Shown here: positions 1-64,000 of the stretch, piece after piece
Numbering within the stretch: position 1 is the first letter of the stretch
Layout of the letters: each line of letters starts with the position of its first letter
Assembly: GCF_004365655.1 (NCBI RefSeq)
Contig: NZ_SOEO01000002.1
Span: 186,001-250,000 of the forward strand
Source: Epilithonimonas xixisoli
GTDB lineage: Bacteria > Bacteroidota > Bacteroidia > Flavobacteriales > Weeksellaceae
DNA: 64,000 bases
Direction of reading: 5' to 3'
Position numbers and translations under genes: made by a program
The notes under the pieces: generated by a model
The model's database searches: none
What the model was told of the DNA's origin: nothing
The model's input: only the letters and a program-made list of their open reading frames with translations

Positions 1-729
1 ATACGAAATGCGCCGGCGATTCAAAATATGGCTTGGCTGAAAAATTACACTTGGGACGGCGTGAGTCATAATTTGGATGAGCGTTCGCTGGTTCCAATCA
101 CCACAGATTTTGAAATGGACAGCTCGATTCCGGAAGTGATTTCGAAGTTAAGTGCGGATGCGAATTATAAAAAAATGTTCAAATCGGCTTTTGGCGATGA
201 CCAAATTAATGGCGAAAGAATTCTGAAAGCTTTATCCCAATTTATGGTCACGATGGTTTCTGCGGAGTCCAAATACGACCAAGTCAAAAATGGAACAGCG
301 AATTTCACAATTGAAGAATCTCAGGGAAAAACTTTATTCGAAAACAAATGTTCGAGTTGCCATTCAGGAGAATTATTCACGGATGAAAGTTATCGAAATA
401 CTGGAATGTACTACAATTCGCAGTACGATGACCGCGGACGATATCGCGTGACTTTGGACTGGAGTGACAATATGAAATTCCGTGTTCCGAGTTTGAGAAA
501 TGTAGAATTGACCGCGCCTTATATGCACGACGGAAGATTTTATTCTTTGGAAGCCGTTCTGAATTTCTATTCCGACAATGTGGAAAATCAGCCAAACCTT
601 GACCCGATTTTAAAACAAAACGGACACATCGGAATCTCAATGACAAACTTGGAAAAACAATACATCATCGCTTTTCTGAAAACCTTGACCGACCAAAATT
701 TCATCAAAAACAAAAAATTTGCAGAATAA
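1..729 (+). CDS. Di-heme cytochrome c peroxidase (CcpA/MauG/MbnH family), 5' partial
   Basis: The reading frame is open from base 1 (IRNAPAIQNMAWLKN...), so the gene starts before the window; the ATG at 28 is internal. The RNAPAI stretch is typical of the bacterial di-heme peroxidase family. The second c-type heme site, CSSCH, is encoded at 349-363 and the APYMHDG motif follows near 515-535; the first heme motif must lie upstream. Family members are periplasmic and use two covalent hemes to reduce H2O2 or to oxidise a protein substrate. The stop overlaps the next start by one base (TAATG), so the two genes are translationally coupled. Which sub-family it belongs to (classical peroxidase or MbnH-like, copper-associated) cannot be decided without the upstream gene. 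Confidence 0.9.
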   Translation: MRNAPAIQNMAWLKNYTWDGVSHNLDERSLVPITTDFEMDSSIPEVISKLSADANYKKMFKSAFGDDQINGERILKALSQFMVTMVSAESKYDQVKNGTANFTIEESQGKTLFENKCSSCHSGELFTDESYRNTGMYYNSQYDDRGRYRVTLDWSDNMKFRVPSLRNVELTAPYMHDGRFYSLEAVLNFYSDNVENQPNLDPILKQNGHIGISMTNLEKQYIIAFLKTLTDQNFIKNKKFAE

Positions 730-1679
730 TGAAGAAGCTTATTTTAATTATATTTTTAATCCTTAATATTTCAATTTCGGCGAATGAGAAAGACAGTCTC
801 TATATTCCGAAGTATGAAACACAGAATCTTTTGAAATCTCAGGAATTCTTTTGTGACGCTTGTGGTTGCGGTGCGGGAAATGGTTCTTCCGGTTTTGAAT
901 CTTTATTAAATCCACAATTCATCGGCATCAAATATTTTTCACAACATTACAAAGCGAAGGAAAATCTCTTTACAAATGAGTTGACGCAAGACCAATATTT
1001 CAACACGATTCAGATTTGGGGAAAGATTCCGATTACGGAAAAGCTGAGTGTTTATGGAAGTTTGCCATTTCAGTTTCACGAGAAAAAGACTTTGCAAGGC
1101 GACATCAGAATCAATGGAATCGGCGATGCGAGTTTGATGGGAATTTATCAAATCCTTAATTCTAAAAATACATTTCATCAATTGAATGGTGGTTTCGGAG
1201 TAAAAATTCCGATTGGTAAATTTGATGAAAGAGGAATTTCGGGCGTGAATCCAAGTTTTCAATTGGGAACGGGAAGTTGGGATTATCAGCTGGCTCTTAA
1301 TTATAAATTTCAGAAAAATCTTTTCGCATTGCTCATTAATACAGATTACACTTTAAAAACTGAAAATAAAAAACATTATCAATTTGGTAATCAATGGAAT
1401 TATGCGATGACTGGATTTCAGCGGATTTGGCGAAATGAAAACAGTATTATTTCCGGAAAATTGGGATTGCAAGGCGAAGTTTACGATTGGAACAAACAGT
1501 TTGGCGAAGTGATGCCGAGAACCGCTGGAAGTGCGCTTTACGGAAAAATCGGTTTCGAAGCTTCTTATAAAAAATGGAGCATCGGAAGTGAAGTGATGTT
1601 GCCGGCTTATACGAATCTTGCCAGTGGCGATATTGAGGCTAAATCGAGGTTTGGGTTGTTTGTGAATTTTGGAATTTAA
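729..1679 (+). CDS. Secreted outer-membrane beta-barrel-like protein with CxxCxC motif
   Basis: 316 residues. A signal peptide covers residues 1-18 (MKKLILIIFLILNISISA). Soon after it lies a Cys cluster C42-x-x-C45-x-C47 (FFCDACGCGAGNG), which looks like a metal-binding site. The rest alternates hydrophobic and aromatic strands typical of an outer-membrane barrel of the 'transporter' type. The start overlaps the stop of the upstream peroxidase by one base, so they form one operon. Copper or another soft metal is a reasonable guess from the Cys cluster and the peroxidase neighbour, but this is inference; I do not recognise a characterised homologue. Confidence 0.75.
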   Translation: MKKLILIIFLILNISISANEKDSLYIPKYETQNLLKSQEFFCDACGCGAGNGSSGFESLLNPQFIGIKYFSQHYKAKENLFTNELTQDQYFNTIQIWGKIPITEKLSVYGSLPFQFHEKKTLQGDIRINGIGDASLMGIYQILNSKNTFHQLNGGFGVKIPIGKFDERGISGVNPSFQLGTGSWDYQLALNYKFQKNLFALLINTDYTLKTENKKHYQFGNQWNYAMTGFQRIWRNENSIISGKLGLQGEVYDWNKQFGEVMPRTAGSALYGKIGFEASYKKWSIGSEVMLPAYTNLASGDIEAKSRFGLFVNFGI

Positions 1680-1828
1680 TTAAATTAAACAAAAAAAATA
1701 CGCTCGCAGATTGAGCAGATTTTGAGATAATATTTAAGACCAGTCATCCTTCATAAATTATGATAGGCTAAGTTTGGCTCAGATTGGAAATTAATTTTAT
1801 CTTCACGTTCTTAAAAAAATTCATAAAA

Positions 1829-2536
1829 ATGAGTGTTCACATTAGTGCTAAAAAAGGAGAAATTGCCAAAACGGTTTTGATGCCGGGCGATCCCTTGAGA
1901 GCAAAATACATTGCAGATAATTATCTGACTGATTCTAAATTGGTAAGCAAAACGAGAAATATTTTCTTCTACACGGGTTTTTACAAAGGCAAAGAAATTA
2001 CGGTTGGTGCCAGCGGAATGGGATTTCCAAGTATCGGGATCTATTCTTTTGAATTGTTCACGGAATACGAAGTTGATACGATCATTAGAATCGGGACTTG
2101 CGGTGCTTACACAACAGATTTGAAATTGTTTGACATTCTGAATGTAGAAAACGCGGCGAGCGAAAGTACTTACGCAAAATTTGCTTGGGGAATTGAAGAA
2201 GACGCGATTTCTAACCAAGGATCAGCTTTTGAGAAAATCAATGAAACAGCGAAAGAACTTAATCTAACTGTTAAAGCGACCAACATCCATTCCAGCGATA
2301 TTTTTTACAGAAAAGATCCAGCTGTTCCGGAAATCGCAGTTAAACATGATTGTCCTGCGGTAGAAATGGAAGCTTTTGCTTTGTTTGCCAATGCGAAACA
2401 TCTAAGAAAAAATGCGGCAACTATTTTGACCGTTTCCGACATCATCCCAACGCACGAACAGATTTCGGCAGACGAAAGAGAGATGGCTTTGAGAAAAATG
2501 ATGGAATTATCTTTGGAAACTGCCATTAAGTTTTAA
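1829..2536 (+). CDS. deoD: Purine-nucleoside phosphorylase, DeoD type
   Basis: 235 residues, close to the 239 of Escherichia coli DeoD. The ATG at 1829 (MSVHISAKKGEIAKTVLMPG) is preferred over the in-frame ATG at 1784, because the extra 15 residues are not family-like and the preceding DNA looks like a promoter region. Recognisable motifs are the phosphate-binding PGDPLRAKYIA near residue 20, RIGTCGAY near 90, and VEMEAFALF near 180. The enzyme reversibly cleaves purine (deoxy)nucleosides with phosphate in the cytosol as part of purine salvage. It stands alone and is followed by a terminator at 2557-2592. Confidence 0.95.
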   Translation: MSVHISAKKGEIAKTVLMPGDPLRAKYIADNYLTDSKLVSKTRNIFFYTGFYKGKEITVGASGMGFPSIGIYSFELFTEYEVDTIIRIGTCGAYTTDLKLFDILNVENAASESTYAKFAWGIEEDAISNQGSAFEKINETAKELNLTVKATNIHSSDIFYRKDPAVPEIAVKHDCPAVEMEAFALFANAKHLRKNAATILTVSDIIPTHEQISADEREMALRKMMELSLETAIKF

Positions 2537-2556
2537 TCAAATTTCTATAAATTTTT

Positions 2557-2592
2557 AAAAAATACTTCTGATTTTTCAGAGGTATTTTTTTT
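2557..2592 (+). terminator. Rho-independent terminator after deoD
   Basis: Stem AATACTTCTGA / TCAGAGGTATT (one G-T pair per arm region) with a short T loop, followed by a run of T. It starts 20 bases after the deoD stop. Confidence 0.75.
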
Positions 2593-2836
2593 GGTCAAGG
2601 TTTATTTAGGATTTGATTTTTAATGAATTACAATTAAATAAATTAAAAAAAAATAAAATTACATCGAGCTTCATCCAGTTAAAAGAATTCTCATTAAAAT
2701 TACCATTACCACAATTATAAAAGAAAATTAATCATAATTAGTCAAACATATTTAAAATTAATTATTATTTAGATTAAAATAATTATTTACGAATTATTAG
2801 AAATAAAATTTACAATAAACTCCAAAACTTAAATTT

Positions 2837-2869
2837 TTGTTAATAATTATAACATTTTTATTATTTTAG
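2837..2869 (+). promoter_or_regulatory. Candidate flavobacterial promoter
   Basis: TTG at 2837-2839, 22 bases, then TATTTTAG at 2862-2869, compared with the Bacteroidota consensus TTTG-N19-TAnnTTTG. The -7 element is imperfect. The start codon at 2893 is 23 bases further on. Confidence 0.4.
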
Positions 2870-2892
2870 CATTCGTCAAACAAAAAGAATAA

Positions 2893-3504
2893 ATGCGAAA
2901 ATTTTATCTGTTATTATTAATTTTTATTTTAATATTCACAAATACTTTAGTCAAATCACAAAATATAAATAATTATCATCAAGTCTTGGCAAGTACAAAT
3001 ATTTTTGAAATTTCAAATTATCTTAAAAATTTACAGCAAGATGATCCTCAAAAGAAAGCAGTTTTAAACCGACTGAAACAACTAAAAAATGGAAGTTGGA
3101 AATCTGAACCACGATTGCTCATATCTGATATTTTAAATGCCGAAAAAAAATCTGTGGAGATCCCCATAGATCCTGAAAAAGAAGAGTTCCACATCCTAAT
3201 GAAAGAATCTGCTGAACTGCAACTTAAGAGAACGGTAATGCTTCTAAACAACATTTTCAACACTGGCAAAGAAGAGTCAGAAACGGTTTTATTTGTTAGA
3301 AATGATTCTTCCTGCGATATTATTCTAAGACTTCAAGGTAAAACGCAATATAATTTACCCGTGCCTTCGAAAGGAGAAAATTTCATTAATATCAATAAAG
3401 ATTCTTACATCATCAAAGGTAAAATCTGCAATTCGGAATATCTGAAAAGAAAAGATCTTACTCAAAATCAAATGATTACACTAAAACACAGCCAAATTAA
3501 TTAA
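2893..3504 (+). CDS. Secreted protein of unknown function (possibly DUF6759)
   Basis: 203 residues. It has a signal peptide (MRKFYLLLLIFILIFTNTLVKSQ) followed by a Lys-rich helical part (residues 25-125) and a C-terminal beta-rich part. That part contains FVRNDSSCDIILRLQGK and LPVPSKGENF, which resembles the small DUF6759 proteins of Chryseobacterium; I make this match from memory and hold it weakly. The 3' end overlaps the convergent gene on the other strand by four bases. No function is known. Confidence 0.65.
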   Translation: MRKFYLLLLIFILIFTNTLVKSQNINNYHQVLASTNIFEISNYLKNLQQDDPQKKAVLNRLKQLKNGSWKSEPRLLISDILNAEKKSVEIPIDPEKEEFHILMKESAELQLKRTVMLLNNIFNTGKEESETVLFVRNDSSCDIILRLQGKTQYNLPVPSKGENFININKDSYIIKGKICNSEYLKRKDLTQNQMITLKHSQIN

Positions 3505-4877
3505 AAACTCAAGCCGGAAACATTCATCTGCAATTGCGCTTTGGTGTCTATCACAATCGTGATATATTTTTCTGAAAGTAGAAATTGCGTTGGTTTCAAA
3601 TCGATAACGTTTCCTTGGAGTTTGATGCCTTTCACATATTCTTTGTTGAAGTTTTCCATCATACTTTTTTTAGAAGCATTCTCGATATCGAGAAGCGGAA
3701 TTCCATAATCTTTTTCTATCATTCTCCGGATTTTCCCTTCAAATAGAACGGTTAGAGCTTTTTGGAAAAAGTTTTTCGTTTTAAGATTAAAATCCGTGAC
3801 ATTCAATTTTATCTTATGCTCTTCTGCGTTGTAAAAAGGTTTCCCTTTGATGAAAGCCGTTCCATTCACTTCGCCACTTGTTTGCGCTTCTATCACGATA
3901 TTTTCTTTTTCTTGATAAACTTTAATATCCGTAATTTTCACTTTTTTATCCTCGCTACTCATCGCAAATTCTTTGTTAAGGAATTGCTGTTTTGCGATTC
4001 TTGTGGCTTCATCGAAACTAATATTTGCAGTCGTTTGAAGATTGAAAATGTTTGGAAGATTTGGGTTTAGTGTAAAATTCGGGATCGTGTTCACATCTCT
4101 TGCCGCCAACGGAACTTGCCCAACATAAGTTTCAGAATAAAGGTCAATTCCAATAGTCGTTTTAATCTTATCCTGAAAAACCTGAAGCGGTGACATAAAG
4201 GTGTTTTGAGGCGAAATTTTTAGCCAAGTGTTATACTCTTCAGAAACATTGATTGGTTTTGAAAATTGATTCCAAGCCATCACCAGATAAGGCTGAAGAT
4301 TGAATTGAGATTTGATTTGCTGATCGATAATTGTAGTGAATTTCGCTTGCTGTTCCTTCAAAGTACTTTCAATCAAAGGCGCAATTGGGATTTTGATTTT
4401 TCCGTAATCAAGAACTGGTTTCTGAGTCCAGACAAATCCTGCGGTTGTGGTTTTGGTATTCAGTTTCCAATTGTTCGATGCAGAGATTTCGGTGATGAAA
4501 TTCATTATCAAATTGAAATTCGTGTCTTTGTAAACATAAACTCCAAATGTTCCGTAACCTTTATCCGCCCAGATTTTCAATGGAACAGAAATCATCAATC
4601 GATTTTCTGTCAAAGCTTTTATGGTGATGTTTCCTTGCTTCTCGACTTTCACTTTGAATTGATCATTGTTATTGTCTGTATAAGATTGATCTTCGTACAA
4701 AACACCTTTCACGGATTGATTAATCAAACTATTGATTTCCGAAATAGGAAGCGAAACTGGCAATGTGATATTAGATTTAATCTTTGGCAAAGTGTAAACA
4801 GGCTCTGCTGCTTGAGAAAAAGCGATCAAACTAATCAGTAGAAAATATATTGAAGTAATTTTTCGAATTGGATTCAT
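3501..4877 (-). CDS. DUF4403 family secreted protein
   Basis: 458 residues with an N-terminal signal peptide ending near residue 23 (LIAFSQA|AEPVY). The layout matches the DUF4403 family: a repeated lipid-transfer-like (BPI/TULIP-like) architecture rich in beta strands. Recognisable parts are LPVSLPISEINSLINQ near residue 40, RLMISVPLKIWADKG near 95 and the FFQKALTVLFEGKI helix near 370. The molecular function of the family is not established. A -7-like TAATTTTG lies 27 bases upstream of the start (4904-4911). Confidence 0.8.
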   Translation of the reverse strand: MNPIRKITSIYFLLISLIAFSQAAEPVYTLPKIKSNITLPVSLPISEINSLINQSVKGVLYEDQSYTDNNNDQFKVKVEKQGNITIKALTENRLMISVPLKIWADKGYGTFGVYVYKDTNFNLIMNFITEISASNNWKLNTKTTTAGFVWTQKPVLDYGKIKIPIAPLIESTLKEQQAKFTTIIDQQIKSQFNLQPYLVMAWNQFSKPINVSEEYNTWLKISPQNTFMSPLQVFQDKIKTTIGIDLYSETYVGQVPLAARDVNTIPNFTLNPNLPNIFNLQTTANISFDEATRIAKQQFLNKEFAMSSEDKKVKITDIKVYQEKENIVIEAQTSGEVNGTAFIKGKPFYNAEEHKIKLNVTDFNLKTKNFFQKALTVLFEGKIRRMIEKDYGIPLLDIENASKKSMMENFNKEYVKGIKLQGNVIDLKPTQFLLSEKYITIVIDTKAQLQMNVSGLSF

Positions 4878-4903
4878 AAATGTTTTTGATGAAATTTAAA
4901 ACG

Positions 4904-4911
4904 CAAAATTA
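4904..4911 (-). promoter_or_regulatory. -7 promoter element of the DUF4403 gene
   Basis: TAATTTTG on the minus strand matches TAnnTTTG exactly. No clear -33 TTTG is at the usual distance. Confidence 0.4.
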
Positions 4912-5008
4912 ATGGTTTTATTAATGAGATAGAAAATCTCATCAATAAATCTGATACACTTGTTATAAGTCTCAATCATTTGCGCCCTATTTTTTTTTAC
5001 AAATAAAA

Positions 5009-5368
5009 TTACTTTTTCTTACTATATGTATGTTTATTATCTCCATCATAACAAACCCATTCGTGAGCAATTACAGTATCTTTCTTATGGATATAAAACA
5101 CTAAATCCCCCCTCTTCTTCACAATGGTATCTCCTTCTTCAATCTCTTTTTTATATAAACTCCACCATCTACTATCATTATGGCAAATTTCTCTTTCTTG
5201 TGTATTTGGATTGTAGCCCTTAGCTTTGAATAAATATGGATATTGTGATGGAGGTATCTCTACTACTAAGTTGCACTGTTCTTTGTATGCCGCCTCAGTA
5301 TCTCTCTTACAATCAATACAAGAATTAAAACAGATAAATATAGTCGCAAGTATTATTATATTTTTCAT
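5009..5368 (-). CDS. Small lipoprotein of unknown function
   Basis: 119 residues from the ATG at 5368 (MKNIIILATIFICFNSC). This start gives a proper lipoprotein signal ending in FNSC; a longer in-frame start at 5416 would bury it. The mature part has several Cys (CKRD, QCNLV, ICHND, WVCYD), a Tyr/Trp-rich middle and a Lys-rich tail. It stands alone between DUF4403 and GH97. I do not recognise it. Confidence 0.65.
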   Translation of the reverse strand: MKNIIILATIFICFNSCIDCKRDTEAAYKEQCNLVVEIPPSQYPYLFKAKGYNPNTQEREICHNDSRWWSLYKKEIEEGDTIVKKRGDLVFYIHKKDTVIAHEWVCYDGDNKHTYSKKK

Positions 5369-5481
5369 AGTAATAAATTTATCTAATTGTCCTATCCACT
5401 TAAAACCTTCCGCCAAAGCGATTAAGATATCTGCTAAAAAATAGGATATCCGTTAGAATAAACTAGGCTTCCTTAAGAATG

Positions 5482-5547
5482 AAAAAGTCACCTTTTTTTA
5501 TCCAAACTAAATCCGCTTAATCTTCGATAAATTAGAAACAAGGTGAC
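5482..5547 (-). terminator. Possible terminator of the GH97 gene
   Basis: Perfect 8-bp inverted repeat GTCACCTT/AAGGTGAC (plus-strand arms 5487-5494 and 5540-5547). Read on the minus strand, a T run follows the second arm. The 45-base loop is unusually large. Confidence 0.4.
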
Positions 5548-5559
5548 AATAGAATATTT

Positions 5560-7566
5560 TTAAATCTTCGTCAAAATAATCGCAACACCACCACTTCTCG
5601 CTAAGTCAACTGACAAAATAGTTTTGCTATTCACTTCTTTTTCTTCGATGATGACTGGATAAGGATTCGTTTCATAATCTGCACCTTTCCCGTCTCGGAA
5701 GATTTTCGCTTTGTATTTTTTATTTGCGTCCAAAAACTTCAAATCTAATTTTACAGTTCTTGCATCTTTGTTGGTGATGCTTCCTAGGAACCAATTATCC
5801 GTCGCTTTGTCTCTTCTGGCAATCGTCACAAATTCACCGATCTTCGCATCTGGAACTACCGTTTTACTCCAATCTGTCGGGCAAGATGTGATGAATTCGA
5901 AAGCTGGATTGTTCTCATAATTCTCGATCATATCAGATGCCATTTGAAGTGGACTATAAATTACAACCGACAATGCCAACTGCTTTGCCAAGGTCGTGTG
6001 AACTTTGGTGTTTGGCAATACTGGATTTGTGAAATTGAAAGTTCCCGGCGTGAAGTCGATTGGACCAGCCAAACCTCTCGTAAAAGGAATGATCGTAGTA
6101 TGTTCAGGCGGATTGCCACCATCTTTGGACCACGCGTCCCATTCCTGACCTCTTACGCCTTCCTGCGTCATCAGATTAGGAAGTGTTCTCTGCAAACCTG
6201 TTGGCATTACGGGTTCGTGGTTATCGATTATTATTTTGTGCTTCGCCGCTTCTTCGATGACTTTTCTATAATGACGAACGCCATATTGGCTGCTGTGTGG
6301 CTGCTTGCCATCCAATTTTCCACCAACGTAACCGGTCTTCACCACATCGACTCCATATTTTTTATAATAAGCAAAAGCATCGCTCATTTGGTTTTCGTAG
6401 TTGACTGTGTTTCCTGCTGTCTCGTGGTGACCTATCAACTTTACATTTTTCGACTTCGCGTAATCTGTGATCTTCTTGATGTCAAAATCCGGATATGGTT
6501 CTGTAAATTTGAAATCTTTCCAATCTTCCCAACCTTTGTTCCAACCTTCTACCAAAACACCGGAAAACTTATGTTTTGCAGCGAAGTCAATATATCTTAG
6601 AACATTCTCGGTTTTTGCGCCGTGTTTCGGTCCGGCTTTCCAAGTGTATTTTTCCATATGGATTGCCCACCAGATGCCAATATATCTTCCAGGTTTGATC
6701 CACGAAACATCACCAAGTTTGTTTGGTTCGTTCAGATTCAGCATCAATCTTGAGAGCATCAAGTCACCTGCAGAATTGGCAATAATCATTGTTCTCCAAG
6801 GTGTGTTGAAAGGAACTTTCGCAAATACTTTTTCACCAGTTGCCCAAGGTGTGAGATAACTTTTTAGTTTGGTTGAATTTCCAACTTTTGCAAGATTCAT
6901 TGACGCGTAATCGGTTAGATTTGCTTGATGAACGGTTAGGAATAAACCTGACTTTGTTTCCATCGTCAAAGGTGTTGCAATGGTGTCAAGCTTTGAAATC
7001 GGATTGGACTTAAACAAACCTTCATAGAATTCTGTATTGTAAGGAATCGACCAGGTTTTATGATCCTCAGGAAAGTTAAATTCCGTGAGTTCATCCATTA
7101 TAACAAATTCATTCAGATTCTTTTGTTTAGGAAACTCATATCGGAAACCGAAGCCATCATCATAAACTTTAAAATTGATGATGAATTCTCTGGATAGCTT
7201 CGAATTGTCCTTGATCAAGACCTTCATCTCATTGTAATGATTTTGTACCTCGATCTCTTCGCCCCAAGGCTGCTTCCAGGTTTCATCACACTTAGAATGA
7301 GAAATATTCTTCACAGAAAGATTGTCCTTAAGCGAACCATCTTTCAAATCAAAACCAAGAAATGATGGTTTTAAAATTGATTTTCCTTCTTTGGAAACTT
7401 TGTAATAGATTTTGGAATTCTCTAATCCTACTTCTAGGACAATTTTTCCGTCGGGTGACTTCACAATACTATTTTTAAGTTTCTGTGCACTAATCATTGC
7501 CGAAAATCCGAACAATAAAACAACGACAGAAAAAATCCTCAGCAGATTTCTGTGAATTACTTTCAT
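5560..7566 (-). CDS. Glycoside hydrolase family 97 (SusB-like alpha-glucosidase)
   Basis: 668 residues from ATG 7566 (MKVIHRNLLRIF), which gives a signal peptide ending near ISAQ; the longer start at 7608 adds 14 unlikely residues. The three-part GH97 architecture is present: an N-terminal beta sandwich (about 30-285), a TIM barrel (about 295-560) and a C-terminal sandwich. Glu residues in HHETAG (E382), NHEPV (E451) and TQEGVRG (E469) match the catalytic glutamates of the inverting SusB. KTGYVG stands where retaining members carry an Asp nucleophile. I therefore predict an inverting, calcium-dependent alpha-glucosidase of the periplasm. No susC/susD lies next to it, so it is not in a classic polysaccharide locus. 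Confidence 0.9.
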   Translation of the reverse strand: MKVIHRNLLRIFSVVVLLFGFSAMISAQKLKNSIVKSPDGKIVLEVGLENSKIYYKVSKEGKSILKPSFLGFDLKDGSLKDNLSVKNISHSKCDETWKQPWGEEIEVQNHYNEMKVLIKDNSKLSREFIINFKVYDDGFGFRYEFPKQKNLNEFVIMDELTEFNFPEDHKTWSIPYNTEFYEGLFKSNPISKLDTIATPLTMETKSGLFLTVHQANLTDYASMNLAKVGNSTKLKSYLTPWATGEKVFAKVPFNTPWRTMIIANSAGDLMLSRLMLNLNEPNKLGDVSWIKPGRYIGIWWAIHMEKYTWKAGPKHGAKTENVLRYIDFAAKHKFSGVLVEGWNKGWEDWKDFKFTEPYPDFDIKKITDYAKSKNVKLIGHHETAGNTVNYENQMSDAFAYYKKYGVDVVKTGYVGGKLDGKQPHSSQYGVRHYRKVIEEAAKHKIIIDNHEPVMPTGLQRTLPNLMTQEGVRGQEWDAWSKDGGNPPEHTTIIPFTRGLAGPIDFTPGTFNFTNPVLPNTKVHTTLAKQLALSVVIYSPLQMASDMIENYENNPAFEFITSCPTDWSKTVVPDAKIGEFVTIARRDKATDNWFLGSITNKDARTVKLDLKFLDANKKYKAKIFRDGKGADYETNPYPVIIEEKEVNSKTILSVDLARSGGVAIILTKI

Positions 7567-7597
7567 TAATAATAAATTTAAAAGGTTTATATATCTA

Positions 7598-7605
7598 CAA
7601 AAGTA
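7598..7605 (-). promoter_or_regulatory. -7 promoter element of the GH97 gene
   Basis: TACTTTTG on the minus strand matches TAnnTTTG. The T-rich tract of the preceding terminator occupies the -33 area. Confidence 0.45.
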
Positions 7606-7628
7606 CATTTTTGAAATTGGTTAAAACA

Positions 7629-7656
7629 AAAAACCATCTCAATTGAGATGGTTTTT
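7629..7656 (-). terminator. Terminator of the small T9SS gene
   Basis: Perfect palindrome AAAACCATCTCAATTGAGATGGTTTT just after the stop of the minus-strand T9SS gene, with further T on the minus strand. Confidence 0.8.
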
Positions 7657-7660
7657 GTAA

Positions 7661-8365
7661 TTATTCTTTGATGATTTTTTGAGTAATTATCTCTTTATCC
7701 GTTTTTATTTTGACAAGATAATTTCCTTTTGCCAAATCAGAAATATTAATTTTTTTAGATTTTACCGTTTTTAATAATTGTCCATTAATGGAATAGATTT
7801 CTACTTGTTCAATTTGATCATTAATATCTATCGTGAAATGTTGTTTTACTGGATTTGGATACAATGATATTTTTTCTTTTTCAATAGCACCAACAGACAT
7901 AAATGCTTTGTTAGAATAATAAAACGCTTTATCTCCATTAGGATTAATTAAAATAAGACGTTTTGCAATATCTGTATTGTTTATAGTATAAGAATAAACC
8001 AAATTAATCCCAATTGAATTACTAACACCAAAAAAGCCTCCGAAATAATGGTTTTCATAACTATCATAACCAGTTGGGCAACCACCCAATGTAAGACCTG
8101 AAGCTTTTATAGTAACATTATTTTCAGAATAAACAATATCTCCTCCCATACTATTGCAAATTTTTGCTACAAATACATCTTCTAAAAATTGCGCTTTTCC
8201 TTCCGGTATTGGATGATTACCCTCTATTGGTGTATTAGGATAATAATATTCCTGATTATTCAAAACTAATTTTTCTAAATACCAAGTATTATTAATCAAA
8301 TCAGATTGTTGAGCTTTTGTAAAAAGTCCAACAACTATTAATAAAAAAACATAAATAGATTTCAT
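7661..8365 (-). CDS. Secreted protein with T9SS type A sorting domain
   Basis: 234 residues. A signal peptide (MKSIYVFLLIVVGLFTKAQ) is followed by a domain of about 130 residues. NNTWYLEKLVLNN, FLEDVFVAKICNSMGG and the GLTLGGCPTG stretch recall the META/HslJ-like lipocalin fold, though weakly. The C-terminal 75 residues are a T9SS sorting domain: ISLYPNPVKQHFTI, YSINGQLLK, LAKGNYLVKI. The protein is therefore exported through the type IX system and probably surface-attached or released. A 15-bp palindrome lies 27-41 bases upstream of the start. Confidence 0.8.
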   Translation of the reverse strand: MKSIYVFLLIVVGLFTKAQQSDLINNTWYLEKLVLNNQEYYYPNTPIEGNHPIPEGKAQFLEDVFVAKICNSMGGDIVYSENNVTIKASGLTLGGCPTGYDSYENHYFGGFFGVSNSIGINLVYSYTINNTDIAKRLILINPNGDKAFYYSNKAFMSVGAIEKEKISLYPNPVKQHFTIDINDQIEQVEIYSINGQLLKTVKSKKINISDLAKGNYLVKIKTDKEIITQKIIKE

Positions 8366-8391
8366 AAGTTTTCAATATAGGTTATTAATAC

Positions 8392-8406
8392 TTACTAAGT
8401 TAGTAA
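8392..8406. promoter_or_regulatory. 15-bp palindrome upstream of the small T9SS gene
   Basis: TTACTAA-G-TTAGTAA, perfect arms of 7 bp. It lies in the promoter region of the T9SS gene at 8365 and could be an operator; no regulator is known. Confidence 0.3.
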
Positions 8407-8483
8407 TTTCAACAAAATAAAAATCAATAATCATTAAAACAATATTGAATTATAATATAAATTTAATATCTCATTGATAAAAA

Positions 8484-8514
8484 AGCAAAAAACCATCCCT
8501 AAAAGAGATGGTTT
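8484..8514 (-). terminator. Terminator of the ribosomal protein run
   Basis: On the minus strand, AAACCATCTC-TTTTAG-GGATGGTTT followed by T-rich sequence, 22 bases after the rplQ stop. The stem sequence is nearly the same as that of the neighbouring terminator at 7629-7656. Confidence 0.8.
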
Positions 8515-8536
8515 TATATTTAAAAACTTAGAATTC

Positions 8537-9052
8537 TTATTCTTCAGTTTTTTCTTCTGTAGAAGTTTCAGCAGGCGTTTCTTCAACTTTAGCTTCAGTA
8601 GCTTCCACAGCAGCAGTTTCCTTTTTAGGAGCTGCAGTAGATCTTCTACTTCTTCTGGTGGTTTTCTTCTCTTCTGCGTTTGGATTGTAGATCTCGTTGA
8701 AATCTACCAACTCGATCATTGCCATATCGGCAGCATCACCAAGTCTGAAACCAGTTTTGATGATTCTTGTGTAACCACCGTTTCTTTCAGCGATTTTAGG
8801 AGCTACAGTTCTGAACAATTCAGTTACAGCTTCTTTACTTTGTAGGTAAGAGAAAACTGTTCTTCTATTGTGTGTTGTATCTTCTTTAGCTTTTGTAAGG
8901 AGTGGTTCCACGTAAACTCTTAAAGCTTTCGCTTTAGCAACAGTGGTGTTGATTCTTTTATGTTCAATTAGTGAACAAGCCATATTAGCAAGCATTGCTT
9001 TTCTATGAGGGGCTGTTCTCCCTAAGTGATTTATTTTTTTACCGTGTCTCAT
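8537..9052 (-). CDS. rplQ: 50S ribosomal protein L17
   Basis: 171 residues. The conserved core ([24 protein letters not shown]) fills the first 115 or so. The remaining 50 residues are a Thr/Ala/Glu-rich acidic tail ([20 protein letters not shown]) absent from the E. coli protein (127 residues) and common in Bacteroidota. Last gene of the run, 8 bases after rpoA, and followed by the terminator. Confidence 0.97.
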
Positions 9053-9060
9053 TGTAAGGA

Positions 9061-10056
9061 TTATTTATCAGCGTCTAACTTATATTTTGCAACATCAAAC
9101 CCGAAATTAAGTCCTTTTGAGTGAACCAATTCTTCAAGTTCTGTTAAAGATTTTTTACCAAAATTTCTGAATTTCATCAAATCAGATTTACTGAAAGATA
9201 CCAATTCTCCAAGAGTTTCTACTTCAGCTGCTTTCAGACAGTTTAGGGCTCTTACAGAAAGATCCATATCTGCTAACTTAGACTTAAGAAGTTGTCTTGT
9301 GTGAAGGGTTTCTTCATCGTACTGGATAGAAGCTTTTACAGCCTCAGTCTCTAATGTGATTCTCTCATCGGAGAACAACATAAAGTGATAGATCAAAATC
9401 TTAGAAGCTTCTGTCAAAGCATTCTGAGGAGTGATAGATCCGTCAGTTTCAATATCCAATACTAATTTTTCGTAATCTGTTTTTTGCTCTACACGATAAT
9501 TCTCGATACTATACTGTACTTTCTTGATAGGTGTAAAGATAGAGTCGATAGCAATAGTCCCAACAGGCGCATTGTTTGATTTGTTCTGATCGCTCGGAAC
9601 ATATCCTCTTCCTTTTTCTACGTTGAAAGTAATTTCAAACGTCACGTCTTTAGCTAGAGTTGCAATAACCAAATCTGGATTAAGGATTTCAAAATTAACG
9701 ATTGAATCTCCTAGATCTCCAGCAGTTACAACATCTTTACCAGAGATTTTTGCAGTTACCTGCTCGCTTCCCGGGTTTTCAGTTTTCGCTTTAAGACGAA
9801 GTTGTTTTAGATTAAGAATGATTTCAGTAACATCTTCGATCACTCCTGGTATAGTTGAAAATTCGTGCTCTACGCCTTCTATTTTGATAGATGAAATAGC
9901 ATATCCTTCCAGAGAAGATAGTAAAACTCTTCTCAATGCATTACCGATTGTAAGCCCGAAACCTTGTTCAAGAGGTCTGAATTCAAATTGACCTTTAAAA
10001 TCAGTCGAGTTTAAAAGGATTACTTTATCGGGTTTTATAAATGTTAAAATTGCCAT
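9061..10056 (-). CDS. rpoA: RNA polymerase alpha subunit
   Basis: 331 residues from ATG 10056 ([17 protein letters not shown]). The upstream ATG at 10071 adds five non-conserved residues. The N-terminal dimerisation domain carries [11 protein letters not shown]-like [21 protein letters not shown] near residue 40. The C-terminal domain (about 260-325) has the helix-hairpin-helix [20 protein letters not shown] and [11 protein letters not shown] for UP-element and activator contacts. It lies between rpsD and rplQ as in most bacteria. Confidence 0.98.
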
Positions 10057-10087
10057 AGTCTGGTTGAGCAAAAATTTGAAAAAATTA

Positions 10088-10696
10088 TTATTTAGAGTAT
10101 AATTCGACGATTAACTGTTCTTTGATGTCCTCAGGAATCTGAATTCTCTCAGGCGCAGTCGTAAAAGTACCAGTTTTTTTCTCGTCATTGAATTGTAACC
10201 ACTCATAATTTGCTTTGTAAGCTAGAGCGTCAGCAATTACTTCAAGAGATTTTGACTTCTCTCTGATCGCAATTACGTCACCAGCTTTTAGCAAATAAGA
10301 AGGAATGTTTACCAGCTCTCCGTTCACAGTGATGTGTCTGTGAGAAACCAATTGTCTAGCTCCAGCTCTGGTTTTAGCAAAACCTAATCTGTAAACTACG
10401 TTATCCAATCTTGATTCGCAAAGTTGCAATAGGACTTCACCTGTTACACCTTTACTTCTATGAGCTTTGTCAAAAAGGTTAGCAAATTGTCTCTCAAGAA
10501 TACCGTACGTGTACTTAGCTTTTTGCTTTTCCATCAACTGTACTGCATACTCAGATTTCTTTGCGCCTCTTCTTTTGTTTACACCGTGTTGTCCAGGTGG
10601 TTGATTTTTTCTTTTCTCGAAGTTTTTATCATCTCCGAAAATTGCTTGACCAAATTTTCTAGCAATTTTTGTTTTAGGGCCAATATATCTTGCCAT
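10088..10696 (-). CDS. rpsD: 30S ribosomal protein S4
   Basis: 202 residues, full length ([21 protein letters not shown]). The S4 RNA-binding domain is seen at about 92-150 ([43 protein letters not shown]). It is a primary 16S rRNA binder that nucleates assembly. No Cys zinc motif is present in the N-terminal part. Confidence 0.98.
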
Positions 10697-10720
10697 TGTT
10701 TTAGATTTGAGGTTAAAAGA

Positions 10721-11110
10721 TTATACTCTTCTTCTTTTAGGTGGACGACATCCGTTGTGTGGCATAGGCGTCACGTCAACGATTTCGCTTACTTCAATCC
10801 CTGAGTTGTGTAGCGTTCTGATTGCAGACTCTCTACCAGCACCTGGACCTTTTACAAACACCTTAACTCTTCTAAGACCAGCTTCGAAAGCGACCTGAGA
10901 ACAGTTTTCTGCAGCCATTTGAGCTGCGAATGGAGTATTCTTTTTAGAACCTCTGAAACCCATTTTACCGGCAGAAGCCCAAGAGATCACTTCTCCTGCT
11001 TTATTTGTTAAAGAAATGATGATGTTATTGAAAGAAGCTTGAATATGCGCTTCACCAATAGCCTCAACTTTTACTTTTCTTTTCTTAACTACTTTAGTTT
11101 GTTTTGCCAT
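10721..11110 (-). CDS. rpsK: 30S ribosomal protein S11
   Basis: 129 residues with the conserved end [15 protein letters not shown] and the [13 protein letters not shown] loop. It sits on the platform of the 30S subunit near the mRNA exit. The 24-base gap to rpsD contains GAGGTTAAAAGATTA, a one-mismatch relative of the repeat in the rplO-rpmD gap. Confidence 0.98.
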
Positions 11111-11122
11111 AATTCCTAACGA

Positions 11123-11500
11123 TTATTTACTTGCTTTTTTCTTGTTAGCAACTGTTTTTCTCTTTCCTTTACGGGTTCTAGAGTTGTTTTTCGTTCTCTG
11201 GCCTCTTAAAGGTAGTCCTAGTCTGTGACGTATTCCTCGTTGGCATCCAATGTCCATCAATCGCTTGATGTTCAATTGCACTTCAGAACGCAATTCTCCT
11301 TCAACTTTTACGTTGTCTAAGATATAAGTTCTGATTGCTGCCAATTCATCGTCATTCCATTCGTTGACTTTCTTGTCTTCGCTGATTCCAGCGCTTTTCA
11401 AAATTTCTGAAGCTGTACTTCTTCCAACACCATAGATGTAAGTAAGACCGATAACGCCTCTTTTGTTCTTTGGTAAATCAATACCTGAAATTCTCGCCAT
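11123..11500 (-). CDS. rpsM: 30S ribosomal protein S13
   Basis: 125 residues ([20 protein letters not shown]). The helix-hairpin-helix [12 protein letters not shown] is near residue 25, and the basic C-terminal tail ([17 protein letters not shown]) reaches the P-site tRNA. It is 12 bases upstream of rpsK. Confidence 0.98.
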
Positions 11501-11515
11501 AATTTAATTTGGTTC

Positions 11516-11632
11516 TTAACCTTGTCTTTGTTTAAATTTAGGGTTCTTTTTGTTGATTACGAAAAGTACGCCTTTTCTACGTACAATTTTGCAATCAGCA
11601 CTTCTTTTTTTGATAGATGCTCTAACCTTCAT
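11516..11632 (-). CDS. rpmJ: 50S ribosomal protein L36, zinc-free type
   Basis: 38 residues: [20 protein letters not shown] then [18 protein letters not shown]. Three of the four zinc ligands of the classical C-C-C-H protein are replaced (Ser11, Asn27, Phe33; only Cys14 remains), so it cannot form the usual zinc ribbon. It lies between infA and rpsM, the standard place. It is short and easily missed by gene callers. Confidence 0.95.
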
Positions 11633-11642
11633 TTTGTTAATT

Positions 11643-11858
11643 TTAATATCTAAAAGTTATTCTCCCTTTAGTCAAGTCATAAGGAGAGAGTTCGAGTCTT
11701 ACCTTGTCTCCAGGTAAGAGTTTAATATAATGCATTCTCATTTTACCAGAAATATGGGCAATCAATACATGCCCATTCTCTAGCTCTACACGGAACTGTG
11801 CGTTGGAAAGTGCTTCCGTAATCACGCCGTCTTGTTCTATATGTTTCTGTTTAGCCAT
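11643..11858 (-). CDS. infA: Translation initiation factor IF-1
   Basis: 71 residues, a single OB fold ([20 protein letters not shown], then [20 protein letters not shown], ending KGRITFRY). It binds the A site of the 30S subunit during initiation. It follows secY directly (9 bases), with no map or adk between, as is common in flavobacteria. Confidence 0.98.
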
Positions 11859-11867
11859 TTACTTCTA

Positions 11868-13247
11868 TTATAGGTTTGATGATCTTGATAATTTAGATTG
11901 CATCAACCCGTCATAATGATGGTTCAGCAGATACGTATTAATTTGTTGTACAGTGTCTAGGACAACTCCAACCATAATTAACAACGAAGTACCCCCGAAA
12001 AAGAGAGCAAATCTATCTGTCTGAACAAAGGTTCCGTGCACTACTGCCGGAAGGACTGCAAAGATAGATAAAAATATTGCACCTGGCAAGGTAATCTTAG
12101 ATAAAATATCATCCAAGTAATCTGCCGTTTCTTTCCCTGGTCTTACCTTAGGAATCAGCCCACCATTACGCTTCAAATCATCAGCCATCTGATTTACAGG
12201 AATAGTGATTGCTGTATAGAAAAATGAGAAAATTATAATTAATAATGCAAACAATACGTTGTACTGCCAGCTAAAAACATTCTTGAAACCTGCCAAAAAT
12301 GTGTTAGACTCATCAACTTTTGTCAGCAATCCTGGAACAAACATCAATGCTTGCGCAAAGATGATAGGCATTACACCCGCCGCATTTACTTTCAAAGGAA
12401 TCCATTGTCTAGCACCTTCCATCAGATTTCTGCTTACGCCACCTCTTGCCTGAGCTCTGCTTACATACTGGATTGGAATTTTTCTTACTGCTACAGATAG
12501 AATAATAGCTAATAAAATAACTAATAACCAGAACACGATCTCAATCAAAATCATAATGCTACCCAATCCACCTTTACCATTCTGTGTCAAAACTTCTTGG
12601 TAGAAAGCTGTAGGAAGATCCGCAAGGATACCCACCATAATCAAGATAGAAATACCATTACCAATCCCTTTGTCCGTAATCTTCTCTCCCAACCACATTG
12701 CAAATACCGATCCTGCTACCAGGATGATGATACTTGGCAACCAGAACATAATAGACGCTGGGTCTATAAAATATGCTGACTGGAACTGTGAATAAGGTAA
12801 GAAAAACTGCGTCACAGAAGTCAAATATGATGGTGCCTGAACCAGACAAACCAAAATAGTCAACCATCGTGTGATTTGGTTCAAAGTGTTTCTTCCACTT
12901 TCTCCATCTTTTTGCAACTTCTGAAGATATGGGATTGCCATACCCATCAGCTGTACAATAATCGATGCAGAAATGTATGGCATAATTCCTAATGCCATAA
13001 TAGAAGCACGGCTAAATGCCCCTCCTGTGAAAGATGACAATAAACCCAAAAGGCCGGCCCCTTGTTGGTTCCCGCCTTGGTTTTGATAATGTTGTAATAG
13101 GTTTCCAACTTCTGCTGTATTAATAGCTGGAAGAGAAACGTAAGATGCGAATCTATACACAAGGACCAAAGAAAGCGTCAAGAGAATCTTGTCTCTAAGC
13201 TCTTTTAGACTCCAAATGTTTTTAAGTGTTTGTATAAATTCTTTCAT
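11868..13247 (-). CDS. secY: Preprotein translocase subunit SecY
   Basis: 459 residues with ten hydrophobic segments. Typical motifs are SLVLVYRFASYVSLPAI (TM1), the plug region rich in Gly near residue 65 (GLLGLLSSFTGGAFSRASI), GEKITDKGIGNGISILI, and ARGGVSRNLMEGARQWIPLK. It forms the inner-membrane channel for Sec export, which feeds every signal-peptide protein in this window, including the T9SS cargo. Confidence 0.98.
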   Translation of the reverse strand: MKEFIQTLKNIWSLKELRDKILLTLSLVLVYRFASYVSLPAINTAEVGNLLQHYQNQGGNQQGAGLLGLLSSFTGGAFSRASIMALGIMPYISASIIVQLMGMAIPYLQKLQKDGESGRNTLNQITRWLTILVCLVQAPSYLTSVTQFFLPYSQFQSAYFIDPASIMFWLPSIIILVAGSVFAMWLGEKITDKGIGNGISILIMVGILADLPTAFYQEVLTQNGKGGLGSIMILIEIVFWLLVILLAIILSVAVRKIPIQYVSRAQARGGVSRNLMEGARQWIPLKVNAAGVMPIIFAQALMFVPGLLTKVDESNTFLAGFKNVFSWQYNVLFALLIIIFSFFYTAITIPVNQMADDLKRNGGLIPKVRPGKETADYLDDILSKITLPGAIFLSIFAVLPAVVHGTFVQTDRFALFFGGTSLLIMVGVVLDTVQQINTYLLNHHYDGLMQSKLSRSSNL

Positions 13248-13257
13248 TATATATTAA

Positions 13258-13707
13258 TTAAAGAGTAATTGCTTTACCTCCAGCTTTGTTGATTGCTTCT
13301 TCAGCAGATTTAGTAAACTTGTCAGCAGAGATTGAAACACCAGATTTCAAATCACCTCTTCCTAAGATTTTTACCAATTCGTTTTTAGATGCAAGACCGT
13401 TTTCTACCAATACGTCTCTAGTGATATCACCAGTGATGTTTTTGGTATCGATCAAAGTTTGGATGGTATCAAGATTGATTGCTCTAAACTCTTTTCTATT
13501 AATATTTTTGAAACCAAATTTTGGTAATCTTCTTTGCAAAGGCATCTGTCCACCTTCGAAACCGATTTTCTGAGAATAACCAGCTCTAGCTTTTTGACCT
13601 TTATGTCCTTTTGTTGAAGTACCACCGTATCCACTTCCCTGACCTCTACCAATTCTCTTTGTGCTGAATGTAGAACCAGTTGATGGTTTTAAGTTATTTA
13701 AATTCAT
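13258..13707 (-). CDS. rplO: 50S ribosomal protein L15
   Basis: 149 residues; the Gly-rich N-terminal part (RIGRGQGSGYGGTSTKGHKG) threads into 23S rRNA. It is separated from rpmD by an 85-base gap that carries a long hairpin, one of only three large gaps in the run. Confidence 0.98.
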   Translation of the reverse strand: MNLNNLKPSTGSTFSTKRIGRGQGSGYGGTSTKGHKGQKARAGYSQKIGFEGGQMPLQRRLPKFGFKNINRKEFRAINLDTIQTLIDTKNITGDITRDVLVENGLASKNELVKILGRGDLKSGVSISADKFTKSAEEAINKAGGKAITL

Positions 13708-13724
13708 TGTTGTATTGACTATTT

Positions 13725-13782
13725 GAGATTAAAAGATTTGAGGTTTGAGATCGAAGACCAAGTCTCCAATCTCGTATCTCAA
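13725..13782. repeat. Long hairpin with GAGAT repeats between rpmD and rplO
   Basis: The segment 13738-13782 folds as TTGAG-GTTT-GAGAT-C-GAAGAC / loop CAA / GTCTCC-A-ATCTC-GTAT-CTCAA, arms of about 21 bases with few mismatches. The flanking 16-mer GAGATTAAAAGATTTG (13725-13740) recurs exactly on the opposite strand at 33028-33043. Confidence 0.7.
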
Positions 13783-13792
13783 TGATCTATTA

Positions 13793-13969
13793 TTATTTTT
13801 GAACTTCTAATAAGTGACTTACAGAAGCAATCATTCCTAAAATAGAAGGTGTTGCTTCGTGCTCTACAACTTGTTGAAGTCTTTTAAATCCTAGTGCTTC
13901 AAGTGTTCTTTTTTGAGTTTTAGAACGATTAATAGCACTTCTAACTAATTTTACTTTGATTGTTGCCAT
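13793..13969 (-). CDS. rpmD: 50S ribosomal protein L30
   Basis: 58 residues: MATIKVKLVRSAINRSKTQK then RTLEALGFKRLQQVVEHEAT and a short end with GMIASVSHLLEV. The length and the VKLVRSAI start are those of bacterial L30. It sits between rpsE and rplO as expected. It is short and easily missed by gene callers. Confidence 0.95.
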   Translation of the reverse strand: MATIKVKLVRSAINRSKTQKRTLEALGFKRLQQVVEHEATPSILGMIASVSHLLEVQK

Positions 13970-13980
13970 TGCTATATTGA

Positions 13981-14499
13981 TTAACCGTTAAACACTTTAT
14001 CTAAAGAAACTCCTCTCATTCTTGCTATCTCTTCTGGTCTTCTGATGTCCAACAATGCGTTGAAAGTAGCTTTCACCACATTGTGCGGGTTAGAAGAACC
14101 TTTAGATTTTGACAATACATCGTGTACACCTGCAGATTCTAGTACCGCTCTTACAGCACCACCAGCGATAAGTCCTGTACCGTGAGACGCAGGTCTCAAG
14201 AAGATATCAGCACCACCATATCTTGCAGAAGTTTGGTGAGGAATTGTATGGTTGATTACCGGAACTTTTACCAAGTTTTTCTTAGCATCTTCTACTGCTT
14301 TTGCAATAGCAGAAGCTACTTCCTTAGATTTTCCAAGTCCGTATCCGATGATTCCGTCCTCGTTTCCTACAACAACGATTGCAGAAAATCCGAATGCTCT
14401 ACCACCTTTGGTTACCTTAGTTACTCTGTTAACAGCAACCAGACGATCTTTTAATTCTAATCCTCCAGGTTTTACTCTTTCTATATTACTATCTACCAT
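13981..14499 (-). CDS. rpsE: 30S ribosomal protein S5
   Basis: 172 residues from ATG 14499 ([20 protein letters not shown]). The in-frame ATG at 14556 lies inside rplR and is rejected. The double-stranded RNA-binding motif with [20 protein letters not shown] is near residue 35, and the [10 protein letters not shown] loop follows; these regions bear on decoding fidelity. Confidence 0.97.
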
Positions 14500-14518
14500 G
14501 TTTTCTGAATTTTTAAAA

Positions 14519-14872
14519 TTAGAATTTAAGACCAGCTTCTCTAGCACCGTCAGCAAGAGCTTTCACTCTACCGTGGTAAACGAAACCATTTCTATCAAAT
14601 ACAATATTCTCGATACCAGCCGCTTTTGCTTTTTCAGCAATTGCTTTACCTACAGCAGTAGATATTTCTGTTTTTGTACCCTTAGCGTCAACTCCTTTAT
14701 CTCTAGAAGAAGCAGATACTAATGTTTTACCTTCTTTGTCATCTACCAATTGTGCGTAGATTTCTTTATTACTTTTGAATACAGATAATCTTGGTAATAC
14801 TGCAGATCCGGAGATCTTCCCTCTTACTCTTCTTTTGATTCTGTTTCTTTTCTCAACTTTTGTTAATGCCAT
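14519..14872 (-). CDS. rplR: 50S ribosomal protein L18
   Basis: 117 residues ([20 protein letters not shown], ending [17 protein letters not shown]). It binds 5S rRNA together with L5 and L25. It lies 11 bases after rplF and 19 before rpsE. Confidence 0.98.
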
Positions 14873-14883
14873 TTTCTTAAATT

Positions 14884-15429
14884 TTATGCAGATTTACCGG
14901 CTTTTCTTCTGATGATTTCACCCACGAATTTCACACCTTTTCCTTTGTAAGGTTCAGGTTTTCTGAAAGATCTGATCTTCGCAGCCACCATTCCAAGAAG
15001 TTGATTATCGTAAGAAGATAATGTAATGATCGGGTTTTTCCCTTTTTCAGTCAATGTATCCAATGTTACTTCTTTTGGAAGTTCCAATACGATACCGTGA
15101 GAAAATCCAAGAGCCAATTCTAATCTTTGGCCATTGTGAGATGCTCTGTATCCAACTCCTACTAGTTCTAATTGCTTAGTGAATCCTGTAGAAGTACCAA
15201 CAATCATATTGTTGACAAGCGCGCGGTACAAACCGTGAAGCGCTTTGTGTTCTTTTGAGTCAGAAGGACGAGTGAACGTAAGTACACCATCCTCTTGTGA
15301 GAAGCTGATTCCTCCTGTAAGCTCCTGAGTTAATTCACCCTTTGGACCTTTAACTGTTACAACATTATCTTTTTGAGAAATTGTAATACCAGCAGGAACT
15401 TCTATAATTGCTTTACCAATTCTTGACAT
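14884..15429 (-). CDS. rplF: 50S ribosomal protein L6
   Basis: 181 residues, two copies of the L6 alpha/beta fold; the conserved end is [20 protein letters not shown]. It sits near the sarcin-ricin loop and the GTPase centre. Confidence 0.98.
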
Positions 15430-15447
15430 TTTCCTTGTTTTAAAAAA

Positions 15448-15846
15448 TTAATATACGTAGCAAATTACTTCACCTCCAACTTTCTCTTGTCTCGCTTTTT
15501 TATCAGTCATTACTCCTTTAGAAGTAGAGATGATAGCTACACCTAGTCCGTTTAGTACTCTTGGAAGTTCCTCAGAACCTTTGTACTGACGAAGACCTGG
15601 TCTAGAAGCTCTTTGGATAGACTTGATAGCCGGTTTGTTCGTTTGCTTGTCATACTTCAAAGCGATCTTGATAGCTCCTTGAACAGCGTTGTCCTCGAAC
15701 TTGTAGTTCAAGATATAACCTTGGTCAAAAAGAATCTTAGTGATCTCTTTTTTGATTTTCGATGCAGGAATTTCCACCACTTTGTGGCCTGCGCTTTGTG
15801 CGTTCCTTACTCTAGTTAGGAAATCTGAAATTGGATCTGTTACCAT
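15448..15846 (-). CDS. rpsH: 30S ribosomal protein S8
   Basis: 132 residues (MVTDPISDFLTRVRNAQSAG; end GVMTDKKARQEKVGGEVICYVY). A primary 16S rRNA binder, and in E. coli the translational repressor of the spc operon. Directly upstream in transcription is a 126-base gap with a strong hairpin, which might serve such feedback here; that is inference. Confidence 0.98.
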   Translation of the reverse strand: MVTDPISDFLTRVRNAQSAGHKVVEIPASKIKKEITKILFDQGYILNYKFEDNAVQGAIKIALKYDKQTNKPAIKSIQRASRPGLRQYKGSEELPRVLNGLGVAIISTSKGVMTDKKARQEKVGGEVICYVY

Positions 15847-15896
15847 TTCTTTGTTTTAAATTATTGGTTTATGACAACCAGTATTGAAAAGACTTG

Positions 15897-15930
15897 AAGA
15901 TAGAGACATCAAAAATGACATCTCTATCTT
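15897..15930. repeat. Hairpin between rpsN and rpsH
   Basis: Perfect 10-bp arms AAGATAGAGA / TCTCTATCTT with a further inner TCA/TGA pairing and an AAAA loop. It is in the 126-base gap between rpsN and rpsH. No T run follows on the minus strand, so it does not look like a terminator. Confidence 0.7.
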
Positions 15931-15972
15931 TAGTATCTCAACAACTTAATTGCCTCGATTGTTTTTAATTGC

Positions 15973-16242
15973 TTACCAACTAGCTTTTTTAACTCCTGGG
16001 ATAAGACCATTGTTTGCCATTTCTCTGAAAGTTACTCTGGAAATCCCGAATGTTCTCATATATCCTCTTGGTCTTCCTGTTAGTTTACATCTGTTGTGTA
16101 ATCTTACAGGAGAAGCATTTTTAGGCAATTTTTGTAATGCATCATAATCTCCAGCTTCTTTCAAAGCTTTTCTTTTTTCAGCATATTTAGCTACAGTAGC
16201 TTCTCTTTTGCGCTCACGCGCTTTCATTGATTCTTTAGCCAT
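15973..16242 (-). CDS. rpsN: 30S ribosomal protein S14, zinc-free long type
   Basis: 89 residues, the long form without the CxxC zinc site (only one Cys, in [20 protein letters not shown]). It sits between rplE (3 bases) and rpsH. With the L36 here it makes two ribosomal proteins of the zinc-independent type. Confidence 0.97.
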
Positions 16243-16245
16243 TTC

Positions 16246-16797
16246 TTAGTTCTTTTTGAACGGTAAACCGAAGTGAGTTAATAATGCTTTAGCTTCTTTA
16301 TCAGTGTTCGCAGTTGTAACGAAAGTGATGTCCATCCCTTGGATTTTTTTCACTTTGTCAATTACGATCTCTGGGAAGATAATTTGCTCAGTGATTCCTA
16401 AGTTGTAGTTACCTCTTCCGTCGAAACCTTCAGCTTTGATACCAGAAAAATCTCTAATTCTTGGTAATGCAGAAGATGTCAATCTGTCTAAGAATTCATA
16501 CATTTTATCAGCTCTAAGAGTTACTCTAGCTCCGATTGGCATTCCTTTTCTTAGTTTGAAAGCAGCCTCATCTTTTTTAGATAAAGTACCTACAGCTTTT
16601 TGTCCAGTGATTGCAGTCAATTCTTCTACAGCATAGTCAACGATTTTTTTATCTTGAACAGCTGCACCAAGTCCTTGGCTCACAACGATTTTCAATAATT
16701 TAGGAACCTGCATCACAGATTTGTACCCAAATTCTTCCATCATTGCAGGAACAATTTTCTCTTTATATTGTTGTTTTGGTCTTACTATATATTCCAT
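16246..16797 (-). CDS. rplE: 50S ribosomal protein L5
   Basis: 183 residues ([20 protein letters not shown]; end [13 protein letters not shown]). It binds 5S rRNA and touches the P-site t[21 protein letters not shown] and [20 protein letters not shown] are conserved stretches. Confidence 0.98.
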
Positions 16798-16807
16798 CGT
16801 AATTTAA

Positions 16808-17128
16808 TTATAAAGTTTCACCGGTAGTTTTAGCTACTCTTACTTTTTTATCACCTTCTACTTTAGTACCAGTCTTAGTAGCTTTCCCGTTTTTATCAAC
16901 AAGTGCTACGTTTGAGATATGCAAAGAAGCTTCTTTTTCTACAATTCCACCTTGAGGGTTTTGTGCAGATGGCTTAGTATGTTTTTTAACAATATTAATA
17001 CCTGCAACAATTACTCTTGGATCTTTACCTTCTTTCTTAATTACTTCAAGAACTTCACCTTTACTACCTTTGTTTTTTCCAGTAGTTACAAGTACGTTGT
17101 CTCCTCTTTTTATTTTAACTTTTGTCAT
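16808..17128 (-). CDS. rplX: 50S ribosomal protein L24
   Basis: 106 residues with the KOW motif GDNVLVTTGKNKGSKGEVLE at the N-terminus. It is an early assembly protein near the tunnel exit. Confidence 0.98.
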   Translation of the reverse strand: MTKVKIKRGDNVLVTTGKNKGSKGEVLEVIKKEGKDPRVIVAGINIVKKHTKPSAQNPQGGIVEKEASLHISNVALVDKNGKATKTGTKVEGDKKVRVAKTTGETL

Positions 17129-17145
17129 TTTTGTAAATTTTAAAA

Positions 17146-17514
17146 TTAAAGTACTTCAGGAGCTAATGAAATAACTTTCATATATTCTTTGTCTCTCAAC
17201 TCACGAGCAACCGGTCCGAAAACACGCGTTCCTCTCATCTCTCCAGCAGCGTTTAGAAGTACACAAGCATTGTCTTCGAATTTGATGTAAGATCCATCTT
17301 TTCTTCTAACTGCTTTTTTAGTTCTTACTACAACTGCTTTAGATACTTGACCTTTTTTAGCGTTTCCTGATGGTGTAGAATCTTTGATAGTTACAACGAT
17401 TTTATCACCAACTGAAGCATATCTTCTTCTAGTACCACCTAGAACTCTGATCACTAGTACTTCTTTAGCACCTGTGTTATCAGCAACTTTTAGTCTTGAT
17501 TCGGTTTGTAACAT
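17146..17514 (-). CDS. rplN: 50S ribosomal protein L14
   Basis: 122 residues ([20 protein letters not shown]). It shares one base with the rpsQ stop (TAATG-type overlap at 17514), suggesting translational coupling. It forms an intersubunit bridge. Confidence 0.98.
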
Positions 17515-17768
17515 TATTTAGCTTTTTCTATGATTCTTACTAATCTCCATCTCTTGCTCTTGCTCAAAGGTCTAGTTTCAGTGATTAAAACTGTATCCCC
17601 TTCTGTACACTCGTTATTCTCATCGTGTGCAGTATATTTTTTCGTTTTCAAAACGAATTTACCGTACATTGGATGCTTAACTCTTGTAGTTTCGCTAACA
17701 ACAATCGTCTTTTCCATTTTATTGCTGGAAACGATTCCAATACGTTCTTTTCTTAAATTTCTGTCCAT
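17514..17768 (-). CDS. rpsQ: 30S ribosomal protein S17
   Basis: 84 residues, an OB fold ([40 protein letters not shown]). A primary binder of the 16S 5' domain. Confidence 0.98.
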
Positions 17769-17779
17769 TGTAAAAGGAA

Positions 17780-17965
17780 TTATTGTTTGTTAGTTAACTC
17801 TGTGTTTAGTCTTGCAATTGATCTTCTCAAATCTCTGATCTGAATTGGATTTTCAACTGGGCTGATTCTGTGAGCCAATTTCAATTTTGAATAGTTAGCT
17901 TGAGCCTCTGCCAATTGGTTGATTAAATCCTCTTTGCTTAAATTTTTGATGTCAGCGTTTTTCAT
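17780..17965 (-). CDS. rpmC: 50S ribosomal protein L29
   Basis: 61 residues, two helices ([38 protein letters not shown]). It lies at the tunnel exit, next to L23, where the signal recognition particle docks. Confidence 0.97.
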
Positions 17966-17976
17966 TTTAATAGAGA

Positions 17977-18402
17977 TTATAGAGGTTTAACAAAATCGTT
18001 TGCAACTACAAATTTGGTAACAATTGGTAACTTCTGAGCAGCAAGCCTAAGCGCTTCTTTTGCTACTTCGTAAGGTACTCCACCAACTTCGAACATAATT
18101 TTACCAGGTTTCACTACAGCTACCCAATATTCTACAGCTCCTTTACCTTTACCCATCCTTACTTCGGCTGGTTTTTTAGTAATAGGCTTGTCTGGGAATA
18201 TTTTGATCCATAACTGACCTTCTCTTTTCATATATCTTGTCGCAGCAATACGAGCTGCTTCAATTTGTCTTGCAGTAACCCAAGCTCCCTCAGTCGCTTT
18301 GATTCCGAAAGTTCCGTAAGCAAGTTGATTCCCTCTTTGGGCAATCCCCTTCATTTTCATCTTATGAACTCTACGGAATTTGGTTCTTTTTGGTTGTAAC
18401 AT
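17977..18402 (-). CDS. rplP: 50S ribosomal protein L16
   Basis: 141 residues ([20 protein letters not shown]). The basic N-terminus reaches the A-site finger region; [20 protein letters not shown] is conserved. A 78-base gap with an inverted repeat separates it from rpsC. Confidence 0.98.
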
Positions 18403-18410
18403 AATTTCTT

Positions 18411-18478
18411 AAATTTTAGATTTTAGAATTTAGATTTTAAAAAAGTAACGGTCATTTAAAAACTATCCTCTAAAATTT
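18411..18478. repeat. TTTTAGA repeats and inverted repeat between rpsC and rplP
   Basis: The plus strand has tandem TTTTAGA-type units at 18413-18437. Perfect 10-bp arms AAATTTTAGA (18411-18420) and TCTAAAATTT (18469-18478) enclose a 48-base loop. Confidence 0.6.
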
Positions 18479-18480
18479 TA

Positions 18481-19218
18481 TTAATTATTTCTTCTTGGTT
18501 TTCTGTCGCCTCTATCTCCTCTGTCGTTTCTCTCGTTTCTACCGCCAGCTGGTGCTTTTTTCTGTTGTCCTACAAGTGGAGTAAGGTCTCTTTTACCGTA
18601 CACTTCTCCTTTCATAATCCAAACTTTAACACCTAACTTACCGTATTGAGTCAATGCTTCACCGATGTGATAATCGATATCTGCACGGAAAGTAGATAAT
18701 GGAATTCTTCCTTCTTTGAAGTTTTCAGAACGTGCCATCTCAGCGCCGTTCAATCTTCCAGAGATCTGAACTTTGATTCCTTCTGCACCCATTCTCATTG
18801 TAGAAGCGATTGCCATTTTCACAGCTCTTCTGTAAGAGATACGGTTTTCAATTTGCTTAGCAATGCTGTCAGCAACAAGTACTGCATCTAGCTCAGGTCT
18901 TTTGATTTCGAAAATATTGATTTGGATATCTTTTCCAGTCAATTTTTTCAACTCTTCTTTTAGTTTGTCAACTTCTTGTCCACCTTTCCCGATGATTAAA
19001 CCTGGTCTAGCAGTTGTGATAGTTACAGTTACTAATTTAAGTGTTCTCTCAATATATATTTTTGAAATACCACCTTTAGATAATCTTGCTTCAAGGTATC
19101 TTCTGATTTTGTAATCTTCAGCGATTCTATCACCGTAGTTTTTACCACCAAACCAGTTAGAATCCCATCCTCTGATGATACCTAATCTGTTACCAATTGG
19201 ATTTGTCTTCTGTCCCAT
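18481..19218 (-). CDS. rpsC: 30S ribosomal protein S3
   Basis: 245 residues. The KH domain is near residues 55-85 ([20 protein letters not shown]) and the C-terminal domain has the [20 protein letters not shown] stretch. The last 25 residues are an Arg/Asn/Asp/Gly-rich tail. It forms part of the mRNA entry channel. Confidence 0.98.
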
Positions 19219-19226
19219 ACCTTGAA

Positions 19227-19622
19227 TTAATTTTTAGTACCTAAGATTAATGTAATGTGGTTAGATCTTTTTCTGATTCTGTAACCTCTACCTTGTGGTG
19301 CTGGTCTTAGTCTCTTCAATTGTCTTGCGCTATCCACAAATATTTCTTTCACGATAAGGTTCGCCTCCTCGATGTCAGCACCTTCGTTTTTAGATTGCCA
19401 GTTAGCAATAGCAGAAAGTAATACTTTTTCTAATTTCTCAGAAGCACCTTTCTTAGAATATTTAAGAATAGATAGAGCTTTTTCTACCTCTACTCCTCTA
19501 ATGATATCAGCAACTAATCTCATTTTTCTTGGAGAAGATGGGCAGTCGTTGTGCAACGCTTTTGCCACATCTTGGTTTGCTATTTTACGTGCTAATGCAC
19601 TTTCTCTTTTTCTTGATCCCAT
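19227..19622 (-). CDS. rplV: 50S ribosomal protein L22
   Basis: 131 residues; the long beta hairpin that lines the exit tunnel is [20 protein letters not shown]. The N-terminus is about 20 residues longer than in E. coli (110 residues), as in other flavobacteria. Confidence 0.97.
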
Positions 19623-19624
19623 GA

Positions 19625-19903
19625 TTATCTACCTCCTTTATTTTTGTTACCACCGTGACCTCTGAAAGATCTTGTCGGAGAAAATTCGCCTAGCTTGTGT
19701 CCTACCATGTTTTCTGTAACATAAACTGGGATAAAGGATTTCCCGTTGTGTACTGCGATAGTTTGACCTACGAAGTCTGGAGAGATCATAGACGCTCTAG
19801 ACCAAGTTTTGATGACAGTCTTTTTGTTAGACTCTATATTTGCCTGAACCTTTTTATCTAAAGTATGATGAATAAATGGTCCTTTTTTAAGTGATCTTGC
19901 CAT
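19625..19903 (-). CDS. rpsS: 30S ribosomal protein S19
   Basis: 92 residues ([20 protein letters not shown]; end [19 protein letters not shown]). It works with S13 in the head of the 30S subunit. Two bases separate it from rplV. Confidence 0.98.
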
Positions 19904-19905
19904 AA

Positions 19906-20727
19906 TTATTTACGTTTAGATATGATATGACGGTTAGACGCTTTGTTTTTCTTTCTAGTTTTGTAACCTTTAGCCGGCATACCGTTTCTAGATCTTGGGT
20001 GACCTCCAGAAGAACGTCCTTCACCACCTCCCATTGGGTGATCTACAGGGTTCATTACTACTGGTCTTGTTCTAGGTCTTCTTCCTAACCATCTGCTTCT
20101 ACCAGCCTTACCTGATACAGTCAACTGATGGTCTGAGTTAGAAACAGATCCAACCATTGCATAACACTCAGTAAGAATCATTCTAGATTCTCCTGAAGGC
20201 AATTTAACGATTGCATATTTTCCGTCTCTTGAAGTTAATTGAGCAGATGATCCAGCACTTCTAGCAAGAATTGCACCTTGCCCTGGCTTCATTTCGATAC
20301 AAGAAATCACAGTTCCTAGTGGAATGCTTTTCAGTTTCATTGCATTACCAACATTAGGTTCTACGCTTTCTCCTGAGATGATTACTTGATCTACTTTGAT
20401 ACCATTTGGAGCGATGATATATCTTTTCTCTCCGTCTGTGTACTCCACCAATGCGATGAAAGCAGTTCTATTTGGATCATATTCTACAGTTTTTACCGTA
20501 GCTTCAACGTCATGTTTGTTTCTTTTGAAGTCGATAATTCTGTATTTCTTTTTGTGTCCACCGCCGGTGTAACGCATGGTCATTTTACCAGTTTGGTTAC
20601 GTCCACCTGACTTACTAATACCAACAGTTAGAGATTTCTCTGGTTTGTTGGTAGTAATTTCCTCAAAGTTGTTTACAACTCTGAATCTCTGTCCCGGGGT
20701 GATAGGTTTTAATTTTCTAACAGACAT
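19906..20727 (-). CDS. rplB: 50S ribosomal protein L2
   Basis: 273 residues, full length. The signature [20 protein letters not shown] near residue 225 carries the conserved His next to the peptidyl-transferase centre. Required for subunit association. Confidence 0.98.
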
Positions 20728-20746
20728 TACTATTATTTATAATTAA

Positions 20747-21034
20747 TTAATTTGCGAAAACGTCAATAACTTCTCCAGCTGCTAAAGTCACAACTGCTTT
20801 TTTCAATTTATTGGTTTTCCCAACTTGAAGTCCTTTTTTTGTATTTTTAGTAGAAACTTTAGGCGCATAAATCATCGTTCTAACGTCTGCTACTTTTACA
20901 CCGTAAGCTGCTTCTATAGCACCTTTAATCTGTATCTTGTTCGCTTTTGGAGCTACCAAGAAAGAATAAGCACCTCTCAACTCAGTAAGATAATTTGCTT
21001 TTTCTGAAATAATTGGTTTAATAATAAGTGACAT
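20747..21034 (-). CDS. rplW: 50S ribosomal protein L23
   Basis: 95 residues (MSLIIKPIISEKANYLTELR). It is at the tunnel exit and docks trigger factor and SRP. Gap of 3 bases after rplD. Confidence 0.97.
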   Translation of the reverse strand: MSLIIKPIISEKANYLTELRGAYSFLVAPKANKIQIKGAIEAAYGVKVADVRTMIYAPKVSTKNTKKGLQVGKTNKLKKAVVTLAAGEVIDVFAN

Positions 21035-21037
21035 GAT

Positions 21038-21667
21038 TTATTTCTTTAAGTTTTCCTGAAATTTTTCTACTGCATCTTCCAAGAAGATAATCTCACCTGC
21101 GTTGATCAAATCATAAGAAGAAATCTCGTTATAATTCAAAACTTTAGTTTTAGGTAAGTTTCTTGAAGATAAATATACATTCTTGTTAGATTCAGGAAGT
21201 ACGAATAATGATTTCTTACCTGTAAGAGTCAAAGCATCCAACAATGTGATGAATTCTTTTGTCTTAGGCGCATCAAAACTGAAATTCTCCAAAACTCTAA
21301 CGCTGTTATCTTTCAATTTTTGAGAAAGAACAGATTTTTTAGCTAATCTTTTCAAAGATTTGTTCAATTTGAATCTGTAGTCTCTTGGTTTTGGACCAAA
21401 AACTCTACCTCCACCTCTGAAAGTTGGCGACTTGATATCACCATATCTTGCAGAACCTGAACCTTTTTGCTTTTTAAGTTTTCTAGTAGAAGCAGTAATC
21501 TCGCTTCTTTCTTTAGACTTATGAGTACCTTGACGCTGAGCAGCAAGATATTGTTTAACCTCTAAGTAAACCGCGTGCTGATTTGGCTCAATTCCGAAAA
21601 CTGTTTCGTCAAGAGTTACTTTTCTTCCGGTTTCTTTTCCTGATGTATTTAATACTACTAGTTCCAT
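21038..21667 (-). CDS. rplD: 50S ribosomal protein L4
   Basis: 209 residues. The extended loop near residues 60-100 ([20 protein letters not shown]) reaches into the exit tunnel. In E. coli L4 also represses its own operon. The start overlaps the rplC stop by 10 bases. Confidence 0.98.
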
Positions 21668-22284
21668 TTTCTGATAATTACATAAGAATTTTTCGCTCCC
21701 GGAATAGCACCTTTTACTACTAAAAGATTTTGTTCCTCATCTACTTTTAACACTTGAAGGTTTTGAACAGTTACCTGCTTACCTCCCATTCTGCCTGCCA
21801 TTCTCATCCCTTTGAATACTCTAGATGGATCTGAACCCGCACCGATAGAACCTGGAGCTCTAAGTCTGTTGTGCTGTCCGTGAGTAGCTTGCATTACACC
21901 TCCAAAGCCGTGTCTTTTAACAACACCTTGGAAACCTTTACCTTTTGAAGTACCTGTTACATCTACGAATTCTCCTTCGCCAAACAAGTTAACAGTTACA
22001 TTTTCTCCTACTTTTACTTCGTCAACGAATTCTCTATAGAACTCTACCAACTTAGCTTTAGGAGTTGAACCAGCCTTTTTGAAATGACCAGCTAACGCTT
22101 TACCAACGTTCTTCTCACTCTTGTCATCGAAACCTAACTGAACGGATTTGTAACCGTCCTTTTCAATGGTTCTGACCTGTAAAACCGCGCATGGACCAGC
22201 TTGAATAACTGTACAAGGAATGTTTTTCCCGTCTTCGTTAAACAAAGATGTCATACCGATTTTTTTACCAATAATACCTGACAT
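21658..22284 (-). CDS. rplC: 50S ribosomal protein L3
   Basis: 208 residues ([20 protein letters not shown]); the loop near the peptidyl-transferase centre is seen in [20 protein letters not shown]. It is the first gene of this run, because rpsJ, normally just upstream, is 3.3 kb away. It has a strong promoter and a leader of about 90 bases. Confidence 0.98.
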
Positions 22285-22317
22285 TATTTATTATATATCT
22301 ATTATATTAAAACTTAG

Positions 22318-22377
22318 CATTTTAGCGGTTTTCGTCATATTCTATGTTTGAAATAGGCATACTCCTTCCCTAAAATG
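22318..22377 (-). promoter_or_regulatory. Leader of the ribosomal run with 8-bp complementary ends
   Basis: CATTTTAG lies at the predicted mRNA 5' end (plus-strand CTAAAATG, 22370-22377) and pairs perfectly with CTAAAATG about 45 bases later (plus-strand CATTTTAG, 22318-22325). Such a closed leader could be a target for autoregulation; this is inference. Confidence 0.4.
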
Positions 22378-22383
22378 AGTGTG

Positions 22384-22414
22384 CAAATGTAAGAATATTT
22401 TTTATAATGACAAA
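22384..22414 (-). promoter_or_regulatory. Promoter of the rplC-rplQ run
   Basis: Minus strand TTTG-N19-TACATTTG, a full match to the Bacteroidota housekeeping consensus TTTG-N19-TAnnTTTG. The predicted transcript start is near 22377. Confidence 0.8.
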
Positions 22415-22506
22415 TAATTATTCGGAAATTATTTGATAATTTGTGAGTTACGGAATTTTGACAAAGAATCGGCTGAAAAACCCCGGTCAAGATGATTGAT
22501 TTACAA

Positions 22507-22953
22507 TTATTGATTTTGGTCTTGATATTTGTGATGGTGTTTCTTTACTGCTGCGTCTATAGAATAACACTTATGAATATTCTCGTCCTGCTTGGACAAT
22601 TCTGCAATTTTCACAAAGTACGAATGGAGCTGATCCAATTCTTTTTCCGTAAGATCCTCAATATCTACCATTCTATTGCTAGCCTGTTTGCTGGCCGCGA
22701 TTAGTTCATTCAGTTTTAATTGTATGGCTTTGCTATCCTTGTTTTGTGCTTTTTGTATTAAGAAAACCATTAAGAAAGTAATAATTGTAGTCCCCGTATT
22801 AATGACAAGTTGCCAAGTTTCTGAATATTTGAAAACCGGACCACTCACCGCCCAAATCACAACAATTAGTACTGCTCCGATAAATGCGTGTGAGCTTCCC
22901 GTAAAGTTGGTTGCCCAGTTCGAGAATTTTTCAAAAAGATTTTTGTTCTTCAT
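22507..22953 (-). CDS. Low-affinity iron permease family membrane protein
   Basis: 148 residues from ATG 22953 (MKNKNLFEKFSNWATNFTGS). Two hydrophobic segments (about 23-40 and 52-68) and the pattern GSSHAFIGAVLIVVIWAVSG, then INTGTTIITFLMVFLIQKAQ and ALQLKLNEL-like AIQLKLNELI, match the small bacterial proteins of the low-affinity iron permease family (PF04120). Transport of iron by the bacterial members is not proven. It ends in a His/Lys-rich tail (KKHHHKY). It lies between the split halves of the ribosomal cluster. The start at 22986 is less likely. Confidence 0.8.
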   Translation of the reverse strand: MKNKNLFEKFSNWATNFTGSSHAFIGAVLIVVIWAVSGPVFKYSETWQLVINTGTTIITFLMVFLIQKAQNKDSKAIQLKLNELIAASKQASNRMVDIEDLTEKELDQLHSYFVKIAELSKQDENIHKCYSIDAAVKKHHHKYQDQNQ

Positions 22954-22995
22954 TTTTAATAATATTTGAGAATTCGAAGTTATCATTAATTAAAC

Positions 22996-23030
22996 AAAAA
23001 AAGACCTCCAAAAAAATTGAAGGCCTTTCT
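22996..23030 (-). terminator. Terminator of the metalloprotease gene
   Basis: Minus strand AAAGGCCT / AGGTCTTT (one G-T pair) followed by seven T, 22 bases after the stop at 23053. Confidence 0.75.
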
Positions 23031-23052
23031 TAATTATTGAAAAACTAAATTA

Positions 23053-25260
23053 TTAGTCTTTTACAAATTTGGTCTTAACAGAAGTTCCGTTGTCATCAAT
23101 ATTAATAAAATAAACACCTTTCACTAATTTGTTGACCATAATTTTTCCTGTTCCAAGATTGCCTTTGGAAACCAATTGTCCTGCTGCATTGAAAATCTCG
23201 TACGCAGAATTGATCGTAACATTAGAAACATTCAAAACATCTTTTACTGGATTTGGATAGATCTGTACAGACTTGGCATTAACATCGGAAACTGCCAAAG
23301 TCGAGCTTACCGTTGCAGGTTTCACCGCATAGAAAATATTACCAATTGCAGAAACCCTGACATGTCCAGATTTTCCTACCAAGCTTGCAGGGATTGCAAC
23401 ACTTGCTGTTCCATTATTCGGAACGGAAACTGCCAAAGTTGTCCAAGTTGCACCAGCATCGGAAGTGAAATCAATTTTCACATTGGTGGCATTGTATGGC
23501 GAAGCATTGGTACCGGAAACCACCCAAGTAATCGTGGAATTTCCACCAGCAATTAATGTAGGAATAGAGTTTACTGTAAATGCATTTGCGGATCCAACAA
23601 TTACTCTTTGTGTTGCCGCAGCTGTTTGCGCCTGTCCTCCAGGTTTGTTATCTCTTACAGTTACAGTAAAATTGGTTGTTCTGGCGACAGTAGAAGCAGC
23701 CTCCCAATTTGTTGTATTCTTAACAGCTCCGCCTAAAACCGTAGCTAATCTAGGAAAAAAACGCGTAGGACTACTCGTAGGACTGAGTGATCTAAAAGAA
23801 CCGCCCGAAGCCGTATTTCCTAAATTTGATTTTGTAATGCCAGAGGATAATTTGCTAGGATCTGACTGCTCCCAAGTATAAGTGAGCGCATCGCCATCCG
23901 GATCTGTCGCATTGGCAGTTAGTACAAATGCTGTACTTTTAGGAATATTGTAAACAGTAGGCATAGCAGTAACGACAGGTGGATTATTTGCTATATTGGT
24001 TTCGACATCACAGGACACAGCCGCCAAATGTATCTGAACTTGTTCTATACTTGTATGACTAAAATAAGGATCCGAATGGGCTTGAACATCAGAGTTTGCC
24101 CCCCAAAGTCCCGCATATCCCATAATTGTAGACCCTGTTCCTGGCTCAACTTCTTTATTTTTGTAATTTTCGTACTCGCTGTGATTGTGAGAACCTCCCA
24201 ACTGATGCCCAAACTCATGAGCTACATAGTCAATATCAAAACTATCCCCTTTTGGAACACCATCTGCAGGAGAGGTGTATGCGCTTCCTTTATAATTAAT
24301 TGGATAGGTTACACCTTGATATACTTCTGTAGAAGTGTCATTACTACAAACACATTCCAAACATCCTGCATTACCTCCACCACCTGTAGCTCCAAACAAG
24401 TGCCCTATATCAAAACTCGCATCTGTAACACCATAACTACCTCCGTGTAGGGTATTCATCAACTGCAAATTCCAATTATCCATCGCAGAAGCATTGCTAT
24501 AAGGATCAGTACTTGCATTAGTGAAAATAATTCCTGGTGCATTTATCATATTCATATGAAGATTGAACTCTTGCTCAAAGACTCCATTTACACGGGTAAG
24601 AGTAGCATTCATCTGAGTCAAGGCTCCAGCAACACCTCCAAAATAATTTGTATATTCTGCAGTAGTTGACAAAGCAAGTCTTAGTGTATGAAACTTCTTA
24701 TTTCCGGCACGCGCAAAAGCTGTTCTATCTGATTGTTTTTGCAAGCTTTTCATTTTTGCTCTTAGTTCTGGACTTTCTGTTGTAGAACAAACAAAAGCAT
24801 GACCTTCTTTGGAAGATTTCCCTTTAATGGAGTAAAAAGATTTACTACTTGTAGCAGGCTCTATAAACTCATACTTCCCATTACTGATCATCATTGATTG
24901 GAAATCATTTGGTGCTACACTGAATCTTACATATTTGGAAGGATCATCTATCCCGACTCCAACATAAGAACCCAGTTGGTACTGATTTGCCAAAGCCTCA
25001 TCCATTACTGGAAAACTATTAACAGCAAATCTTTCGATTTTCCCATCTGCAGTTGGTAAACTTACAGTTACTTTTCCTGCTGAATTTTCAAGTTTGTCAG
25101 CAGCCAACAACTGACCTCTGATGGCGTTGATATCTAACTTATAATAAACCGAGTTATCACTTTTTCTGTTTATCGTTTCATTAGGAGTTCCTTTGCTCCA
25201 TTGCGCATTCACAAGGGATAAACCTCCAAGGAATAGCAAAGTAGTTAATTTTTTATTCAT
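23053..25260 (-). CDS. Reprolysin-type zinc metalloprotease with T9SS sorting domain
   Basis: 735 residues. Signal peptide to about residue 19 (SLVNAQ). A propeptide-like region runs to about 190. The metzincin zinc site HEFGHQLGGSH has H348, E349, H352, G355 and H358, with the Met-turn STIMGY at about 377-382. Cys-rich CLECVC lies near 300. A cadherin- or Ig-like region near 420-650 (DATDPDGDALTYTWEQ-like TANATDPDGDALTYTWEQSD) precedes the sorting domain (VQIYPNPVKDVLNVSNV ... KGVYFINI). It is therefore a secreted endopeptidase exported by T9SS. It has its own full-consensus promoter and terminator and is inserted between rpsJ and rplC. Confidence 0.92.
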   Translation of the reverse strand: MNKKLTTLLFLGGLSLVNAQWSKGTPNETINRKSDNSVYYKLDINAIRGQLLAADKLENSAGKVTVSLPTADGKIERFAVNSFPVMDEALANQYQLGSYVGVGIDDPSKYVRFSVAPNDFQSMMISNGKYEFIEPATSSKSFYSIKGKSSKEGHAFVCSTTESPELRAKMKSLQKQSDRTAFARAGNKKFHTLRLALSTTAEYTNYFGGVAGALTQMNATLTRVNGVFEQEFNLHMNMINAPGIIFTNASTDPYSNASAMDNWNLQLMNTLHGGSYGVTDASFDIGHLFGATGGGGNAGCLECVCSNDTSTEVYQGVTYPINYKGSAYTSPADGVPKGDSFDIDYVAHEFGHQLGGSHNHSEYENYKNKEVEPGTGSTIMGYAGLWGANSDVQAHSDPYFSHTSIEQVQIHLAAVSCDVETNIANNPPVVTAMPTVYNIPKSTAFVLTANATDPDGDALTYTWEQSDPSKLSSGITKSNLGNTASGGSFRSLSPTSSPTRFFPRLATVLGGAVKNTTNWEAASTVARTTNFTVTVRDNKPGGQAQTAAATQRVIVGSANAFTVNSIPTLIAGGNSTITWVVSGTNASPYNATNVKIDFTSDAGATWTTLAVSVPNNGTASVAIPASLVGKSGHVRVSAIGNIFYAVKPATVSSTLAVSDVNAKSVQIYPNPVKDVLNVSNVTINSAYEIFNAAGQLVSKGNLGTGKIMVNKLVKGVYFINIDDNGTSVKTKFVKD

Positions 25261-25279
25261 ATCATTAAAATTAGGGCGA

Positions 25280-25310
25280 CAAATGTAATCAATTAATGAT
25301 AAATCCCAAA
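25280..25310 (-). promoter_or_regulatory. Promoter of the metalloprotease gene
   Basis: Minus strand TTTG-N19-TACATTTG, identical in both elements and spacing to the promoter of the ribosomal run at 22384-22414. The start codon lies about 12 bases after the predicted transcript start. Confidence 0.8.
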
Positions 25311-25477
25311 TATTATTTCAAAAAAAATAAATATTTGACAATTTAAAACGTTTTTTAACATCAAATAACCAATCCAAACACAATTAAAATAATAAATTAT
25401 TATTACCAATATCGAAAGAAATAAAGTCACTTTAAAATAATATAATAAATCAGAAGAACATCAACTATATTATCAAC

Positions 25478-25509
25478 AAAAAAATCCGCTCTCTTTCGAG
25501 AACGGATTT
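25478..25509 (-). terminator. Terminator of the str operon
   Basis: Minus strand AAATCCGTTCTC-GAAA-GAGAGCGGATTT followed by a T run: a 12-bp stem (one G-T pair) closed by a GAAA tetraloop. It ends transcription about 80 bases after rpsJ. Confidence 0.9.
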
Positions 25510-25542
25510 AGTATAGTTGCAAAGTTTGATTTGCTTTGAAAA

Positions 25543-25581
25543 CTTCCATCTTCCGACTTCCATCTTCCGACTTCCATCTTC
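25543..25581. repeat. 14-bp tandem repeat, 2.8 copies
   Basis: Unit CTTCCATCTTCCGA at 25543, 25557 and (11 bases) 25571. It lies between the rpsJ stop and the operon terminator, so it is transcribed as purine-rich GAAGTCGGAAGATGG repeats in the 3' UTR. Confidence 0.85.
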
Positions 25582-25590
25582 GTGCATTTA

Positions 25591-25896
25591 TCACACTTTA
25601 ATTTCTACGTCAACTCCTGAAGGAAGTTCTAATTTCATTAGAGCATCTACAGTTTTTGAAGAAGAAGAGTAGATATCCATCAATCTCTTGTGAGCTGATA
25701 ATTGGAACTGCTCTCTTGCTTTCTTGTTTACGTGCGGAGATCTTAGTACTGTAAAGATTCTCTTGTTCGTTGGCAATGGAATTGGTCCGTTTACAACAGC
25801 ACCAGTAGCCTTTACCGTTTTTACGATTTTCTCAGCAGACTTGTCCACCAAGTTGTAATCGTAAGATTTTAATTTTATTCTGATTCTTTGTGACAT
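25591..25896 (-). CDS. rpsJ: 30S ribosomal protein S10
   Basis: 101 residues ([40 protein letters not shown]). It is last in the str operon, 17 bases after fusA, and is cut off from rplC by a terminator and two unrelated genes. In many bacteria it also pairs with NusB in antitermination. Confidence 0.98.
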
Positions 25897-25913
25897 TTCT
25901 TTAACTTTAAAAA

Positions 25914-28031
25914 TTAACCTTTTGCTTTAGCAATAATATCTTCAGCAACGTTTTGAGGAGTAGCTTGATACTTCTCTAATTCCATAGAAGAAGTAGCTCT
26001 TCCTGATGAAAGTGTTCTTAGAGTCGTAACATATCCGAACATTTCAGATAATGGAACTGAACCTTTGATTACAACGGCACCGTTCTTTTCTTCTTGTCCA
26101 CTGATTGTACCTCTTCTCTTGTTAAGGTCACCAATGATGTTACCCATATATTCCTCTGGAGTTACAACCTCCAATTTCATAATAGGCTCCATAATTACTG
26201 GCTTAGCAGCTTTACCTGCTTCCTTGAAACCAAGCTTAGCAGCTAATTCAAAAGAAAGTGCATCAGAATCCACCGCGTGGAAAGATCCGTCTTTAAGAGT
26301 AACTTTAATACCTTCAACTTCGAAACCAGCCAAAGGACCGTTCTTCATTGCAGCTTTAAAGCCTTTTTCAATTGCAGGAACAAATTCTCTAGGAACGTTA
26401 CCACCTTTGATCTCATTGATGAATTCCAAACCAACTTTACCTTCTTCTGCAGGTCCAAGTTCGAATACGATATCAGCAAATTTACCTTTACCACCAGACT
26501 GCTTTTTGTAAACTTCTCTGTGGCTGGCAACTTTTGTTAAGTTTTCTTTGTATTCTACCTGAGGCTGACCCTGGTTAACTTCAACTTTGAATTCTCTTCT
26601 CATACGGTCAACAATGATATCTAAGTGAAGCTCACCCATACCAGAAATGATCGTTTGTCCAGAAGCTTCATCAGTTCTCACTGTGAAAGTAGGATCTTCT
26701 TCAGCCAATTTAGCTAGAGCGTTACCCATTTTATCCTGGTCAGCTTTAGTTTTAGGCTCAACAGCGATACCAATTACCGGATCAGGGAAAACCATCGATT
26801 CTAGAACGATTGGATTTTTCTCGTCACACATTGTATCACCAGTTTTGATAGATTTGAAACCTACAGCTGCACCAATATCTCCTGCTTCAATATATTCTAC
26901 AGGATTTTGCTTGTTAGCGTGCATCTGATAGATTCTAGAGATTCTTTCTTTATCTCCTGAACGCGTGTTCAAGATATAAGAACCAGCATCAAGTCTTCCA
27001 GAGTATGCTCTGAAGAATGCCAATCTTCCTACGAAAGGATCGGTAGCAATTTTAAATGCCAAAGCTGCGAAAGGTTCTTTTACGTCTGGTTTTCTGAAAA
27101 TCTCAGCATCAGTTCTTGGATCTGTACCTTTGATATCATCTTTATCCAATGGAGAAGGCAAGTATTTACATACTGCATCCAACATAAACTGTACTCCTTT
27201 GTTCTTGAATGAAGAACCACAAGTCATTGGTATAATAGAAAGATCGATAGTAGCAGCTCTCAATGCAGCATTAATTTCTTCTTCTGTAATTGAATCCGGA
27301 TCTTCGAAGAATTTCTCCATCAAAGTTTCGTCATATTCAGAAACAGCTTCTACTAATTTCTCTCTGTATTCCAGAACTTCAGCTTTCATGTCTTCTGGAA
27401 TTGGAACTACCTCGAAAGTAGCACCTTGTCCTGCCTCATCCCAGATGATCGCTCTGTTTTTGATCAAGTCAACAACACCTTTGAAATCTTCTTCAGCACC
27501 GATTGGCAAAACGATTGGAACTGCGTTTGATCCCAACATAGTCTTAACCTGGTTTACCACGTTAAGGAAGTCAGCACCTTGACGGTCCATTTTGTTTACG
27601 AATCCCATTCTCGCCACTTTGTAGTTGTCAGCAAGTCTCCAGTTTGTTTCAGACTGAGGCTCTACTCCATCTACTGCAGAGAAAAGGAATACCAAACCAT
27701 CCAATACTCTCAAAGATCTGTTAACCTCTACTGTGAAGTCAACGTGTCCCGGTGTATCGATGATGTTGAAGTGGTAAGGTTTAGTATCAACTAATGGTTT
27801 GCCTTGGTCTGTTGGGAAGTTCCAAGAACAAGTCGTTGCAGCAGAAGTAATAGTAATACCTCTTTCTGCTTCTTGCTCCATCCAGTCCATTGTAGAAGCA
27901 CCATCGTGAACCTCACCAATTTTGTGATTTACTCCTGTATAGAATAAAATTCTTTCTGTAGTGGTAGTTTTACCAGCATCAATGTGCGCGGCAATACCAA
28001 TATTTCTTGTAAATTTAAGATCTCTACTCAT
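25914..28031 (-). CDS. fusA: Elongation factor G
   Basis: 705 residues. The GTPase domain shows AHIDAGKT near 16-23, switch [10 protein letters not shown] near 92 and NKMD near 146. Domains II-V follow, with the domain IV loop [20 protein letters not shown]. It drives ribosomal translocation. It is 6 bases after rpsG in the str operon. Confidence 0.99.
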
Positions 28032-28037
28032 TTCTAA

Positions 28038-28514
28038 TTAGAATTTAAAGTGTGAGAAAGCCTTGTTAGCTTCCGCCATTTTGTGAGTATCAGATTTTTT
28101 CTTGTAAGCAGCACCTTCTTCTCTTGAAGCAGCTACCACTTCGTTAGCCAATTTCAAAGCCATTGACTTATCATTTCTCTTTTTAGAGTAAAGGATTAAC
28201 CATTTCATAGCCATAGAAATTTTTCTATCAGCTCTGATTGGCATAGGAATCTGGAAGTTAGCTCCACCTACTCTTCTAGAACGTACTTCTACGTGAGGCA
28301 TAACGTTTGTCAATGCATCTTTCCAGATTTCAAGGGCAGTTTTTTCAGTTTCTCCTTTTTTAGTTTCTACGATATCTAATGCATCATAGAATATTTTGAA
28401 TGCGATAGATTTTTTACCATCTAGCATCAAGTTGTTTACGAATCTAGTTACCAATTGATCATTAAACTTTGGATCTGGTAACAACGGTCTTTTTTTCGCT
28501 TTTGTCTTTCTCAT
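28038..28514 (-). CDS. rpsG: 30S ribosomal protein S7
   Basis: 158 residues ([40 protein letters not shown]). It nucleates the head of the 30S subunit; in E. coli it regulates the str operon. Confidence 0.98.
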
Positions 28515-28537
28515 TGTTTCTGTACCTTATTTAATGA

Positions 28538-28951
28538 TTATTTTTTCTTTCCTTTAGCCGGTGCAGCTGCAGCTTGACCTGGCTTAGGTCTCTTAGCTCC
28601 ATACTTAGATCTTCTTTGAGTTCTACCGCTTACTCCAGCAGTATCCAACGCACCTCTTACGATGTGGTATCTTACTCCTGGTAAATCTTTTACTCTCCCC
28701 CCGCGTACCAATACTATCGAGTGCTCTTGAAGATTATGTCCTTCACCTGGGATATAGGCGTTGATCTCTTTACCGTTTGAAAGTCTTACCCTTGCAACTT
28801 TTCTAAGTGCAGAGTTAGGTTTCTTAGGAGTGGTAGTATATACTCTCGTACATACACCTCGTCTTTGAGGACAAGAATCAAGGGCAGCCGATTTACTCTT
28901 CTTGGTAAGTGCGACTCTTCCTTTTCTAACTAATTGTTGAATAGTAGGCAT
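28538..28951 (-). CDS. rpsL: 30S ribosomal protein S12
   Basis: 137 residues. The streptomycin-relevant Lys in [11 protein letters not shown] and in [11 protein letters not shown] are both wild type, so this copy predicts a streptomycin-sensitive ribosome. The Ala/Lys tail ([11 protein letters not shown]) extends the usual length by about 10. It is first in the str operon. Confidence 0.98.
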
Positions 28952-28975
28952 TTAATTGCTTTTTATTTTAGGGTG

Positions 28976-29006
28976 CAAAATTATGAATAATTTTTTAATC
29001 CACAAG
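28976..29006 (-). promoter_or_regulatory. Promoter of the str operon
   Basis: Minus strand CTTG-N19-TAATTTTG. The -7 element is a full TAnnTTTG match and the -33 TTG is at the exact 19-base spacing. The leader is about 18 bases. Confidence 0.75.
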
Positions 29007-29066
29007 TAGTTAGATTAAAATAATTAGCAAATAAATTTTCACAAAAACAAAAGCACTATGGAATGG

Positions 29067-30464
29067 TTATTTTAAAATAATTTCAGAAGTATATAGAACC
29101 TGAGATTTATCTTTGATGGTATCATATTTTAACCATTTTATTTTCGGATTGATGGTTCCGGCAATGGATTGTTTCACATCGCCTTTTTGGTTGTTGGTAT
29201 GTTTGTACTGGAAAGATTTATTAATCAAAGGAATTTGATACGTTGTCAAAGATTCGCTTCCGCCTCTTTCATTATTATAAAGATATTTCTTATGACTGAA
29301 TTTTGACATTTGAGGTTCTATCTGACTTCTATTTTCGAAGTAATTCGCAGGACTTTTCAGACTGTAAACCGTGAAAAATATAAGAAAGAAACAAGCAATC
29401 TTAAAAAGTGTTTTATCAGATTTTAAATTATTAAAATACAATATTAAAAACGAAAAGAAAAGACAAACATTGGCAGCCGCCATCATCCTTGTATTCATCT
29501 CTTCGATCTGTTGCATCCATCCGGAAACCAAAAGAGAAACAGCGTAAACAGAAGCGATTGTCCATAGTAGAATGTGAAAAACCTGCAATCTCGTTTCTTT
29601 TGCTTTTCTGAAATATTTAATGAGATAAACCAATACACCAATATCTATCAGTAAAATAAAAAATTGAAATGCCAAACTTGTCAAACTATTGGAAGCCGGT
29701 TTCAACCCGATGTAGGGATTTACTGAATTTGCAGTTCCCAACAAATCTCTAACTATATATATAGGAAGAATCTCCGCCGGCTTTCCTCGAAGATTTTCGC
29801 CCGTAAAACTCCCAAACTGCGTAACATTGAACAATAGATAACCTGCAATTCCCAATCCAGACAACACCAAAAATATAAAAATACCTTTCAGTTGAGATTT
29901 CTCAGCTTTTCTTAACAACATCAGCGCAAAGAATGCGGCAATCGAGATGTAAACATAAATCCCGGAATATCTGGCAGAAAACATGAGCAACATCAATGCA
30001 GATGCAAAGATGATATTCCTGTAAGATTTAGTTTCATCACTAAGGATTTTGTACAAATAATAAAGCAAAAAATAAAACAGAAATATGAATAAGCTTTCAG
30101 AAATGGCAATCGAGAAAACAAACAAAATCGTCTTCCCTGTCATCAGCAAAACTGTTTCTCGGGAAAAAAATCTTTTGAAATAGGAAAACAGCAAGATGAA
30201 AATCATCATTGTAGTATTCAAAATTTTTGATGCCCAAAAATAATCGCCAAAAATTTCAAAAAACAATCTTAAAGCCGCCGGATATCCCATGGGAAAAAGA
30301 TTGGTCTCCGGATTTGGCAAATCTGCAGCAATCCCAAAATATGATAAACTGTCCGCATAAACTCCGCCAGAAGGAAGAAAAAAACTATGAATGAAATTTA
30401 GAATAAGGATGACAACAGCCAGAACTATATATTTTGCCATGGTTCGAAAGTAAGTTTTGAGCAA
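29067..30464 (-). CDS. Polytopic membrane protein, GT-C glycosyltransferase-like
   Basis: 465 residues with about ten hydrophobic segments. An acidic loop after the first segment (GGVYADSLSYFGIAADLPN) and the PMGYPAALRLFFEIFG stretch resemble lipid-linked-sugar-dependent GT-C enzymes. The C-terminal 100 residues are soluble and probably periplasmic. Substrate unknown. The start may instead be ATG 30440 (MAKYIVLAVV). It stands alone between the str operon and dps, with which it is divergent. Confidence 0.6.
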   Translation of the reverse strand: MLKTYFRTMAKYIVLAVVILILNFIHSFFLPSGGVYADSLSYFGIAADLPNPETNLFPMGYPAALRLFFEIFGDYFWASKILNTTMMIFILLFSYFKRFFSRETVLLMTGKTILFVFSIAISESLFIFLFYFLLYYLYKILSDETKSYRNIIFASALMLLMFSARYSGIYVYISIAAFFALMLLRKAEKSQLKGIFIFLVLSGLGIAGYLLFNVTQFGSFTGENLRGKPAEILPIYIVRDLLGTANSVNPYIGLKPASNSLTSLAFQFFILLIDIGVLVYLIKYFRKAKETRLQVFHILLWTIASVYAVSLLVSGWMQQIEEMNTRMMAAANVCLFFSFLILYFNNLKSDKTLFKIACFFLIFFTVYSLKSPANYFENRSQIEPQMSKFSHKKYLYNNERGGSESLTTYQIPLINKSFQYKHTNNQKGDVKQSIAGTINPKIKWLKYDTIKDKSQVLYTSEIILK

Positions 30465-30522
30465 TATTAAGGATTTTAAGTGTTTTCTCTGAAAAAATTT
30501 GAAACTTGATTTTTATCAAACC

Positions 30523-30555
30523 TTGCTTTTTCGGCACGGATTTTTCTTAAATCTG
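30523..30555 (+). promoter_or_regulatory. Candidate dps promoter
   Basis: TTG at 30523-30525, 22 bases, TAAATCTG at 30548-30555 (one mismatch from TAnnTTTG). The start codon is 24 bases downstream. Confidence 0.5.
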
Positions 30556-30578
30556 AGCAACCAAAATATTAATAAAAT

Positions 30579-31055
30579 ATGAAAAATGCAGCATTGATCG
30601 GGCTTAAAGAAACCGATTGCAAAAAAATCTCAGAAAAACTAAATATCTTACTCGCCAACTATTCCGTTTTCTATCAGAACACCAGAGGTTCGCACTGGAA
30701 CATCAAAGGTGAACAGTTTTTCACGCTTCATCCAAAATTTGAAGAATTGTACAATAGTCTGGTTCTTAAGATTGATGAGATTGCGGAAAGAATCCTGACT
30801 CTTGGTGCAACGCCCGCTCACAACTATTCTCATTATCTTCAAGTTTCCACGATCAAAGAAAGCAAAGAAGTGAGCGATGGAAACAAAAGTGTGGAAATCA
30901 TTCTCAACGCCTTCAAAGTGGTGATTGATCTCCAAAGAGAACTTCTGGATATCACAGAAAAAGCTGGCGACGAGGGAACCAATTCCCAAATGAGCGACTA
31001 TATTACAGAACAGGAAAAAGAAGTGTGGATGTACAATTCTTATCTTGGGAAGTAA
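30579..31055 (+). CDS. dps: Dps family ferritin-like DNA-protection protein
   Basis: 158 residues, a single four-helix ferritin domain. Ferroxidase ligands are visible with the spacing of the family: H39 (GSHWNIKG), H51, D66 and E70 (KIDEIAERIL). Dps dodecamers oxidise and store iron using H2O2 and shield DNA in stress. A monocistronic gene with its own promoter and terminator. Confidence 0.93.
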   Translation: MKNAALIGLKETDCKKISEKLNILLANYSVFYQNTRGSHWNIKGEQFFTLHPKFEELYNSLVLKIDEIAERILTLGATPAHNYSHYLQVSTIKESKEVSDGNKSVEIILNAFKVVIDLQRELLDITEKAGDEGTNSQMSDYITEQEKEVWMYNSYLGK

Positions 31056-31076
31056 AATTAATTTCACGAAAAAATA

Positions 31077-31107
31077 AAATCCAGCCTTATTCCGAGGTTG
31101 GATTTTT
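31077..31107 (+). terminator. Terminator after dps
   Basis: AAATCCAGCCT / AGGTTGGATTT (one G-T pair) followed by seven T, 22 bases after the dps stop. Confidence 0.85.
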
Positions 31108-31193
31108 TTATTTTAAATCAAAATCGCATACTATCTTCATATAAAAATATCATTAATTTTTCACAAAACAGATTAACTAATTCTATTATCCTT

Positions 31194-31201
31194 TATATTT
31201 G
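31194..31201 (+). promoter_or_regulatory. -7 element of the leucine-rich-repeat gene
   Basis: TATATTTG, exact TAnnTTTG, 20 bases before the TTG start. No good -33 element. Confidence 0.45.
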
Positions 31202-31221
31202 CGTTTTAATTTTACACAGTC

Positions 31222-32859
31222 TTGAAAAAAACTTTATTCTTTTTACTGATTTCCAATTTTATCCTGGCGCAATGGAGCATTTCCAATGCAGAAAGAGGCG
31301 CATTGATTAATATTTACAACGCTACCGACGGCGAAAACTGGAACAGAACTTGGGATTTGGAAAAAGATCCTAGAAACTGGTTTGGTGTTGCTATCAAAAA
31401 TGGTGTTGTGGTAGAACTGAATCTTTCTGGCAATGCGTTAAGTGGTTATTTCCCAACTTACGTTTCCTCTCTATCCAGACTTACAAAACTAGATCTTAGC
31501 AACAACAAACTGACCGGTGAAGTTGCAATGGGCGTTTCCGCTCTTAGTTCTTTATCAAGACTGGACGTCAGCAACAACCGACTCATTGGCGACCCTACCA
31601 ATTCTCTTGCCGGACTTTTCAATCTGGAAGATCTTGGCTTGGGCGGTAATCAATTTACAATTTCTGATGTGAATGGGTTACTCCAAAACTTCAACAACAT
31701 CAAGATTCTAAATATTGGAGATTTAGGTTTGACAACAGTTCCTGCAAAGATTGCCACTTTCAGCAATTTAGAAACTTTGGTTTTGGACAACAATCCAATT
31801 GTTCCAAACGGATATGGAAACATCGCCGGACTTACCAATTTGAAAACACTTTCACTTTCCGGAAATAGCCTGGCTCAAATCCCAACTCAGGTTTCTCAAC
31901 GCACGCAACTCACAAACTTGAATCTTGGCAACAACGCTCTCACCGAGCAAACGCTTACCGGACTTTCCAATCTAGTAAACCTACAATGGCTCTCTTTGGA
32001 GAACAACCAATTGGCTCAAGTTCCGGCACAACTTCCGCAACTCACAAAGCTACAAACACTTAATCTCGGTAGAAACCAAATCACTGGAGGCGTTTCTGCA
32101 TTGGCATCTTTATCCAGTCTTCAGCAATTATTTCTAAACAACAATCAACTTTCAGGCGGTTTTCCATCAGCTTTATTGGGAATGTCCAGATTGATGATGC
32201 TGAATCTCAACAGCAACCAACTCACTGGCGAGTTGCCAAACCGACTTCCGGCAATCACGCACATCAGCAACAATCGTTTTTCCAAAAATGACCTCTCCAA
32301 TTATATCGAAGATTTTGCAGAGCAAACAGATTTCAACTATTCGCCTCAGCGTTACGATGCTGTGAAAACCGTTTTGGCAGTCGCAGGTCAACCGGCAACT
32401 TTGGATCAATCCCTTTCTGGAGATTACACTTTCACGTGGTTCAAAAATCTAGATCAAAAACTTAATAACAGCACAGAAAACCTCAACTTCAACAATGTAG
32501 AACAAACAGATTTTGCTGTTTACACCGCCGAAGCTTACAGTTACAAAATGTTGCAAAACAATATTCTATTCGATCTTTCTTTATTCCGTGAGCCGATCAC
32601 ATTGGGCGATGCCTTGGCAACTTTAGAAACATCAGAACTTAAGGATCTCAACATCTATCCCAATCCAGCAACAGATTATGTCAACATCATCAATCTAAGA
32701 CACAACATAGAAAAAGTTGTAATTTTTGACCTAAGTGGCAAGCAAATGCTATCAGACAGCAAACAAAGAATCCACGTTTCCAAACTCCCATCAGGTGTTT
32801 ATTTGCTGTCCGTAAAAACAAATGTTGGCATCAAAAATTTCAAATTCATCAAACAATAA
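31222..32859 (+). CDS. Leucine-rich-repeat protein with T9SS sorting domain
   Basis: 545 residues with a TTG start (MKKTLFFLLISNFILAQW gives a signal peptide; no in-frame ATG fits). An N-terminal cap (ATDGENWNRTWDLEKDPRNW) is typical of plant-type LRR proteins of bacteria. About a dozen repeats of the LxxLxLxxN type follow at 65-345. A region of about 110 residues comes next, then the T9SS sorting domain (LKDLNIYPNPATDYVNIINL ... LPSGVYLLSVKT). It is probably a surface-bound binding or adhesion protein. A dispersed repeat element starts 7 bases after the stop. Confidence 0.9.
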   Translation: MKKTLFFLLISNFILAQWSISNAERGALINIYNATDGENWNRTWDLEKDPRNWFGVAIKNGVVVELNLSGNALSGYFPTYVSSLSRLTKLDLSNNKLTGEVAMGVSALSSLSRLDVSNNRLIGDPTNSLAGLFNLEDLGLGGNQFTISDVNGLLQNFNNIKILNIGDLGLTTVPAKIATFSNLETLVLDNNPIVPNGYGNIAGLTNLKTLSLSGNSLAQIPTQVSQRTQLTNLNLGNNALTEQTLTGLSNLVNLQWLSLENNQLAQVPAQLPQLTKLQTLNLGRNQITGGVSALASLSSLQQLFLNNNQLSGGFPSALLGMSRLMMLNLNSNQLTGELPNRLPAITHISNNRFSKNDLSNYIEDFAEQTDFNYSPQRYDAVKTVLAVAGQPATLDQSLSGDYTFTWFKNLDQKLNNSTENLNFNNVEQTDFAVYTAEAYSYKMLQNNILFDLSLFREPITLGDALATLETSELKDLNIYPNPATDYVNIINLRHNIEKVVIFDLSGKQMLSDSKQRIHVSKLPSGVYLLSVKTNVGIKNFKFIKQ

Positions 32860-32866
32860 TTTTTTA

Positions 32867-32952
32867 GGAGCTATTTCCCGCTTTTCACTGCTACTCCTCG
32901 CGCCAATGCATTTCCCATCGCTAGCTGTGGGGTATCCGTTGCAATCGGGGCT
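32867..32952 (-). repeat. Dispersed 3' element, copy A
   Basis: Homologous to copies at 42355-42438 and 57130-57210 (which lie on the plus strand). On the minus strand it begins AGCCCCGATTGCAACGGATA and ends AGCGGGAAATAGCTCC. It lies 7 bases after the stop of the LRR gene. The terminal pairing is reduced to AGC/GCT. Confidence 0.8.
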
Positions 32953-33010
32953 ATGGGGTTTGTCATCCAATCAAAAAGTCAAAAAAAATCGAAGCCTTGT
33001 TTTTTTCATT

Positions 33011-33075
33011 TCTCTGTCTCTAATCTCCAAATCTTTTAATCTCGCATCTCCCAAACATCCATCTCCCATCCTTTC
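33011..33075 (-). repeat. GAGAT-rich intergenic repeat upstream of icmF
   Basis: On the minus strand the DNA is a chain of GGGA, GAGAT and GATTTGGAG words and includes the exact 16-mer GAGATTAAAAGATTTG shared with 13725-13740. Confidence 0.55.
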
Positions 33076-33093
33076 CCATTTCCCAAAAAATAT

Positions 33094-33101
33094 TATCTTT
33101 G
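33094..33101 (+). promoter_or_regulatory. -7 element of icmF
   Basis: TATCTTTG, exact TAnnTTTG, 20 bases before the ATG. The -33 area (CTTT) is only a partial match. Confidence 0.45.
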
Positions 33102-33121
33102 AAACCTATCGATAATATAAA

Positions 33122-36100
33122 ATGGAAACCCAAAAATATACGCCAACAAACAAAGTAAGAATTGTAACAGCAGCTTCATTATTCGACGGGCACGATGCGG
33201 CCATCAATATTATGCGTCGTGTCATTCAGGGAACAGGATGCGAAGTTATCCACCTTGGCCACGACAAATCTGCTGAAGAAGTAGTGAACACAGCGATTCA
33301 GGAAGATGCCAATGCCATTGCATTAACTTCTTATCAAGGTGGTCACAACGAATATTTCAAATACATCTACGACCTTTTAAGGGAAAAAAACTCTCCGCAA
33401 ATCAAAATTTTCGGTGGTGGCGGCGGCGTCATTCTGCCCGAAGAAATCGAAGATATTATGTCTTACGGAATCGACAGAATTTATTCTCCGGACGACGGCC
33501 GTGAACTTGGTTTACAGGGAATGATCGACGATTTGGTGAAAAGATCAGACTTTGCAACAGGAAAAGAAGTGACTGCCGAAGATTTAGATAATATCAGTTT
33601 TGAAAATTCTACAAGCATTGCAAAAATCATTTCTGCCGTTGAAAACTTTTCAGAAGAAAAACCGAAATTGGTTAAAGCCATTGACGAAAAATCAAAAGAT
33701 TTAAATATTCCAATCATCGGGATTACGGGTACAGGTGGAGCCGGAAAATCCTCTTTGACAGATGAATTGGTAAGACGTTTCCTCCGTTCAAATCCTGGTA
33801 AAAAAATTGCGATTATTTCCATCGACCCTTCAAAAAAGAAAACCGGAGGTGCACTTTTAGGAGACAGAATCCGTATGAATGCGATCAATGACCCGAGAGT
33901 TTATATGCGTTCGATGGCGACGAGAGAAAACAATGTTTCTGTTTCTCCGTTCATTCATTCTGCTTTAAATGTGTTGAAATTAGCTCATCCGGATGTTATC
34001 ATTTTGGAAACTTCAGGTATCGGACAATCCGGTTCGGAAGTTTCGGATTTTGCTGATGTTTCAATGTACGTAATGACTCCTGAATATGGAGCTTCCACAC
34101 AGTTGGAAAAAATTGATATGTTGGATTATGCAGATTTGGTTGCATTAAATAAATCCGACAAACGTGGTGCTTTGGATGCACTTCAAGCGGTAAGAAAACA
34201 GTTCCAGCGAAACCATTTGCTGTGGGAAAGTCCGTTGGATGATATGCCGGTTTATGCTACAAAAGCATCTCAGTTCAATGACCACGGAACGACCGATTTA
34301 TATAATCGATTAATCGAAAAAGTTAATGCTAAATATTCTGATTTAAATCTGAAAGGTTTTGTTGAACAGGAAGTTTCAGAAGACATCACGATTATTCCTC
34401 CAAAAAGAGTCCGTTATTTATCTGAAATTGTTGAAAATAATAGAATCTACGACGCCAATGTTGAAAAACAGGCAGAATTAGCAAGAAAAATGTATCATAT
34501 TGAAGGAGTGAAAAAATTCCTTTCTAATGAAACTTTAGATACTGAATATCAGAAAGCAGAAAAAGACCTTCAACAGGAAAATATCGACTTTTTGAAAAAC
34601 TGGGATGACACGAAAGAGGCTTTCAAAGCTGAATTTTATTCCTATTTCGTTCGTGGAAAAGAAATTAAAGTAGAAACCTCAACAGAATCTTTATCTCATT
34701 TAAAAATTCCAAAAATATCTCTTCCAAAATATACCGATTGGGGAGATTTGATTAAATGGAAAGGTCAGGAAAATCTTCCTGGAGGATTCCCGTACACAGC
34801 GGGAATTTATCCTTTCAAAAGAACTGGTGAAGACCCGACGCGAATGTTTGCCGGAGAAGGCGGACCGGAAAGAACCAACAGAAGATTCCATTACGTTTCT
34901 GCTGAAATGGATGCAAAGCGTTTGTCAACCGCGTTTGACTCGGTGACTTTGTACGGACAGGATCCTGCCCTACCACCGGATATTTACGGTAAAATTGGAA
35001 ATGCGGGAGTTTCAATCGCAACATTAGATGATGCTAAAAAATTGTATTCCGGATTTGATTTGGTGAATGCAATGACTTCCGTTTCAATGACGATCAACGG
35101 ACCTGCGCCGATGTTGCTGGCTTTCTTTATGAATGCCGCGATCGACCAAAATGTTGAAAAATATATTGCTGAACACAATCTTGAAGCGAATGTTGAGAGA
35201 GCTTTAAAAGCAAAATTTGACGATAAAGGTTTAGCAAGACCAAAATATAACGGAGAACTTCCGCCTTCTAATAATGGTTTAGGTTTAAAATTATTAGGAC
35301 TTACCGGAGACGAAGTGATTCCAGCCGAAGCTTATGCTGAAATTAAGGCTAAAACAATCGCGACCGTTCGTGGAACAGTTCAGGCTGATATTTTAAAAGA
35401 AGACCAGGCTCAAAATACCTGTATTTTCTCCACTGAATTCGCCCTTAGATTGATGGGTGACGTTCAGGAATATTTCATCACAGAAAAAGTAAGAAACTTT
35501 TACTCGGTTTCCATCTCAGGTTATCACATTGCCGAAGCGGGTGCAAATCCGGTTTCTCAGTTGGCATTTACATTGGCAAATGGTTTCACGTATGTGGAAT
35601 ATTATCTGTCAAGAGGAATGAACATCAATGATTTTGCACCCAACTTATCCTTCTTCTTCTCCAACGGTATCGACCCTGAATATTCAGTAATCGGACGTGT
35701 AGCAAGAAGAATCTGGGCAAAAGCAATGAAATTAAAGTACGGAGCCGATGAAAGAAGCCAGATGTTGAAATACCACATTCAAACTTCGGGTCGTTCGCTT
35801 CACGCTCAGGAAATTGATTTCAATGATATCAGAACAACGCTTCAGGCGCTTTATGCAATTTACGATAACTGTAATTCACTTCACACCAATGCGTATGACG
35901 AGGCAATTACAACGCCGACTGAGCAGTCTGTAAGAAGAGCGATGGCGATTCAGTTGATTATCAATAAAGAATTAGGATTGGCGAAGAATGAAAACCCGCT
36001 TCAAGGTTCATTTATTATTGAAGAATTAACGGATTTGGTGGAAGAAGCTGTTTATGCAGAATTCGACAGAATCACAGAAAGAGGTGGCGTTTTGGGTGCA

Positions 36101-36469
36101 ATGGAAACGATGTACCAACGTTCGAAAATTCAGGAAGAATCAATGCATTATGAATGGCTGAAACACACCGGAGAATATCCAATCATCGGGGTAAATACTT
36201 TCTTAGGAAAAGATGGTTCGCCAACGGTTCGTCCGGGAGAAGTGATTCGTTCGACTGAAGAAGAAAAACAGGTTCAGATTGAAACGCTTCATAATTTCCA
36301 GAAGTCTAATGAAGATAAATCGGAGGCCGCTTTGAAAACGTTACAACACGCTGCTATCAATCAACAAAATTTATTTAATGTAATGATGGATGCTGTGAAA
36401 TACTGTTCGCTTGGGCAGATTACCAATGCTTTGTTTGAAGTGGGTGGGAAGTACAGAAGAAATATGTAG
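33122..36469 (+). CDS. icmF: Fused isobutyryl-CoA mutase (IcmF)
   Basis: 1115 residues in the IcmF order. First is a B12-binding domain (about 10-140) with D22-G-H24 (FDGHDAAIN) to ligate cobalt. Next is a MeaB-like GTPase chaperone (about 195-420) with P-loop [11 protein letters not shown] near 201-211. The catalytic TIM barrel (about 545-1100) has [20 protein letters not shown]. That last stretch distinguishes IcmF from methylmalonyl-CoA mutase. The enzyme interconverts isobutyryl- and butyryl-CoA (some members act on pivalyl-CoA) with adenosylcobalamin, and the G domain handles cofactor loading and repair. It stands alone. Confidence 0.93.
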
Positions 36470-36542
36470 GCGAAGTATTAATAGTTTGTTTTCATAAAAA
36501 TATAAAGTTTTCTTAAAATAATTATTTTCTAAAAAGGAAATT

Positions 36543-36550
36543 TATATTTG
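36543..36550 (+). promoter_or_regulatory. -7 element of the small lipoprotein gene
   Basis: TATATTTG, exact TAnnTTTG, 16 bases before the ATG at 36567, giving a leader of about 10 bases. Confidence 0.45.
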
Positions 36551-36566
36551 TAAAAAATAACAAAAA

Positions 36567-36758
36567 ATGAACAAATTAATTACAATCATTTCAATAATAT
36601 CCTGCGTTTCATTATTAAACTCTTGTAAGCCTCAACAAATGAGCCAATATCCACCAAGTGATATCAGTAGAAATACAGAAGAATCGAAAAAGACAATAGA
36701 AACAACAAAAGTGGAAGTCAATTCAATAAATGATTTTGGAAAGCCTGGATCTCGATAA
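36567..36758 (+). CDS. Small lipoprotein of unknown function
   Basis: 63 residues with a lipobox-like LLNSC at 16-20 (MNKLITIISIISCVSLLNSC). The mature peptide of about 44 residues is polar. It has a -7 element just upstream and a strong terminator just downstream, so it is a real monocistronic transcript. No recognised family. Confidence 0.6.
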   Translation: MNKLITIISIISCVSLLNSCKPQQMSQYPPSDISRNTEESKKTIETTKVEVNSINDFGKPGSR

Positions 36759-36780
36759 GATTCATTAACGAAAAAAATCC

Positions 36781-36808
36781 AAAACCGCAGAAATCTCTGC
36801 GGTTTTTT
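36781..36808 (+). terminator. Terminator after the small lipoprotein gene
   Basis: AAAACCGCAGA-AATC-TCTGCGGTTTT, perfect 11-bp stem with further T. Confidence 0.9.
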
Positions 36809-36867
36809 GATTCCAAAAATTCTCGGTTTGCTTTTTGATTACAAGCATCAGAATCAAATATTAATTT

Positions 36868-38073
36868 ATGAAACTCAAATCTCCCGAACCATTCTGGCTT
36901 GTAAAAGACGGCATCAAACATTCTTATCCTTCGCTCAGAGAAAACATCGAAACTGAAATTCTAATCATCGGTGGTGGAATTACCGGTTCTTTTCTTGCAC
37001 ATCAAATGATAAAAGACGGCTTCAAAACTGTTTTAGTTGACCGACGAGAAATCGGGAACGGAAGTACGAGTGCTACAACATCAATGCTGCAATATGAGAT
37101 TGATATTCCGCTTTTCGAACTCTCAGAAATGATTGGGAAAGAAGGTGCGGAGAAATCTTATTGGGCTTGTTATGATTCTATTAATGATTTGCAGAAAATT
37201 GCTAAAGAAGTGAAATCAGAATGTGGTTTTAGGAAAAAACAATCCCTTTATTTTGCAGCTTTCAAAAAGGATGTTGCGGATTTGAAAAAGGAATTCGAAG
37301 CCAGAAAATCGGCGAAGTTTCCTGTGAAATGGCTTTCGTCTGAGGAAATCAGCAAGACATTTAAAATCGAAAATACGTTTGGCGGAATCCTTTCCGAACA
37401 AGGCGGAAGCATCGATGCTTTTTGCCTGGCGCACGATATTCTGAATTACAATCATAAAAAAGGTTTGCAAGTTTTTGATAAGACCGACATCATTAAATTC
37501 GATTATAAAAAAAATGGAGTGACTGCAACCACAGAATTTGGAAATAAAATCAAAGCCAAGAAAGTGATTTTCTGCAATGGTTTCGAAAGTACAGAAATCA
37601 TCAAAGACAAATTTGTAAATCTATTGTCAACTTATGCGATTGTCGGTGAACAAAACGAGAAAAACCACAAAGAATTGAATGACCTTTTGGTTTGGAATAC
37701 GGCCGAACCTTACATTTATATGAGAACGACTGATGACAATCGGGTTTTGATCGGTGGTGAAGATGAGGAATTTGTGAATGCAAAAAAACGAGATTCTTTA
37801 CTTCACGAAAAGGAACAAAAGCTGGTTAAAAAATTGGACAAATATTTACCTAAAAATGATTTCCGCACAGATTTTGTCTGGGCAGGAACTTTCGGTGAAA
37901 CCAAAGATGGACTGCCTTACATCGGTGAACATCCAGAATTTCCGAGTGCTTATTTTGTTTTAGGTTTTGGCGGAAATGGGATTACTTTTTCTGTTATCGG
38001 GATGGAAATGGCTTCTGATTTTCTCAAAGGAAAAAAACACGAATTATCAGAATATTTCAGATTCCGAAGATAA
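36868..38073 (+). CDS. FAD-dependent oxidoreductase (DAO family)
   Basis: 401 residues. An N-terminal Rossmann motif IIGGGITGSFLAHQM (32-46) is followed by the flavin-binding stretch VDRREIGNGSTSATTSMLQY. The C-terminal FAD-contact motif is YFVLGFGGNGITFSVIGMEM. The fold is that of D-amino-acid oxidase/glycine oxidase; related proteins with an added Rieske domain exist, but this one has none. Substrate unknown; cytosolic. Confidence 0.8.
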   Translation: MKLKSPEPFWLVKDGIKHSYPSLRENIETEILIIGGGITGSFLAHQMIKDGFKTVLVDRREIGNGSTSATTSMLQYEIDIPLFELSEMIGKEGAEKSYWACYDSINDLQKIAKEVKSECGFRKKQSLYFAAFKKDVADLKKEFEARKSAKFPVKWLSSEEISKTFKIENTFGGILSEQGGSIDAFCLAHDILNYNHKKGLQVFDKTDIIKFDYKKNGVTATTEFGNKIKAKKVIFCNGFESTEIIKDKFVNLLSTYAIVGEQNEKNHKELNDLLVWNTAEPYIYMRTTDDNRVLIGGEDEEFVNAKKRDSLLHEKEQKLVKKLDKYLPKNDFRTDFVWAGTFGETKDGLPYIGEHPEFPSAYFVLGFGGNGITFSVIGMEMASDFLKGKKHELSEYFRFRR

Positions 38074-38087
38074 TTGTCTTATGCGAA

Positions 38088-38117
38088 TTTGAGATGTCAT
38101 TTTTTATTCTAAATTTG
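38088..38117 (+). promoter_or_regulatory. Promoter of the YciI-like gene
   Basis: TTTG at 38088-38091, 18 bases, TAAATTTG at 38110-38117; both elements match the consensus. Confidence 0.65.
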
Positions 38118-38133
38118 GAATAAACTTAAACAA

Positions 38134-38589
38134 ATGAAATCACTGTTTGCAATTCTTTCTTTAGTTATATTTTCTTCGTTCGCAAATGCTCAGAATAAAG
38201 ATTTTAATCAAAAACTGGCAGATTCTCTTGGAGCAGACCAATATGGAATGAAATCCTATTATCTTGTCATTCTCAAAAAAGGAAAAGCTGAAATCACGGA
38301 CAAAGCCAAGAAATCAGAATTGATGAAAGGTCATATGGACAACATCAACAAACTGGCAAAAGATGGAAAACTGATTGTCGCTGGACCAATGGCGGAGAAA
38401 AATCAAAGTGATTACAGCGGGATTTTTATTCTGGATGCGAAAACCAAAGAAGAAGCGGAAAGTTTGGTTCTGACAGATCCTTCTGTAAAATCAGGAATCT
38501 TCGATGTGGAAATTTACAAATGGTATGGTTCTGCTGCACTTCCACTCTATTTGAAATCTCACGACAAAATCACCAAAGTCAAATTCTGA
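38134..38589 (+). CDS. Secreted YciI-like domain protein
   Basis: 151 residues: signal peptide (MKSLFAILSLVIFSSFANAQ), then a YCII-type ferredoxin-like fold (KSYYLVILKKGKAE, MKGHMDNINKLAKDGKLIVA, DPSVKSGIFDVEIYKWYGSA). The conserved His of the family is in KGHMDN. Most YciI proteins are cytosolic; an exported one is less usual. It overlaps the next gene by one base (TGATG), so they are co-translated. Confidence 0.75.
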   Translation: MKSLFAILSLVIFSSFANAQNKDFNQKLADSLGADQYGMKSYYLVILKKGKAEITDKAKKSELMKGHMDNINKLAKDGKLIVAGPMAEKNQSDYSGIFILDAKTKEEAESLVLTDPSVKSGIFDVEIYKWYGSAALPLYLKSHDKITKVKF

Positions 38590-38960
38590 TGGAAACTTAC
38601 AAAACTTTTGAGGATTATTTTTCTCACTTCAATGAGGATGTGATTGAGAAATTAGAACAAATCAGAATTGATATCAAGAAAGAAATTCCGGAGGTTGAAG
38701 AATGTATCAAATATGCGATGCCGACTTTCATTTTCCACAAGAAAAATCTGATTCACTTTGCGTCCTACAAAAATCATATCGGAATCTATCCTGGTCCAGA
38801 AGCTATTACCTTCTACGAAAAAGAATTATCAAATTATAAAACTTCGAAAGGCGCAATTCAAATTCCTTTGGAGGAAGATGTTCCATTAGATTTAATCAAA
38901 AAAATCGTGCAACACGGAAAGGAACGAATTCTCAAAACCACAAAAACCACTAATAAATAG
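38589..38960 (+). CDS. DUF1801 (YdhG-like) protein
   Basis: 123 residues from ATG 38589 (METYKTFEDYFSHFNEDVIE); the upstream in-frame start at 38520 would lie inside the YciI-like gene. KKEIPEVEECIKYAMPTFIF and KNHIGIYPGPEAITFYEKEL are the family pattern. Bacillus YdhG of this fold has been described as a frataxin-like iron chaperone, but that role cannot be assumed here. A small hairpin (CCACTA/TAGTGG, 38947-38963) covers the stop codon. Confidence 0.8.
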   Translation: METYKTFEDYFSHFNEDVIEKLEQIRIDIKKEIPEVEECIKYAMPTFIFHKKNLIHFASYKNHIGIYPGPEAITFYEKELSNYKTSKGAIQIPLEEDVPLDLIKKIVQHGKERILKTTKTTNK

Positions 38961-38975
38961 TGGCTTGGTGAAAAA

Positions 38976-39500
38976 TTAATTTCTATTGATTTTGATTTGA
39001 TTTTTCTCTGTAGCATTCATCAATTTTGAAATATCATCTGGCGAAAATTTTCCCTTAACGTCCACAAAGATCGTTTCGTCATTTTCTGCTCTCACCGTGA
39101 TAATCATTCGTTTGATGATGTCCGAAGATTGCTGTGCATTGAGGCTGATGAGATTGCCTTCTTGCTTTATAGACATCCATTCTTCGTAATTATTTTTGTT
39201 CAGATATTTCTGAAATTCAGTTCTAATAGGCGTTTTAGAATCTCCAACGATCAGCACTTTCACATCTTTCACTTTCTTTACCAGATCTATCACTTCTTGG
39301 CTCTCATTATCTTCACGCAAAGCTTTTTTCACATAAGATCTTGCAAGAAAAGTCGGAACGTTGATGCTTATAAAAGTCGAACTGTTTTTGAATCCCGGAT
39401 TGTCAAAGAAATCGGTGTGAACTTTTTTATGAGAAACCATACACGACTGTAGAAAAAAACCGACAATCGTCAAAATAATAATGTATAAAAATCGTAACAT
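38976..39500 (-). CDS. DUF4252 lipoprotein
   Basis: 174 residues with a lipoprotein signal (MLRFLYIIILTIVGFFLQSC). The DUF4252 pattern is KKVKDVKVLIVGDSKTPIR, FQKYLNKNNYEEWMSIKQEG and IKRMIITVRAENDETIFVDV. Last gene of the ECF operon, 12 bases after the GIN protein, whose N-terminal half is a homologous domain. Function not established. Confidence 0.8.
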   Translation of the reverse strand: MLRFLYIIILTIVGFFLQSCMVSHKKVHTDFFDNPGFKNSSTFISINVPTFLARSYVKKALREDNESQEVIDLVKKVKDVKVLIVGDSKTPIRTEFQKYLNKNNYEEWMSIKQEGNLISLNAQQSSDIIKRMIITVRAENDETIFVDVKGKFSPDDISKLMNATEKNQIKINRN

Positions 39501-39512
39501 AATTCTTTAGTT

Positions 39513-40760
39513 TTAATTGATTGGTGAGATACTTGCGCCCGTCACTTCCTGGGCAGACTTGGTCACTTTGGAAGGATTTCCTTTGTACTGGATAGAAGCG
39601 GCAGAACTTGCACTTGCAGTAATGCTTTCCGTGGTGTTGATTTTCACACTGGATCCCGAAGACGCATCCACAACTGTAGATTTTGTCACAAAATCACCTG
39701 CAGAAACCGAACTTCCACTGCTCGCGCTGATGACGCTTGTATTGGCAGTTCCAGATAATTTCAAAGAACTTCCGCTACTCGCATCCAGAGCCAAAGATTT
39801 GGTATCAAGATTCATTTTTACGCTGGAGCCAGATTCTATTTCCAAAGCAGTATTGGTAGCGATTTTGAAAGTTCCGGAAACCAATGATCCCGAGTTGCAA
39901 CTTGCCACAAAACTACTTTCGTTGATAGGCGTCACCGCTTTGAAAGAAGCGCCGGATTTTGTCGTCAATCTTGATAATTTTGGACCAGAAACGGCCACTT
40001 TCAGATTATTGATATTCAGGTTTTTCACACCTTTGTTTCGGATGAAGATTTTCAAAATTCCATTTTCCACTTCGGTGATGACGTATTGCTGTTTGTCCGA
40101 ATCCACATTCACGGTCACACTTTGATTGTTGCTTTGCGTGAAATCTACAGAAACGCCAGTCGAAGCTTCAATTCCCGTGAAAGCGGGAACATTTCTCACA
40201 CTTACCAGATTAGTGTTATCAGATTTAATCGTTGAAACTGGGTTTACAGAAGTTTTTGTCTGAGTTTCTTCCATCAGTTTGCTCACATCGTCCATAGAGA
40301 TTTTGCCATCCAGCATCATCAGCACAGAACTATCTTCTGACATAATGTTGAGAATCAAATTATCCATCACATTCGCAGTGATATCCTGAGTCATAAATTT
40401 GATTTTAGCATCACGATTGTTCACAGTAACCAATTCCTCATATTTCATATTTTTGAGAGAATTAGCAATTTCCTTTTCAATCTTTCCTTCATTCAAATTT
40501 GGATTTTTTGAAGTTCCAGATTTCTCAAGAACCAGCATTTTCAGCCCATTCACTTTTCCTAAAAGTGGTTGGATTTTCCCAAGTTCTTCATTGTCGATTT
40601 TAAGATTATTCAACAATTTGAACATCGGTTTTGCAATCTTGATAGAGGTCACACCTTCCGTGTCCTGATATCTATCAAAGAGCTTATTAAGTTCCTCCGT
40701 TTGTCCGAAAATATTGGTGGACAGGAGAAATAATACGATTAATAATGATATTTTTTTCAT
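39513..40760 (-). CDS. Secreted DUF4252 + GIN domain protein
   Basis: 415 residues. Signal peptide 1-19 (LLSTNIFGQ). Residues about 25-165 form a DUF4252 domain (GLKMLVLEKSGTSKNPN; MLDGKISMDDVSKLM). Residues about 185-410 form a GIN (head/DUF2807) right-handed beta domain with recurring SGSS turns. The GIN domain is usually cell-surface or periplasmic in Bacteroidota and of unknown binding role. It lies between the anti-sigma-like gene and a second DUF4252 gene, so it is a likely member of the operon. Confidence 0.8.
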   Translation of the reverse strand: MKKISLLIVLFLLSTNIFGQTEELNKLFDRYQDTEGVTSIKIAKPMFKLLNNLKIDNEELGKIQPLLGKVNGLKMLVLEKSGTSKNPNLNEGKIEKEIANSLKNMKYEELVTVNNRDAKIKFMTQDITANVMDNLILNIMSEDSSVLMMLDGKISMDDVSKLMEETQTKTSVNPVSTIKSDNTNLVSVRNVPAFTGIEASTGVSVDFTQSNNQSVTVNVDSDKQQYVITEVENGILKIFIRNKGVKNLNINNLKVAVSGPKLSRLTTKSGASFKAVTPINESSFVASCNSGSLVSGTFKIATNTALEIESGSSVKMNLDTKSLALDASSGSSLKLSGTANTSVISASSGSSVSAGDFVTKSTVVDASSGSSVKINTTESITASASSAASIQYKGNPSKVTKSAQEVTGASISPIN

Positions 40761-40851
40761 AATTGATATTAAAATTTAATTAATGATTTGCTACTTATTA
40801 AGTACTGATTTATCGAATATTCTACGATAGCAATTCATTATTTGTTTGGTG

Positions 40852-41595
40852 TTAAAAATTAAGAATCTTGTAAAAATCAACCGTTTGATTTTGTGCAGAT
40901 TCCGCTTGATTTATGGTTTGGGTAACGTTACTTGCGAAATAATTAAAAGTATCCTCTGCCACAGCAATCGCCTCCTGCTCGTTGTAGATTGGTTTTCCGT
41001 TGATGATGACGTAATTCGGATTGTAATCTGAATCGGAGTTTACTTTATTTTGATTAAGATTTTCATCTTTTTGTTTTGGTTGATGAGACGCGAACTGCGC
41101 TTTTGATTCCTGCTTTCCAAAAACAGTTTTTTTCTCAATTTTTTCTTTCTCAGGCTGTACATTTTGTTGAGCTAAAGCCGGTTGTTGTGCTGTAACATCT
41201 TCTGCTGGAGAAGCTTTCGGCTCTTCAATTGGTTTTGGTGTTTCTACAACATTTGCAATTTGTGGTTCTACATTTTCTGGATTATTAAAAATCCAAAATC
41301 CGCTGATTCCCATCAATAAAACCAAACTTGCGGCCATCCAATATTGTTGGTAAGATTTCTTTTTCGCAACTGGAAGTGCCACTATTTTATGTTCTTCTGT
41401 CACATTTTGCTTTGTCGCTTTGTTTAAGAAATCCTCGAAGCTGATGTCTAGTTTCTCCTGTTTCTCTTCTTTCAGAAAAGAGAAATATAGATTATCGCTT
41501 TCATTTTTCAGGAACAATTCTTCTTCTGGCGTCAATTCCTCGCCTTCGAAGAATTTAGATTCCCAATCCTTGTATCTGTCGGTTTTCATACGCAT
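40852..41595 (-). CDS. Anti-sigma-factor-like membrane protein
   Basis: 247 residues, one transmembrane segment at about 95-115 (YWMAASLVLLMGISGFWIF). The cytosolic part is acidic and helical (DRYKDWESKFFEGEELTPEE), and the periplasmic part is Pro/Glu/Gln-rich. The start overlaps the ECF sigma gene by 41 bases, the usual sign of a sigma/anti-sigma pair. The ATG at 41589 is an equally good start. No named anti-sigma motif is seen, so the role is inferred from place and topology. Confidence 0.65.
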   Translation of the reverse strand: MRMKTDRYKDWESKFFEGEELTPEEELFLKNESDNLYFSFLKEEKQEKLDISFEDFLNKATKQNVTEEHKIVALPVAKKKSYQQYWMAASLVLLMGISGFWIFNNPENVEPQIANVVETPKPIEEPKASPAEDVTAQQPALAQQNVQPEKEKIEKKTVFGKQESKAQFASHQPKQKDENLNQNKVNSDSDYNPNYVIINGKPIYNEQEAIAVAEDTFNYFASNVTQTINQAESAQNQTVDFYKILNF

Positions 41596-42073
41596 AAAGT
41601 TTGTTAATAGATTCTTTCACTTTTTGTCTGGCTCTCATCAGGTTGATTCGGACGGCGTTGTCTTCCATATCCAGCATTTCTCCGATTTCTGAGATTTCAT
41701 ATTCCTCTACATCTTTCAGGTGAATGACCATTTTTTGTTTCTCGGGCAGTTGGGAGATGAATCCCAAAATCTGCTCTTTCATATTGTTTGTTTCGATTTG
41801 ATAAAGCTCGGACCGATGTCTCGTCTGGCTTGCAAATCCTAATTTTACTTCGTGGTGTTTCAGTCGGTTGAGGCATTCGTTTTTGACACTTCTCATTGCA
41901 AAACTTTTCACGTTTTCGATGATTGATAGCTCGTCTTTCTTTTGCCAAAACTTCATCATCAAATCCATTACCACATCTTCCGCTTCGTCTGCGCTCATCA
42001 AAAACTTTTTGGCGAAACGATACATCTCATCCTTGAGAATATATACGGTTTCTTTAAAGTTTTCTTGAGTCAT
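41555..42073 (-). CDS. ECF RNA polymerase sigma factor
   Basis: 172 residues. Region 2 (about 10-75) has AEDVVMDLMMKFWQKKDELS; region 4 (about 105-160) has LPEKQKMVIHLKDVEEYEIS and LMRARQKVKESI. First gene of an operon with an anti-sigma-like protein, the GIN protein and DUF4252. A leader hairpin (GAGGTT/AACCTC) lies 20-50 bases upstream of the start. Confidence 0.92.
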   Translation of the reverse strand: MTQENFKETVYILKDEMYRFAKKFLMSADEAEDVVMDLMMKFWQKKDELSIIENVKSFAMRSVKNECLNRLKHHEVKLGFASQTRHRSELYQIETNNMKEQILGFISQLPEKQKMVIHLKDVEEYEISEIGEMLDMEDNAVRINLMRARQKVKESINKLYAYENRQIQGLGI

Positions 42074-42182
42074 AGATTCAGTTTAATGTTTTGAGGTTCA
42101 AAGTTTTTGGTTTTGAAACCTCGTATTTCTTGGTTGTTTAAAAGTAAGACATCTGTAGTTTCACTTTTATTACATCAAAAAT

Positions 42183-42214
42183 AAAAAAAGAACTTCAATA
42201 ATTATTAAAGTTCT
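42183..42214 (-). terminator. Terminator downstream of the serine hydrolase
   Basis: Minus strand AGAACTTTAATAATTATTGA then AGTTCT followed by seven T: near-perfect AT-rich palindrome. It lies 235 bases after the hydrolase stop, beyond the repeat element. Confidence 0.6.
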
Positions 42215-42354
42215 GATAATCAATTTATTATTTTGCGAAATATTTTTACATTTCTTACGTTGATTTGTCATTCTGAAAGAATCTCAACTTTTTAGCTTCC
42301 GATAGAATTACAAAACTAAATTTTTATTTTGAATGTTGATTTTATGCAGAATCT

Positions 42355-42438
42355 GCGCCCCGACTTGAGCGGAAATCCTTTTTTGTGGCTGGAAAAGCTA
42401 GGCAAAAAGATTGGGAGTGGAAGGCGGAAATAGGCGCC
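42355..42438 (+). repeat. Dispersed 3' element, copy B
   Basis: Begins GCGCCCCGACTTGAGCGGAA and ends GAGTGGAAGGCGGAAATAGG then CGCC. The ends pair GCGCC/GGCGC. Inside, AATCCTTTTTTG pairs with CAAAAAGATT. It lies 10 bases after the stop of the minus-strand hydrolase. It aligns with copy C over the whole length. Confidence 0.85.
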
Positions 42439-42448
42439 CGCTAAATTA

Positions 42449-43705
42449 TTACTCCCCAGAATTCACAGTTGCGGAATCGGTTTCAGTTGCGCCTTTCGGA
42501 TTCAATGTTTTGTTCAATTTCTCCGTCTCGTAAGGGAAATTTTCAAACAATCCGGACAATGCCAACGCAGAATAAACGCGCTGAGAATACTTGTTCCCAA
42601 TGGCAATTATCGTGACTTTCGATTTCAAAAGATGGGCAAAAACCGAATTGGTTCCGTGCCACCAACCGTTGTGATAGGTCAGTTTTTCGCCATTATCGAA
42701 TTGCTTCATCCGGAACCCAAGACCGTAATTGTTTATTCCTTTTTTCTCGTTGCTGTAAGGTTCGAAGATTTTGTTTGCTAGTTCTGGCTTCAGGAAATCT
42801 TTGGAAAACATCGCCACAGAAAAATTGAGCAAATCCCTTGGCGTGGTGTAAACATTTTTGTCTCCATAAATCAAATCGAGATTGTCCAATGGATACAATC
42901 TATAACCGCTGAAGAAGGATTGCGACGCAGTGGGAATGTCTTTTTTCTGGAAAATGTAGGAATGATTCATCTTCAAAGGTTTGAAAACAATCTCCTGCAT
43001 CGCCTCAGGGAAAGGTGTTTCCGTCACTTTTTCGATAATCAGAGCCAAGAGCGCAAAGTTGGTGTTGCAATACATAAATCCGGTGTTGGACATCCTTGCC
43101 AACTCGGGTTTGTACTTGATGAGCATTTCCAAAACGCTTTGATTGGTCAGGAATTCCTGTTTCAATTCTTCGGGCGCAGGCGTAATACTTTTGTCAAAAT
43201 GTTCGTATTTTGGAAGTCCGCTTCTTTGGGAAAGTAAGCTAAAAACGGTGATGTTTTGATAAGGAAATTTGGGGAAAAATTTGGTCAAATCATCTTCCAG
43301 ATTCAGTTTTCCGGCTTCTACTAATTTGAGAACTGCCATTGCCGTCATTGTTTTGCTGACAGACGCTACGTGAAGTGGCGTGTTTTCATCAATTGGCATT
43401 TGCTGGTTTTCTCTGCCAAATCCTCTGTATTTTTCGAACAGAATTCTGTTGCCTTTTGCTATGAGAATTCCACCGCTTAAATCGCTTTGTTCCCAAACTT
43501 TTTGATAGTAATTATCGATCAAAGGTAAAATTGAAGTTTGGTTGGCTAAGGTCAAATCTTCTGCCGGAAACACTTTTTCGAGATTTACATTTCCGAAGTT
43601 TGGGAGTTTGGAATCGTAAACTTCTTCTGTAGATTCTTTGTCTTTTTTACAAGAAACAATTGACAAAACAATTAAAACCGGAGCGATTACTTTTCTAAAA
43701 TTCAT
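42449..43705 (-). CDS. Serine hydrolase lipoprotein (class C beta-lactamase fold)
   Basis: 418 residues with a lipoprotein signal (LIVLSIVSCKKDK, Cys19). The penicillin-binding fold has S115-V-S-K118 (VASVSKTMTAM), Y212-C-N214 (MYCNTNFALL) and a HNGWWHG motif in place of KTG. Such proteins are usually esterases or D-aminopeptidases rather than true beta-lactamases. It is anchored in the periplasm, stands alone, and has the repeat element directly behind it. Confidence 0.85.
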   Translation of the reverse strand: MNFRKVIAPVLIVLSIVSCKKDKESTEEVYDSKLPNFGNVNLEKVFPAEDLTLANQTSILPLIDNYYQKVWEQSDLSGGILIAKGNRILFEKYRGFGRENQQMPIDENTPLHVASVSKTMTAMAVLKLVEAGKLNLEDDLTKFFPKFPYQNITVFSLLSQRSGLPKYEHFDKSITPAPEELKQEFLTNQSVLEMLIKYKPELARMSNTGFMYCNTNFALLALIIEKVTETPFPEAMQEIVFKPLKMNHSYIFQKKDIPTASQSFFSGYRLYPLDNLDLIYGDKNVYTTPRDLLNFSVAMFSKDFLKPELANKIFEPYSNEKKGINNYGLGFRMKQFDNGEKLTYHNGWWHGTNSVFAHLLKSKVTIIAIGNKYSQRVYSALALSGLFENFPYETEKLNKTLNPKGATETDSATVNSGE

Positions 43706-43808
43706 TATGATCCAAACTTCGTTAAGGCTCGCAAGTTAACATAAAATGAGTCTTTAGAAGACACCAATTTTCTTAAGAATTGTTAAATGTGGAGAAATTT
43801 TTGGATAC

Positions 43809-44741
43809 TTAATTTTTGAAATCTGCGAGAATCTTATCAACAATCACTTGAGCAAGTTTTTCTTTGCTTTGACTCGTCCAGCCTGCAATATGTGGCGTAA
43901 CAATCACTTTTTCAGAATCTAATAGAAATTTCAAATCTTGGTTTTCTACTTCCAGATTTTCAAAAGATGGCTTTTCAAATTCCAAAACATCCAAACAAGC
44001 TCCCAAAACTTTTCCATTTTCGATTGCTTCTACTAAATCTTTCGTTTTAAGATTTTTACCTCGAGCTGTGTTGACGAAATAGAAATTCTTCGCCATTTTC
44101 GAAATGAAACTTTCATCAATCAAATAATTGGTTTCATCCGTCAAAGGAATATGAAGACTTAAAATATCAGATTTTTTTTGAAGTTCTTCTAAGGAAACCT
44201 GCGTTGCAAATTCGTCAGAAAGATTCGGTAAAATATCGTGAAAAATCACCTCAACGCCAAAACCAGAAAGTCTTTTCGCCGTCGCTTTTCCCATATTTCC
44301 ATAGCCAATGATTCCGAAAGTTTTCCCCAGTAATTCATCACCCCGATTTTCTTCGCGTTTCCAAATTCCATTTTTCACTTCGTTAGAAGCGATGAATAAT
44401 CGGTTCATCAAAATCAGCAACATTCCCACAACGTGTTCCGCAACAGAATCTCGGTTGCCTTCTGGAGAATTGATAAGTTTGATGTTTAATTGCTCTGCCG
44501 TTTCAATATCAATATTTTCCATTCCCGCTCCTACTCGTGCAATGAATTTGAGGTGAGAAGATTTGGTCAGAAAATTTTTGTCTAATGGAATTCGGCTTCT
44601 GATGATAATGCCTTCGTAATCCTTGATTTTCTCTAAAACCTCATCGTAACTGGAAGAATGATCTTCCTCTACCACAAAACCTTTTGCAGTGAGTTGTTCA
44701 GAAATTAACGGATGATTTTTATCGAGCTGAAGGATTTTCAT
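43809..44741 (-). CDS. D-2-hydroxyacid dehydrogenase (phosphoglycerate dehydrogenase-like)
   Basis: 310 residues. The nucleotide-binding loop is GIIGYGNMG (143-151). The catalytic residues by spacing are R217 (NTARG), E246 (LEFEKPSF) and H274 (TPHIAGWTS). IARVGAGMENID is typical of the 3-phosphoglycerate dehydrogenase branch. There is no regulatory ACT domain. A first step in serine synthesis is possible, but no serC neighbour supports it. Confidence 0.85.
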   Translation of the reverse strand: MKILQLDKNHPLISEQLTAKGFVVEEDHSSSYDEVLEKIKDYEGIIIRSRIPLDKNFLTKSSHLKFIARVGAGMENIDIETAEQLNIKLINSPEGNRDSVAEHVVGMLLILMNRLFIASNEVKNGIWKREENRGDELLGKTFGIIGYGNMGKATAKRLSGFGVEVIFHDILPNLSDEFATQVSLEELQKKSDILSLHIPLTDETNYLIDESFISKMAKNFYFVNTARGKNLKTKDLVEAIENGKVLGACLDVLEFEKPSFENLEVENQDLKFLLDSEKVIVTPHIAGWTSQSKEKLAQVIVDKILADFKN

Positions 44742-44749
44742 TTGGCAGG

Positions 44750-44777
44750 TTTTAGAAATTAGATTTTAGAAATTAGA
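44750..44777. repeat. 14-bp tandem repeat, two perfect copies
   Basis: Unit TTTTAGAAATTAGA at 44750 and 44764, just upstream of the dehydrogenase start. It resembles the TTTTAGA-type units at 18413-18437. Confidence 0.85.
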
Positions 44778-44797
44778 TTATCCAAAACCTTAAATTA

Positions 44798-44821
44798 AAA
44801 AAACGGACAAGAGCCCGTTTT
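44798..44821 (-). terminator. Terminator of the thioesterase operon
   Basis: Minus strand AAAACGGGC-TCTT-GTCCGTTTT followed by further T, 12 bases after the thioesterase stop. Confidence 0.8.
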
Positions 44822-44832
44822 ATATTTTAAAT

Positions 44833-45357
44833 TTATGACTCAGTTCCGAGGAACAATTTTTTGAGCTCCACAGAATCCGTTGGTTTCATTCTTCCGGAAA
44901 GAATCAGTGATAATTCTTTTCTTCGCAACGCGGCGTGGAAACGTTCTACTTCTTCGTCTGTTTCTGGTTCCAGCTGAGGAATTGGAATCGGACGGTTGAA
45001 CTCATCCACCGCTACGAAAGTGTAAATCCCCTCGTTGGTATGAATCTTTCGCTGATTGATAGGATCATCCAACCAAACATCTACATAAATCTCCATCGAT
45101 GTTGAAAATGCTCTGGAAACTTTGGATTCTAAAACCACAATTCCACCTTCCGGAATCGGATGATTGAAGGAAACGTGATTTACAGAAGCAGTTACCACAC
45201 GTCTTTCGCAATGTCTTGTGGCAGAGATAGACGCCGCGCGATCCATTTTTGACAAGAGTTCGCCTCCGAAAAGATTTCTCAAAGAATTGGTCTCATTTGG
45301 GAGCACAATATTTGTCATTATCGTAAGGCTATCTTTTGCTTTTTTGGACTTCTGCAT
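44833..45357 (-). CDS. Acyl-CoA thioesterase, hotdog fold
   Basis: 174 residues. ETNSLRNLFGGELLSKMDRA and the SFNHPIPEGGIVVLESKVSR stretch match the YciA/cytosolic acyl-CoA hydrolase family, with the active-site Asn/Asp near LPNETNSLRN and KMDRA. It hydrolyses acyl-CoA to free acid and CoA in the cytosol. The 5' end overlaps the upstream HU-like gene by 29 bases, so both are in one transcript. Confidence 0.88.
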   Translation of the reverse strand: MQKSKKAKDSLTIMTNIVLPNETNSLRNLFGGELLSKMDRAASISATRHCERRVVTASVNHVSFNHPIPEGGIVVLESKVSRAFSTSMEIYVDVWLDDPINQRKIHTNEGIYTFVAVDEFNRPIPIPQLEPETDEEVERFHAALRRKELSLILSGRMKPTDSVELKKLFLGTES

Positions 45358-46006
45358 TGGTTGTGGGTTTTAAACTGTCTGTTTTTATAGAATCTTGTTT
45401 CGGTGTTACCAAAACTTTGGGTTTTTCGATTTTTTTCGCTACTTTTTTTGTAGGAATCTTTGATGATTTTCCGAATATTAATTCCTGATTACCGAATAGA
45501 AAAAGTGAGGCAGAACCTAATATAATCAGGCTTAAAAAAGTCCAAATCACATTCTTATTAAAACTATAATCTTCCGAAAAAATCTTTTTGGATTTTAAAG
45601 TTTTGAGATGAAGCAAATCCACTTCTTCAAAACCGAAAACATCGGAATTATTATCATTGATTTTAATGATTTTGTTATCCTCATCCAATTGAAACTGACC
45701 AAGATTGTCCAAACTCAAAATCTGATTGTGCTGCAATTTTTGAATCCAATTGGCAACTTCATTTTTCAAATCGGTTTGCACGACGAAAAGATTGGAATTG
45801 GTTTCCGTGGCAATATATTTTGCCAGATGATTTTCAAAAACTGTTTCTCTGTGCTGGAAACTGACTGTTTCTTTTGGAGGGATAATAATAGAGTTCTCCG
45901 CATCTATCTTAGCAGATTGCTTCGTAAGTTCGAAAACTCCAAAACCGGGAACTTCTGCTGTATTATGCTTCAGAAGATATTGATATAAAAAATATTCAAA
46001 ATTCAT
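45329..46006 (-). CDS. HU-like (CCDC81-type) domain membrane protein
   Basis: 225 residues from ATG 46006 (MNFEYFLYQYLLKHNTAEVP). The N-terminal 120 residues have two short repeats of the form FGVFELTKQ and LGQFQLDED, as in the bacterial CCDC81/HU-like domains found with SPOR proteins in Bacteroidota. A transmembrane segment follows at about 148-168 (VIWTFLSLIILGSASLFLF), then a Lys/Pro/Thr tail. This start is chosen because the -7 element at 46012-46019 puts the transcript start at about this ATG. Co-transcribed with the thioesterase. Confidence 0.65.
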   Translation of the reverse strand: MNFEYFLYQYLLKHNTAEVPGFGVFELTKQSAKIDAENSIIIPPKETVSFQHRETVFENHLAKYIATETNSNLFVVQTDLKNEVANWIQKLQHNQILSLDNLGQFQLDEDNKIIKINDNNSDVFGFEEVDLLHLKTLKSKKIFSEDYSFNKNVIWTFLSLIILGSASLFLFGNQELIFGKSSKIPTKKVAKKIEKPKVLVTPKQDSIKTDSLKPTTNAEVQKSKR

Positions 46007-46011
46007 CGCCA

Positions 46012-46019
46012 CAAAACTA
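46012..46019 (-). promoter_or_regulatory. -7 element of the HU-like gene, possible leaderless start
   Basis: Minus strand TAGTTTTG matches TAnnTTTG. Its distance to ATG 46006 is 5 bases, implying transcription starts at or next to the start codon. The -33 area is only TTTC at N20. Confidence 0.45.
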
Positions 46020-46040
46020 CATATTTTTTGATGTTAAAGG

Positions 46041-46076
46041 AAATAAAAAAGCTTGCTTTTTACAGCAAGCTTTTGA
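46041..46076 (-). terminator. Terminator of the T9SS gene at 46.1 kb
   Basis: Minus strand AAAAGCTTGCT-GTAAAA-AGCAAGCTTTT followed by T-rich sequence, 23 bases after the stop. Confidence 0.85.
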
Positions 46077-46098
46077 AATTGATATGAATAATTAAGGT

Positions 46099-46767
46099 CT
46101 AGTTTGCAAATTTCACAACTTCTGAAACGCCTGCTCCAGAAATTTTAACCAAATACAAACCTTTTTGGTTTAGGTTCAAATCGATTGGAGTTCCTGTAGC
46201 ATTTACTTTCATCGTTTTAATGACTTTTCCACCGAAGTCGAAAACTGTAAGATCTACATTTCCTTTTGCAGAAGTGAAAAGTTTACCTGCAGCTACTTGA
46301 GATTTTGCTTTTCCATTTGCCTCTACAACTGCCATTGTAGTTAGTGTAGTTGGTCCTTCTAAATCTTTATCAGCAGATTGACGAGTCGCTCCGTTGCTTT
46401 GATCCTTCATCACGATTCCGATTCTTTGTACCACAGTTCCCGCAGGCATTGTGTTGTTAGAGTTTGAGAAAACTTTTGTGTTAAGATTTACTGTCCCTAC
46501 ATACGCATTTTCTGTTGCATCCCAAGTCAATGTAGAAGTTGAGTTATTCCAAGAATCGTCAAAGTTTCCTTTGTCGTTATCGCCATCTGTCTGAGAAGAC
46601 CAAACGTGCAAGTAAATAGTTGGCGCACCCTGTGGATCATAGATACTCCAATCTGCAGTTTTACCGTAAGTGATTTTGAATTCACCGTTGTTTACGGTGT
46701 GAGTAAGTTGCCCGAAAGCCGTAGCACCCGCCATCAATGCAAGTGCTAGAGAATAAATTTTTCTCAT
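46099..46767 (-). CDS. Secreted protein with T9SS sorting domain
   Basis: 222 residues: signal peptide (MRKIYSLALALMAGATAFGQ), an Ig-like beta domain (WSIYDPQGAPTIYLHVWSSQ; GNFDDSWNNSTSTLTWDATE) reminiscent of SusE/SusF-type starch-binding modules, and a C-terminal sorting domain (LTVFDFGGKVIKTMKVNATG; NQKGLYLVKISGAG). Carbohydrate binding is a guess. Its 5' UTR has the 10-bp palindrome CTCACGTGAG and a near -7 element TACATTTA (46831-46838). Confidence 0.75.
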   Translation of the reverse strand: MRKIYSLALALMAGATAFGQLTHTVNNGEFKITYGKTADWSIYDPQGAPTIYLHVWSSQTDGDNDKGNFDDSWNNSTSTLTWDATENAYVGTVNLNTKVFSNSNNTMPAGTVVQRIGIVMKDQSNGATRQSADKDLEGPTTLTTMAVVEANGKAKSQVAAGKLFTSAKGNVDLTVFDFGGKVIKTMKVNATGTPIDLNLNQKGLYLVKISGAGVSEVVKFAN

Positions 46768-46810
46768 AATTGTTAATTTTTAAGGTCTATATATATTTAG
46801 CTAAACATTC

Positions 46811-46820
46811 CTCACGTGAG
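46811..46820. promoter_or_regulatory. Palindrome CTCACGTGAG in the T9SS gene leader
   Basis: Perfect 10-bp palindrome just downstream of the -7-like TACATTTA. Its place fits an operator or a 5' UTR hairpin; no regulator known. Confidence 0.35.
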
Positions 46821-46926
46821 TAAATTTAACTAAATGTAAAAATAATATTAATTTTAAATTAACAAAGAAAAAAATCAAAACCAGCCAGCCAAATGAATTA
46901 AACAACTGATTATCAACTTAAAAACT

Positions 46927-49035
46927 TTAAAAAAACTTCAAAGAAACACCAAACATGAAGTTAATTCCAGCTTGTGAAAAGTAAAACGGTTCCCCAGAAA
47001 TGTAGCCATTGTTCACATATTTTGTATTTGTGAAATTATTCAACAAAAACCTAAGAATCACTTCATTTTTTTTGAAAGGCAATTTATAAGACATATTGAA
47101 ATCCGGAACTACATAATCTTCCAATTGATTCACGCGATCTCCCGAATTATCCAGAAATTGTTTTCCCACATATTGAGCTGTAATTCCCAAATTGAAATTT
47201 TTGAAAGGCGAATAAAGAACGTTTCCATTGGCAATTACATTTGGAGAGAATGAGATATCGGTTTTCCCGTAATTCACCAATCCATCTTCTGTTTCTGCGA
47301 TGAATTCTTTATTTTTATTAGAACTCAAAGTTGTGTTTCCAGACAATTGCAACTTCTCCGAAAGCTTTGCCAGAACGCCAAACTCAAGACCAACTCTAGA
47401 ACTTTTTCCGCTGTTTGTTCGGATGAATTCTCCGACATTATTAATCTGCCCATTCAACACCAATTGATTTTTGTAAGACATATAATAAGCATTCGCCGTA
47501 AAAGCTACTTTCCCAACCTGCTGTTCAAATCCAGCTTCGAAGTCGTGTAAGGTTTCGGGTTTTGTATCGGGATTGGCGAAAAGATCATCTCTGTTGGGTT
47601 CACGGTGAGCGTTGGCATAAGAAAGGAAAACTTTCCCATTTCCTAAGTTATAATTAATTCCAGCTTTCGGATTGAAGAATGTCCATTTGCGGTGGAGATC
47701 CACACCTTCATCATCACCTTGTTGCAAAATTTTGGTATCGTAATCGATGTTTCTCAATTGTAAATCTCCAAAGAATTCGAATCTATTCAATTTATAGATT
47801 GCTTTTGCAAAACCGGATACTTCATTTTTCAGAGAGCGATTTCGGTAATATTCGGATTCATTAATATTAGGAAAGAAAACACCTGTTACGTTTCCAAAAT
47901 GCCAGCCGTAATACTGATTGGCAATTGCGCCAACATTAATATCAAGATTCCCCAACTTACCATACAAAGTCGAGATCACGCCATAAAAATCATTGTCCAG
48001 CCATTTTTTTCTGATGAAATCTGTTCTTTCAACTTCGGTTCCATTTTCTATGATATTTGGCAAGTTGTATTTTGAAAATTTCGCATCTTGCTTATAGTTT
48101 TCATAAAAACCTTTTCCTTTTGTGTAATGTGCTGTGGTTTCCAATTTCCATTGATCTGAAAAACGTTGATTCCACAAGAAATGATAATGACTCTGTCTGT
48201 AATTGTCCGTTTCGCCGTCATAAAACCCAACAATATTTTCCCAATTGGCATCATAAATCGCACCGGAGGAATTGAATCTCGGATTGCTTTCCCAAGTTGA
48301 TTTGCTGATTCCGTTCCAAGCTTGATACGTTCTTTGCTTACCTCCAAAAGTGAGAAACCTCAGCTCAGTATTTTTTTCTTGAAACAATGCGGAGAAATTA
48401 TACGAATGCAGATTTGAAGAAGCTCTGTCTATATAACCATCGGAATGGATGTGCGAGTATCTTCCCATCACAGACAATCGGTTTTTCCAGAATTTCCCAG
48501 AATTGATTTCCCCAGAATATTTGTAAGTATTGAACGACCCATACGAATTATCCGACTTTACCGAAAACGTGTCACTTGGGTCTTTTGAGATCACATTCAC
48601 GCTTGCACCAAAAGCAGAAACACCGTTGGAGGAAGTTCCCACACCACGCTGAATTACAATTTGCGACGCCGAACTGGTGAGATCCGGAAGATTCACAAAG
48701 AAAGTTCCCTGAGATTCTGAATCGTTGTATGGAACGCCATTTAGCATCACATTGATACTGGTTCCGGCTGTTCCACGGATTCTAAAACCCGTGTAACCAA
48801 CACCATTTCCTGCATCGGAAGTTGAAATTACAGACATTTGGTTCTTCAGCAAAATGGGCAATTCCTGACCTAGATTTTTGTCCGCAAGATCTTTTTCGAC
48901 ATTGATGATTGATTTTGCAACCGGCGTTCGTTTGGTAAATTCTACAGCTTGAATGCTTGTAACTTGTACAGAATCTGTAGTTTGTGAAAAATAGAACGGA
49001 GCAGTGAACACTCCTAAAAAAAGTAAACCTTTCAT
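46927..49035 (-). CDS. TonB-dependent receptor under TPP riboswitch control
   Basis: 702 residues from ATG 49035 (MKGLLFLGVFTAPFYFSQ, a signal peptide); the 32 residues upstream of it are leader sequence. The plug domain (about 50-160) shows GYTGFRIRGTAGTSINVMLN and LNGVPYNDSESQGTFF. The barrel ends with the aromatic FMFGVSLKFF. A TPP riboswitch 140 bases upstream says the substrate is thiamine, a phosphate ester or a precursor. This matches the ThiT/OMP_thi concept in Bacteroidota, where thiamine-responsive TonB receptors replace porins. No inner-membrane partner gene is next to it. Confidence 0.9.
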   Translation of the reverse strand: MKGLLFLGVFTAPFYFSQTTDSVQVTSIQAVEFTKRTPVAKSIINVEKDLADKNLGQELPILLKNQMSVISTSDAGNGVGYTGFRIRGTAGTSINVMLNGVPYNDSESQGTFFVNLPDLTSSASQIVIQRGVGTSSNGVSAFGASVNVISKDPSDTFSVKSDNSYGSFNTYKYSGEINSGKFWKNRLSVMGRYSHIHSDGYIDRASSNLHSYNFSALFQEKNTELRFLTFGGKQRTYQAWNGISKSTWESNPRFNSSGAIYDANWENIVGFYDGETDNYRQSHYHFLWNQRFSDQWKLETTAHYTKGKGFYENYKQDAKFSKYNLPNIIENGTEVERTDFIRKKWLDNDFYGVISTLYGKLGNLDINVGAIANQYYGWHFGNVTGVFFPNINESEYYRNRSLKNEVSGFAKAIYKLNRFEFFGDLQLRNIDYDTKILQQGDDEGVDLHRKWTFFNPKAGINYNLGNGKVFLSYANAHREPNRDDLFANPDTKPETLHDFEAGFEQQVGKVAFTANAYYMSYKNQLVLNGQINNVGEFIRTNSGKSSRVGLEFGVLAKLSEKLQLSGNTTLSSNKNKEFIAETEDGLVNYGKTDISFSPNVIANGNVLYSPFKNFNLGITAQYVGKQFLDNSGDRVNQLEDYVVPDFNMSYKLPFKKNEVILRFLLNNFTNTKYVNNGYISGEPFYFSQAGINFMFGVSLKFF

Positions 49036-49148
49036 TCTTTTAAATTTTTGTTTGTTAAAATTTATTGGAATAAAAGGGGCGAAAAGAATTAACAATGAAG
49101 AATTAATAATGATGTAATCTCCGGAAATCAATCACTACTAATTTTTTA

Positions 49149-49171
49149 ATTTTTAATGGTTCATTAAAAAT
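49149..49171 (-). promoter_or_regulatory. AT-rich hairpin, putative expression platform of the TPP riboswitch
   Basis: Perfect 10-bp stem ATTTTTAATG-AAC-CATTAAAAAT directly after the aptamer. It repeats the aptamer word AATGAACC, so the two may compete. It lacks the GC-rich stem of a normal terminator. Confidence 0.5.
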
Positions 49172-49172
49172 A

Positions 49173-49241
49173 GTATCCCTAAACAGCATTATCTGTTCCA
49201 GGTTCATTGGGTATAATCTCAGCTTGTGACAGCACCCCTTA
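49173..49241 (-). promoter_or_regulatory. TPP riboswitch (THI element)
   Basis: Minus strand, in order: AAGGGGTGCT, GCTGAGATTATACCC, AATGAACCTGGAACAG, ATAATGCTGTTTAGGGA. These are the conserved THI-box strands, with GGGGTGC, GCTGAGA, TACCC, GAACCTG and TAATGC...TAGGGA all present. It binds thiamine pyrophosphate and should shut off the TonB receptor gene when TPP is high. Confidence 0.95.
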
Positions 49242-49253
49242 AATTTCTGACTG

Positions 49254-49261
49254 CGAAATTA
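49254..49261 (-). promoter_or_regulatory. -7 element upstream of the TPP riboswitch
   Basis: Minus strand TAATTTCG, one mismatch from TAnnTTTG; it would start the transcript about 7 bases before the aptamer. It sits 14 bases after the stop of the upstream gene. Confidence 0.45.
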
Positions 49262-49274
49262 CATTTTTTTTTAA

Positions 49275-49943
49275 TTAATATGCTTTATTTTTTTCATCCA
49301 CGAAAAAATATTCTTTCCCATCTTTGGAAACTTCAAAAAGATGAGCTGTTTTCCAGGAGAGATTGGTTTTAATATCATTATAGATAAAAGGCACAACAAT
49401 TTTATTTTTCTTATCTACCACACCAAACATATCATTTTTAACCGCTACAATCATAGGGTTTTCCTTATCACCATCCAAAACATACAGCATTTGATATTGT
49501 GGATAGATGTCAAAATCTTTATACGTGGAAATATCGATCTTCTCCTTGCTTACCAAGCCGTAAAAACCGCTGAGAATAAAAGCTTTATATTTTGAAGGCT
49601 CATAAGGAATGGAACATTTCCCCAGATCAGAATTTTTGTACTGGTAAACGCGTTTTCCTGTTTTATCAATCCTGTAAGAAACTTGATTTTTTTCAACTGT
49701 GGCGTAATCCGCTGTTCCGTAAGTTTTTGCTTTGGGATTTGAAGAATTCAAAAGATTGCAATCTTCCGAAAAAAACATCGCAATGTGATATTCTGGAGGG
49801 ATGACCAATTCACCTTTTTGATTTACATAACCCGACTTTCCGTCAATAGTTTGGGGAATAAGATCAGGAATCACATCTTCCTTCATCTGGCAGGTTGCCA
49901 AAAGAAAGCAACCAGTAAAAATTACGGTCAGATATTTTTTCAT
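49275..49943 (-). CDS. WG-repeat lipoprotein
   Basis: 222 residues with a lipid-anchoring signal (MKKYLTVIFTGCFLLATC). WG-type repeats are recognisable: GKSGYVNQKGELVIPPEYH near 37-55 and DMFGVVDKKNKIVVPFIYND near 170-190. Such repeats form small beta units on the cell surface or in the periplasm; the function is not known. It is followed by the riboswitch promoter. Confidence 0.75.
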   Translation of the reverse strand: MKKYLTVIFTGCFLLATCQMKEDVIPDLIPQTIDGKSGYVNQKGELVIPPEYHIAMFFSEDCNLLNSSNPKAKTYGTADYATVEKNQVSYRIDKTGKRVYQYKNSDLGKCSIPYEPSKYKAFILSGFYGLVSKEKIDISTYKDFDIYPQYQMLYVLDGDKENPMIVAVKNDMFGVVDKKNKIVVPFIYNDIKTNLSWKTAHLFEVSKDGKEYFFVDEKNKAY

Positions 49944-49957
49944 CGAGGGCGTTTGTG

Positions 49958-50380
49958 TTATAACTTAAATAAAAATTCTTTATATAAGTCTGTGTTTTTC
50001 AACACCAAAAATACAAAAACTATTATTAACACCAAAAAAACGGATATCCGATGGGTAAAAAAGCACTTGACTGTCCGTTTCATTGTTTCTCTGCCAAAAA
50101 AGTGAACCAGCAAAATGAAGACACAAAATGGTAAGGAAATCACAAATAAAGCATTGTATTTAAATGCTTCCAAAATTCTAAAATGAAGCAACTCGTGAAC
50201 CGCCCGCTGAACGCCACAACCCGGACAATCATAGCCTGAAACCGCTTTCAGAGGACATTTGATAAAATAAGGACTCTCCGATGGATCAATAAAATAGAAA
50301 ACAGCAACAATCGCCATCAAAATAACACTTATGACGATTTGTTTTGCATATTTTTTAAATAAAAAATTGATTTTCAGCAT
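49958..50380 (-). CDS. DUF2752 membrane protein
   Basis: 140 residues, three hydrophobic segments (about 13-30, 75-95, 110-128). The signature CPLKAVSGYDCPGCGVQRAV holds the CPGCGxxRA motif of DUF2752. Cys and His residues (HELLH) suggest metal or redox chemistry, but the family has no proven function. It ends 14 bases before the WG lipoprotein start on the same strand, so the two may be co-transcribed. Confidence 0.8.
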   Translation of the reverse strand: MLKINFLFKKYAKQIVISVILMAIVAVFYFIDPSESPYFIKCPLKAVSGYDCPGCGVQRAVHELLHFRILEAFKYNALFVISLPFCVFILLVHFFGRETMKRTVKCFFTHRISVFLVLIIVFVFLVLKNTDLYKEFLFKL

Positions 50381-50506
50381 TGTAATTAAAAGTTAAACGA
50401 GCGAGAAAGTAAAGATTAATATGATAAAAACATTAAATATAGATAAAATATATGTAATTTATTTTTAATCTAAATTATTCTTCTCTTATAAAAGTTTTGA
50501 ATTTCG

Positions 50507-50514
50507 TAAATTTG
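50507..50514 (+). promoter_or_regulatory. -7 element of acnB
   Basis: TAAATTTG, exact TAnnTTTG, giving a leader of about 137 bases. Confidence 0.45.
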
Positions 50515-50584
50515 GGCGAATTTACAAGACCTAAAACCAAACAGATAAGACTTTTTATCTTGACGGTTTTAAGGACAAACAAAC

Positions 50585-50631
50585 TGTAGATTTTTAGCAA
50601 TATTTTAATTATTGTTTTCAAGAACATCTAC
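50585..50631 (+). promoter_or_regulatory. Nested inverted repeats in the acnB leader
   Basis: Outer arms GTAGAT (50586-50591) / ATCTAC (50626-50631), inner arms CAATA (50598-50602) / TATTG (50610-50614). A structured 5' UTR is plausible; the aconitase family can itself bind RNA, but no such link is shown here. Confidence 0.35.
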
Positions 50632-50657
50632 TCAAAAAAAAGAAAAAGACTTCTATA

Positions 50658-53438
50658 ATGAATATTTACAAAGATTACCTTAAAGAAATTGAAGAAAGAA
50701 AACAGCAAGGTTTACACCCAAAACCAATTGACGGTGCAGAATTGCTAAGCGAAATCATTGCACAAATCAAAGATTCTGGGAATGCAGATCGTGCGGATTC
50801 TCTTCAGTTTTTTATTTACAATACTTTGCCTGGTACGACGAGTGCTGCAGGCGTGAAAGCTAAATTTTTAAAAGAGATTATTCTCGGTGAATCCATTGTA
50901 GAAGAAATTACACCAACTTACGCTTTCGAATTATTGTCCCACATGAAAGGTGGACCTTCCATTGAAGTATTGCTGGACTTGGCACTTGGTCAAGATTTAG
51001 TTATTGCTCAGCAAGCTTCAGATGTTTTGAAAACTCAGGTTTTTCTTTATGAAGCAGACACTGATCGATTGAAAGAAGCTTTCAACAATGGAAACGAAAT
51101 CGCCAAAGAAATCATAGAAAGCTACGCACAAGCAGAATTTTTTACGAAACTTCCAGAAGCTCCGGAAGAAGTAAAAGTGGTAACATACATCGCTGGAGAA
51201 GGTGATATCTCTACAGATTTATTATCTCCAGGAAATCAAGCACATTCAAGATCTGATCGTGAACTTCACGGTTTGTGTATGATGACGCCCGCAGCTCAGC
51301 AAGAAATCAAAGCTTTGCAAGCACAACATCCTGACAAGAGCGTGATGTTAATCGCTGAAAAAGGAACAATGGGTGTTGGATCGTCCAGAATGTCGGGTGT
51401 AAACAACGTGGCGCTTTGGACAGGTAAACAAGCTAGTCCATATATTCCATTCGTAAATATCGCACCAATCGTTGCAGGAACAAACGGAATCTCTCCAATT
51501 TTCTTGACTACTGTTGACGTAACCGGCGGAATTGGAATTGACCTTCAAAACTGGGTGAAAAAAGTAGATGCAGAAGGCAATGTAATCCGTAACGAAAACA
51601 ACGAACCAATCCTTGAAGAAGTTTATTCTGTAGCTACCGGAACAGTTCTTACCATTAATACCAAGACCAAAAAATTATACAACGGCGATCTGGAAGTGAA
51701 AGATATTTCTAAATCATTTACGCCACAAAAAATGGAATTCATCAAAGCTGGCGGATCTTATGCCATCGTCTTTGGTAAAAAATTACAAACTTGGGCATCT
51801 AACATTTTAGGAATTGAAATTCCTACGGTTTATGCGCCATCAAAAGAAATCACGAAAGAAGGTGTTGGTCTTACCGCAGTTGAAAAAATCTTCAACAGAA
51901 ATGCTGTTGGTGTTGCTCCAGGAAAATTATTGCACGCTGGTTCAGACGTAAGAGTTGAAGTCAACATTGTTGGTTCTCAGGATACAACAGGTTTGATGAC
52001 TGCTCAGGAATTGGAATCAATGGCAGCAACAGTTATTTCTCCAATCGTTGATGGGGCTTACCAATCTGGTTGTCATACCGCTTCAGTTTGGGATAAAAAA
52101 GCGCAGGCTAATATTCCAAGATTGATGAAATTCATGAACGATTTCGGATTGATCACAGCTCGTGACCCGAAAGGTGAATACCACGCAATGACAGACGTTA
52201 TTCACAAAGTTCTTAACGATATTACGATTGACGAATGGGCAATCATCATCGGAGGAGATTCTCACACAAGAATGTCCAAAGGTGTGGCTTTCGGTGCTGA
52301 CTCAGGAACTGTAGCTTTGGCTTTGGCGACTGGAGAAGCTTCTATGCCGATTCCGGAATCTGTAAAAGTAACTTTCAAAGGTGATATGAAAGCGCACATG
52401 GATTTCCGTGATGTGGTTCACGCAACTCAGTTGCAAATGCTTCAGCAATTTGGAGGCGAAAATGTTTTCCAGGGTAGAATCATCGAGGTTCACATCGGAA
52501 CACTTCCTGCGGATCAGGCGTTTACATTCACCGACTGGACTGCAGAGATGAAAGCAAAAGCGTCAATCTGTATCTCTGAAGACGATACGTTGATCGAATC
52601 TTTGGAAATTGCAAAAGGCAGAATCCAGATTATGATCGACAAAGGAATGGATAACCATCTTCAGGTTCTTCAAGGTTTAATTAATAAAGCAAACAAGAGA
52701 ATCACTGAAATTAAATCTGGCGAAAAACCAGCTTTGACACCAGATTCAAATGCTAAATATTATGCAGAGGTCGTTGTTGATCTTGATGCGATTGTTGAGC
52801 CAATGATTGCCGATCCAGACGTTAACAACGAAGATGTTTCTAAAAGATACACGCACGATACAATCAGAGACTTGACTTATTACGGAGGTGATAAAAAAGT
52901 GGATCTTGGTTTCGTAGGATCTTGTATGGTTCACAAAGGCGATTTGAAAATCGTTTCTCAAATGTTAAGAAACATCGAAAAACAAAATGGTAAAGTAGAA
53001 TTCCAAGCACCATTGGTAGTTGCGGCTCCAACTTACAACATCATCGACGAATTGAAAGCAGAAGGTGATTGGGAATTGCTTGAAAAATATTCAGGTTTCG
53101 AGTTTAATGACAATGCTCCGAAAGGTGCTGCCCGTACAGAATATGAAAATATGATGTACCTAGAGCGTCCAGGATGTAACCTTTGTATGGGTAACCAAGA
53201 AAAAGCGGAAAAAGGAGATACTGTTTTAGCAACTTCTACTCGACTTTTCCAAGGTAGAGTTGTGGAAGATTCCGAACGTAAAAAAGGTGAATCTTTATTG
53301 GCTTCAACTCCGGTTGTTGTACTTTCTGCAATCATCGGGAGAATTCCAAGTATCGAAGAATACAAAGAAGCTGTTGAAGGCATTGACTTAACGACTTTCA
53401 TTCCTTCTATTAAGGAATTGGTAACAGTTGGTCATTAA
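50658..53438 (+). CDS. acnB: Aconitate hydratase B / 2-methylisocitrate dehydratase
   Basis: 926 residues, with the AcnB layout: N-terminal HEAT-like domain (about 1-155), swivel domain, then the catalytic domains. The [4Fe-4S] ligands are C756 (GSCMVHKG), C840 and C843 (GCNLCMG). IIGGDSHTRMSKGVAFGADS and RLFQGRVVEDSERKKG are active-site regions. It interconverts citrate and isocitrate in the TCA cycle and can act on 2-methylisocitrate. It has its own promoter region and ends with two tandem hairpins. Confidence 0.97.
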   Translation: MNIYKDYLKEIEERKQQGLHPKPIDGAELLSEIIAQIKDSGNADRADSLQFFIYNTLPGTTSAAGVKAKFLKEIILGESIVEEITPTYAFELLSHMKGGPSIEVLLDLALGQDLVIAQQASDVLKTQVFLYEADTDRLKEAFNNGNEIAKEIIESYAQAEFFTKLPEAPEEVKVVTYIAGEGDISTDLLSPGNQAHSRSDRELHGLCMMTPAAQQEIKALQAQHPDKSVMLIAEKGTMGVGSSRMSGVNNVALWTGKQASPYIPFVNIAPIVAGTNGISPIFLTTVDVTGGIGIDLQNWVKKVDAEGNVIRNENNEPILEEVYSVATGTVLTINTKTKKLYNGDLEVKDISKSFTPQKMEFIKAGGSYAIVFGKKLQTWASNILGIEIPTVYAPSKEITKEGVGLTAVEKIFNRNAVGVAPGKLLHAGSDVRVEVNIVGSQDTTGLMTAQELESMAATVISPIVDGAYQSGCHTASVWDKKAQANIPRLMKFMNDFGLITARDPKGEYHAMTDVIHKVLNDITIDEWAIIIGGDSHTRMSKGVAFGADSGTVALALATGEASMPIPESVKVTFKGDMKAHMDFRDVVHATQLQMLQQFGGENVFQGRIIEVHIGTLPADQAFTFTDWTAEMKAKASICISEDDTLIESLEIAKGRIQIMIDKGMDNHLQVLQGLINKANKRITEIKSGEKPALTPDSNAKYYAEVVVDLDAIVEPMIADPDVNNEDVSKRYTHDTIRDLTYYGGDKKVDLGFVGSCMVHKGDLKIVSQMLRNIEKQNGKVEFQAPLVVAAPTYNIIDELKAEGDWELLEKYSGFEFNDNAPKGAARTEYENMMYLERPGCNLCMGNQEKAEKGDTVLATSTRLFQGRVVEDSERKKGESLLASTPVVVLSAIIGRIPSIEEYKEAVEGIDLTTFIPSIKELVTVGH

Positions 53439-53457
53439 TAACATTTTGATGTAATTC

Positions 53458-53495
53458 AGCCTTGTCAAGGCTCAAAACCTTGACAAGGCTTTTAA
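53458..53495 (+). terminator. First hairpin after acnB
   Basis: AGCCTTGTCAAGG-CTCAAAA-CCTTGACAAGGCT, a perfect 13-bp stem followed by TTT. Confidence 0.75.
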
Positions 53496-53500
53496 ATAAT

Positions 53501-53536
53501 AAAAAATCCCGAATTCTATTGAATCGGGATTTTTTG
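53501..53536 (+). terminator. Second terminator after acnB
   Basis: AAAAATCCCGAATTC-TATT-GAATCGGGATTTTTT (one bulge), with a good T run. Confidence 0.85.
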
Positions 53537-53708
53537 TTTAGAATATTTCCATATTAACTGATCAAAGTTCAATTTAAATGAAAATTAAAGTTCGGAATCT
53601 CAATTTTTATTAACTTGATAGTTGTAAAATATTGTTACCATACATCTTATTTATAACCATTTAAGAAATGTAGGAACAAAATTTGATAAATAGAATAAGA
53701 CTATTTTC

Positions 53709-53759
53709 CTCGATTAAATCAGGGAAAATTTGATTAATTAATTATAAAATAAAATCGAG
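53709..53759 (+). promoter_or_regulatory. Inverted repeat just upstream of the second aconitase
   Basis: CTCGATT / AATCGAG around a loop of 37 bases with a further partial AATC/GATT pairing. The second arm abuts the start codon, so folding could affect initiation. Confidence 0.35.
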
Positions 53760-53761
53760 AT

Positions 53762-56032
53762 ATGACTTTTGACTTAGATATGATTAAAAAGGTTTATTCT
53801 GATTTCGAAACCAGAGTGAACGATGCAAGAGCTTTTATGGGAAGACCTCTTACCTATTCCGAAAAAATCCTTTGTGCACACTTGGATGTAAAACAAGTAA
53901 GAGAATCTTTCAAACGTGGGGATTCTTACGTAGATTTTGCGCCGGACAGGGTGGCAATGCAGGATGCAACAGCACAAATGGCGCTTCTGCAATTTATGCA
54001 GGCAGGCAAGGCAAAAGTTGCAGTTCCATCGACGGTTCATGCAGATCACTTGATCCAAGCAAGAGTTGGTGCAGAGAAAGATCTTATCGAAGCTGAAAAT
54101 AAAAACAACGAAGTTTATCAATTTCTTCAATCAGTTTCTAATAAATACGGCATCGGATTTTGGAAAGCAGGCGCAGGAATTATTCATCAAGTTGTTTTAG
54201 AAAATTACGCATTTCCTGGTGGATTGATGATCGGAACCGATTCTCACACTGTAAACGCAGGCGGATTGGGAATGGTTGCCATCGGTGTTGGTGGTGCTGA
54301 TGCTGTGGATGTAATGGCAGGAATGCCGTGGGAACTAAAATTTCCAAAAATGATTGGTGTAAAACTAACGGGAAAACTTAACGGTTGGACTGCAGCAAAA
54401 GATGTCATTTTGAAAGTAGCGGGAATCCTAACTGTAAAAGGAGGAACTGGCGCCATTGTAGAATATTTTGGAGACGGTGCGGAATCTCTATCTTGCACTG
54501 GCAAAGGTACGATTTGTAATATGGGTGCAGAAGTCGGAGCTACAACTTCGATTTTCGCTTATGACCAAAATATGAGCAAATATCTCCGCTCCACAGACCG
54601 AGAAGATTTGGCTGATGCAGCAGACGCGATTGCTCACGTTTTAAAAGCTGACCCAGAAGTTCTCGCAAATCCAGAGAAATATTTTGATGAAGTAATTGAA
54701 ATTAATCTTGATAATCTGGAGCCCTACCTCAACGGACCTTTCACTCCAGATTTGGCAACACCAATTTCTCAGATGAAAGAAATCGCTGAGAAAAATGGAT
54801 GGCCAACGAAAATCGAAGTTGGATTGATAGGTTCTTGCACCAACTCGTCTTATGAAGATATAGCCAGAGCAGCTTCCGTAGCAAAACAAGCGAAAGAAAA
54901 AAACCTTGAAGTAAAAGCAGAATATACGATCACTCCAGGATCAGAACAAGTAAGATTCACTGTAGAAAGAGACGGTTTTTTGAAAACTTTTGATGAAATT
55001 GGTGGTAAAGTGTTTGCCAATGCTTGTGGACCTTGCATCGGACAATGGGCACGTGAAGGCGCTGATAAACAAGAAAAAAACACAATCGTTCACTCTTTCA
55101 ACAGAAATTTTTCGAAAAGAGCTGATGGAAATCCGAATACTTACGCTTTCGTAGGTTCACCAGAGTTGGTAACCGCAATGGCTATTGCCGGAGATTTGAG
55201 ATTCAATCCATTGACAGATAAACTTAAAAATAAAGACGGAGAAATGGTTCTTCTGGACGAGCCAAGTGGCGATGATCTTCCAAGATTAGGTTTTGATGTT
55301 GATGATCCGGGTTATATTGCTCCCGCAGAAGATGGTTCTAATGTTGAGGTGATTGTTTCTCCAACATCAGACAGACTTCAGTTATTAGAAGAATTCCCAG
55401 CTTGGGACGGAAAAAATATAACCGGAGCCAAACTTTTAATCAAAGCTTACGGAAAATGCACGACAGACCATATTTCTATGGCTGGACCTTGGTTGAAATA
55501 CCGTGGACATCTTGATAATATCTCCAACAATATGTTGATTGGTGCAGTAAACGCCTTCAATATGGAAACGAATAATGTGAAAAATGAAGAAGACGGACAA
55601 TACAAACCAGTTCCTGATTCTGCAAGACAATATAAAGCTGATGGTATTCCTACCATCGTAGTTGGTGATGAAAACTATGGTGAAGGTTCTTCCAGAGAAC
55701 ACGCGGCAATGGAGCCGAGACATCTTGGCGTGAGAGCAGTTTTGGTAAAATCCTTTGCCCGAATCCACGAAACGAATCTTAAAAAACAAGGAATGCTCGG
55801 AATCACTTTTGACAATAAGGAAGATTACGACAAAATCCAGGAAGATGACACGATCAACTTCTTAGATTTGGATCAGTTTGCACCAAACAAACCATTGACT
55901 TTGGAATTTGTACACGCCGATGGAACCAAAGACATCATTGTAACAAATCATACTTACAACGCTGGACAAATTGCTTGGTTCAAGGCTGGATCTGCACTCA
56001 ATCTTATTAAGAAAATGGAAAAAGAAAGCTAG
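53762..56032 (+). CDS. Aconitate hydratase, mitochondrial type
   Basis: 756 residues, a different branch from AcnB and close in length and sequence to mitochondrial aconitase. The [4Fe-4S] ligands are C359 ([10 protein letters not shown]), C422 and C425 ([10 protein letters not shown]), one residue off the bovine numbering. [14 protein letters not shown] and [18 protein letters not shown] are active-site regions. Same reaction, citrate to isocitrate, in the TCA cycle. Separated from acnB by terminators, so it is independently expressed. Confidence 0.95.
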
Positions 56033-56052
56033 AATTTAATTTCTTATAAAAG

Positions 56053-56085
56053 AAAAAGCCTTGCAAAACTGCAAGGCTTTTTTTA
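56053..56085. terminator. Bidirectional terminator between aconitase and a convergent gene
   Basis: AAAAAGCCTTGCA-AAAC-TGCAAGGCTTTTT: perfect 13-bp stem with A and T runs on both sides. It overlaps the stop codon of the minus-strand gene at 56083. Confidence 0.9.
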
Positions 56086-56463
56086 TGCTTTATTTTCTTC
56101 TGTCTTGATTTCTTCTTGTCTGCAAAACTTAGACTCAAATCTTTGTTTCCACATTTGCTTCATCTTTTCCCTTTCTTCCTCAGTTCCACAAAATCTCGTT
56201 TCTAATTTTTGTTTCCACATCTCTCTTTCATCATTTCCAAAACCATTTCTATTTCTGAATTTCTCTTTTGCATTGGCCAATCCTCCAAATAGTATTTTTG
56301 AAATCACCAAAATCCCAAGAGACTGCCAATAAGTAATCGCTTTCACGCCCAAAACATCGGGCAAAACCATATTCCAAAGCCATTGGAAAAACCAAATAAA
56401 CAATCCAATTGCAACAATAATGCATGGGAATGCTAACCAAAATTTCTTTTTATGCTTGTTCAT
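56083..56463 (-). CDS. Small membrane protein downstream of an ECF sigma gene
   Basis: 126 residues: two transmembrane helices (about 8-33 and 44-62), then a charged cytosolic helix with a repeated motif, MWKQKLETRFCGTEEEREKM and MWKQRFESKFCRQEEIKTEE. The duplicated WKQ(K/R)(L/F)E(T/S)(R/K)FC unit is notable. It lies 10 bases after the sigma gene and so is in one operon. It takes the place where an anti-sigma factor would be, but no known anti-sigma domain is visible. Confidence 0.65.
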   Translation of the reverse strand: MNKHKKKFWLAFPCIIVAIGLFIWFFQWLWNMVLPDVLGVKAITYWQSLGILVISKILFGGLANAKEKFRNRNGFGNDEREMWKQKLETRFCGTEEEREKMKQMWKQRFESKFCRQEEIKTEENKA

Positions 56464-56473
56464 TTTCTTAAAA

Positions 56474-57049
56474 TTAATTTTTCAAATCGTTGTAAAGTCG
56501 CTGCAATCTTTTTCGCAAATGTTTTACCGCGTATGATTTTCTACTGATAATTGTTTTGATGTTTTCGCCCTCTTCGTCCGCAATTTCCTGCAAAGTTTTA
56601 TCTTCCAATTCATTCTGAACATAGACCTTCTTCTGCTTTTCCGGCAATTCATCCAATGCCTTCATTAGCTCGTCCCAGAACATATCTTTGAACATTGCGA
56701 TTTCCGGATTGTTGCTGTCATCTGCGAGGAGAATATCTTTCACATTCAGTTCGCCGTCTTCATCCTGATAGACAAAATCTTCCAGAGATTCTGTTTTCTT
56801 CTTGCGATAGCTGTCGATGATTTTGTTTCGGGTCACCGAATATAACCAAGCTCCGACATTTTCCAACTCATTAAGGTTGGTCAATCGGCTGGTTTGAAAC
56901 CAAACTTCCTGTAGAATATCTTCTGCATCTTCCGTCTTTGCCACTTTCGAATTGATAAAGCGCAAGAGTTGGGAGCCGTAATTTTTCACGACTTCCGTAA
57001 TAGATACAGATTTTGTTTCGGCCATTGGCTGTAAAGATAGCGAGTCCAT
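56474..57049 (-). CDS. ECF RNA polymerase sigma factor
   Basis: 191 residues. Region 2 (about 20-90) has EDAEDILQEVWFQTSRLTNL and WLYSVTRNKIIDSYRKKKTE. Region 4 (about 130-185) has LDELPEKQKKVYVQNELEDK and LQEIADEEGENIKTIISRKS. It is sigma70-family group 4 and pairs in an operon with the two-helix membrane protein downstream. Confidence 0.92.
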   Translation of the reverse strand: MDSLSLQPMAETKSVSITEVVKNYGSQLLRFINSKVAKTEDAEDILQEVWFQTSRLTNLNELENVGAWLYSVTRNKIIDSYRKKKTESLEDFVYQDEDGELNVKDILLADDSNNPEIAMFKDMFWDELMKALDELPEKQKKVYVQNELEDKTLQEIADEEGENIKTIISRKSYAVKHLRKRLQRLYNDLKN

Positions 57050-57129
57050 ACGAATAAGACGACACTCCTTTTTTTTTACTTTAAAGTTTTCGAAATTATT
57101 TTGAAAACGTCTTCAAAATTTGAATCCTC

Positions 57130-57210
57130 GCAGCCCGGCTTGAACGGAAATCCTTTTGCGAGGATGAACGACGAACAAAAGATTGTGAGTGGAAGACGGA
57201 GATAGCTGCC
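57130..57210 (+). repeat. Dispersed 3' element, copy C
   Basis: Begins GCAGCCCGGCTTGAACGGAA and ends GAGTGGAAGACGGAGATAGC then TGC. The ends pair GCAGC/GCTGC. Inside, CCTTTTG pairs with CAAAAG. It lies 37 bases after the stop of the minus-strand acyltransferase gene. Confidence 0.85.
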
Positions 57211-57247
57211 CAAACCAAACGAAGTGGTTCAACGAAGTCAAATAATT

Positions 57248-57823
57248 CTAAATCAACGGCAACCTCATCAATTCGTGTTTTCCGAAAATGATGGAATTTG
57301 GTGGAACGTTTCTGGAAATAACACAGTTTGCTCCAATGATGCAATTGTCTCCGATCGTCACACCTTTTAAAACCGTAACATTACTGTAGATTTTTACATT
57401 TTTTCCGATAATGATTGGTGCTGTATTGAATTTATTTTTATGCCAGATATATTCCGGTTTGGTATCAAAAGCGTGGTCGTGGTCGTAGAATTTGCAACCT
57501 TCTGCGATGCAAGTATCGTCTCCCAATTCAATTTTATCAAGACAATTGATGGAAATATAATGGCTGAGATCGACATTGTTCCCGAAAATTAAATGCCCTC
57601 CATTTCTGATTCTAATAGCTGTATGATCTCTCCAAATCACATTTTTACCAATCTCAAACTGCACATTATCATCCAATTCAAAAGTCGTGGCTTTCCCGAT
57701 TTTCAAATCTGAATGAAGTTTCACGCCGGAATGGGAATTGAGAATGCTGTAGGAATAGAGCTTCTCAATTTTTGCAATCGTTTTGGGAATCAGATTGAGC
57801 GTTTTGTATATGAAATTGATCAT
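57248..57823 (-). CDS. Left-handed beta-helix (hexapeptide) acyltransferase
   Basis: 191 residues. Hexapeptide repeats run from about 35 to 175 (IGKATTFELDDNVQFEIGKN; VTVLKGVTIGDNCIIGANCV). The extended loop with FYDHDHAF near residue 113 holds the His expected for catalysis. Trimeric enzymes of this fold move an acyl group from CoA or ACP to a sugar or other amine/hydroxyl. Last gene of the ACP cassette, 12 bases after the SDR gene. Confidence 0.85.
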   Translation of the reverse strand: MINFIYKTLNLIPKTIAKIEKLYSYSILNSHSGVKLHSDLKIGKATTFELDDNVQFEIGKNVIWRDHTAIRIRNGGHLIFGNNVDLSHYISINCLDKIELGDDTCIAEGCKFYDHDHAFDTKPEYIWHKNKFNTAPIIIGKNVKIYSNVTVLKGVTIGDNCIIGANCVISRNVPPNSIIFGKHELMRLPLI

Positions 57824-57835
57824 TAGTTTTTAGTT

Positions 57836-58558
57836 TTATAAAGTTCCAGAATCTACAAAAATCTCCTGACCTGTGATAGATTTTGCTTTTTCACTTGCGA
57901 GAAATATCACAGTTTCTGCAACAGATTTCATATCGGTTTCCTTTTTAAGAGCTGTTCTTTTGAAGATTCTGTTTTTATGTTCGGTTGTTAATTTGGCGTT
58001 CATTGCAGTTTCCATATATCCTGGAACCACGATATTGGAACGGATGCCACGTTCACCCCACTCTCTGGAAATATTTTTGGAAAACGATTGCAAAGCACCT
58101 TTGGATGCCGCGTACATCGACAAACCTTTGTAACCAGTGTGCGCACTGATCGATGAAATATGAATTATGCTTCCCGCAACTCTGTTATAAATCATATTCC
58201 TGATCGCATATTTTGTCAAAAACATTGGCGAATAAAGATTGACATCGAACATTGTTTTCAGATCTTCATAATTGAGATTCGTCACGATGTCGTCATAAGC
58301 CATCGCTGCATTGTTGATTAACACGTGAATCGGAATTTGATTTTTCACAAAGTCTTTGAAAACTTCTTGCTTGATATTTTCCGGATTGGACAAATCGAAA
58401 GTCTTGAAGAAAAGATTCTCCGGATATTGATTTTCCAAAGCTTTCAGTTCCTCAGATTCTGTTCTGCTGATGCCATAAACTGTGTGTCCATTTTCCAGAA
58501 ACAGTTTGCTCATTTCTAGTCCAACACCTCTAGAAACTCCGGTAATTAATATGTTCAT
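57836..58558 (-). CDS. Short-chain dehydrogenase/reductase (FabG-like)
   Basis: 240 residues. Cofactor motif TGVSRGVG (6-13), NNAA (82-85, a variant of NNAG), catalytic Ser near 136-138, Y149 and K153 (SMYAASKGALQSF), and a C-terminal GQEIFVDSGT. A ketoacyl-ACP reductase role is likely from the neighbouring ACP. It overlaps the ligase gene by four bases. Confidence 0.88.
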   Translation of the reverse strand: MNILITGVSRGVGLEMSKLFLENGHTVYGISRTESEELKALENQYPENLFFKTFDLSNPENIKQEVFKDFVKNQIPIHVLINNAAMAYDDIVTNLNYEDLKTMFDVNLYSPMFLTKYAIRNMIYNRVAGSIIHISSISAHTGYKGLSMYAASKGALQSFSKNISREWGERGIRSNIVVPGYMETAMNAKLTTEHKNRIFKRTALKKETDMKSVAETVIFLASEKAKSITGQEIFVDSGTL

Positions 58559-59769
58559 ACGATTTTCTTTTTTCCGGTTCTTGTTAATTCTATTTTTTCC
58601 ACAAAGCTAATTTTTCTCGGAATTTTGAAGTTTTGGATTTTCCCATTAAGATAAAATCTAATGTCTTCTTCTTTCAACTCTGAGTTTGGAAGCAATTCTA
58701 TTTCGCAACAAATGACGTTTCCAAGAACCGCATTTGGCTTTCCGAAAACTCTTACATTTCTGATTTTTGGATGTTGCGTCAATTCGTCTTCCACTTCGTA
58801 GGGATTCACTTTGTAACCGCCAACATTGATAAGTTCATTTTTTCTGGATGTAAATCTGAATCTTCTTTGCTCATCGTCAAGCCATTCGATCAAATCTCCG
58901 GTTGCGTAGAAATCATCAATCAAATTCAATTGTGAAGTTTTTCCGAAAAGATTTTTGTGAATGTACAATTCGTCCTCAACTACTTTTATTAATCCAATGT
59001 GCTTATCTAAAACAACAAATTCGTCATTCTGAGAAGAGAACAAAGGTCCGGTTTCGGTAGAGCCATAAACATTGTTGATTCTCGCATTAGGAAAATATTT
59101 TTCGACTTGAGAAATCAAATAATTATCTGACTTTTCTCCACCAATTGTGATTTTTTTTACTGAATCAAAAGCTTGATTCAAAGGCAAAAGCAATCTGTAG
59201 AAGGTTGGTGTTGAGGAAAGGTTTGTGATTTTATATTCATTAATGGCATTAATGACGAAATCTTTGGATTCCATAAAAACATTAACCAAAAGATTTTGAT
59301 TCAAGATGGCTTGAAAAAAAACCTGAACGCCAGCAACGTGCGTCGGATTGAATGCAAATCCCCAAACGTCATTTTTCCGCTCATCAGAAACATTAATTTT
59401 TCTAATGAGATTTTTAAGAGGATGCGTGAATTTTCTTGTAAAACCAGTGGTTCCGGAAGTGAAAAGTGTGATTTCGGAATTAGAATGTCGGATAGAATTT
59501 ATCAATTCTTCTATATAATCAACCTTTTTTGGATTTTCAATTTTAACGAATTGATTGACAGTCAAATTATTATCACTAATTTCTTTCTCGGATAAATCAG
59601 AATCCATCAAAGCGATGTTTTTTTCATTGACCAAAGCAAAAATCCAATTAAGAAAAAAGGATTTCAAATCGGGATAAATGTAGCAATCTGTGTAGGAATC
59701 AGACGTATTGATGTTTTCTAAGATTTCTTCGTACGACAAAGAAAAATGCTGATCTATTAAGAAAAACAT
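58555..59769 (-). CDS. AMP-binding (ANL family) adenylating enzyme, short N-terminus
   Basis: 404 residues against about 500 for the family. The phosphate loop LFTSGTTGFTRK is near residue 102, much nearer the N-terminus than usual. NVYGSTETGPLF (near 235), YATGDLIEW, the hinge FRFTSRKNELINVGGYKVNP and the C-terminal catalytic Lys region LTRTGKKKIV are all present. It should activate a carboxylic acid as acyl-AMP and load it on the adjacent ACP. It overlaps the ACP gene by 13 bases. The short N-terminal domain may mean a small acyl pocket. Confidence 0.85.
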   Translation of the reverse strand: MFFLIDQHFSLSYEEILENINTSDSYTDCYIYPDLKSFFLNWIFALVNEKNIALMDSDLSEKEISDNNLTVNQFVKIENPKKVDYIEELINSIRHSNSEITLFTSGTTGFTRKFTHPLKNLIRKINVSDERKNDVWGFAFNPTHVAGVQVFFQAILNQNLLVNVFMESKDFVINAINEYKITNLSSTPTFYRLLLPLNQAFDSVKKITIGGEKSDNYLISQVEKYFPNARINNVYGSTETGPLFSSQNDEFVVLDKHIGLIKVVEDELYIHKNLFGKTSQLNLIDDFYATGDLIEWLDDEQRRFRFTSRKNELINVGGYKVNPYEVEDELTQHPKIRNVRVFGKPNAVLGNVICCEIELLPNSELKEEDIRFYLNGKIQNFKIPRKISFVEKIELTRTGKKKIV

Positions 59770-59987
59770 TGGAGTTTTGTATAGATTTCTTCAACCGTAT
59801 TTACCAAACCATCTTCGAAGATATCGACTTCGAATTCTTCTTCAATTTTTACGGTAAGTTCTGCAAGATCAAACGAATCGAAGTTGAGATCTTCTCTCAG
59901 TTTTTGTTCCGGCTTTAGTTCCAAAACTTCCTCTTCGAATTTATTCTTTTTAATAGAATTGATAATTGTAAGTAGTTTTTCTTGCAT
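59757..59987 (-). CDS. Acyl carrier protein
   Basis: 76 residues; the 4'-phosphopantetheine site is S38 in NFDSFDLAEL. The acidic helix II (LTVKIEEEFEVDIFED) is typical. It is not the fatty-acid AcpP, because it opens a dedicated operon with an adenylating enzyme, SDR and acyltransferase. Confidence 0.9.
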   Translation of the reverse strand: MQEKLLTIINSIKKNKFEEEVLELKPEQKLREDLNFDSFDLAELTVKIEEEFEVDIFEDGLVNTVEEIYTKLQCFS

Positions 59988-60074
59988 CGTTTGTGTGTTT
60001 CCTGCAAAATTAACAATATTTCGCCATTAACACAAGATAAAGCATTACAATTAGAATAATACGAAAATGAATTA

Positions 60075-60758
60075 CTATTTCTTCAATCTCAACAAGAAAT
60101 CGGATTTGTACGTTTCGCCAATTGGAATTTCTTTTCCGGAATTGAGGAAGACGTTTTTGATATCGATTTTCTCTATTTTTTCAAGATTAAGAATGAAAGA
60201 TTTGTGAACTCTGGCAAAGTTTTCAGGCAATTGATTTTCCAGAGATTTCAAAGTTTCCAAGACAATAAATTCCTGATTTTCAGTTTTGATATTGACGTAA
60301 TCTTTGATACTTTCAACATAAAGAATATCATCAAAATTAATTCGATGCTGTTGTCCGGAAGATTTTATGAAAAAGTGAGAATTTTTGGAATCTTCGTTTG
60401 GAAATCTTTCTTGAGCTTTCAAAGCACTTTTTTCAAAACGGGAAAAGGAAATTGGTTTCAGAAGATAATCGATAACGTTGTGCTCATAGCCTTCTAAAGC
60501 GTATTCTGAATAAGCCGTTGTGAGAATATATTTCAATTGATCGCCGACGATTTTCATAAAATTGATTCCCGTCAATTCCGGCATTTGGATGTCCAAAAAA
60601 ATCAAATCTGCTTCATTTTTCTGAATATATTCCAAAGCTTCAATTGGATTTTCGGTCGAAAAAACCAATTCAAAAAATGGGATTTTCTCAACGTAACTTC
60701 CCAGCAAAGAAACTGCGAGTGGCTCATCATCCACAACGATGCATTTAATTCTTTTCAT
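60075..60758 (-). CDS. LytTR-family response regulator
   Basis: 227 residues. Receiver domain with D9, D10 or D11 pocket (VVDDEPLA) and phosphoacceptor D56 (LIFLDIQMPELTG); LytTR DNA-binding domain at about 128-225 (INFDDILYVESIKDYVNIKT; ENFARVHKSFILNLEKIEKI). It overlaps the histidine kinase gene by 14 bases. Confidence 0.95.
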   Translation of the reverse strand: MKRIKCIVVDDEPLAVSLLGSYVEKIPFFELVFSTENPIEALEYIQKNEADLIFLDIQMPELTGINFMKIVGDQLKYILTTAYSEYALEGYEHNVIDYLLKPISFSRFEKSALKAQERFPNEDSKNSHFFIKSSGQQHRINFDDILYVESIKDYVNIKTENQEFIVLETLKSLENQLPENFARVHKSFILNLEKIEKIDIKNVFLNSGKEIPIGETYKSDFLLRLKK

Positions 60759-61767
60759 TTCTCAAATCAATTTTCAAATCTACTGTAAAATCGGTTTCGG
60801 TTTCCGTGATATTTAGTTCGTATTTTTTGGGGTAAAGGATTTCCAATCGTTTTTTCACATTATTGATTCCAATTCCTGAAAGCGAATCTTTTGACCTTTG
60901 TTTTTTGAAGTTTTGAAGATGGAAATTGAGTTTTTGATTCTCATCAGAAATTTTCAACGTAAATCCTTTTCCAGAAAAGTCACCGTGTTTGAAGGCATTT
61001 TCTACAAACGGAACCAAAAGCATCGGCGAAATATTAAGATTTGGATGGTTAAGATTTTTATTGATAATGAGTAATTCAGGATTTTTGATTCTTAGTTTTT
61101 CCAATTCTATCAAACTTTCAAGATAACCGATTTCCTTTTCCAATGGAATAAAATCCCTTTCCAAATCCTTTGTGCTGTATCGCAACAATTGGCTCAGTTC
61201 TTCAATCGCTGGCAAAGCTTTTTCTGATTTTTGATAAACGAGAGAATATATATTATTAAGAGTATTGAAAATAAAATGTGGATTGATTTGTGTTTTCAAA
61301 GCTTGGAGCTCCGAATTTTTTTTCTCTTCGATTAATTTACTTTTTTCTTTTTCAGAGTTCAATGCGTTACCTACAAACCAAATCAAAGAACTAATAAAAA
61401 TAGTCGTGTAACTATAAAAAGTGTTGTCAAAAAGATAAAAGGCGAGCGTTGTTTTCTCGTGGTAGTTTCTAAATCCAAAAATTATTGGATAAAGCGTTTC
61501 TTCAATACTATATCTCAATAAGGTAAAAAACAAAAACATCAGCAATAAGCCGAAAAGAATACTATACAATTTTTGTTTTTTATAAGTCCAAGGAAGAACG
61601 AAAAAATAATTAACATAAAAAGTTATCACATTTACCAAAATAAAAGAAAATGCTAAAGCATAGCTTTGAAAATTAATATCATCAGAAAAATACTCAAATC
61701 GGAATTGATACCAGACAAAGTACAGCCAATAAAATAAATGCAAGAAAAGGATATGTTGTTTTTTCAT
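60745..61767 (-). CDS. Sensor histidine kinase, LytS/YpdA type
   Basis: 340 residues: four hydrophobic segments in the first 135 residues, then the His-kinase domain with H164 (INPHFIFNTLNNIYSLV) and the N box LLVPFVENAFKHG. The G box is GIGINNVKKRLEIL. It has no extracytoplasmic sensory domain of note. It overlaps the lipoprotein gene by four bases and the regulator by 14. Confidence 0.93.
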   Translation of the reverse strand: MKKQHILFLHLFYWLYFVWYQFRFEYFSDDINFQSYALAFSFILVNVITFYVNYFFVLPWTYKKQKLYSILFGLLLMFLFFTLLRYSIEETLYPIIFGFRNYHEKTTLAFYLFDNTFYSYTTIFISSLIWFVGNALNSEKEKSKLIEEKKNSELQALKTQINPHFIFNTLNNIYSLVYQKSEKALPAIEELSQLLRYSTKDLERDFIPLEKEIGYLESLIELEKLRIKNPELLIINKNLNHPNLNISPMLLVPFVENAFKHGDFSGKGFTLKISDENQKLNFHLQNFKKQRSKDSLSGIGINNVKKRLEILYPKKYELNITETETDFTVDLKIDLRNEKN

Positions 61768-62111
61768 CGTAATTCTTTATTGTTAATGATAATTGGTTTT
61801 GATGAAGAATAATGCAAATGTATAGAAACCGAATCAGCATTTTGATTTTCCAATATCAATCGACTCTTTTTGGGCAATCTATAATCGAGGTGAGAATTTG
61901 CATTGATGGTTTTTGGCATATCTAATTGTGAAATCAATGTTAATTTTTCATTAGACAAATTTTTAATTTCTAAAGTCACCGGTGCTTTTACTTTTTGCAC
62001 AACAATGCTATCTCCAGGCGCAATTGCCATTGTTTTCCAAACATCTACTCGATGCTTTCCGATGCAGGAAGTCAGAAAAGCCAAAATTGAAATAAGAATT
62101 ATTTTTTTCAT
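61764..62111 (-). CDS. Small lipoprotein encoded ahead of the kinase
   Basis: 115 residues with lipobox LTSC (MKKIILISILAFLTSCIGKH). The rest is beta-rich (SIVVQKVKAPVTLEIKNLSN). It opens the three-gene operon with the kinase and regulator. It may be a ligand sensor or partner of the kinase; that is inferred only from the four-base overlap. The promoter at 62116-62143 places the transcript start at its ATG. Confidence 0.7.
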   Translation of the reverse strand: MKKIILISILAFLTSCIGKHRVDVWKTMAIAPGDSIVVQKVKAPVTLEIKNLSNEKLTLISQLDMPKTINANSHLDYRLPKKSRLILENQNADSVSIHLHYSSSKPIIINNKELR

Positions 62112-62115
62112 AATT

Positions 62116-62143
62116 CAAAAGTAAAAGATTCTGCGACTTCCAA
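62116..62143 (-). promoter_or_regulatory. Promoter of the lipoprotein-kinase-regulator operon
   Basis: Minus strand TTG-N17-TACTTTTG; the -7 element is an exact match and ends 5 bases before the ATG at 62111, predicting a leaderless or near-leaderless mRNA. Confidence 0.55.
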
Positions 62144-62224
62144 TCGGCAAGATTCTACAAACACCCGTTTTTTCCCGATGAAAATTGTTTGGTCGGATTA
62201 AAACCTCATCAAGTCTAAACGCTA

Positions 62225-62255
62225 TTTCATAAGGAAAGTCTTGAAAATACATTTG
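62225..62255 (+). promoter_or_regulatory. Promoter of the outer-membrane receptor gene
   Basis: TTTC-N19-TACATTTG; the -7 element is exact and the -33 has one mismatch. The leader is about 13 bases. Confidence 0.65.
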
Positions 62256-62274
62256 CATCATCAAATTAAAACTT

Positions 62275-64000
62275 ATGAAACTACAGTCTTTAATAATCGC
62301 AACACTATTTTCAGCCACAGCTTTTGGTCAAATCGAAAAAGATAGTTTAAAAGAAATTGAAAAAGTAAATATTCTCGTGAAGAAAAAATTGATCGAGAGA
62401 AAAGCCGACAGATTAATCTTCGATGTAGATGCATCAATCGCTTCGCAAGGAATGGATGCGGGAGAAACGCTTGCCAATGTTCCAATGTTGAAAGTAGATG
62501 AAAATATGGGAACGATTTCTATCACAGGAAAAAGCAGTGTAAATGTGATGATTAATGGAAAAATGCTGAATCTCCAAGGAACGGCTTTATTAAATTACCT
62601 GAGATCAATCCGATCAGAAAATATTTCAAAAATCGAAGTAATCACGACTCCGCCATCAAAATATGAAGCGCAAGGAAACAGCGGACTCATCAATATTATC
62701 TTAAAGAAAAATCCAAATCTTGGTTTCAGTGGCAATATCAACACAGGTTTTACACAACGAACTTACTTCAATGGTACAACCAACGGAACTTTGAATTATC
62801 AAACCGAAAAGCTTAGTTTAAGTTTAAAAACTAGTTATATTGATGGTGCAAAACGTTCTAATGAAAGATACACAATCCTTGGCGAATCCAAAAATTACAG
62901 CGAATCTACGAGAAAAGATATGTGGCAGGATTTGACACCGAGCTTGAATGCTTCTTACAAAATCAATAAAAACTCAGAAATTGGGATGGAATATATTTTT
63001 GGTGGAGAGAAAAACGGAATGGATATACTAAACACAACCAAAAATATCGGCTCAGATTTAAGAGAAACAAATCTAATTACCAACACATTTCACAGAGAAA
63101 AATCGCCAACGCAAACTTTCAGTACTTACTACGATTTGAAGTTGGATTCTCTTGGTAAGAAATTGAGTTTTGCTGGGAATTTTTATAAAAATAATAATGA
63201 CACGGAAGTCAATTTTTCGACTTTGACTTTGCCAGAAAATACCATTCAAGATGTGAGAACTTTATCGAAAATCAAGCCTCAAATTTTCTCTGTTCAAGGT
63301 GATTTGGAATTGCCTTTTTCCTTTGGAACGATTGAAACCGGTGCGAAATTCAATCAATTCAGAAATTCTGCGGATTTGAAATATCTTGATTTCGAAAACA
63401 ATCAATACACCATTGATAATGAAAAAAGTAGCACATTCAATTATCGTGAAGAGAATTATGCTGTTTACGGAAGTTTTGCGAAAAGTTTTGGGGAACATTG
63501 GGAAACGAAAGCTGGATTGCGCTACGAAAACACGGTTGTAAAAAGCTCTGTGAATAATTTCTCTTATGGACAATTTTTCCCTTCGGCTTTTGTTTCTTAT
63601 AAGGCAGAAAAAAACATGTTCAGTTTGTCCTATTCCAGAAGAATCAACCGACCAAGTATGAGCAATTTGAATCCATTCCGTTGGTACGAAAATCCGTATT
63701 CTTATTCATCAGGAAATCCTTTGCTGAAGCCTTCTTATATCAACAATTATGAGTTGGGTTACACGTACAACAACAAATTTTCGACAAGCATTTATTATTT
63801 GAAATTGAAGAATGCGTTTGGACAAGTCGGATTTTTGGATGGAATTTCTCAAACGGGAGATTATCTTAATTATTACAACAATAATTTTTACGGCGCCAAT
63901 GTTTCTTACACCGATACTTTTTTCAAATTCTGGGAAACAACGATTTCTGCAAATGCGTCTTATCAGAATTCGGAAGTTTTCAATATGAATGCGGAAACAT
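62275..64000 (+). CDS. Outer-membrane beta-barrel receptor, 3' partial
   Basis: At least 575 residues, open to the window end. Signal peptide (MKLQSLIIATLFSATAFGQ), then directly a plug-like domain: RLIFDVDASIASQGMDAGET, VNVMINGKML, SKIEVITTPPSKYEAQGNSG, LINIILKK. This is the PF14905 type (outer membrane beta-barrel protein) common in Bacteroidota, here without the usual N-terminal carboxypeptidase-like domain. It is divergent from the LytTR operon, from which regulation is likely. Substrate unknown. Confidence 0.85.
   Translation, partial: MKLQSLIIATLFSATAFGQIEKDSLKEIEKVNILVKKKLIERKADRLIFDVDASIASQGMDAGETLANVPMLKVDENMGTISITGKSSVNVMINGKMLNLQGTALLNYLRSIRSENISKIEVITTPPSKYEAQGNSGLINIILKKNPNLGFSGNINTGFTQRTYFNGTTNGTLNYQTEKLSLSLKTSYIDGAKRSNERYTILGESKNYSESTRKDMWQDLTPSLNASYKINKNSEIGMEYIFGGEKNGMDILNTTKNIGSDLRETNLITNTFHREKSPTQTFSTYYDLKLDSLGKKLSFAGNFYKNNNDTEVNFSTLTLPENTIQDVRTLSKIKPQIFSVQGDLELPFSFGTIETGAKFNQFRNSADLKYLDFENNQYTIDNEKSSTFNYREENYAVYGSFAKSFGEHWETKAGLRYENTVVKSSVNNFSYGQFFPSAFVSYKAEKNMFSLSYSRRINRPSMSNLNPFRWYENPYSYSSGNPLLKPSYINNYELGYTYNNKFSTSIYYLKLKNAFGQVGFLDGISQTGDYLNYYNNNFYGANVSYTDTFFKFWETTISANASYQNSEVFNMNAET

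Follow-up and report, generated by a model that had tools for sequence, protein, structure and literature searches.

What are the three similar hairpins, each beside a stop codon, in the window (the whole stretch of 64,000 nucleotides from Epilithonimonas xixisoli that we analyzed)? The initial annotation saw in them a three-copy element, always just after a stop codon, and took this as a sign of selection for RNA structure in 3' UTRs.

The three hairpins are homologs of Flavo-1

Copy A (32866..32960, minus strand; core at about 32889-32937) is a type I element with a core of class d. Its sequence scores 42.2 bits against Rfam's Flavo-1 model (RF01705; match at 32870-32956), which is just above the cut-off of 42 bits. 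Copy B (42348..42439, plus strand; core at about 42371-42416) and copy C (57123..57211, plus strand; core at about 57146-57188) are type II elements with cores of class a. They are Flavo-1 homologs that score below the Rfam gathering score, at 39.4 bits and 26.3 bits (the latter at C2:243128-243206). A profile of 57 copies from the same genome (R1) gives 66.9, 83.2, and 59.2 bits to A, B, and C, all of which were among its training rows; this agrees with the claim that they are homologous hairpins. The terminal arms also pair as claimed: GCGCC (42355-42359) with GGCGC (42433-42437) in B, GCAGC (57130-57134) with GCTGC (57205-57209) in C, and AGC with GCT in A. A 20-base pattern from B and C, allowing up to 3 mismatches, has 2 matches where 0.04 are expected. 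Together with A's Rfam score and the roughly 126 family copies in the genome (A, B, and C among them), this confirms that the repeats are not random. The count of three is correct for the window but not for the genome.

The suggestion that the element is widespread in flavobacteria was right, as there are matches in two flavobacterial families. It had also been described, as Flavo-1, by Weinberg et al. 2010 (PMC2864571). In the accessible part of another report, Flavo-1 is listed with abundant bacterial sRNA families and its function is left blank (PMC9029176).

In E. xixisoli, 64 matches exceed the RF01705 cut-off. These include 45 of 50 type I copies, all 13 type III copies, and 6 of 58 type II copies, so type II is a relative of Flavo-1 that lies mostly below the cut-off. 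(We dropped two Rfam matches with E > 2, and left out L145-L149 and L169 (E 0.061) as weak matches.) The copies have a nested build, with an end helix, then outer arms interrupted by G.A, then an inner core with the apex. The Flavo-1 helix (CCG, 2 bp, 2 bp, and 4 bp, with G.A-type internal loops) could be parsed in 122 of 127 places in the genome. A script found one core class on both arms in 118 of the 127. By eye, the other nine are five misreadings by the script, two point changes, one truncated copy, and one chance match. One of the 127 places (L125, C1:636934-637011) lies inside a coding gene and is probably a chance match. Counts of position use 120 places: we left out L125, one more place that overlaps a called gene, and five at the edges of stretches.

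The structured strand is mostly antisense to the neighboring gene

RNAalifold found only 7 pairs in the whole alignment, because cores of different classes misalign, and we counted pairing by parsing the arms instead. The pairing is strong, as had been proposed: in 478 of 488 cells, the four helix pairs are standard or G.T. On the Flavo-1 strand, G.T pairs outnumber A.C (15 versus 3 of the 488 cells), and 117 of the 122 parsed copies have a G.A mismatch, so it is on the Flavo-1 strand that the structure has been kept. With RNA parameters, this strand also folds to a lower energy than the complementary strand in 90 of 127 places, and with DNA parameters in 104 of 127. Copy A is an exception (-24.3 for the complement versus -19.0, with RNA parameters), and the lowest-energy fold of copy C differs from the family hairpin.

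In the window, the Flavo-1 strand is antisense to the preceding gene in all three copies, which agrees with the common orientation that had been noted. With the boundaries from the initial annotation, copy A lies 7 bases past the stop codon of an LRR protein that carries a Por secretion tail (31222-32859, plus strand). Copy B is 10 bases past the stop of a beta-lactamase-family serine hydrolase (42449-43705, minus strand), and copy C is 37 bases past the stop of a hexapeptide transferase (57248-57823, minus strand).

Across the genome, "always" becomes a tendency. For 40 of 120 copies, a stop codon lies no more than 60 bp from the 3' end of the element; the null expectation is 17.0 (standard deviation 3.5), and none of 2,000 random placements reached this count. 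Between tandem genes, 57 copies are antisense and 23 are sense, and types I and II both show this bias (22:10 and 29:9). Gene starts are avoided: 6 copies have one at most 60 bp from their 5' end (null 18.3), and 10 have one that close to their 3' end (null 18.4). Still, 27 of the 120 copies lie between divergent genes, that is, between two gene starts. (Genes were called with a custom script based on codon usage, which missed some genes.) In a genome from another family (G025), the 34 copies that we counted, from the 35 best-scoring copies that were fetched, show no orientation bias (10:10) and no clear preference for stops (9 versus a null of 6.6). The preference for 3' ends is thus present in E. 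xixisoli and was not seen in those 34 copies. As for a bias relative to replication, the GC skew of the fetched stretches was too noisy to orient the contigs.

Cores are replaced as units at orthologous sites

We compared the copies with those in a sister genome (G001). Among 48 copies with both flanks mapped, 47 are at the same site and in the same orientation. (The 48 are from 90 fetched G001 copies, and our own stretches were chosen around our own copies, so 47/48 is not a rate. G001 has 112 matches, of which 22 were unfetched.) We could parse 41 of the 47 pairs; the other 6 are unparseable. In 12 of the 41, the identity of the core is below 0.7, and in 9 of these 12 the two outer arms are still at least 0.85 identical. 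Both arms of the helix beside the core are altered in 10 of 18 pairs with core identity below 0.86 and in 0 of 23 pairs above it (Fisher p = 3.9e-5). This cut-off was picked after seeing the table, and cut-offs of 0.6, 0.7, 0.8, and 0.9 give p = 0.025, 0.040, 0.007, and 0.0007. A caveat is that G001 is a draft (73% complete, 370 contigs), so some of the mosaics may be assembly errors. Within the G001 pairs alone, the end helix is the same in 9 of 12, where random pairing would give a fraction of 0.62, which is weak support for its stability.

The window's own sites show the same pattern. At site B, the GCGCC/GGCGC ends are present in all 9 species that have the element, with cores of class a in 2, class c in 5, and others in 2. 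These ends are rare: of 59 copies in E. xixisoli whose type II end can be read, only 7 have them. At two further site B loci that the model missed (L151 and L153), we found GCGCC/GGCGC by eye around an unrelated middle. At site C, GCAGC is present in 9 of 9, with cores of class a in 5 and c in 4. Site A has kept its element in 20 of 23 species; 20 copies there have cores of class b (10), d (9), or a (1). Site A is also the one site with a contrast between one-contig genomes: G004 has core b while G015 and G022 have core d.

At fixed sites, then, the core is replaced as a unit, with both arms changing together and the ends unchanged. This mode of change, block replacement of cores at orthologous sites, is what is new here. 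The initial annotation had counted the paired changes toward a selected RNA structure. But where both arms changed in the sister species, the core was replaced as well, so these are not independent compensatory mutations. Because many copies keep their place while their core is exchanged whole, their paired base changes say little in favor of an RNA role.

Some copies could not be placed. For 42 copies in G001, the two flanks could not both be mapped, and 26 of these have long flanks without a match. We followed two of the 42: at one, our own site has a foreign core between the outer arms, and at the other there is no element. Among the few absences that we examined, we found no clean empty site that would show a duplicated target. 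Only for L236 is an absence seen together with its two flanks, and there about 295 bp are missing, which is more than the element.

Exchange between copies, transposition, or RNA

On balance, we favor the view that Flavo-1 elements are REP-like intergenic DNA hairpin repeats that are kept by exchange between copies and have no regulatory task in 3' UTRs. The replacement of cores would be ectopic exchange between dispersed copies, by gene conversion or by template switching where a fork or a hairpin nuclease meets the palindrome. The shared outer arms would supply the homology, and the family would persist as a self-renewing population of DNA hairpins. More tentatively, we suggest that cores could be exchanged as cassettes among fixed sites, both arms at once and faster than the flanking DNA, and that this exchange could make much of the covariation. 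We traced no donor copy for any event and did not see the reaction itself. The proximity to stop codons in the genus would reflect tolerated space distant from gene starts. However, the 3'-end and antisense bias in the genus is real; it counts against our reading, as an idle DNA element does not account for it.

It seems unlikely to us that Flavo-1 is a REPIN/MITE-type transposon that is non-autonomous and relies in trans on a Y1 (RAYT) transposase or some other enzyme. In that case, a change of core would be the replacement of a whole element at a preferred site, and where the outer arms are alike, the two look the same. Dispersed copies are up to 99% identical over 72 bases, and the inverted ends around a variable middle match the descriptions of REPINs in the available part of PMC8049555. 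Of the 23 genomes from the genus, 21 have a Y1 transposase, and one such gene in E. xixisoli (L063) has, by eye, the YIHQNP-type motif of subclass 2.6. In Bacteroidetes, that subclass is reportedly flanked by atypical secondary structures (PMC6006769, in the part available). But Flavo-1 is absent from the 32 Y1 loci that we scanned with up to 1,500 bases of flank (3 from E. xixisoli and 29 from the genus, out of 56 Y1 matches in the genus, with 24 outside the scan), aside from one chance-level match (E 0.31). The three Y1 genes of E. xixisoli, including L063, are flanked by other palindromes. Two genomes (G005 and G017) have no Y1 match, yet have 82 and 90 Flavo-1 matches, and the rare ends at site B persist while its cores change. 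As for compound transposons, we read by eye the proteins between 15 neighboring pairs of copies less than 4 kb apart (one stretch was incomplete), and none resembles a transposase. Nor did one canonical type I copy (L031) match any phage or plasmid, although records near the genome may be missing from that collection. An attC-like integron site, which the structured bottom strand after a stop codon could suggest, was dropped as the copies are dispersed.

It is improbable that the Flavo-1 strand gives rise to a structured RNA, either antisense or stand-alone, as in Rfam's classification (gene, sRNA). The retention of structure on that strand and its lower folding energy fit this idea, but single-stranded DNA would give an equal asymmetry between strands. 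Also, G.T pairs are scarce, and the number of matches in relatives' genomes ranges from 0 to at least 91. In the available part of a transcript map of F. psychrophilum (PMC9723704), several 5' regions coincide with Flavo-1 matches, but the matches occur in either sense and many are beyond the transcribed regions.

The proposal of the initial annotation, an mRNA element on the complementary strand for processing, stability, or termination (such as a C-rich Rho loading site), is likewise improbable. It would be consistent with the excess of stops and the antisense bias in E. xixisoli (in types I and II), with the retention of site A, and with a 3' arm that is C-rich in the mRNA sense (on the Flavo-1 strand, G is 0.313 and C is 0.175). 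However, the G.T pairs and G.A mismatches favor conservation of the structure on the opposite strand, and the mRNA strand is on the whole less structured. The structured strand is mostly antisense to the neighboring gene, so a role as 3' UTR RNA is unsupported. The lack of bias in G025, the matches in either sense in F. psychrophilum, the copies between two gene starts, and the double changes that come with replaced cores also argue against it.

If exchange is correct, then a family that was accepted as an RNA because of its covariation would be a product of DNA recombination, and it could be worth testing other RNA families that derive from repeats in this way. Covariation tests that take dispersed copies as independent can mislead when parts are exchanged. 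Block-wise paired changes at fixed sites give a testable reason for treating Flavo-1 as DNA.

Relation to other repeats

Our elements share the helices and the G.A-type 3x3 loops of Rfam's Flavo-1, and copy A exceeds the curated score, whereas B, C, and most type II copies do not. In Rfam, Flavo-1 is entered as an sRNA gene, whereas the orientation, the swapping cores, and the copy number point to DNA. ERIC- and BOX-type repeats of other phyla are likewise imperfect intergenic palindromes of about 100 bases with no known mover. Gene conversion was reportedly proposed for REPs by Higgins in 1988. Like REPs and REPINs, Flavo-1 elements are intergenic, of high copy number, and long-lived at their sites, with conserved inverted ends and a variable middle. 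Unlike in the REPIN and RAYT system, none of the 32 scanned RAYT-like loci carries or adjoins one. Flavo-1 also differs in being one hairpin of 80-120 bases with G.A loops, in which cores swap within fixed ends.

Copies, structure, and distribution of the element

The initial annotation described a dispersed element with three copies, A, B, and C. All three are present as described, both in the sequence itself and as matches to R1, a profile built from 57 copies from this genome (these three included): A at 32866-32960 (minus strand), B at 42348-42439 (plus strand), and C at 57123-57211 (plus strand). Copy A belongs to Flavo-1 (RF01705), an Rfam family of hairpins: its score in the Rfam search is 42.2 bits, and the gathering score is 42. 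(Copies B and C score 39.4 and 26.3 bits.) A weak R1 match at 5392-5459 (minus strand; 17.9 bits, E = 0.0043) is possibly a decayed copy.

Across the E. xixisoli genome (3,389,369 bases in 11 contigs), there are 116 Rfam matches to Flavo-1 at E ≤ 10, with 64 above the gathering score, and BLAST with copy B as the query gives 44 matches. Once overlaps are merged and two matches with E > 2 are left out, 127 places are found: Rfam gives 114, and BLAST adds 13. One of these is a chance match inside a gene, so the copy number is about 126. By their outer arms, 50 places are type I (36, plus 14 of a variant, I'), 58 are type II, and 13 are type III; the other six consist of the chance match and five places that by eye resemble type II. 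Copy A is type I, and copies B and C are type II. All 13 type III places meet the gathering score, as do 45 of 50 type I places and 6 of 58 type II places.

Both arms could be parsed at 122 of the 127 places. At four variable pairs (488 cells), 463 are Watson-Crick, 15 are G.T, 3 are A.C, and 7 are other combinations. At one position, 117 of the 122 parsed copies have a G.A mismatch (A.G 103 times and G.A 14 times). Since a folding strand tolerates G.T but not A.C, we take the Flavo-1 strand to be the structured strand. Folding predictions agree modestly: predicted folding is lower for the Flavo-1 strand than for its complement in 90 of 127 cases with RNA parameters (copy A is an exception) and in 104 of 127 with DNA parameters.

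Among the E. xixisoli type II copies with the apex GGAAAAGC-NNN-GGC (such as L002, L004, and L013), the NNN triplet differs in nearly every copy, while the neighbouring bases hardly vary; when 18 triplets were compared pairwise, 7 of 153 pairs were identical. Other repeats lie inside the arms or cores at L136, L160, L151, L142, L169, and L317, and examples of these repeats are CCCTTCGACAAGCTCAGG, AACCACTCCGTTAGGTTTG, and CATTGCGA..TCGCAATG. A type I subgroup (L054-L056, and partly L046 and L048) has longer common flanks, CCTCAACATAG ... GCGGGTTGGAA, and is perhaps a larger composite element.

With up to 91 candidates scored per genome, Flavo-1 was found at E ≤ 0.001 in 27 of 39 genomes (including E. 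xixisoli): all 23 from the genus, the single other genome from the family, and 3 of the 15 that represent the order's other families. A phylum-wide survey with stricter filters (E ≤ 1e-5; up to 15 candidates scored per genome) found it in 40 of 296 genomes, and 29 of those 40 are in two families.

Hairpins persist at their sites and their cores are replaced

We fetched 90 of the 112 Flavo-1 copies in the draft genome of a sister species. For 48 of these, both flanks map onto E. xixisoli stretches, and 47 of the 48 share both site and orientation with an E. xixisoli copy (the exception, L236, has no counterpart). Because those stretches were chosen around E. xixisoli copies, the 47 of 48 shows that sites are shared, not how often. 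Among the remaining 42 copies are 26 with long but unmatched flanks. Two of the 42 were traced to E. xixisoli: the site of L247 there has the outer arms enclosing a core that belongs to another repeat, a case that the searches missed, and the site of L249 has about 876 bp of other DNA.

A script, with some misreadings, classed the 47 pairs as the same (30), different in the core only (11), in the outer arms only (4), or in both (2). Of 41 measured pairs, 12 have cores less than 0.7 identical, and in 9 of these 12, both outer arms are at least 0.85 identical. In 10 pairs, both sides of the two base pairs flanking the core have changed, against a single side in 2 others. The both-side changes are in 10 of the 18 pairs whose cores are less than 0.86 identical and in 0 of 23 pairs above (Fisher p = 3.9e-5; this cut-off was picked once the table had been seen, and cut-offs of 0.6, 0.7, 0.8, and 0.9 give p = 0.025, 0.040, 0.007, and 0.0007). 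As both-side changes are confined to pairs with diverged cores, paired changes accompany a replaced core, as a block.

Across 23 genomes of the genus, mostly drafts, the element is at site A in 20 and at site B in 9; for site C, 14 loci were scanned and 9 have it. At site B, the ends GCGCC/GGCGC are kept in 9 of 9, and the cores are of class a (2), class c (5), or other (2). (By eye, two more site B loci, L151 and L153, have these ends around an unrelated middle.) At site C, GCAGC is kept in 9 of 9 and GCTGC in 8 of 9, around cores of class a (5) or c (4). Site A cores are of class b (10), d (9), or a (1); among one-contig genomes, G004 has b whereas G015 and G022 have d. The initial annotation attributed the different ends of B and C to two positions changing together. 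We read the difference as one between two sites that each retain their own end. GCGCC is on just 7 of the 59 E. xixisoli copies whose type II end can be read yet is kept at site B, so it looks like a signature of that site.

Thus, hairpins persist at their sites, and cores were found replaced, both arms together, while the ends stay. We propose that the core may be exchanged with another copy via the shared outer arms. Gene conversion or template switching at the palindrome could give such an exchange. The natural rival is that a Y1 (RAYT-like) transposase is behind the changes. But the 32 Y1 loci that were scanned (out of 56 Y1 matches) contain no Flavo-1 copy, and two genomes that lack a Y1 match carry 82 and 90 Flavo-1 matches. 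Three Y1 genes (L061, L062, and L063) are flanked by other palindromes: CACGAGC..GCTCG units are by L063 and near L061, and AGCTCCGTAGGAGC-like units are by L061 and L062. The literature searched, largely open-access journal papers, gave no account of core exchange or of what Flavo-1 does.

Gene context

The initial annotation placed the element just after stop codons. This tendency holds in E. xixisoli, but not as a general rule. Among 120 copies within called intergenic regions, 40 have a stop codon within 60 bp of the element's 3' end (null mean 17.0, sd 3.5; 0 of 2000 random placements attained 40), and for 93 the closest gene is on the 3' side (null 60.0). Between tandem genes, 57 copies are antisense and 23 are sense; another 27 lie between divergent genes and 13 between convergent genes. 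In copies A, B, and C, the structured strand is antisense to the preceding gene. In a genome from the same order but a different family (counting 34 of the 35 copies fetched, which were picked among the best-scoring), the contexts are 10 antisense, 10 sense, 7 divergent, and 7 convergent, and 9 of 34 copies have a stop near the 3' end, versus a null of 6.6. A sample of this size could miss a weaker bias in that genome.

The genes on the far side of B and C (41555-42073 and 56474-57049) both encode sigma-70 family factors with regions 2 and 4, which is probably a coincidence. Also, we noticed after the fact that where neighbouring E. xixisoli copies are less than 4 kb apart, 11 of 15 pairs are ordered minus-plus, with their 5' ends facing.
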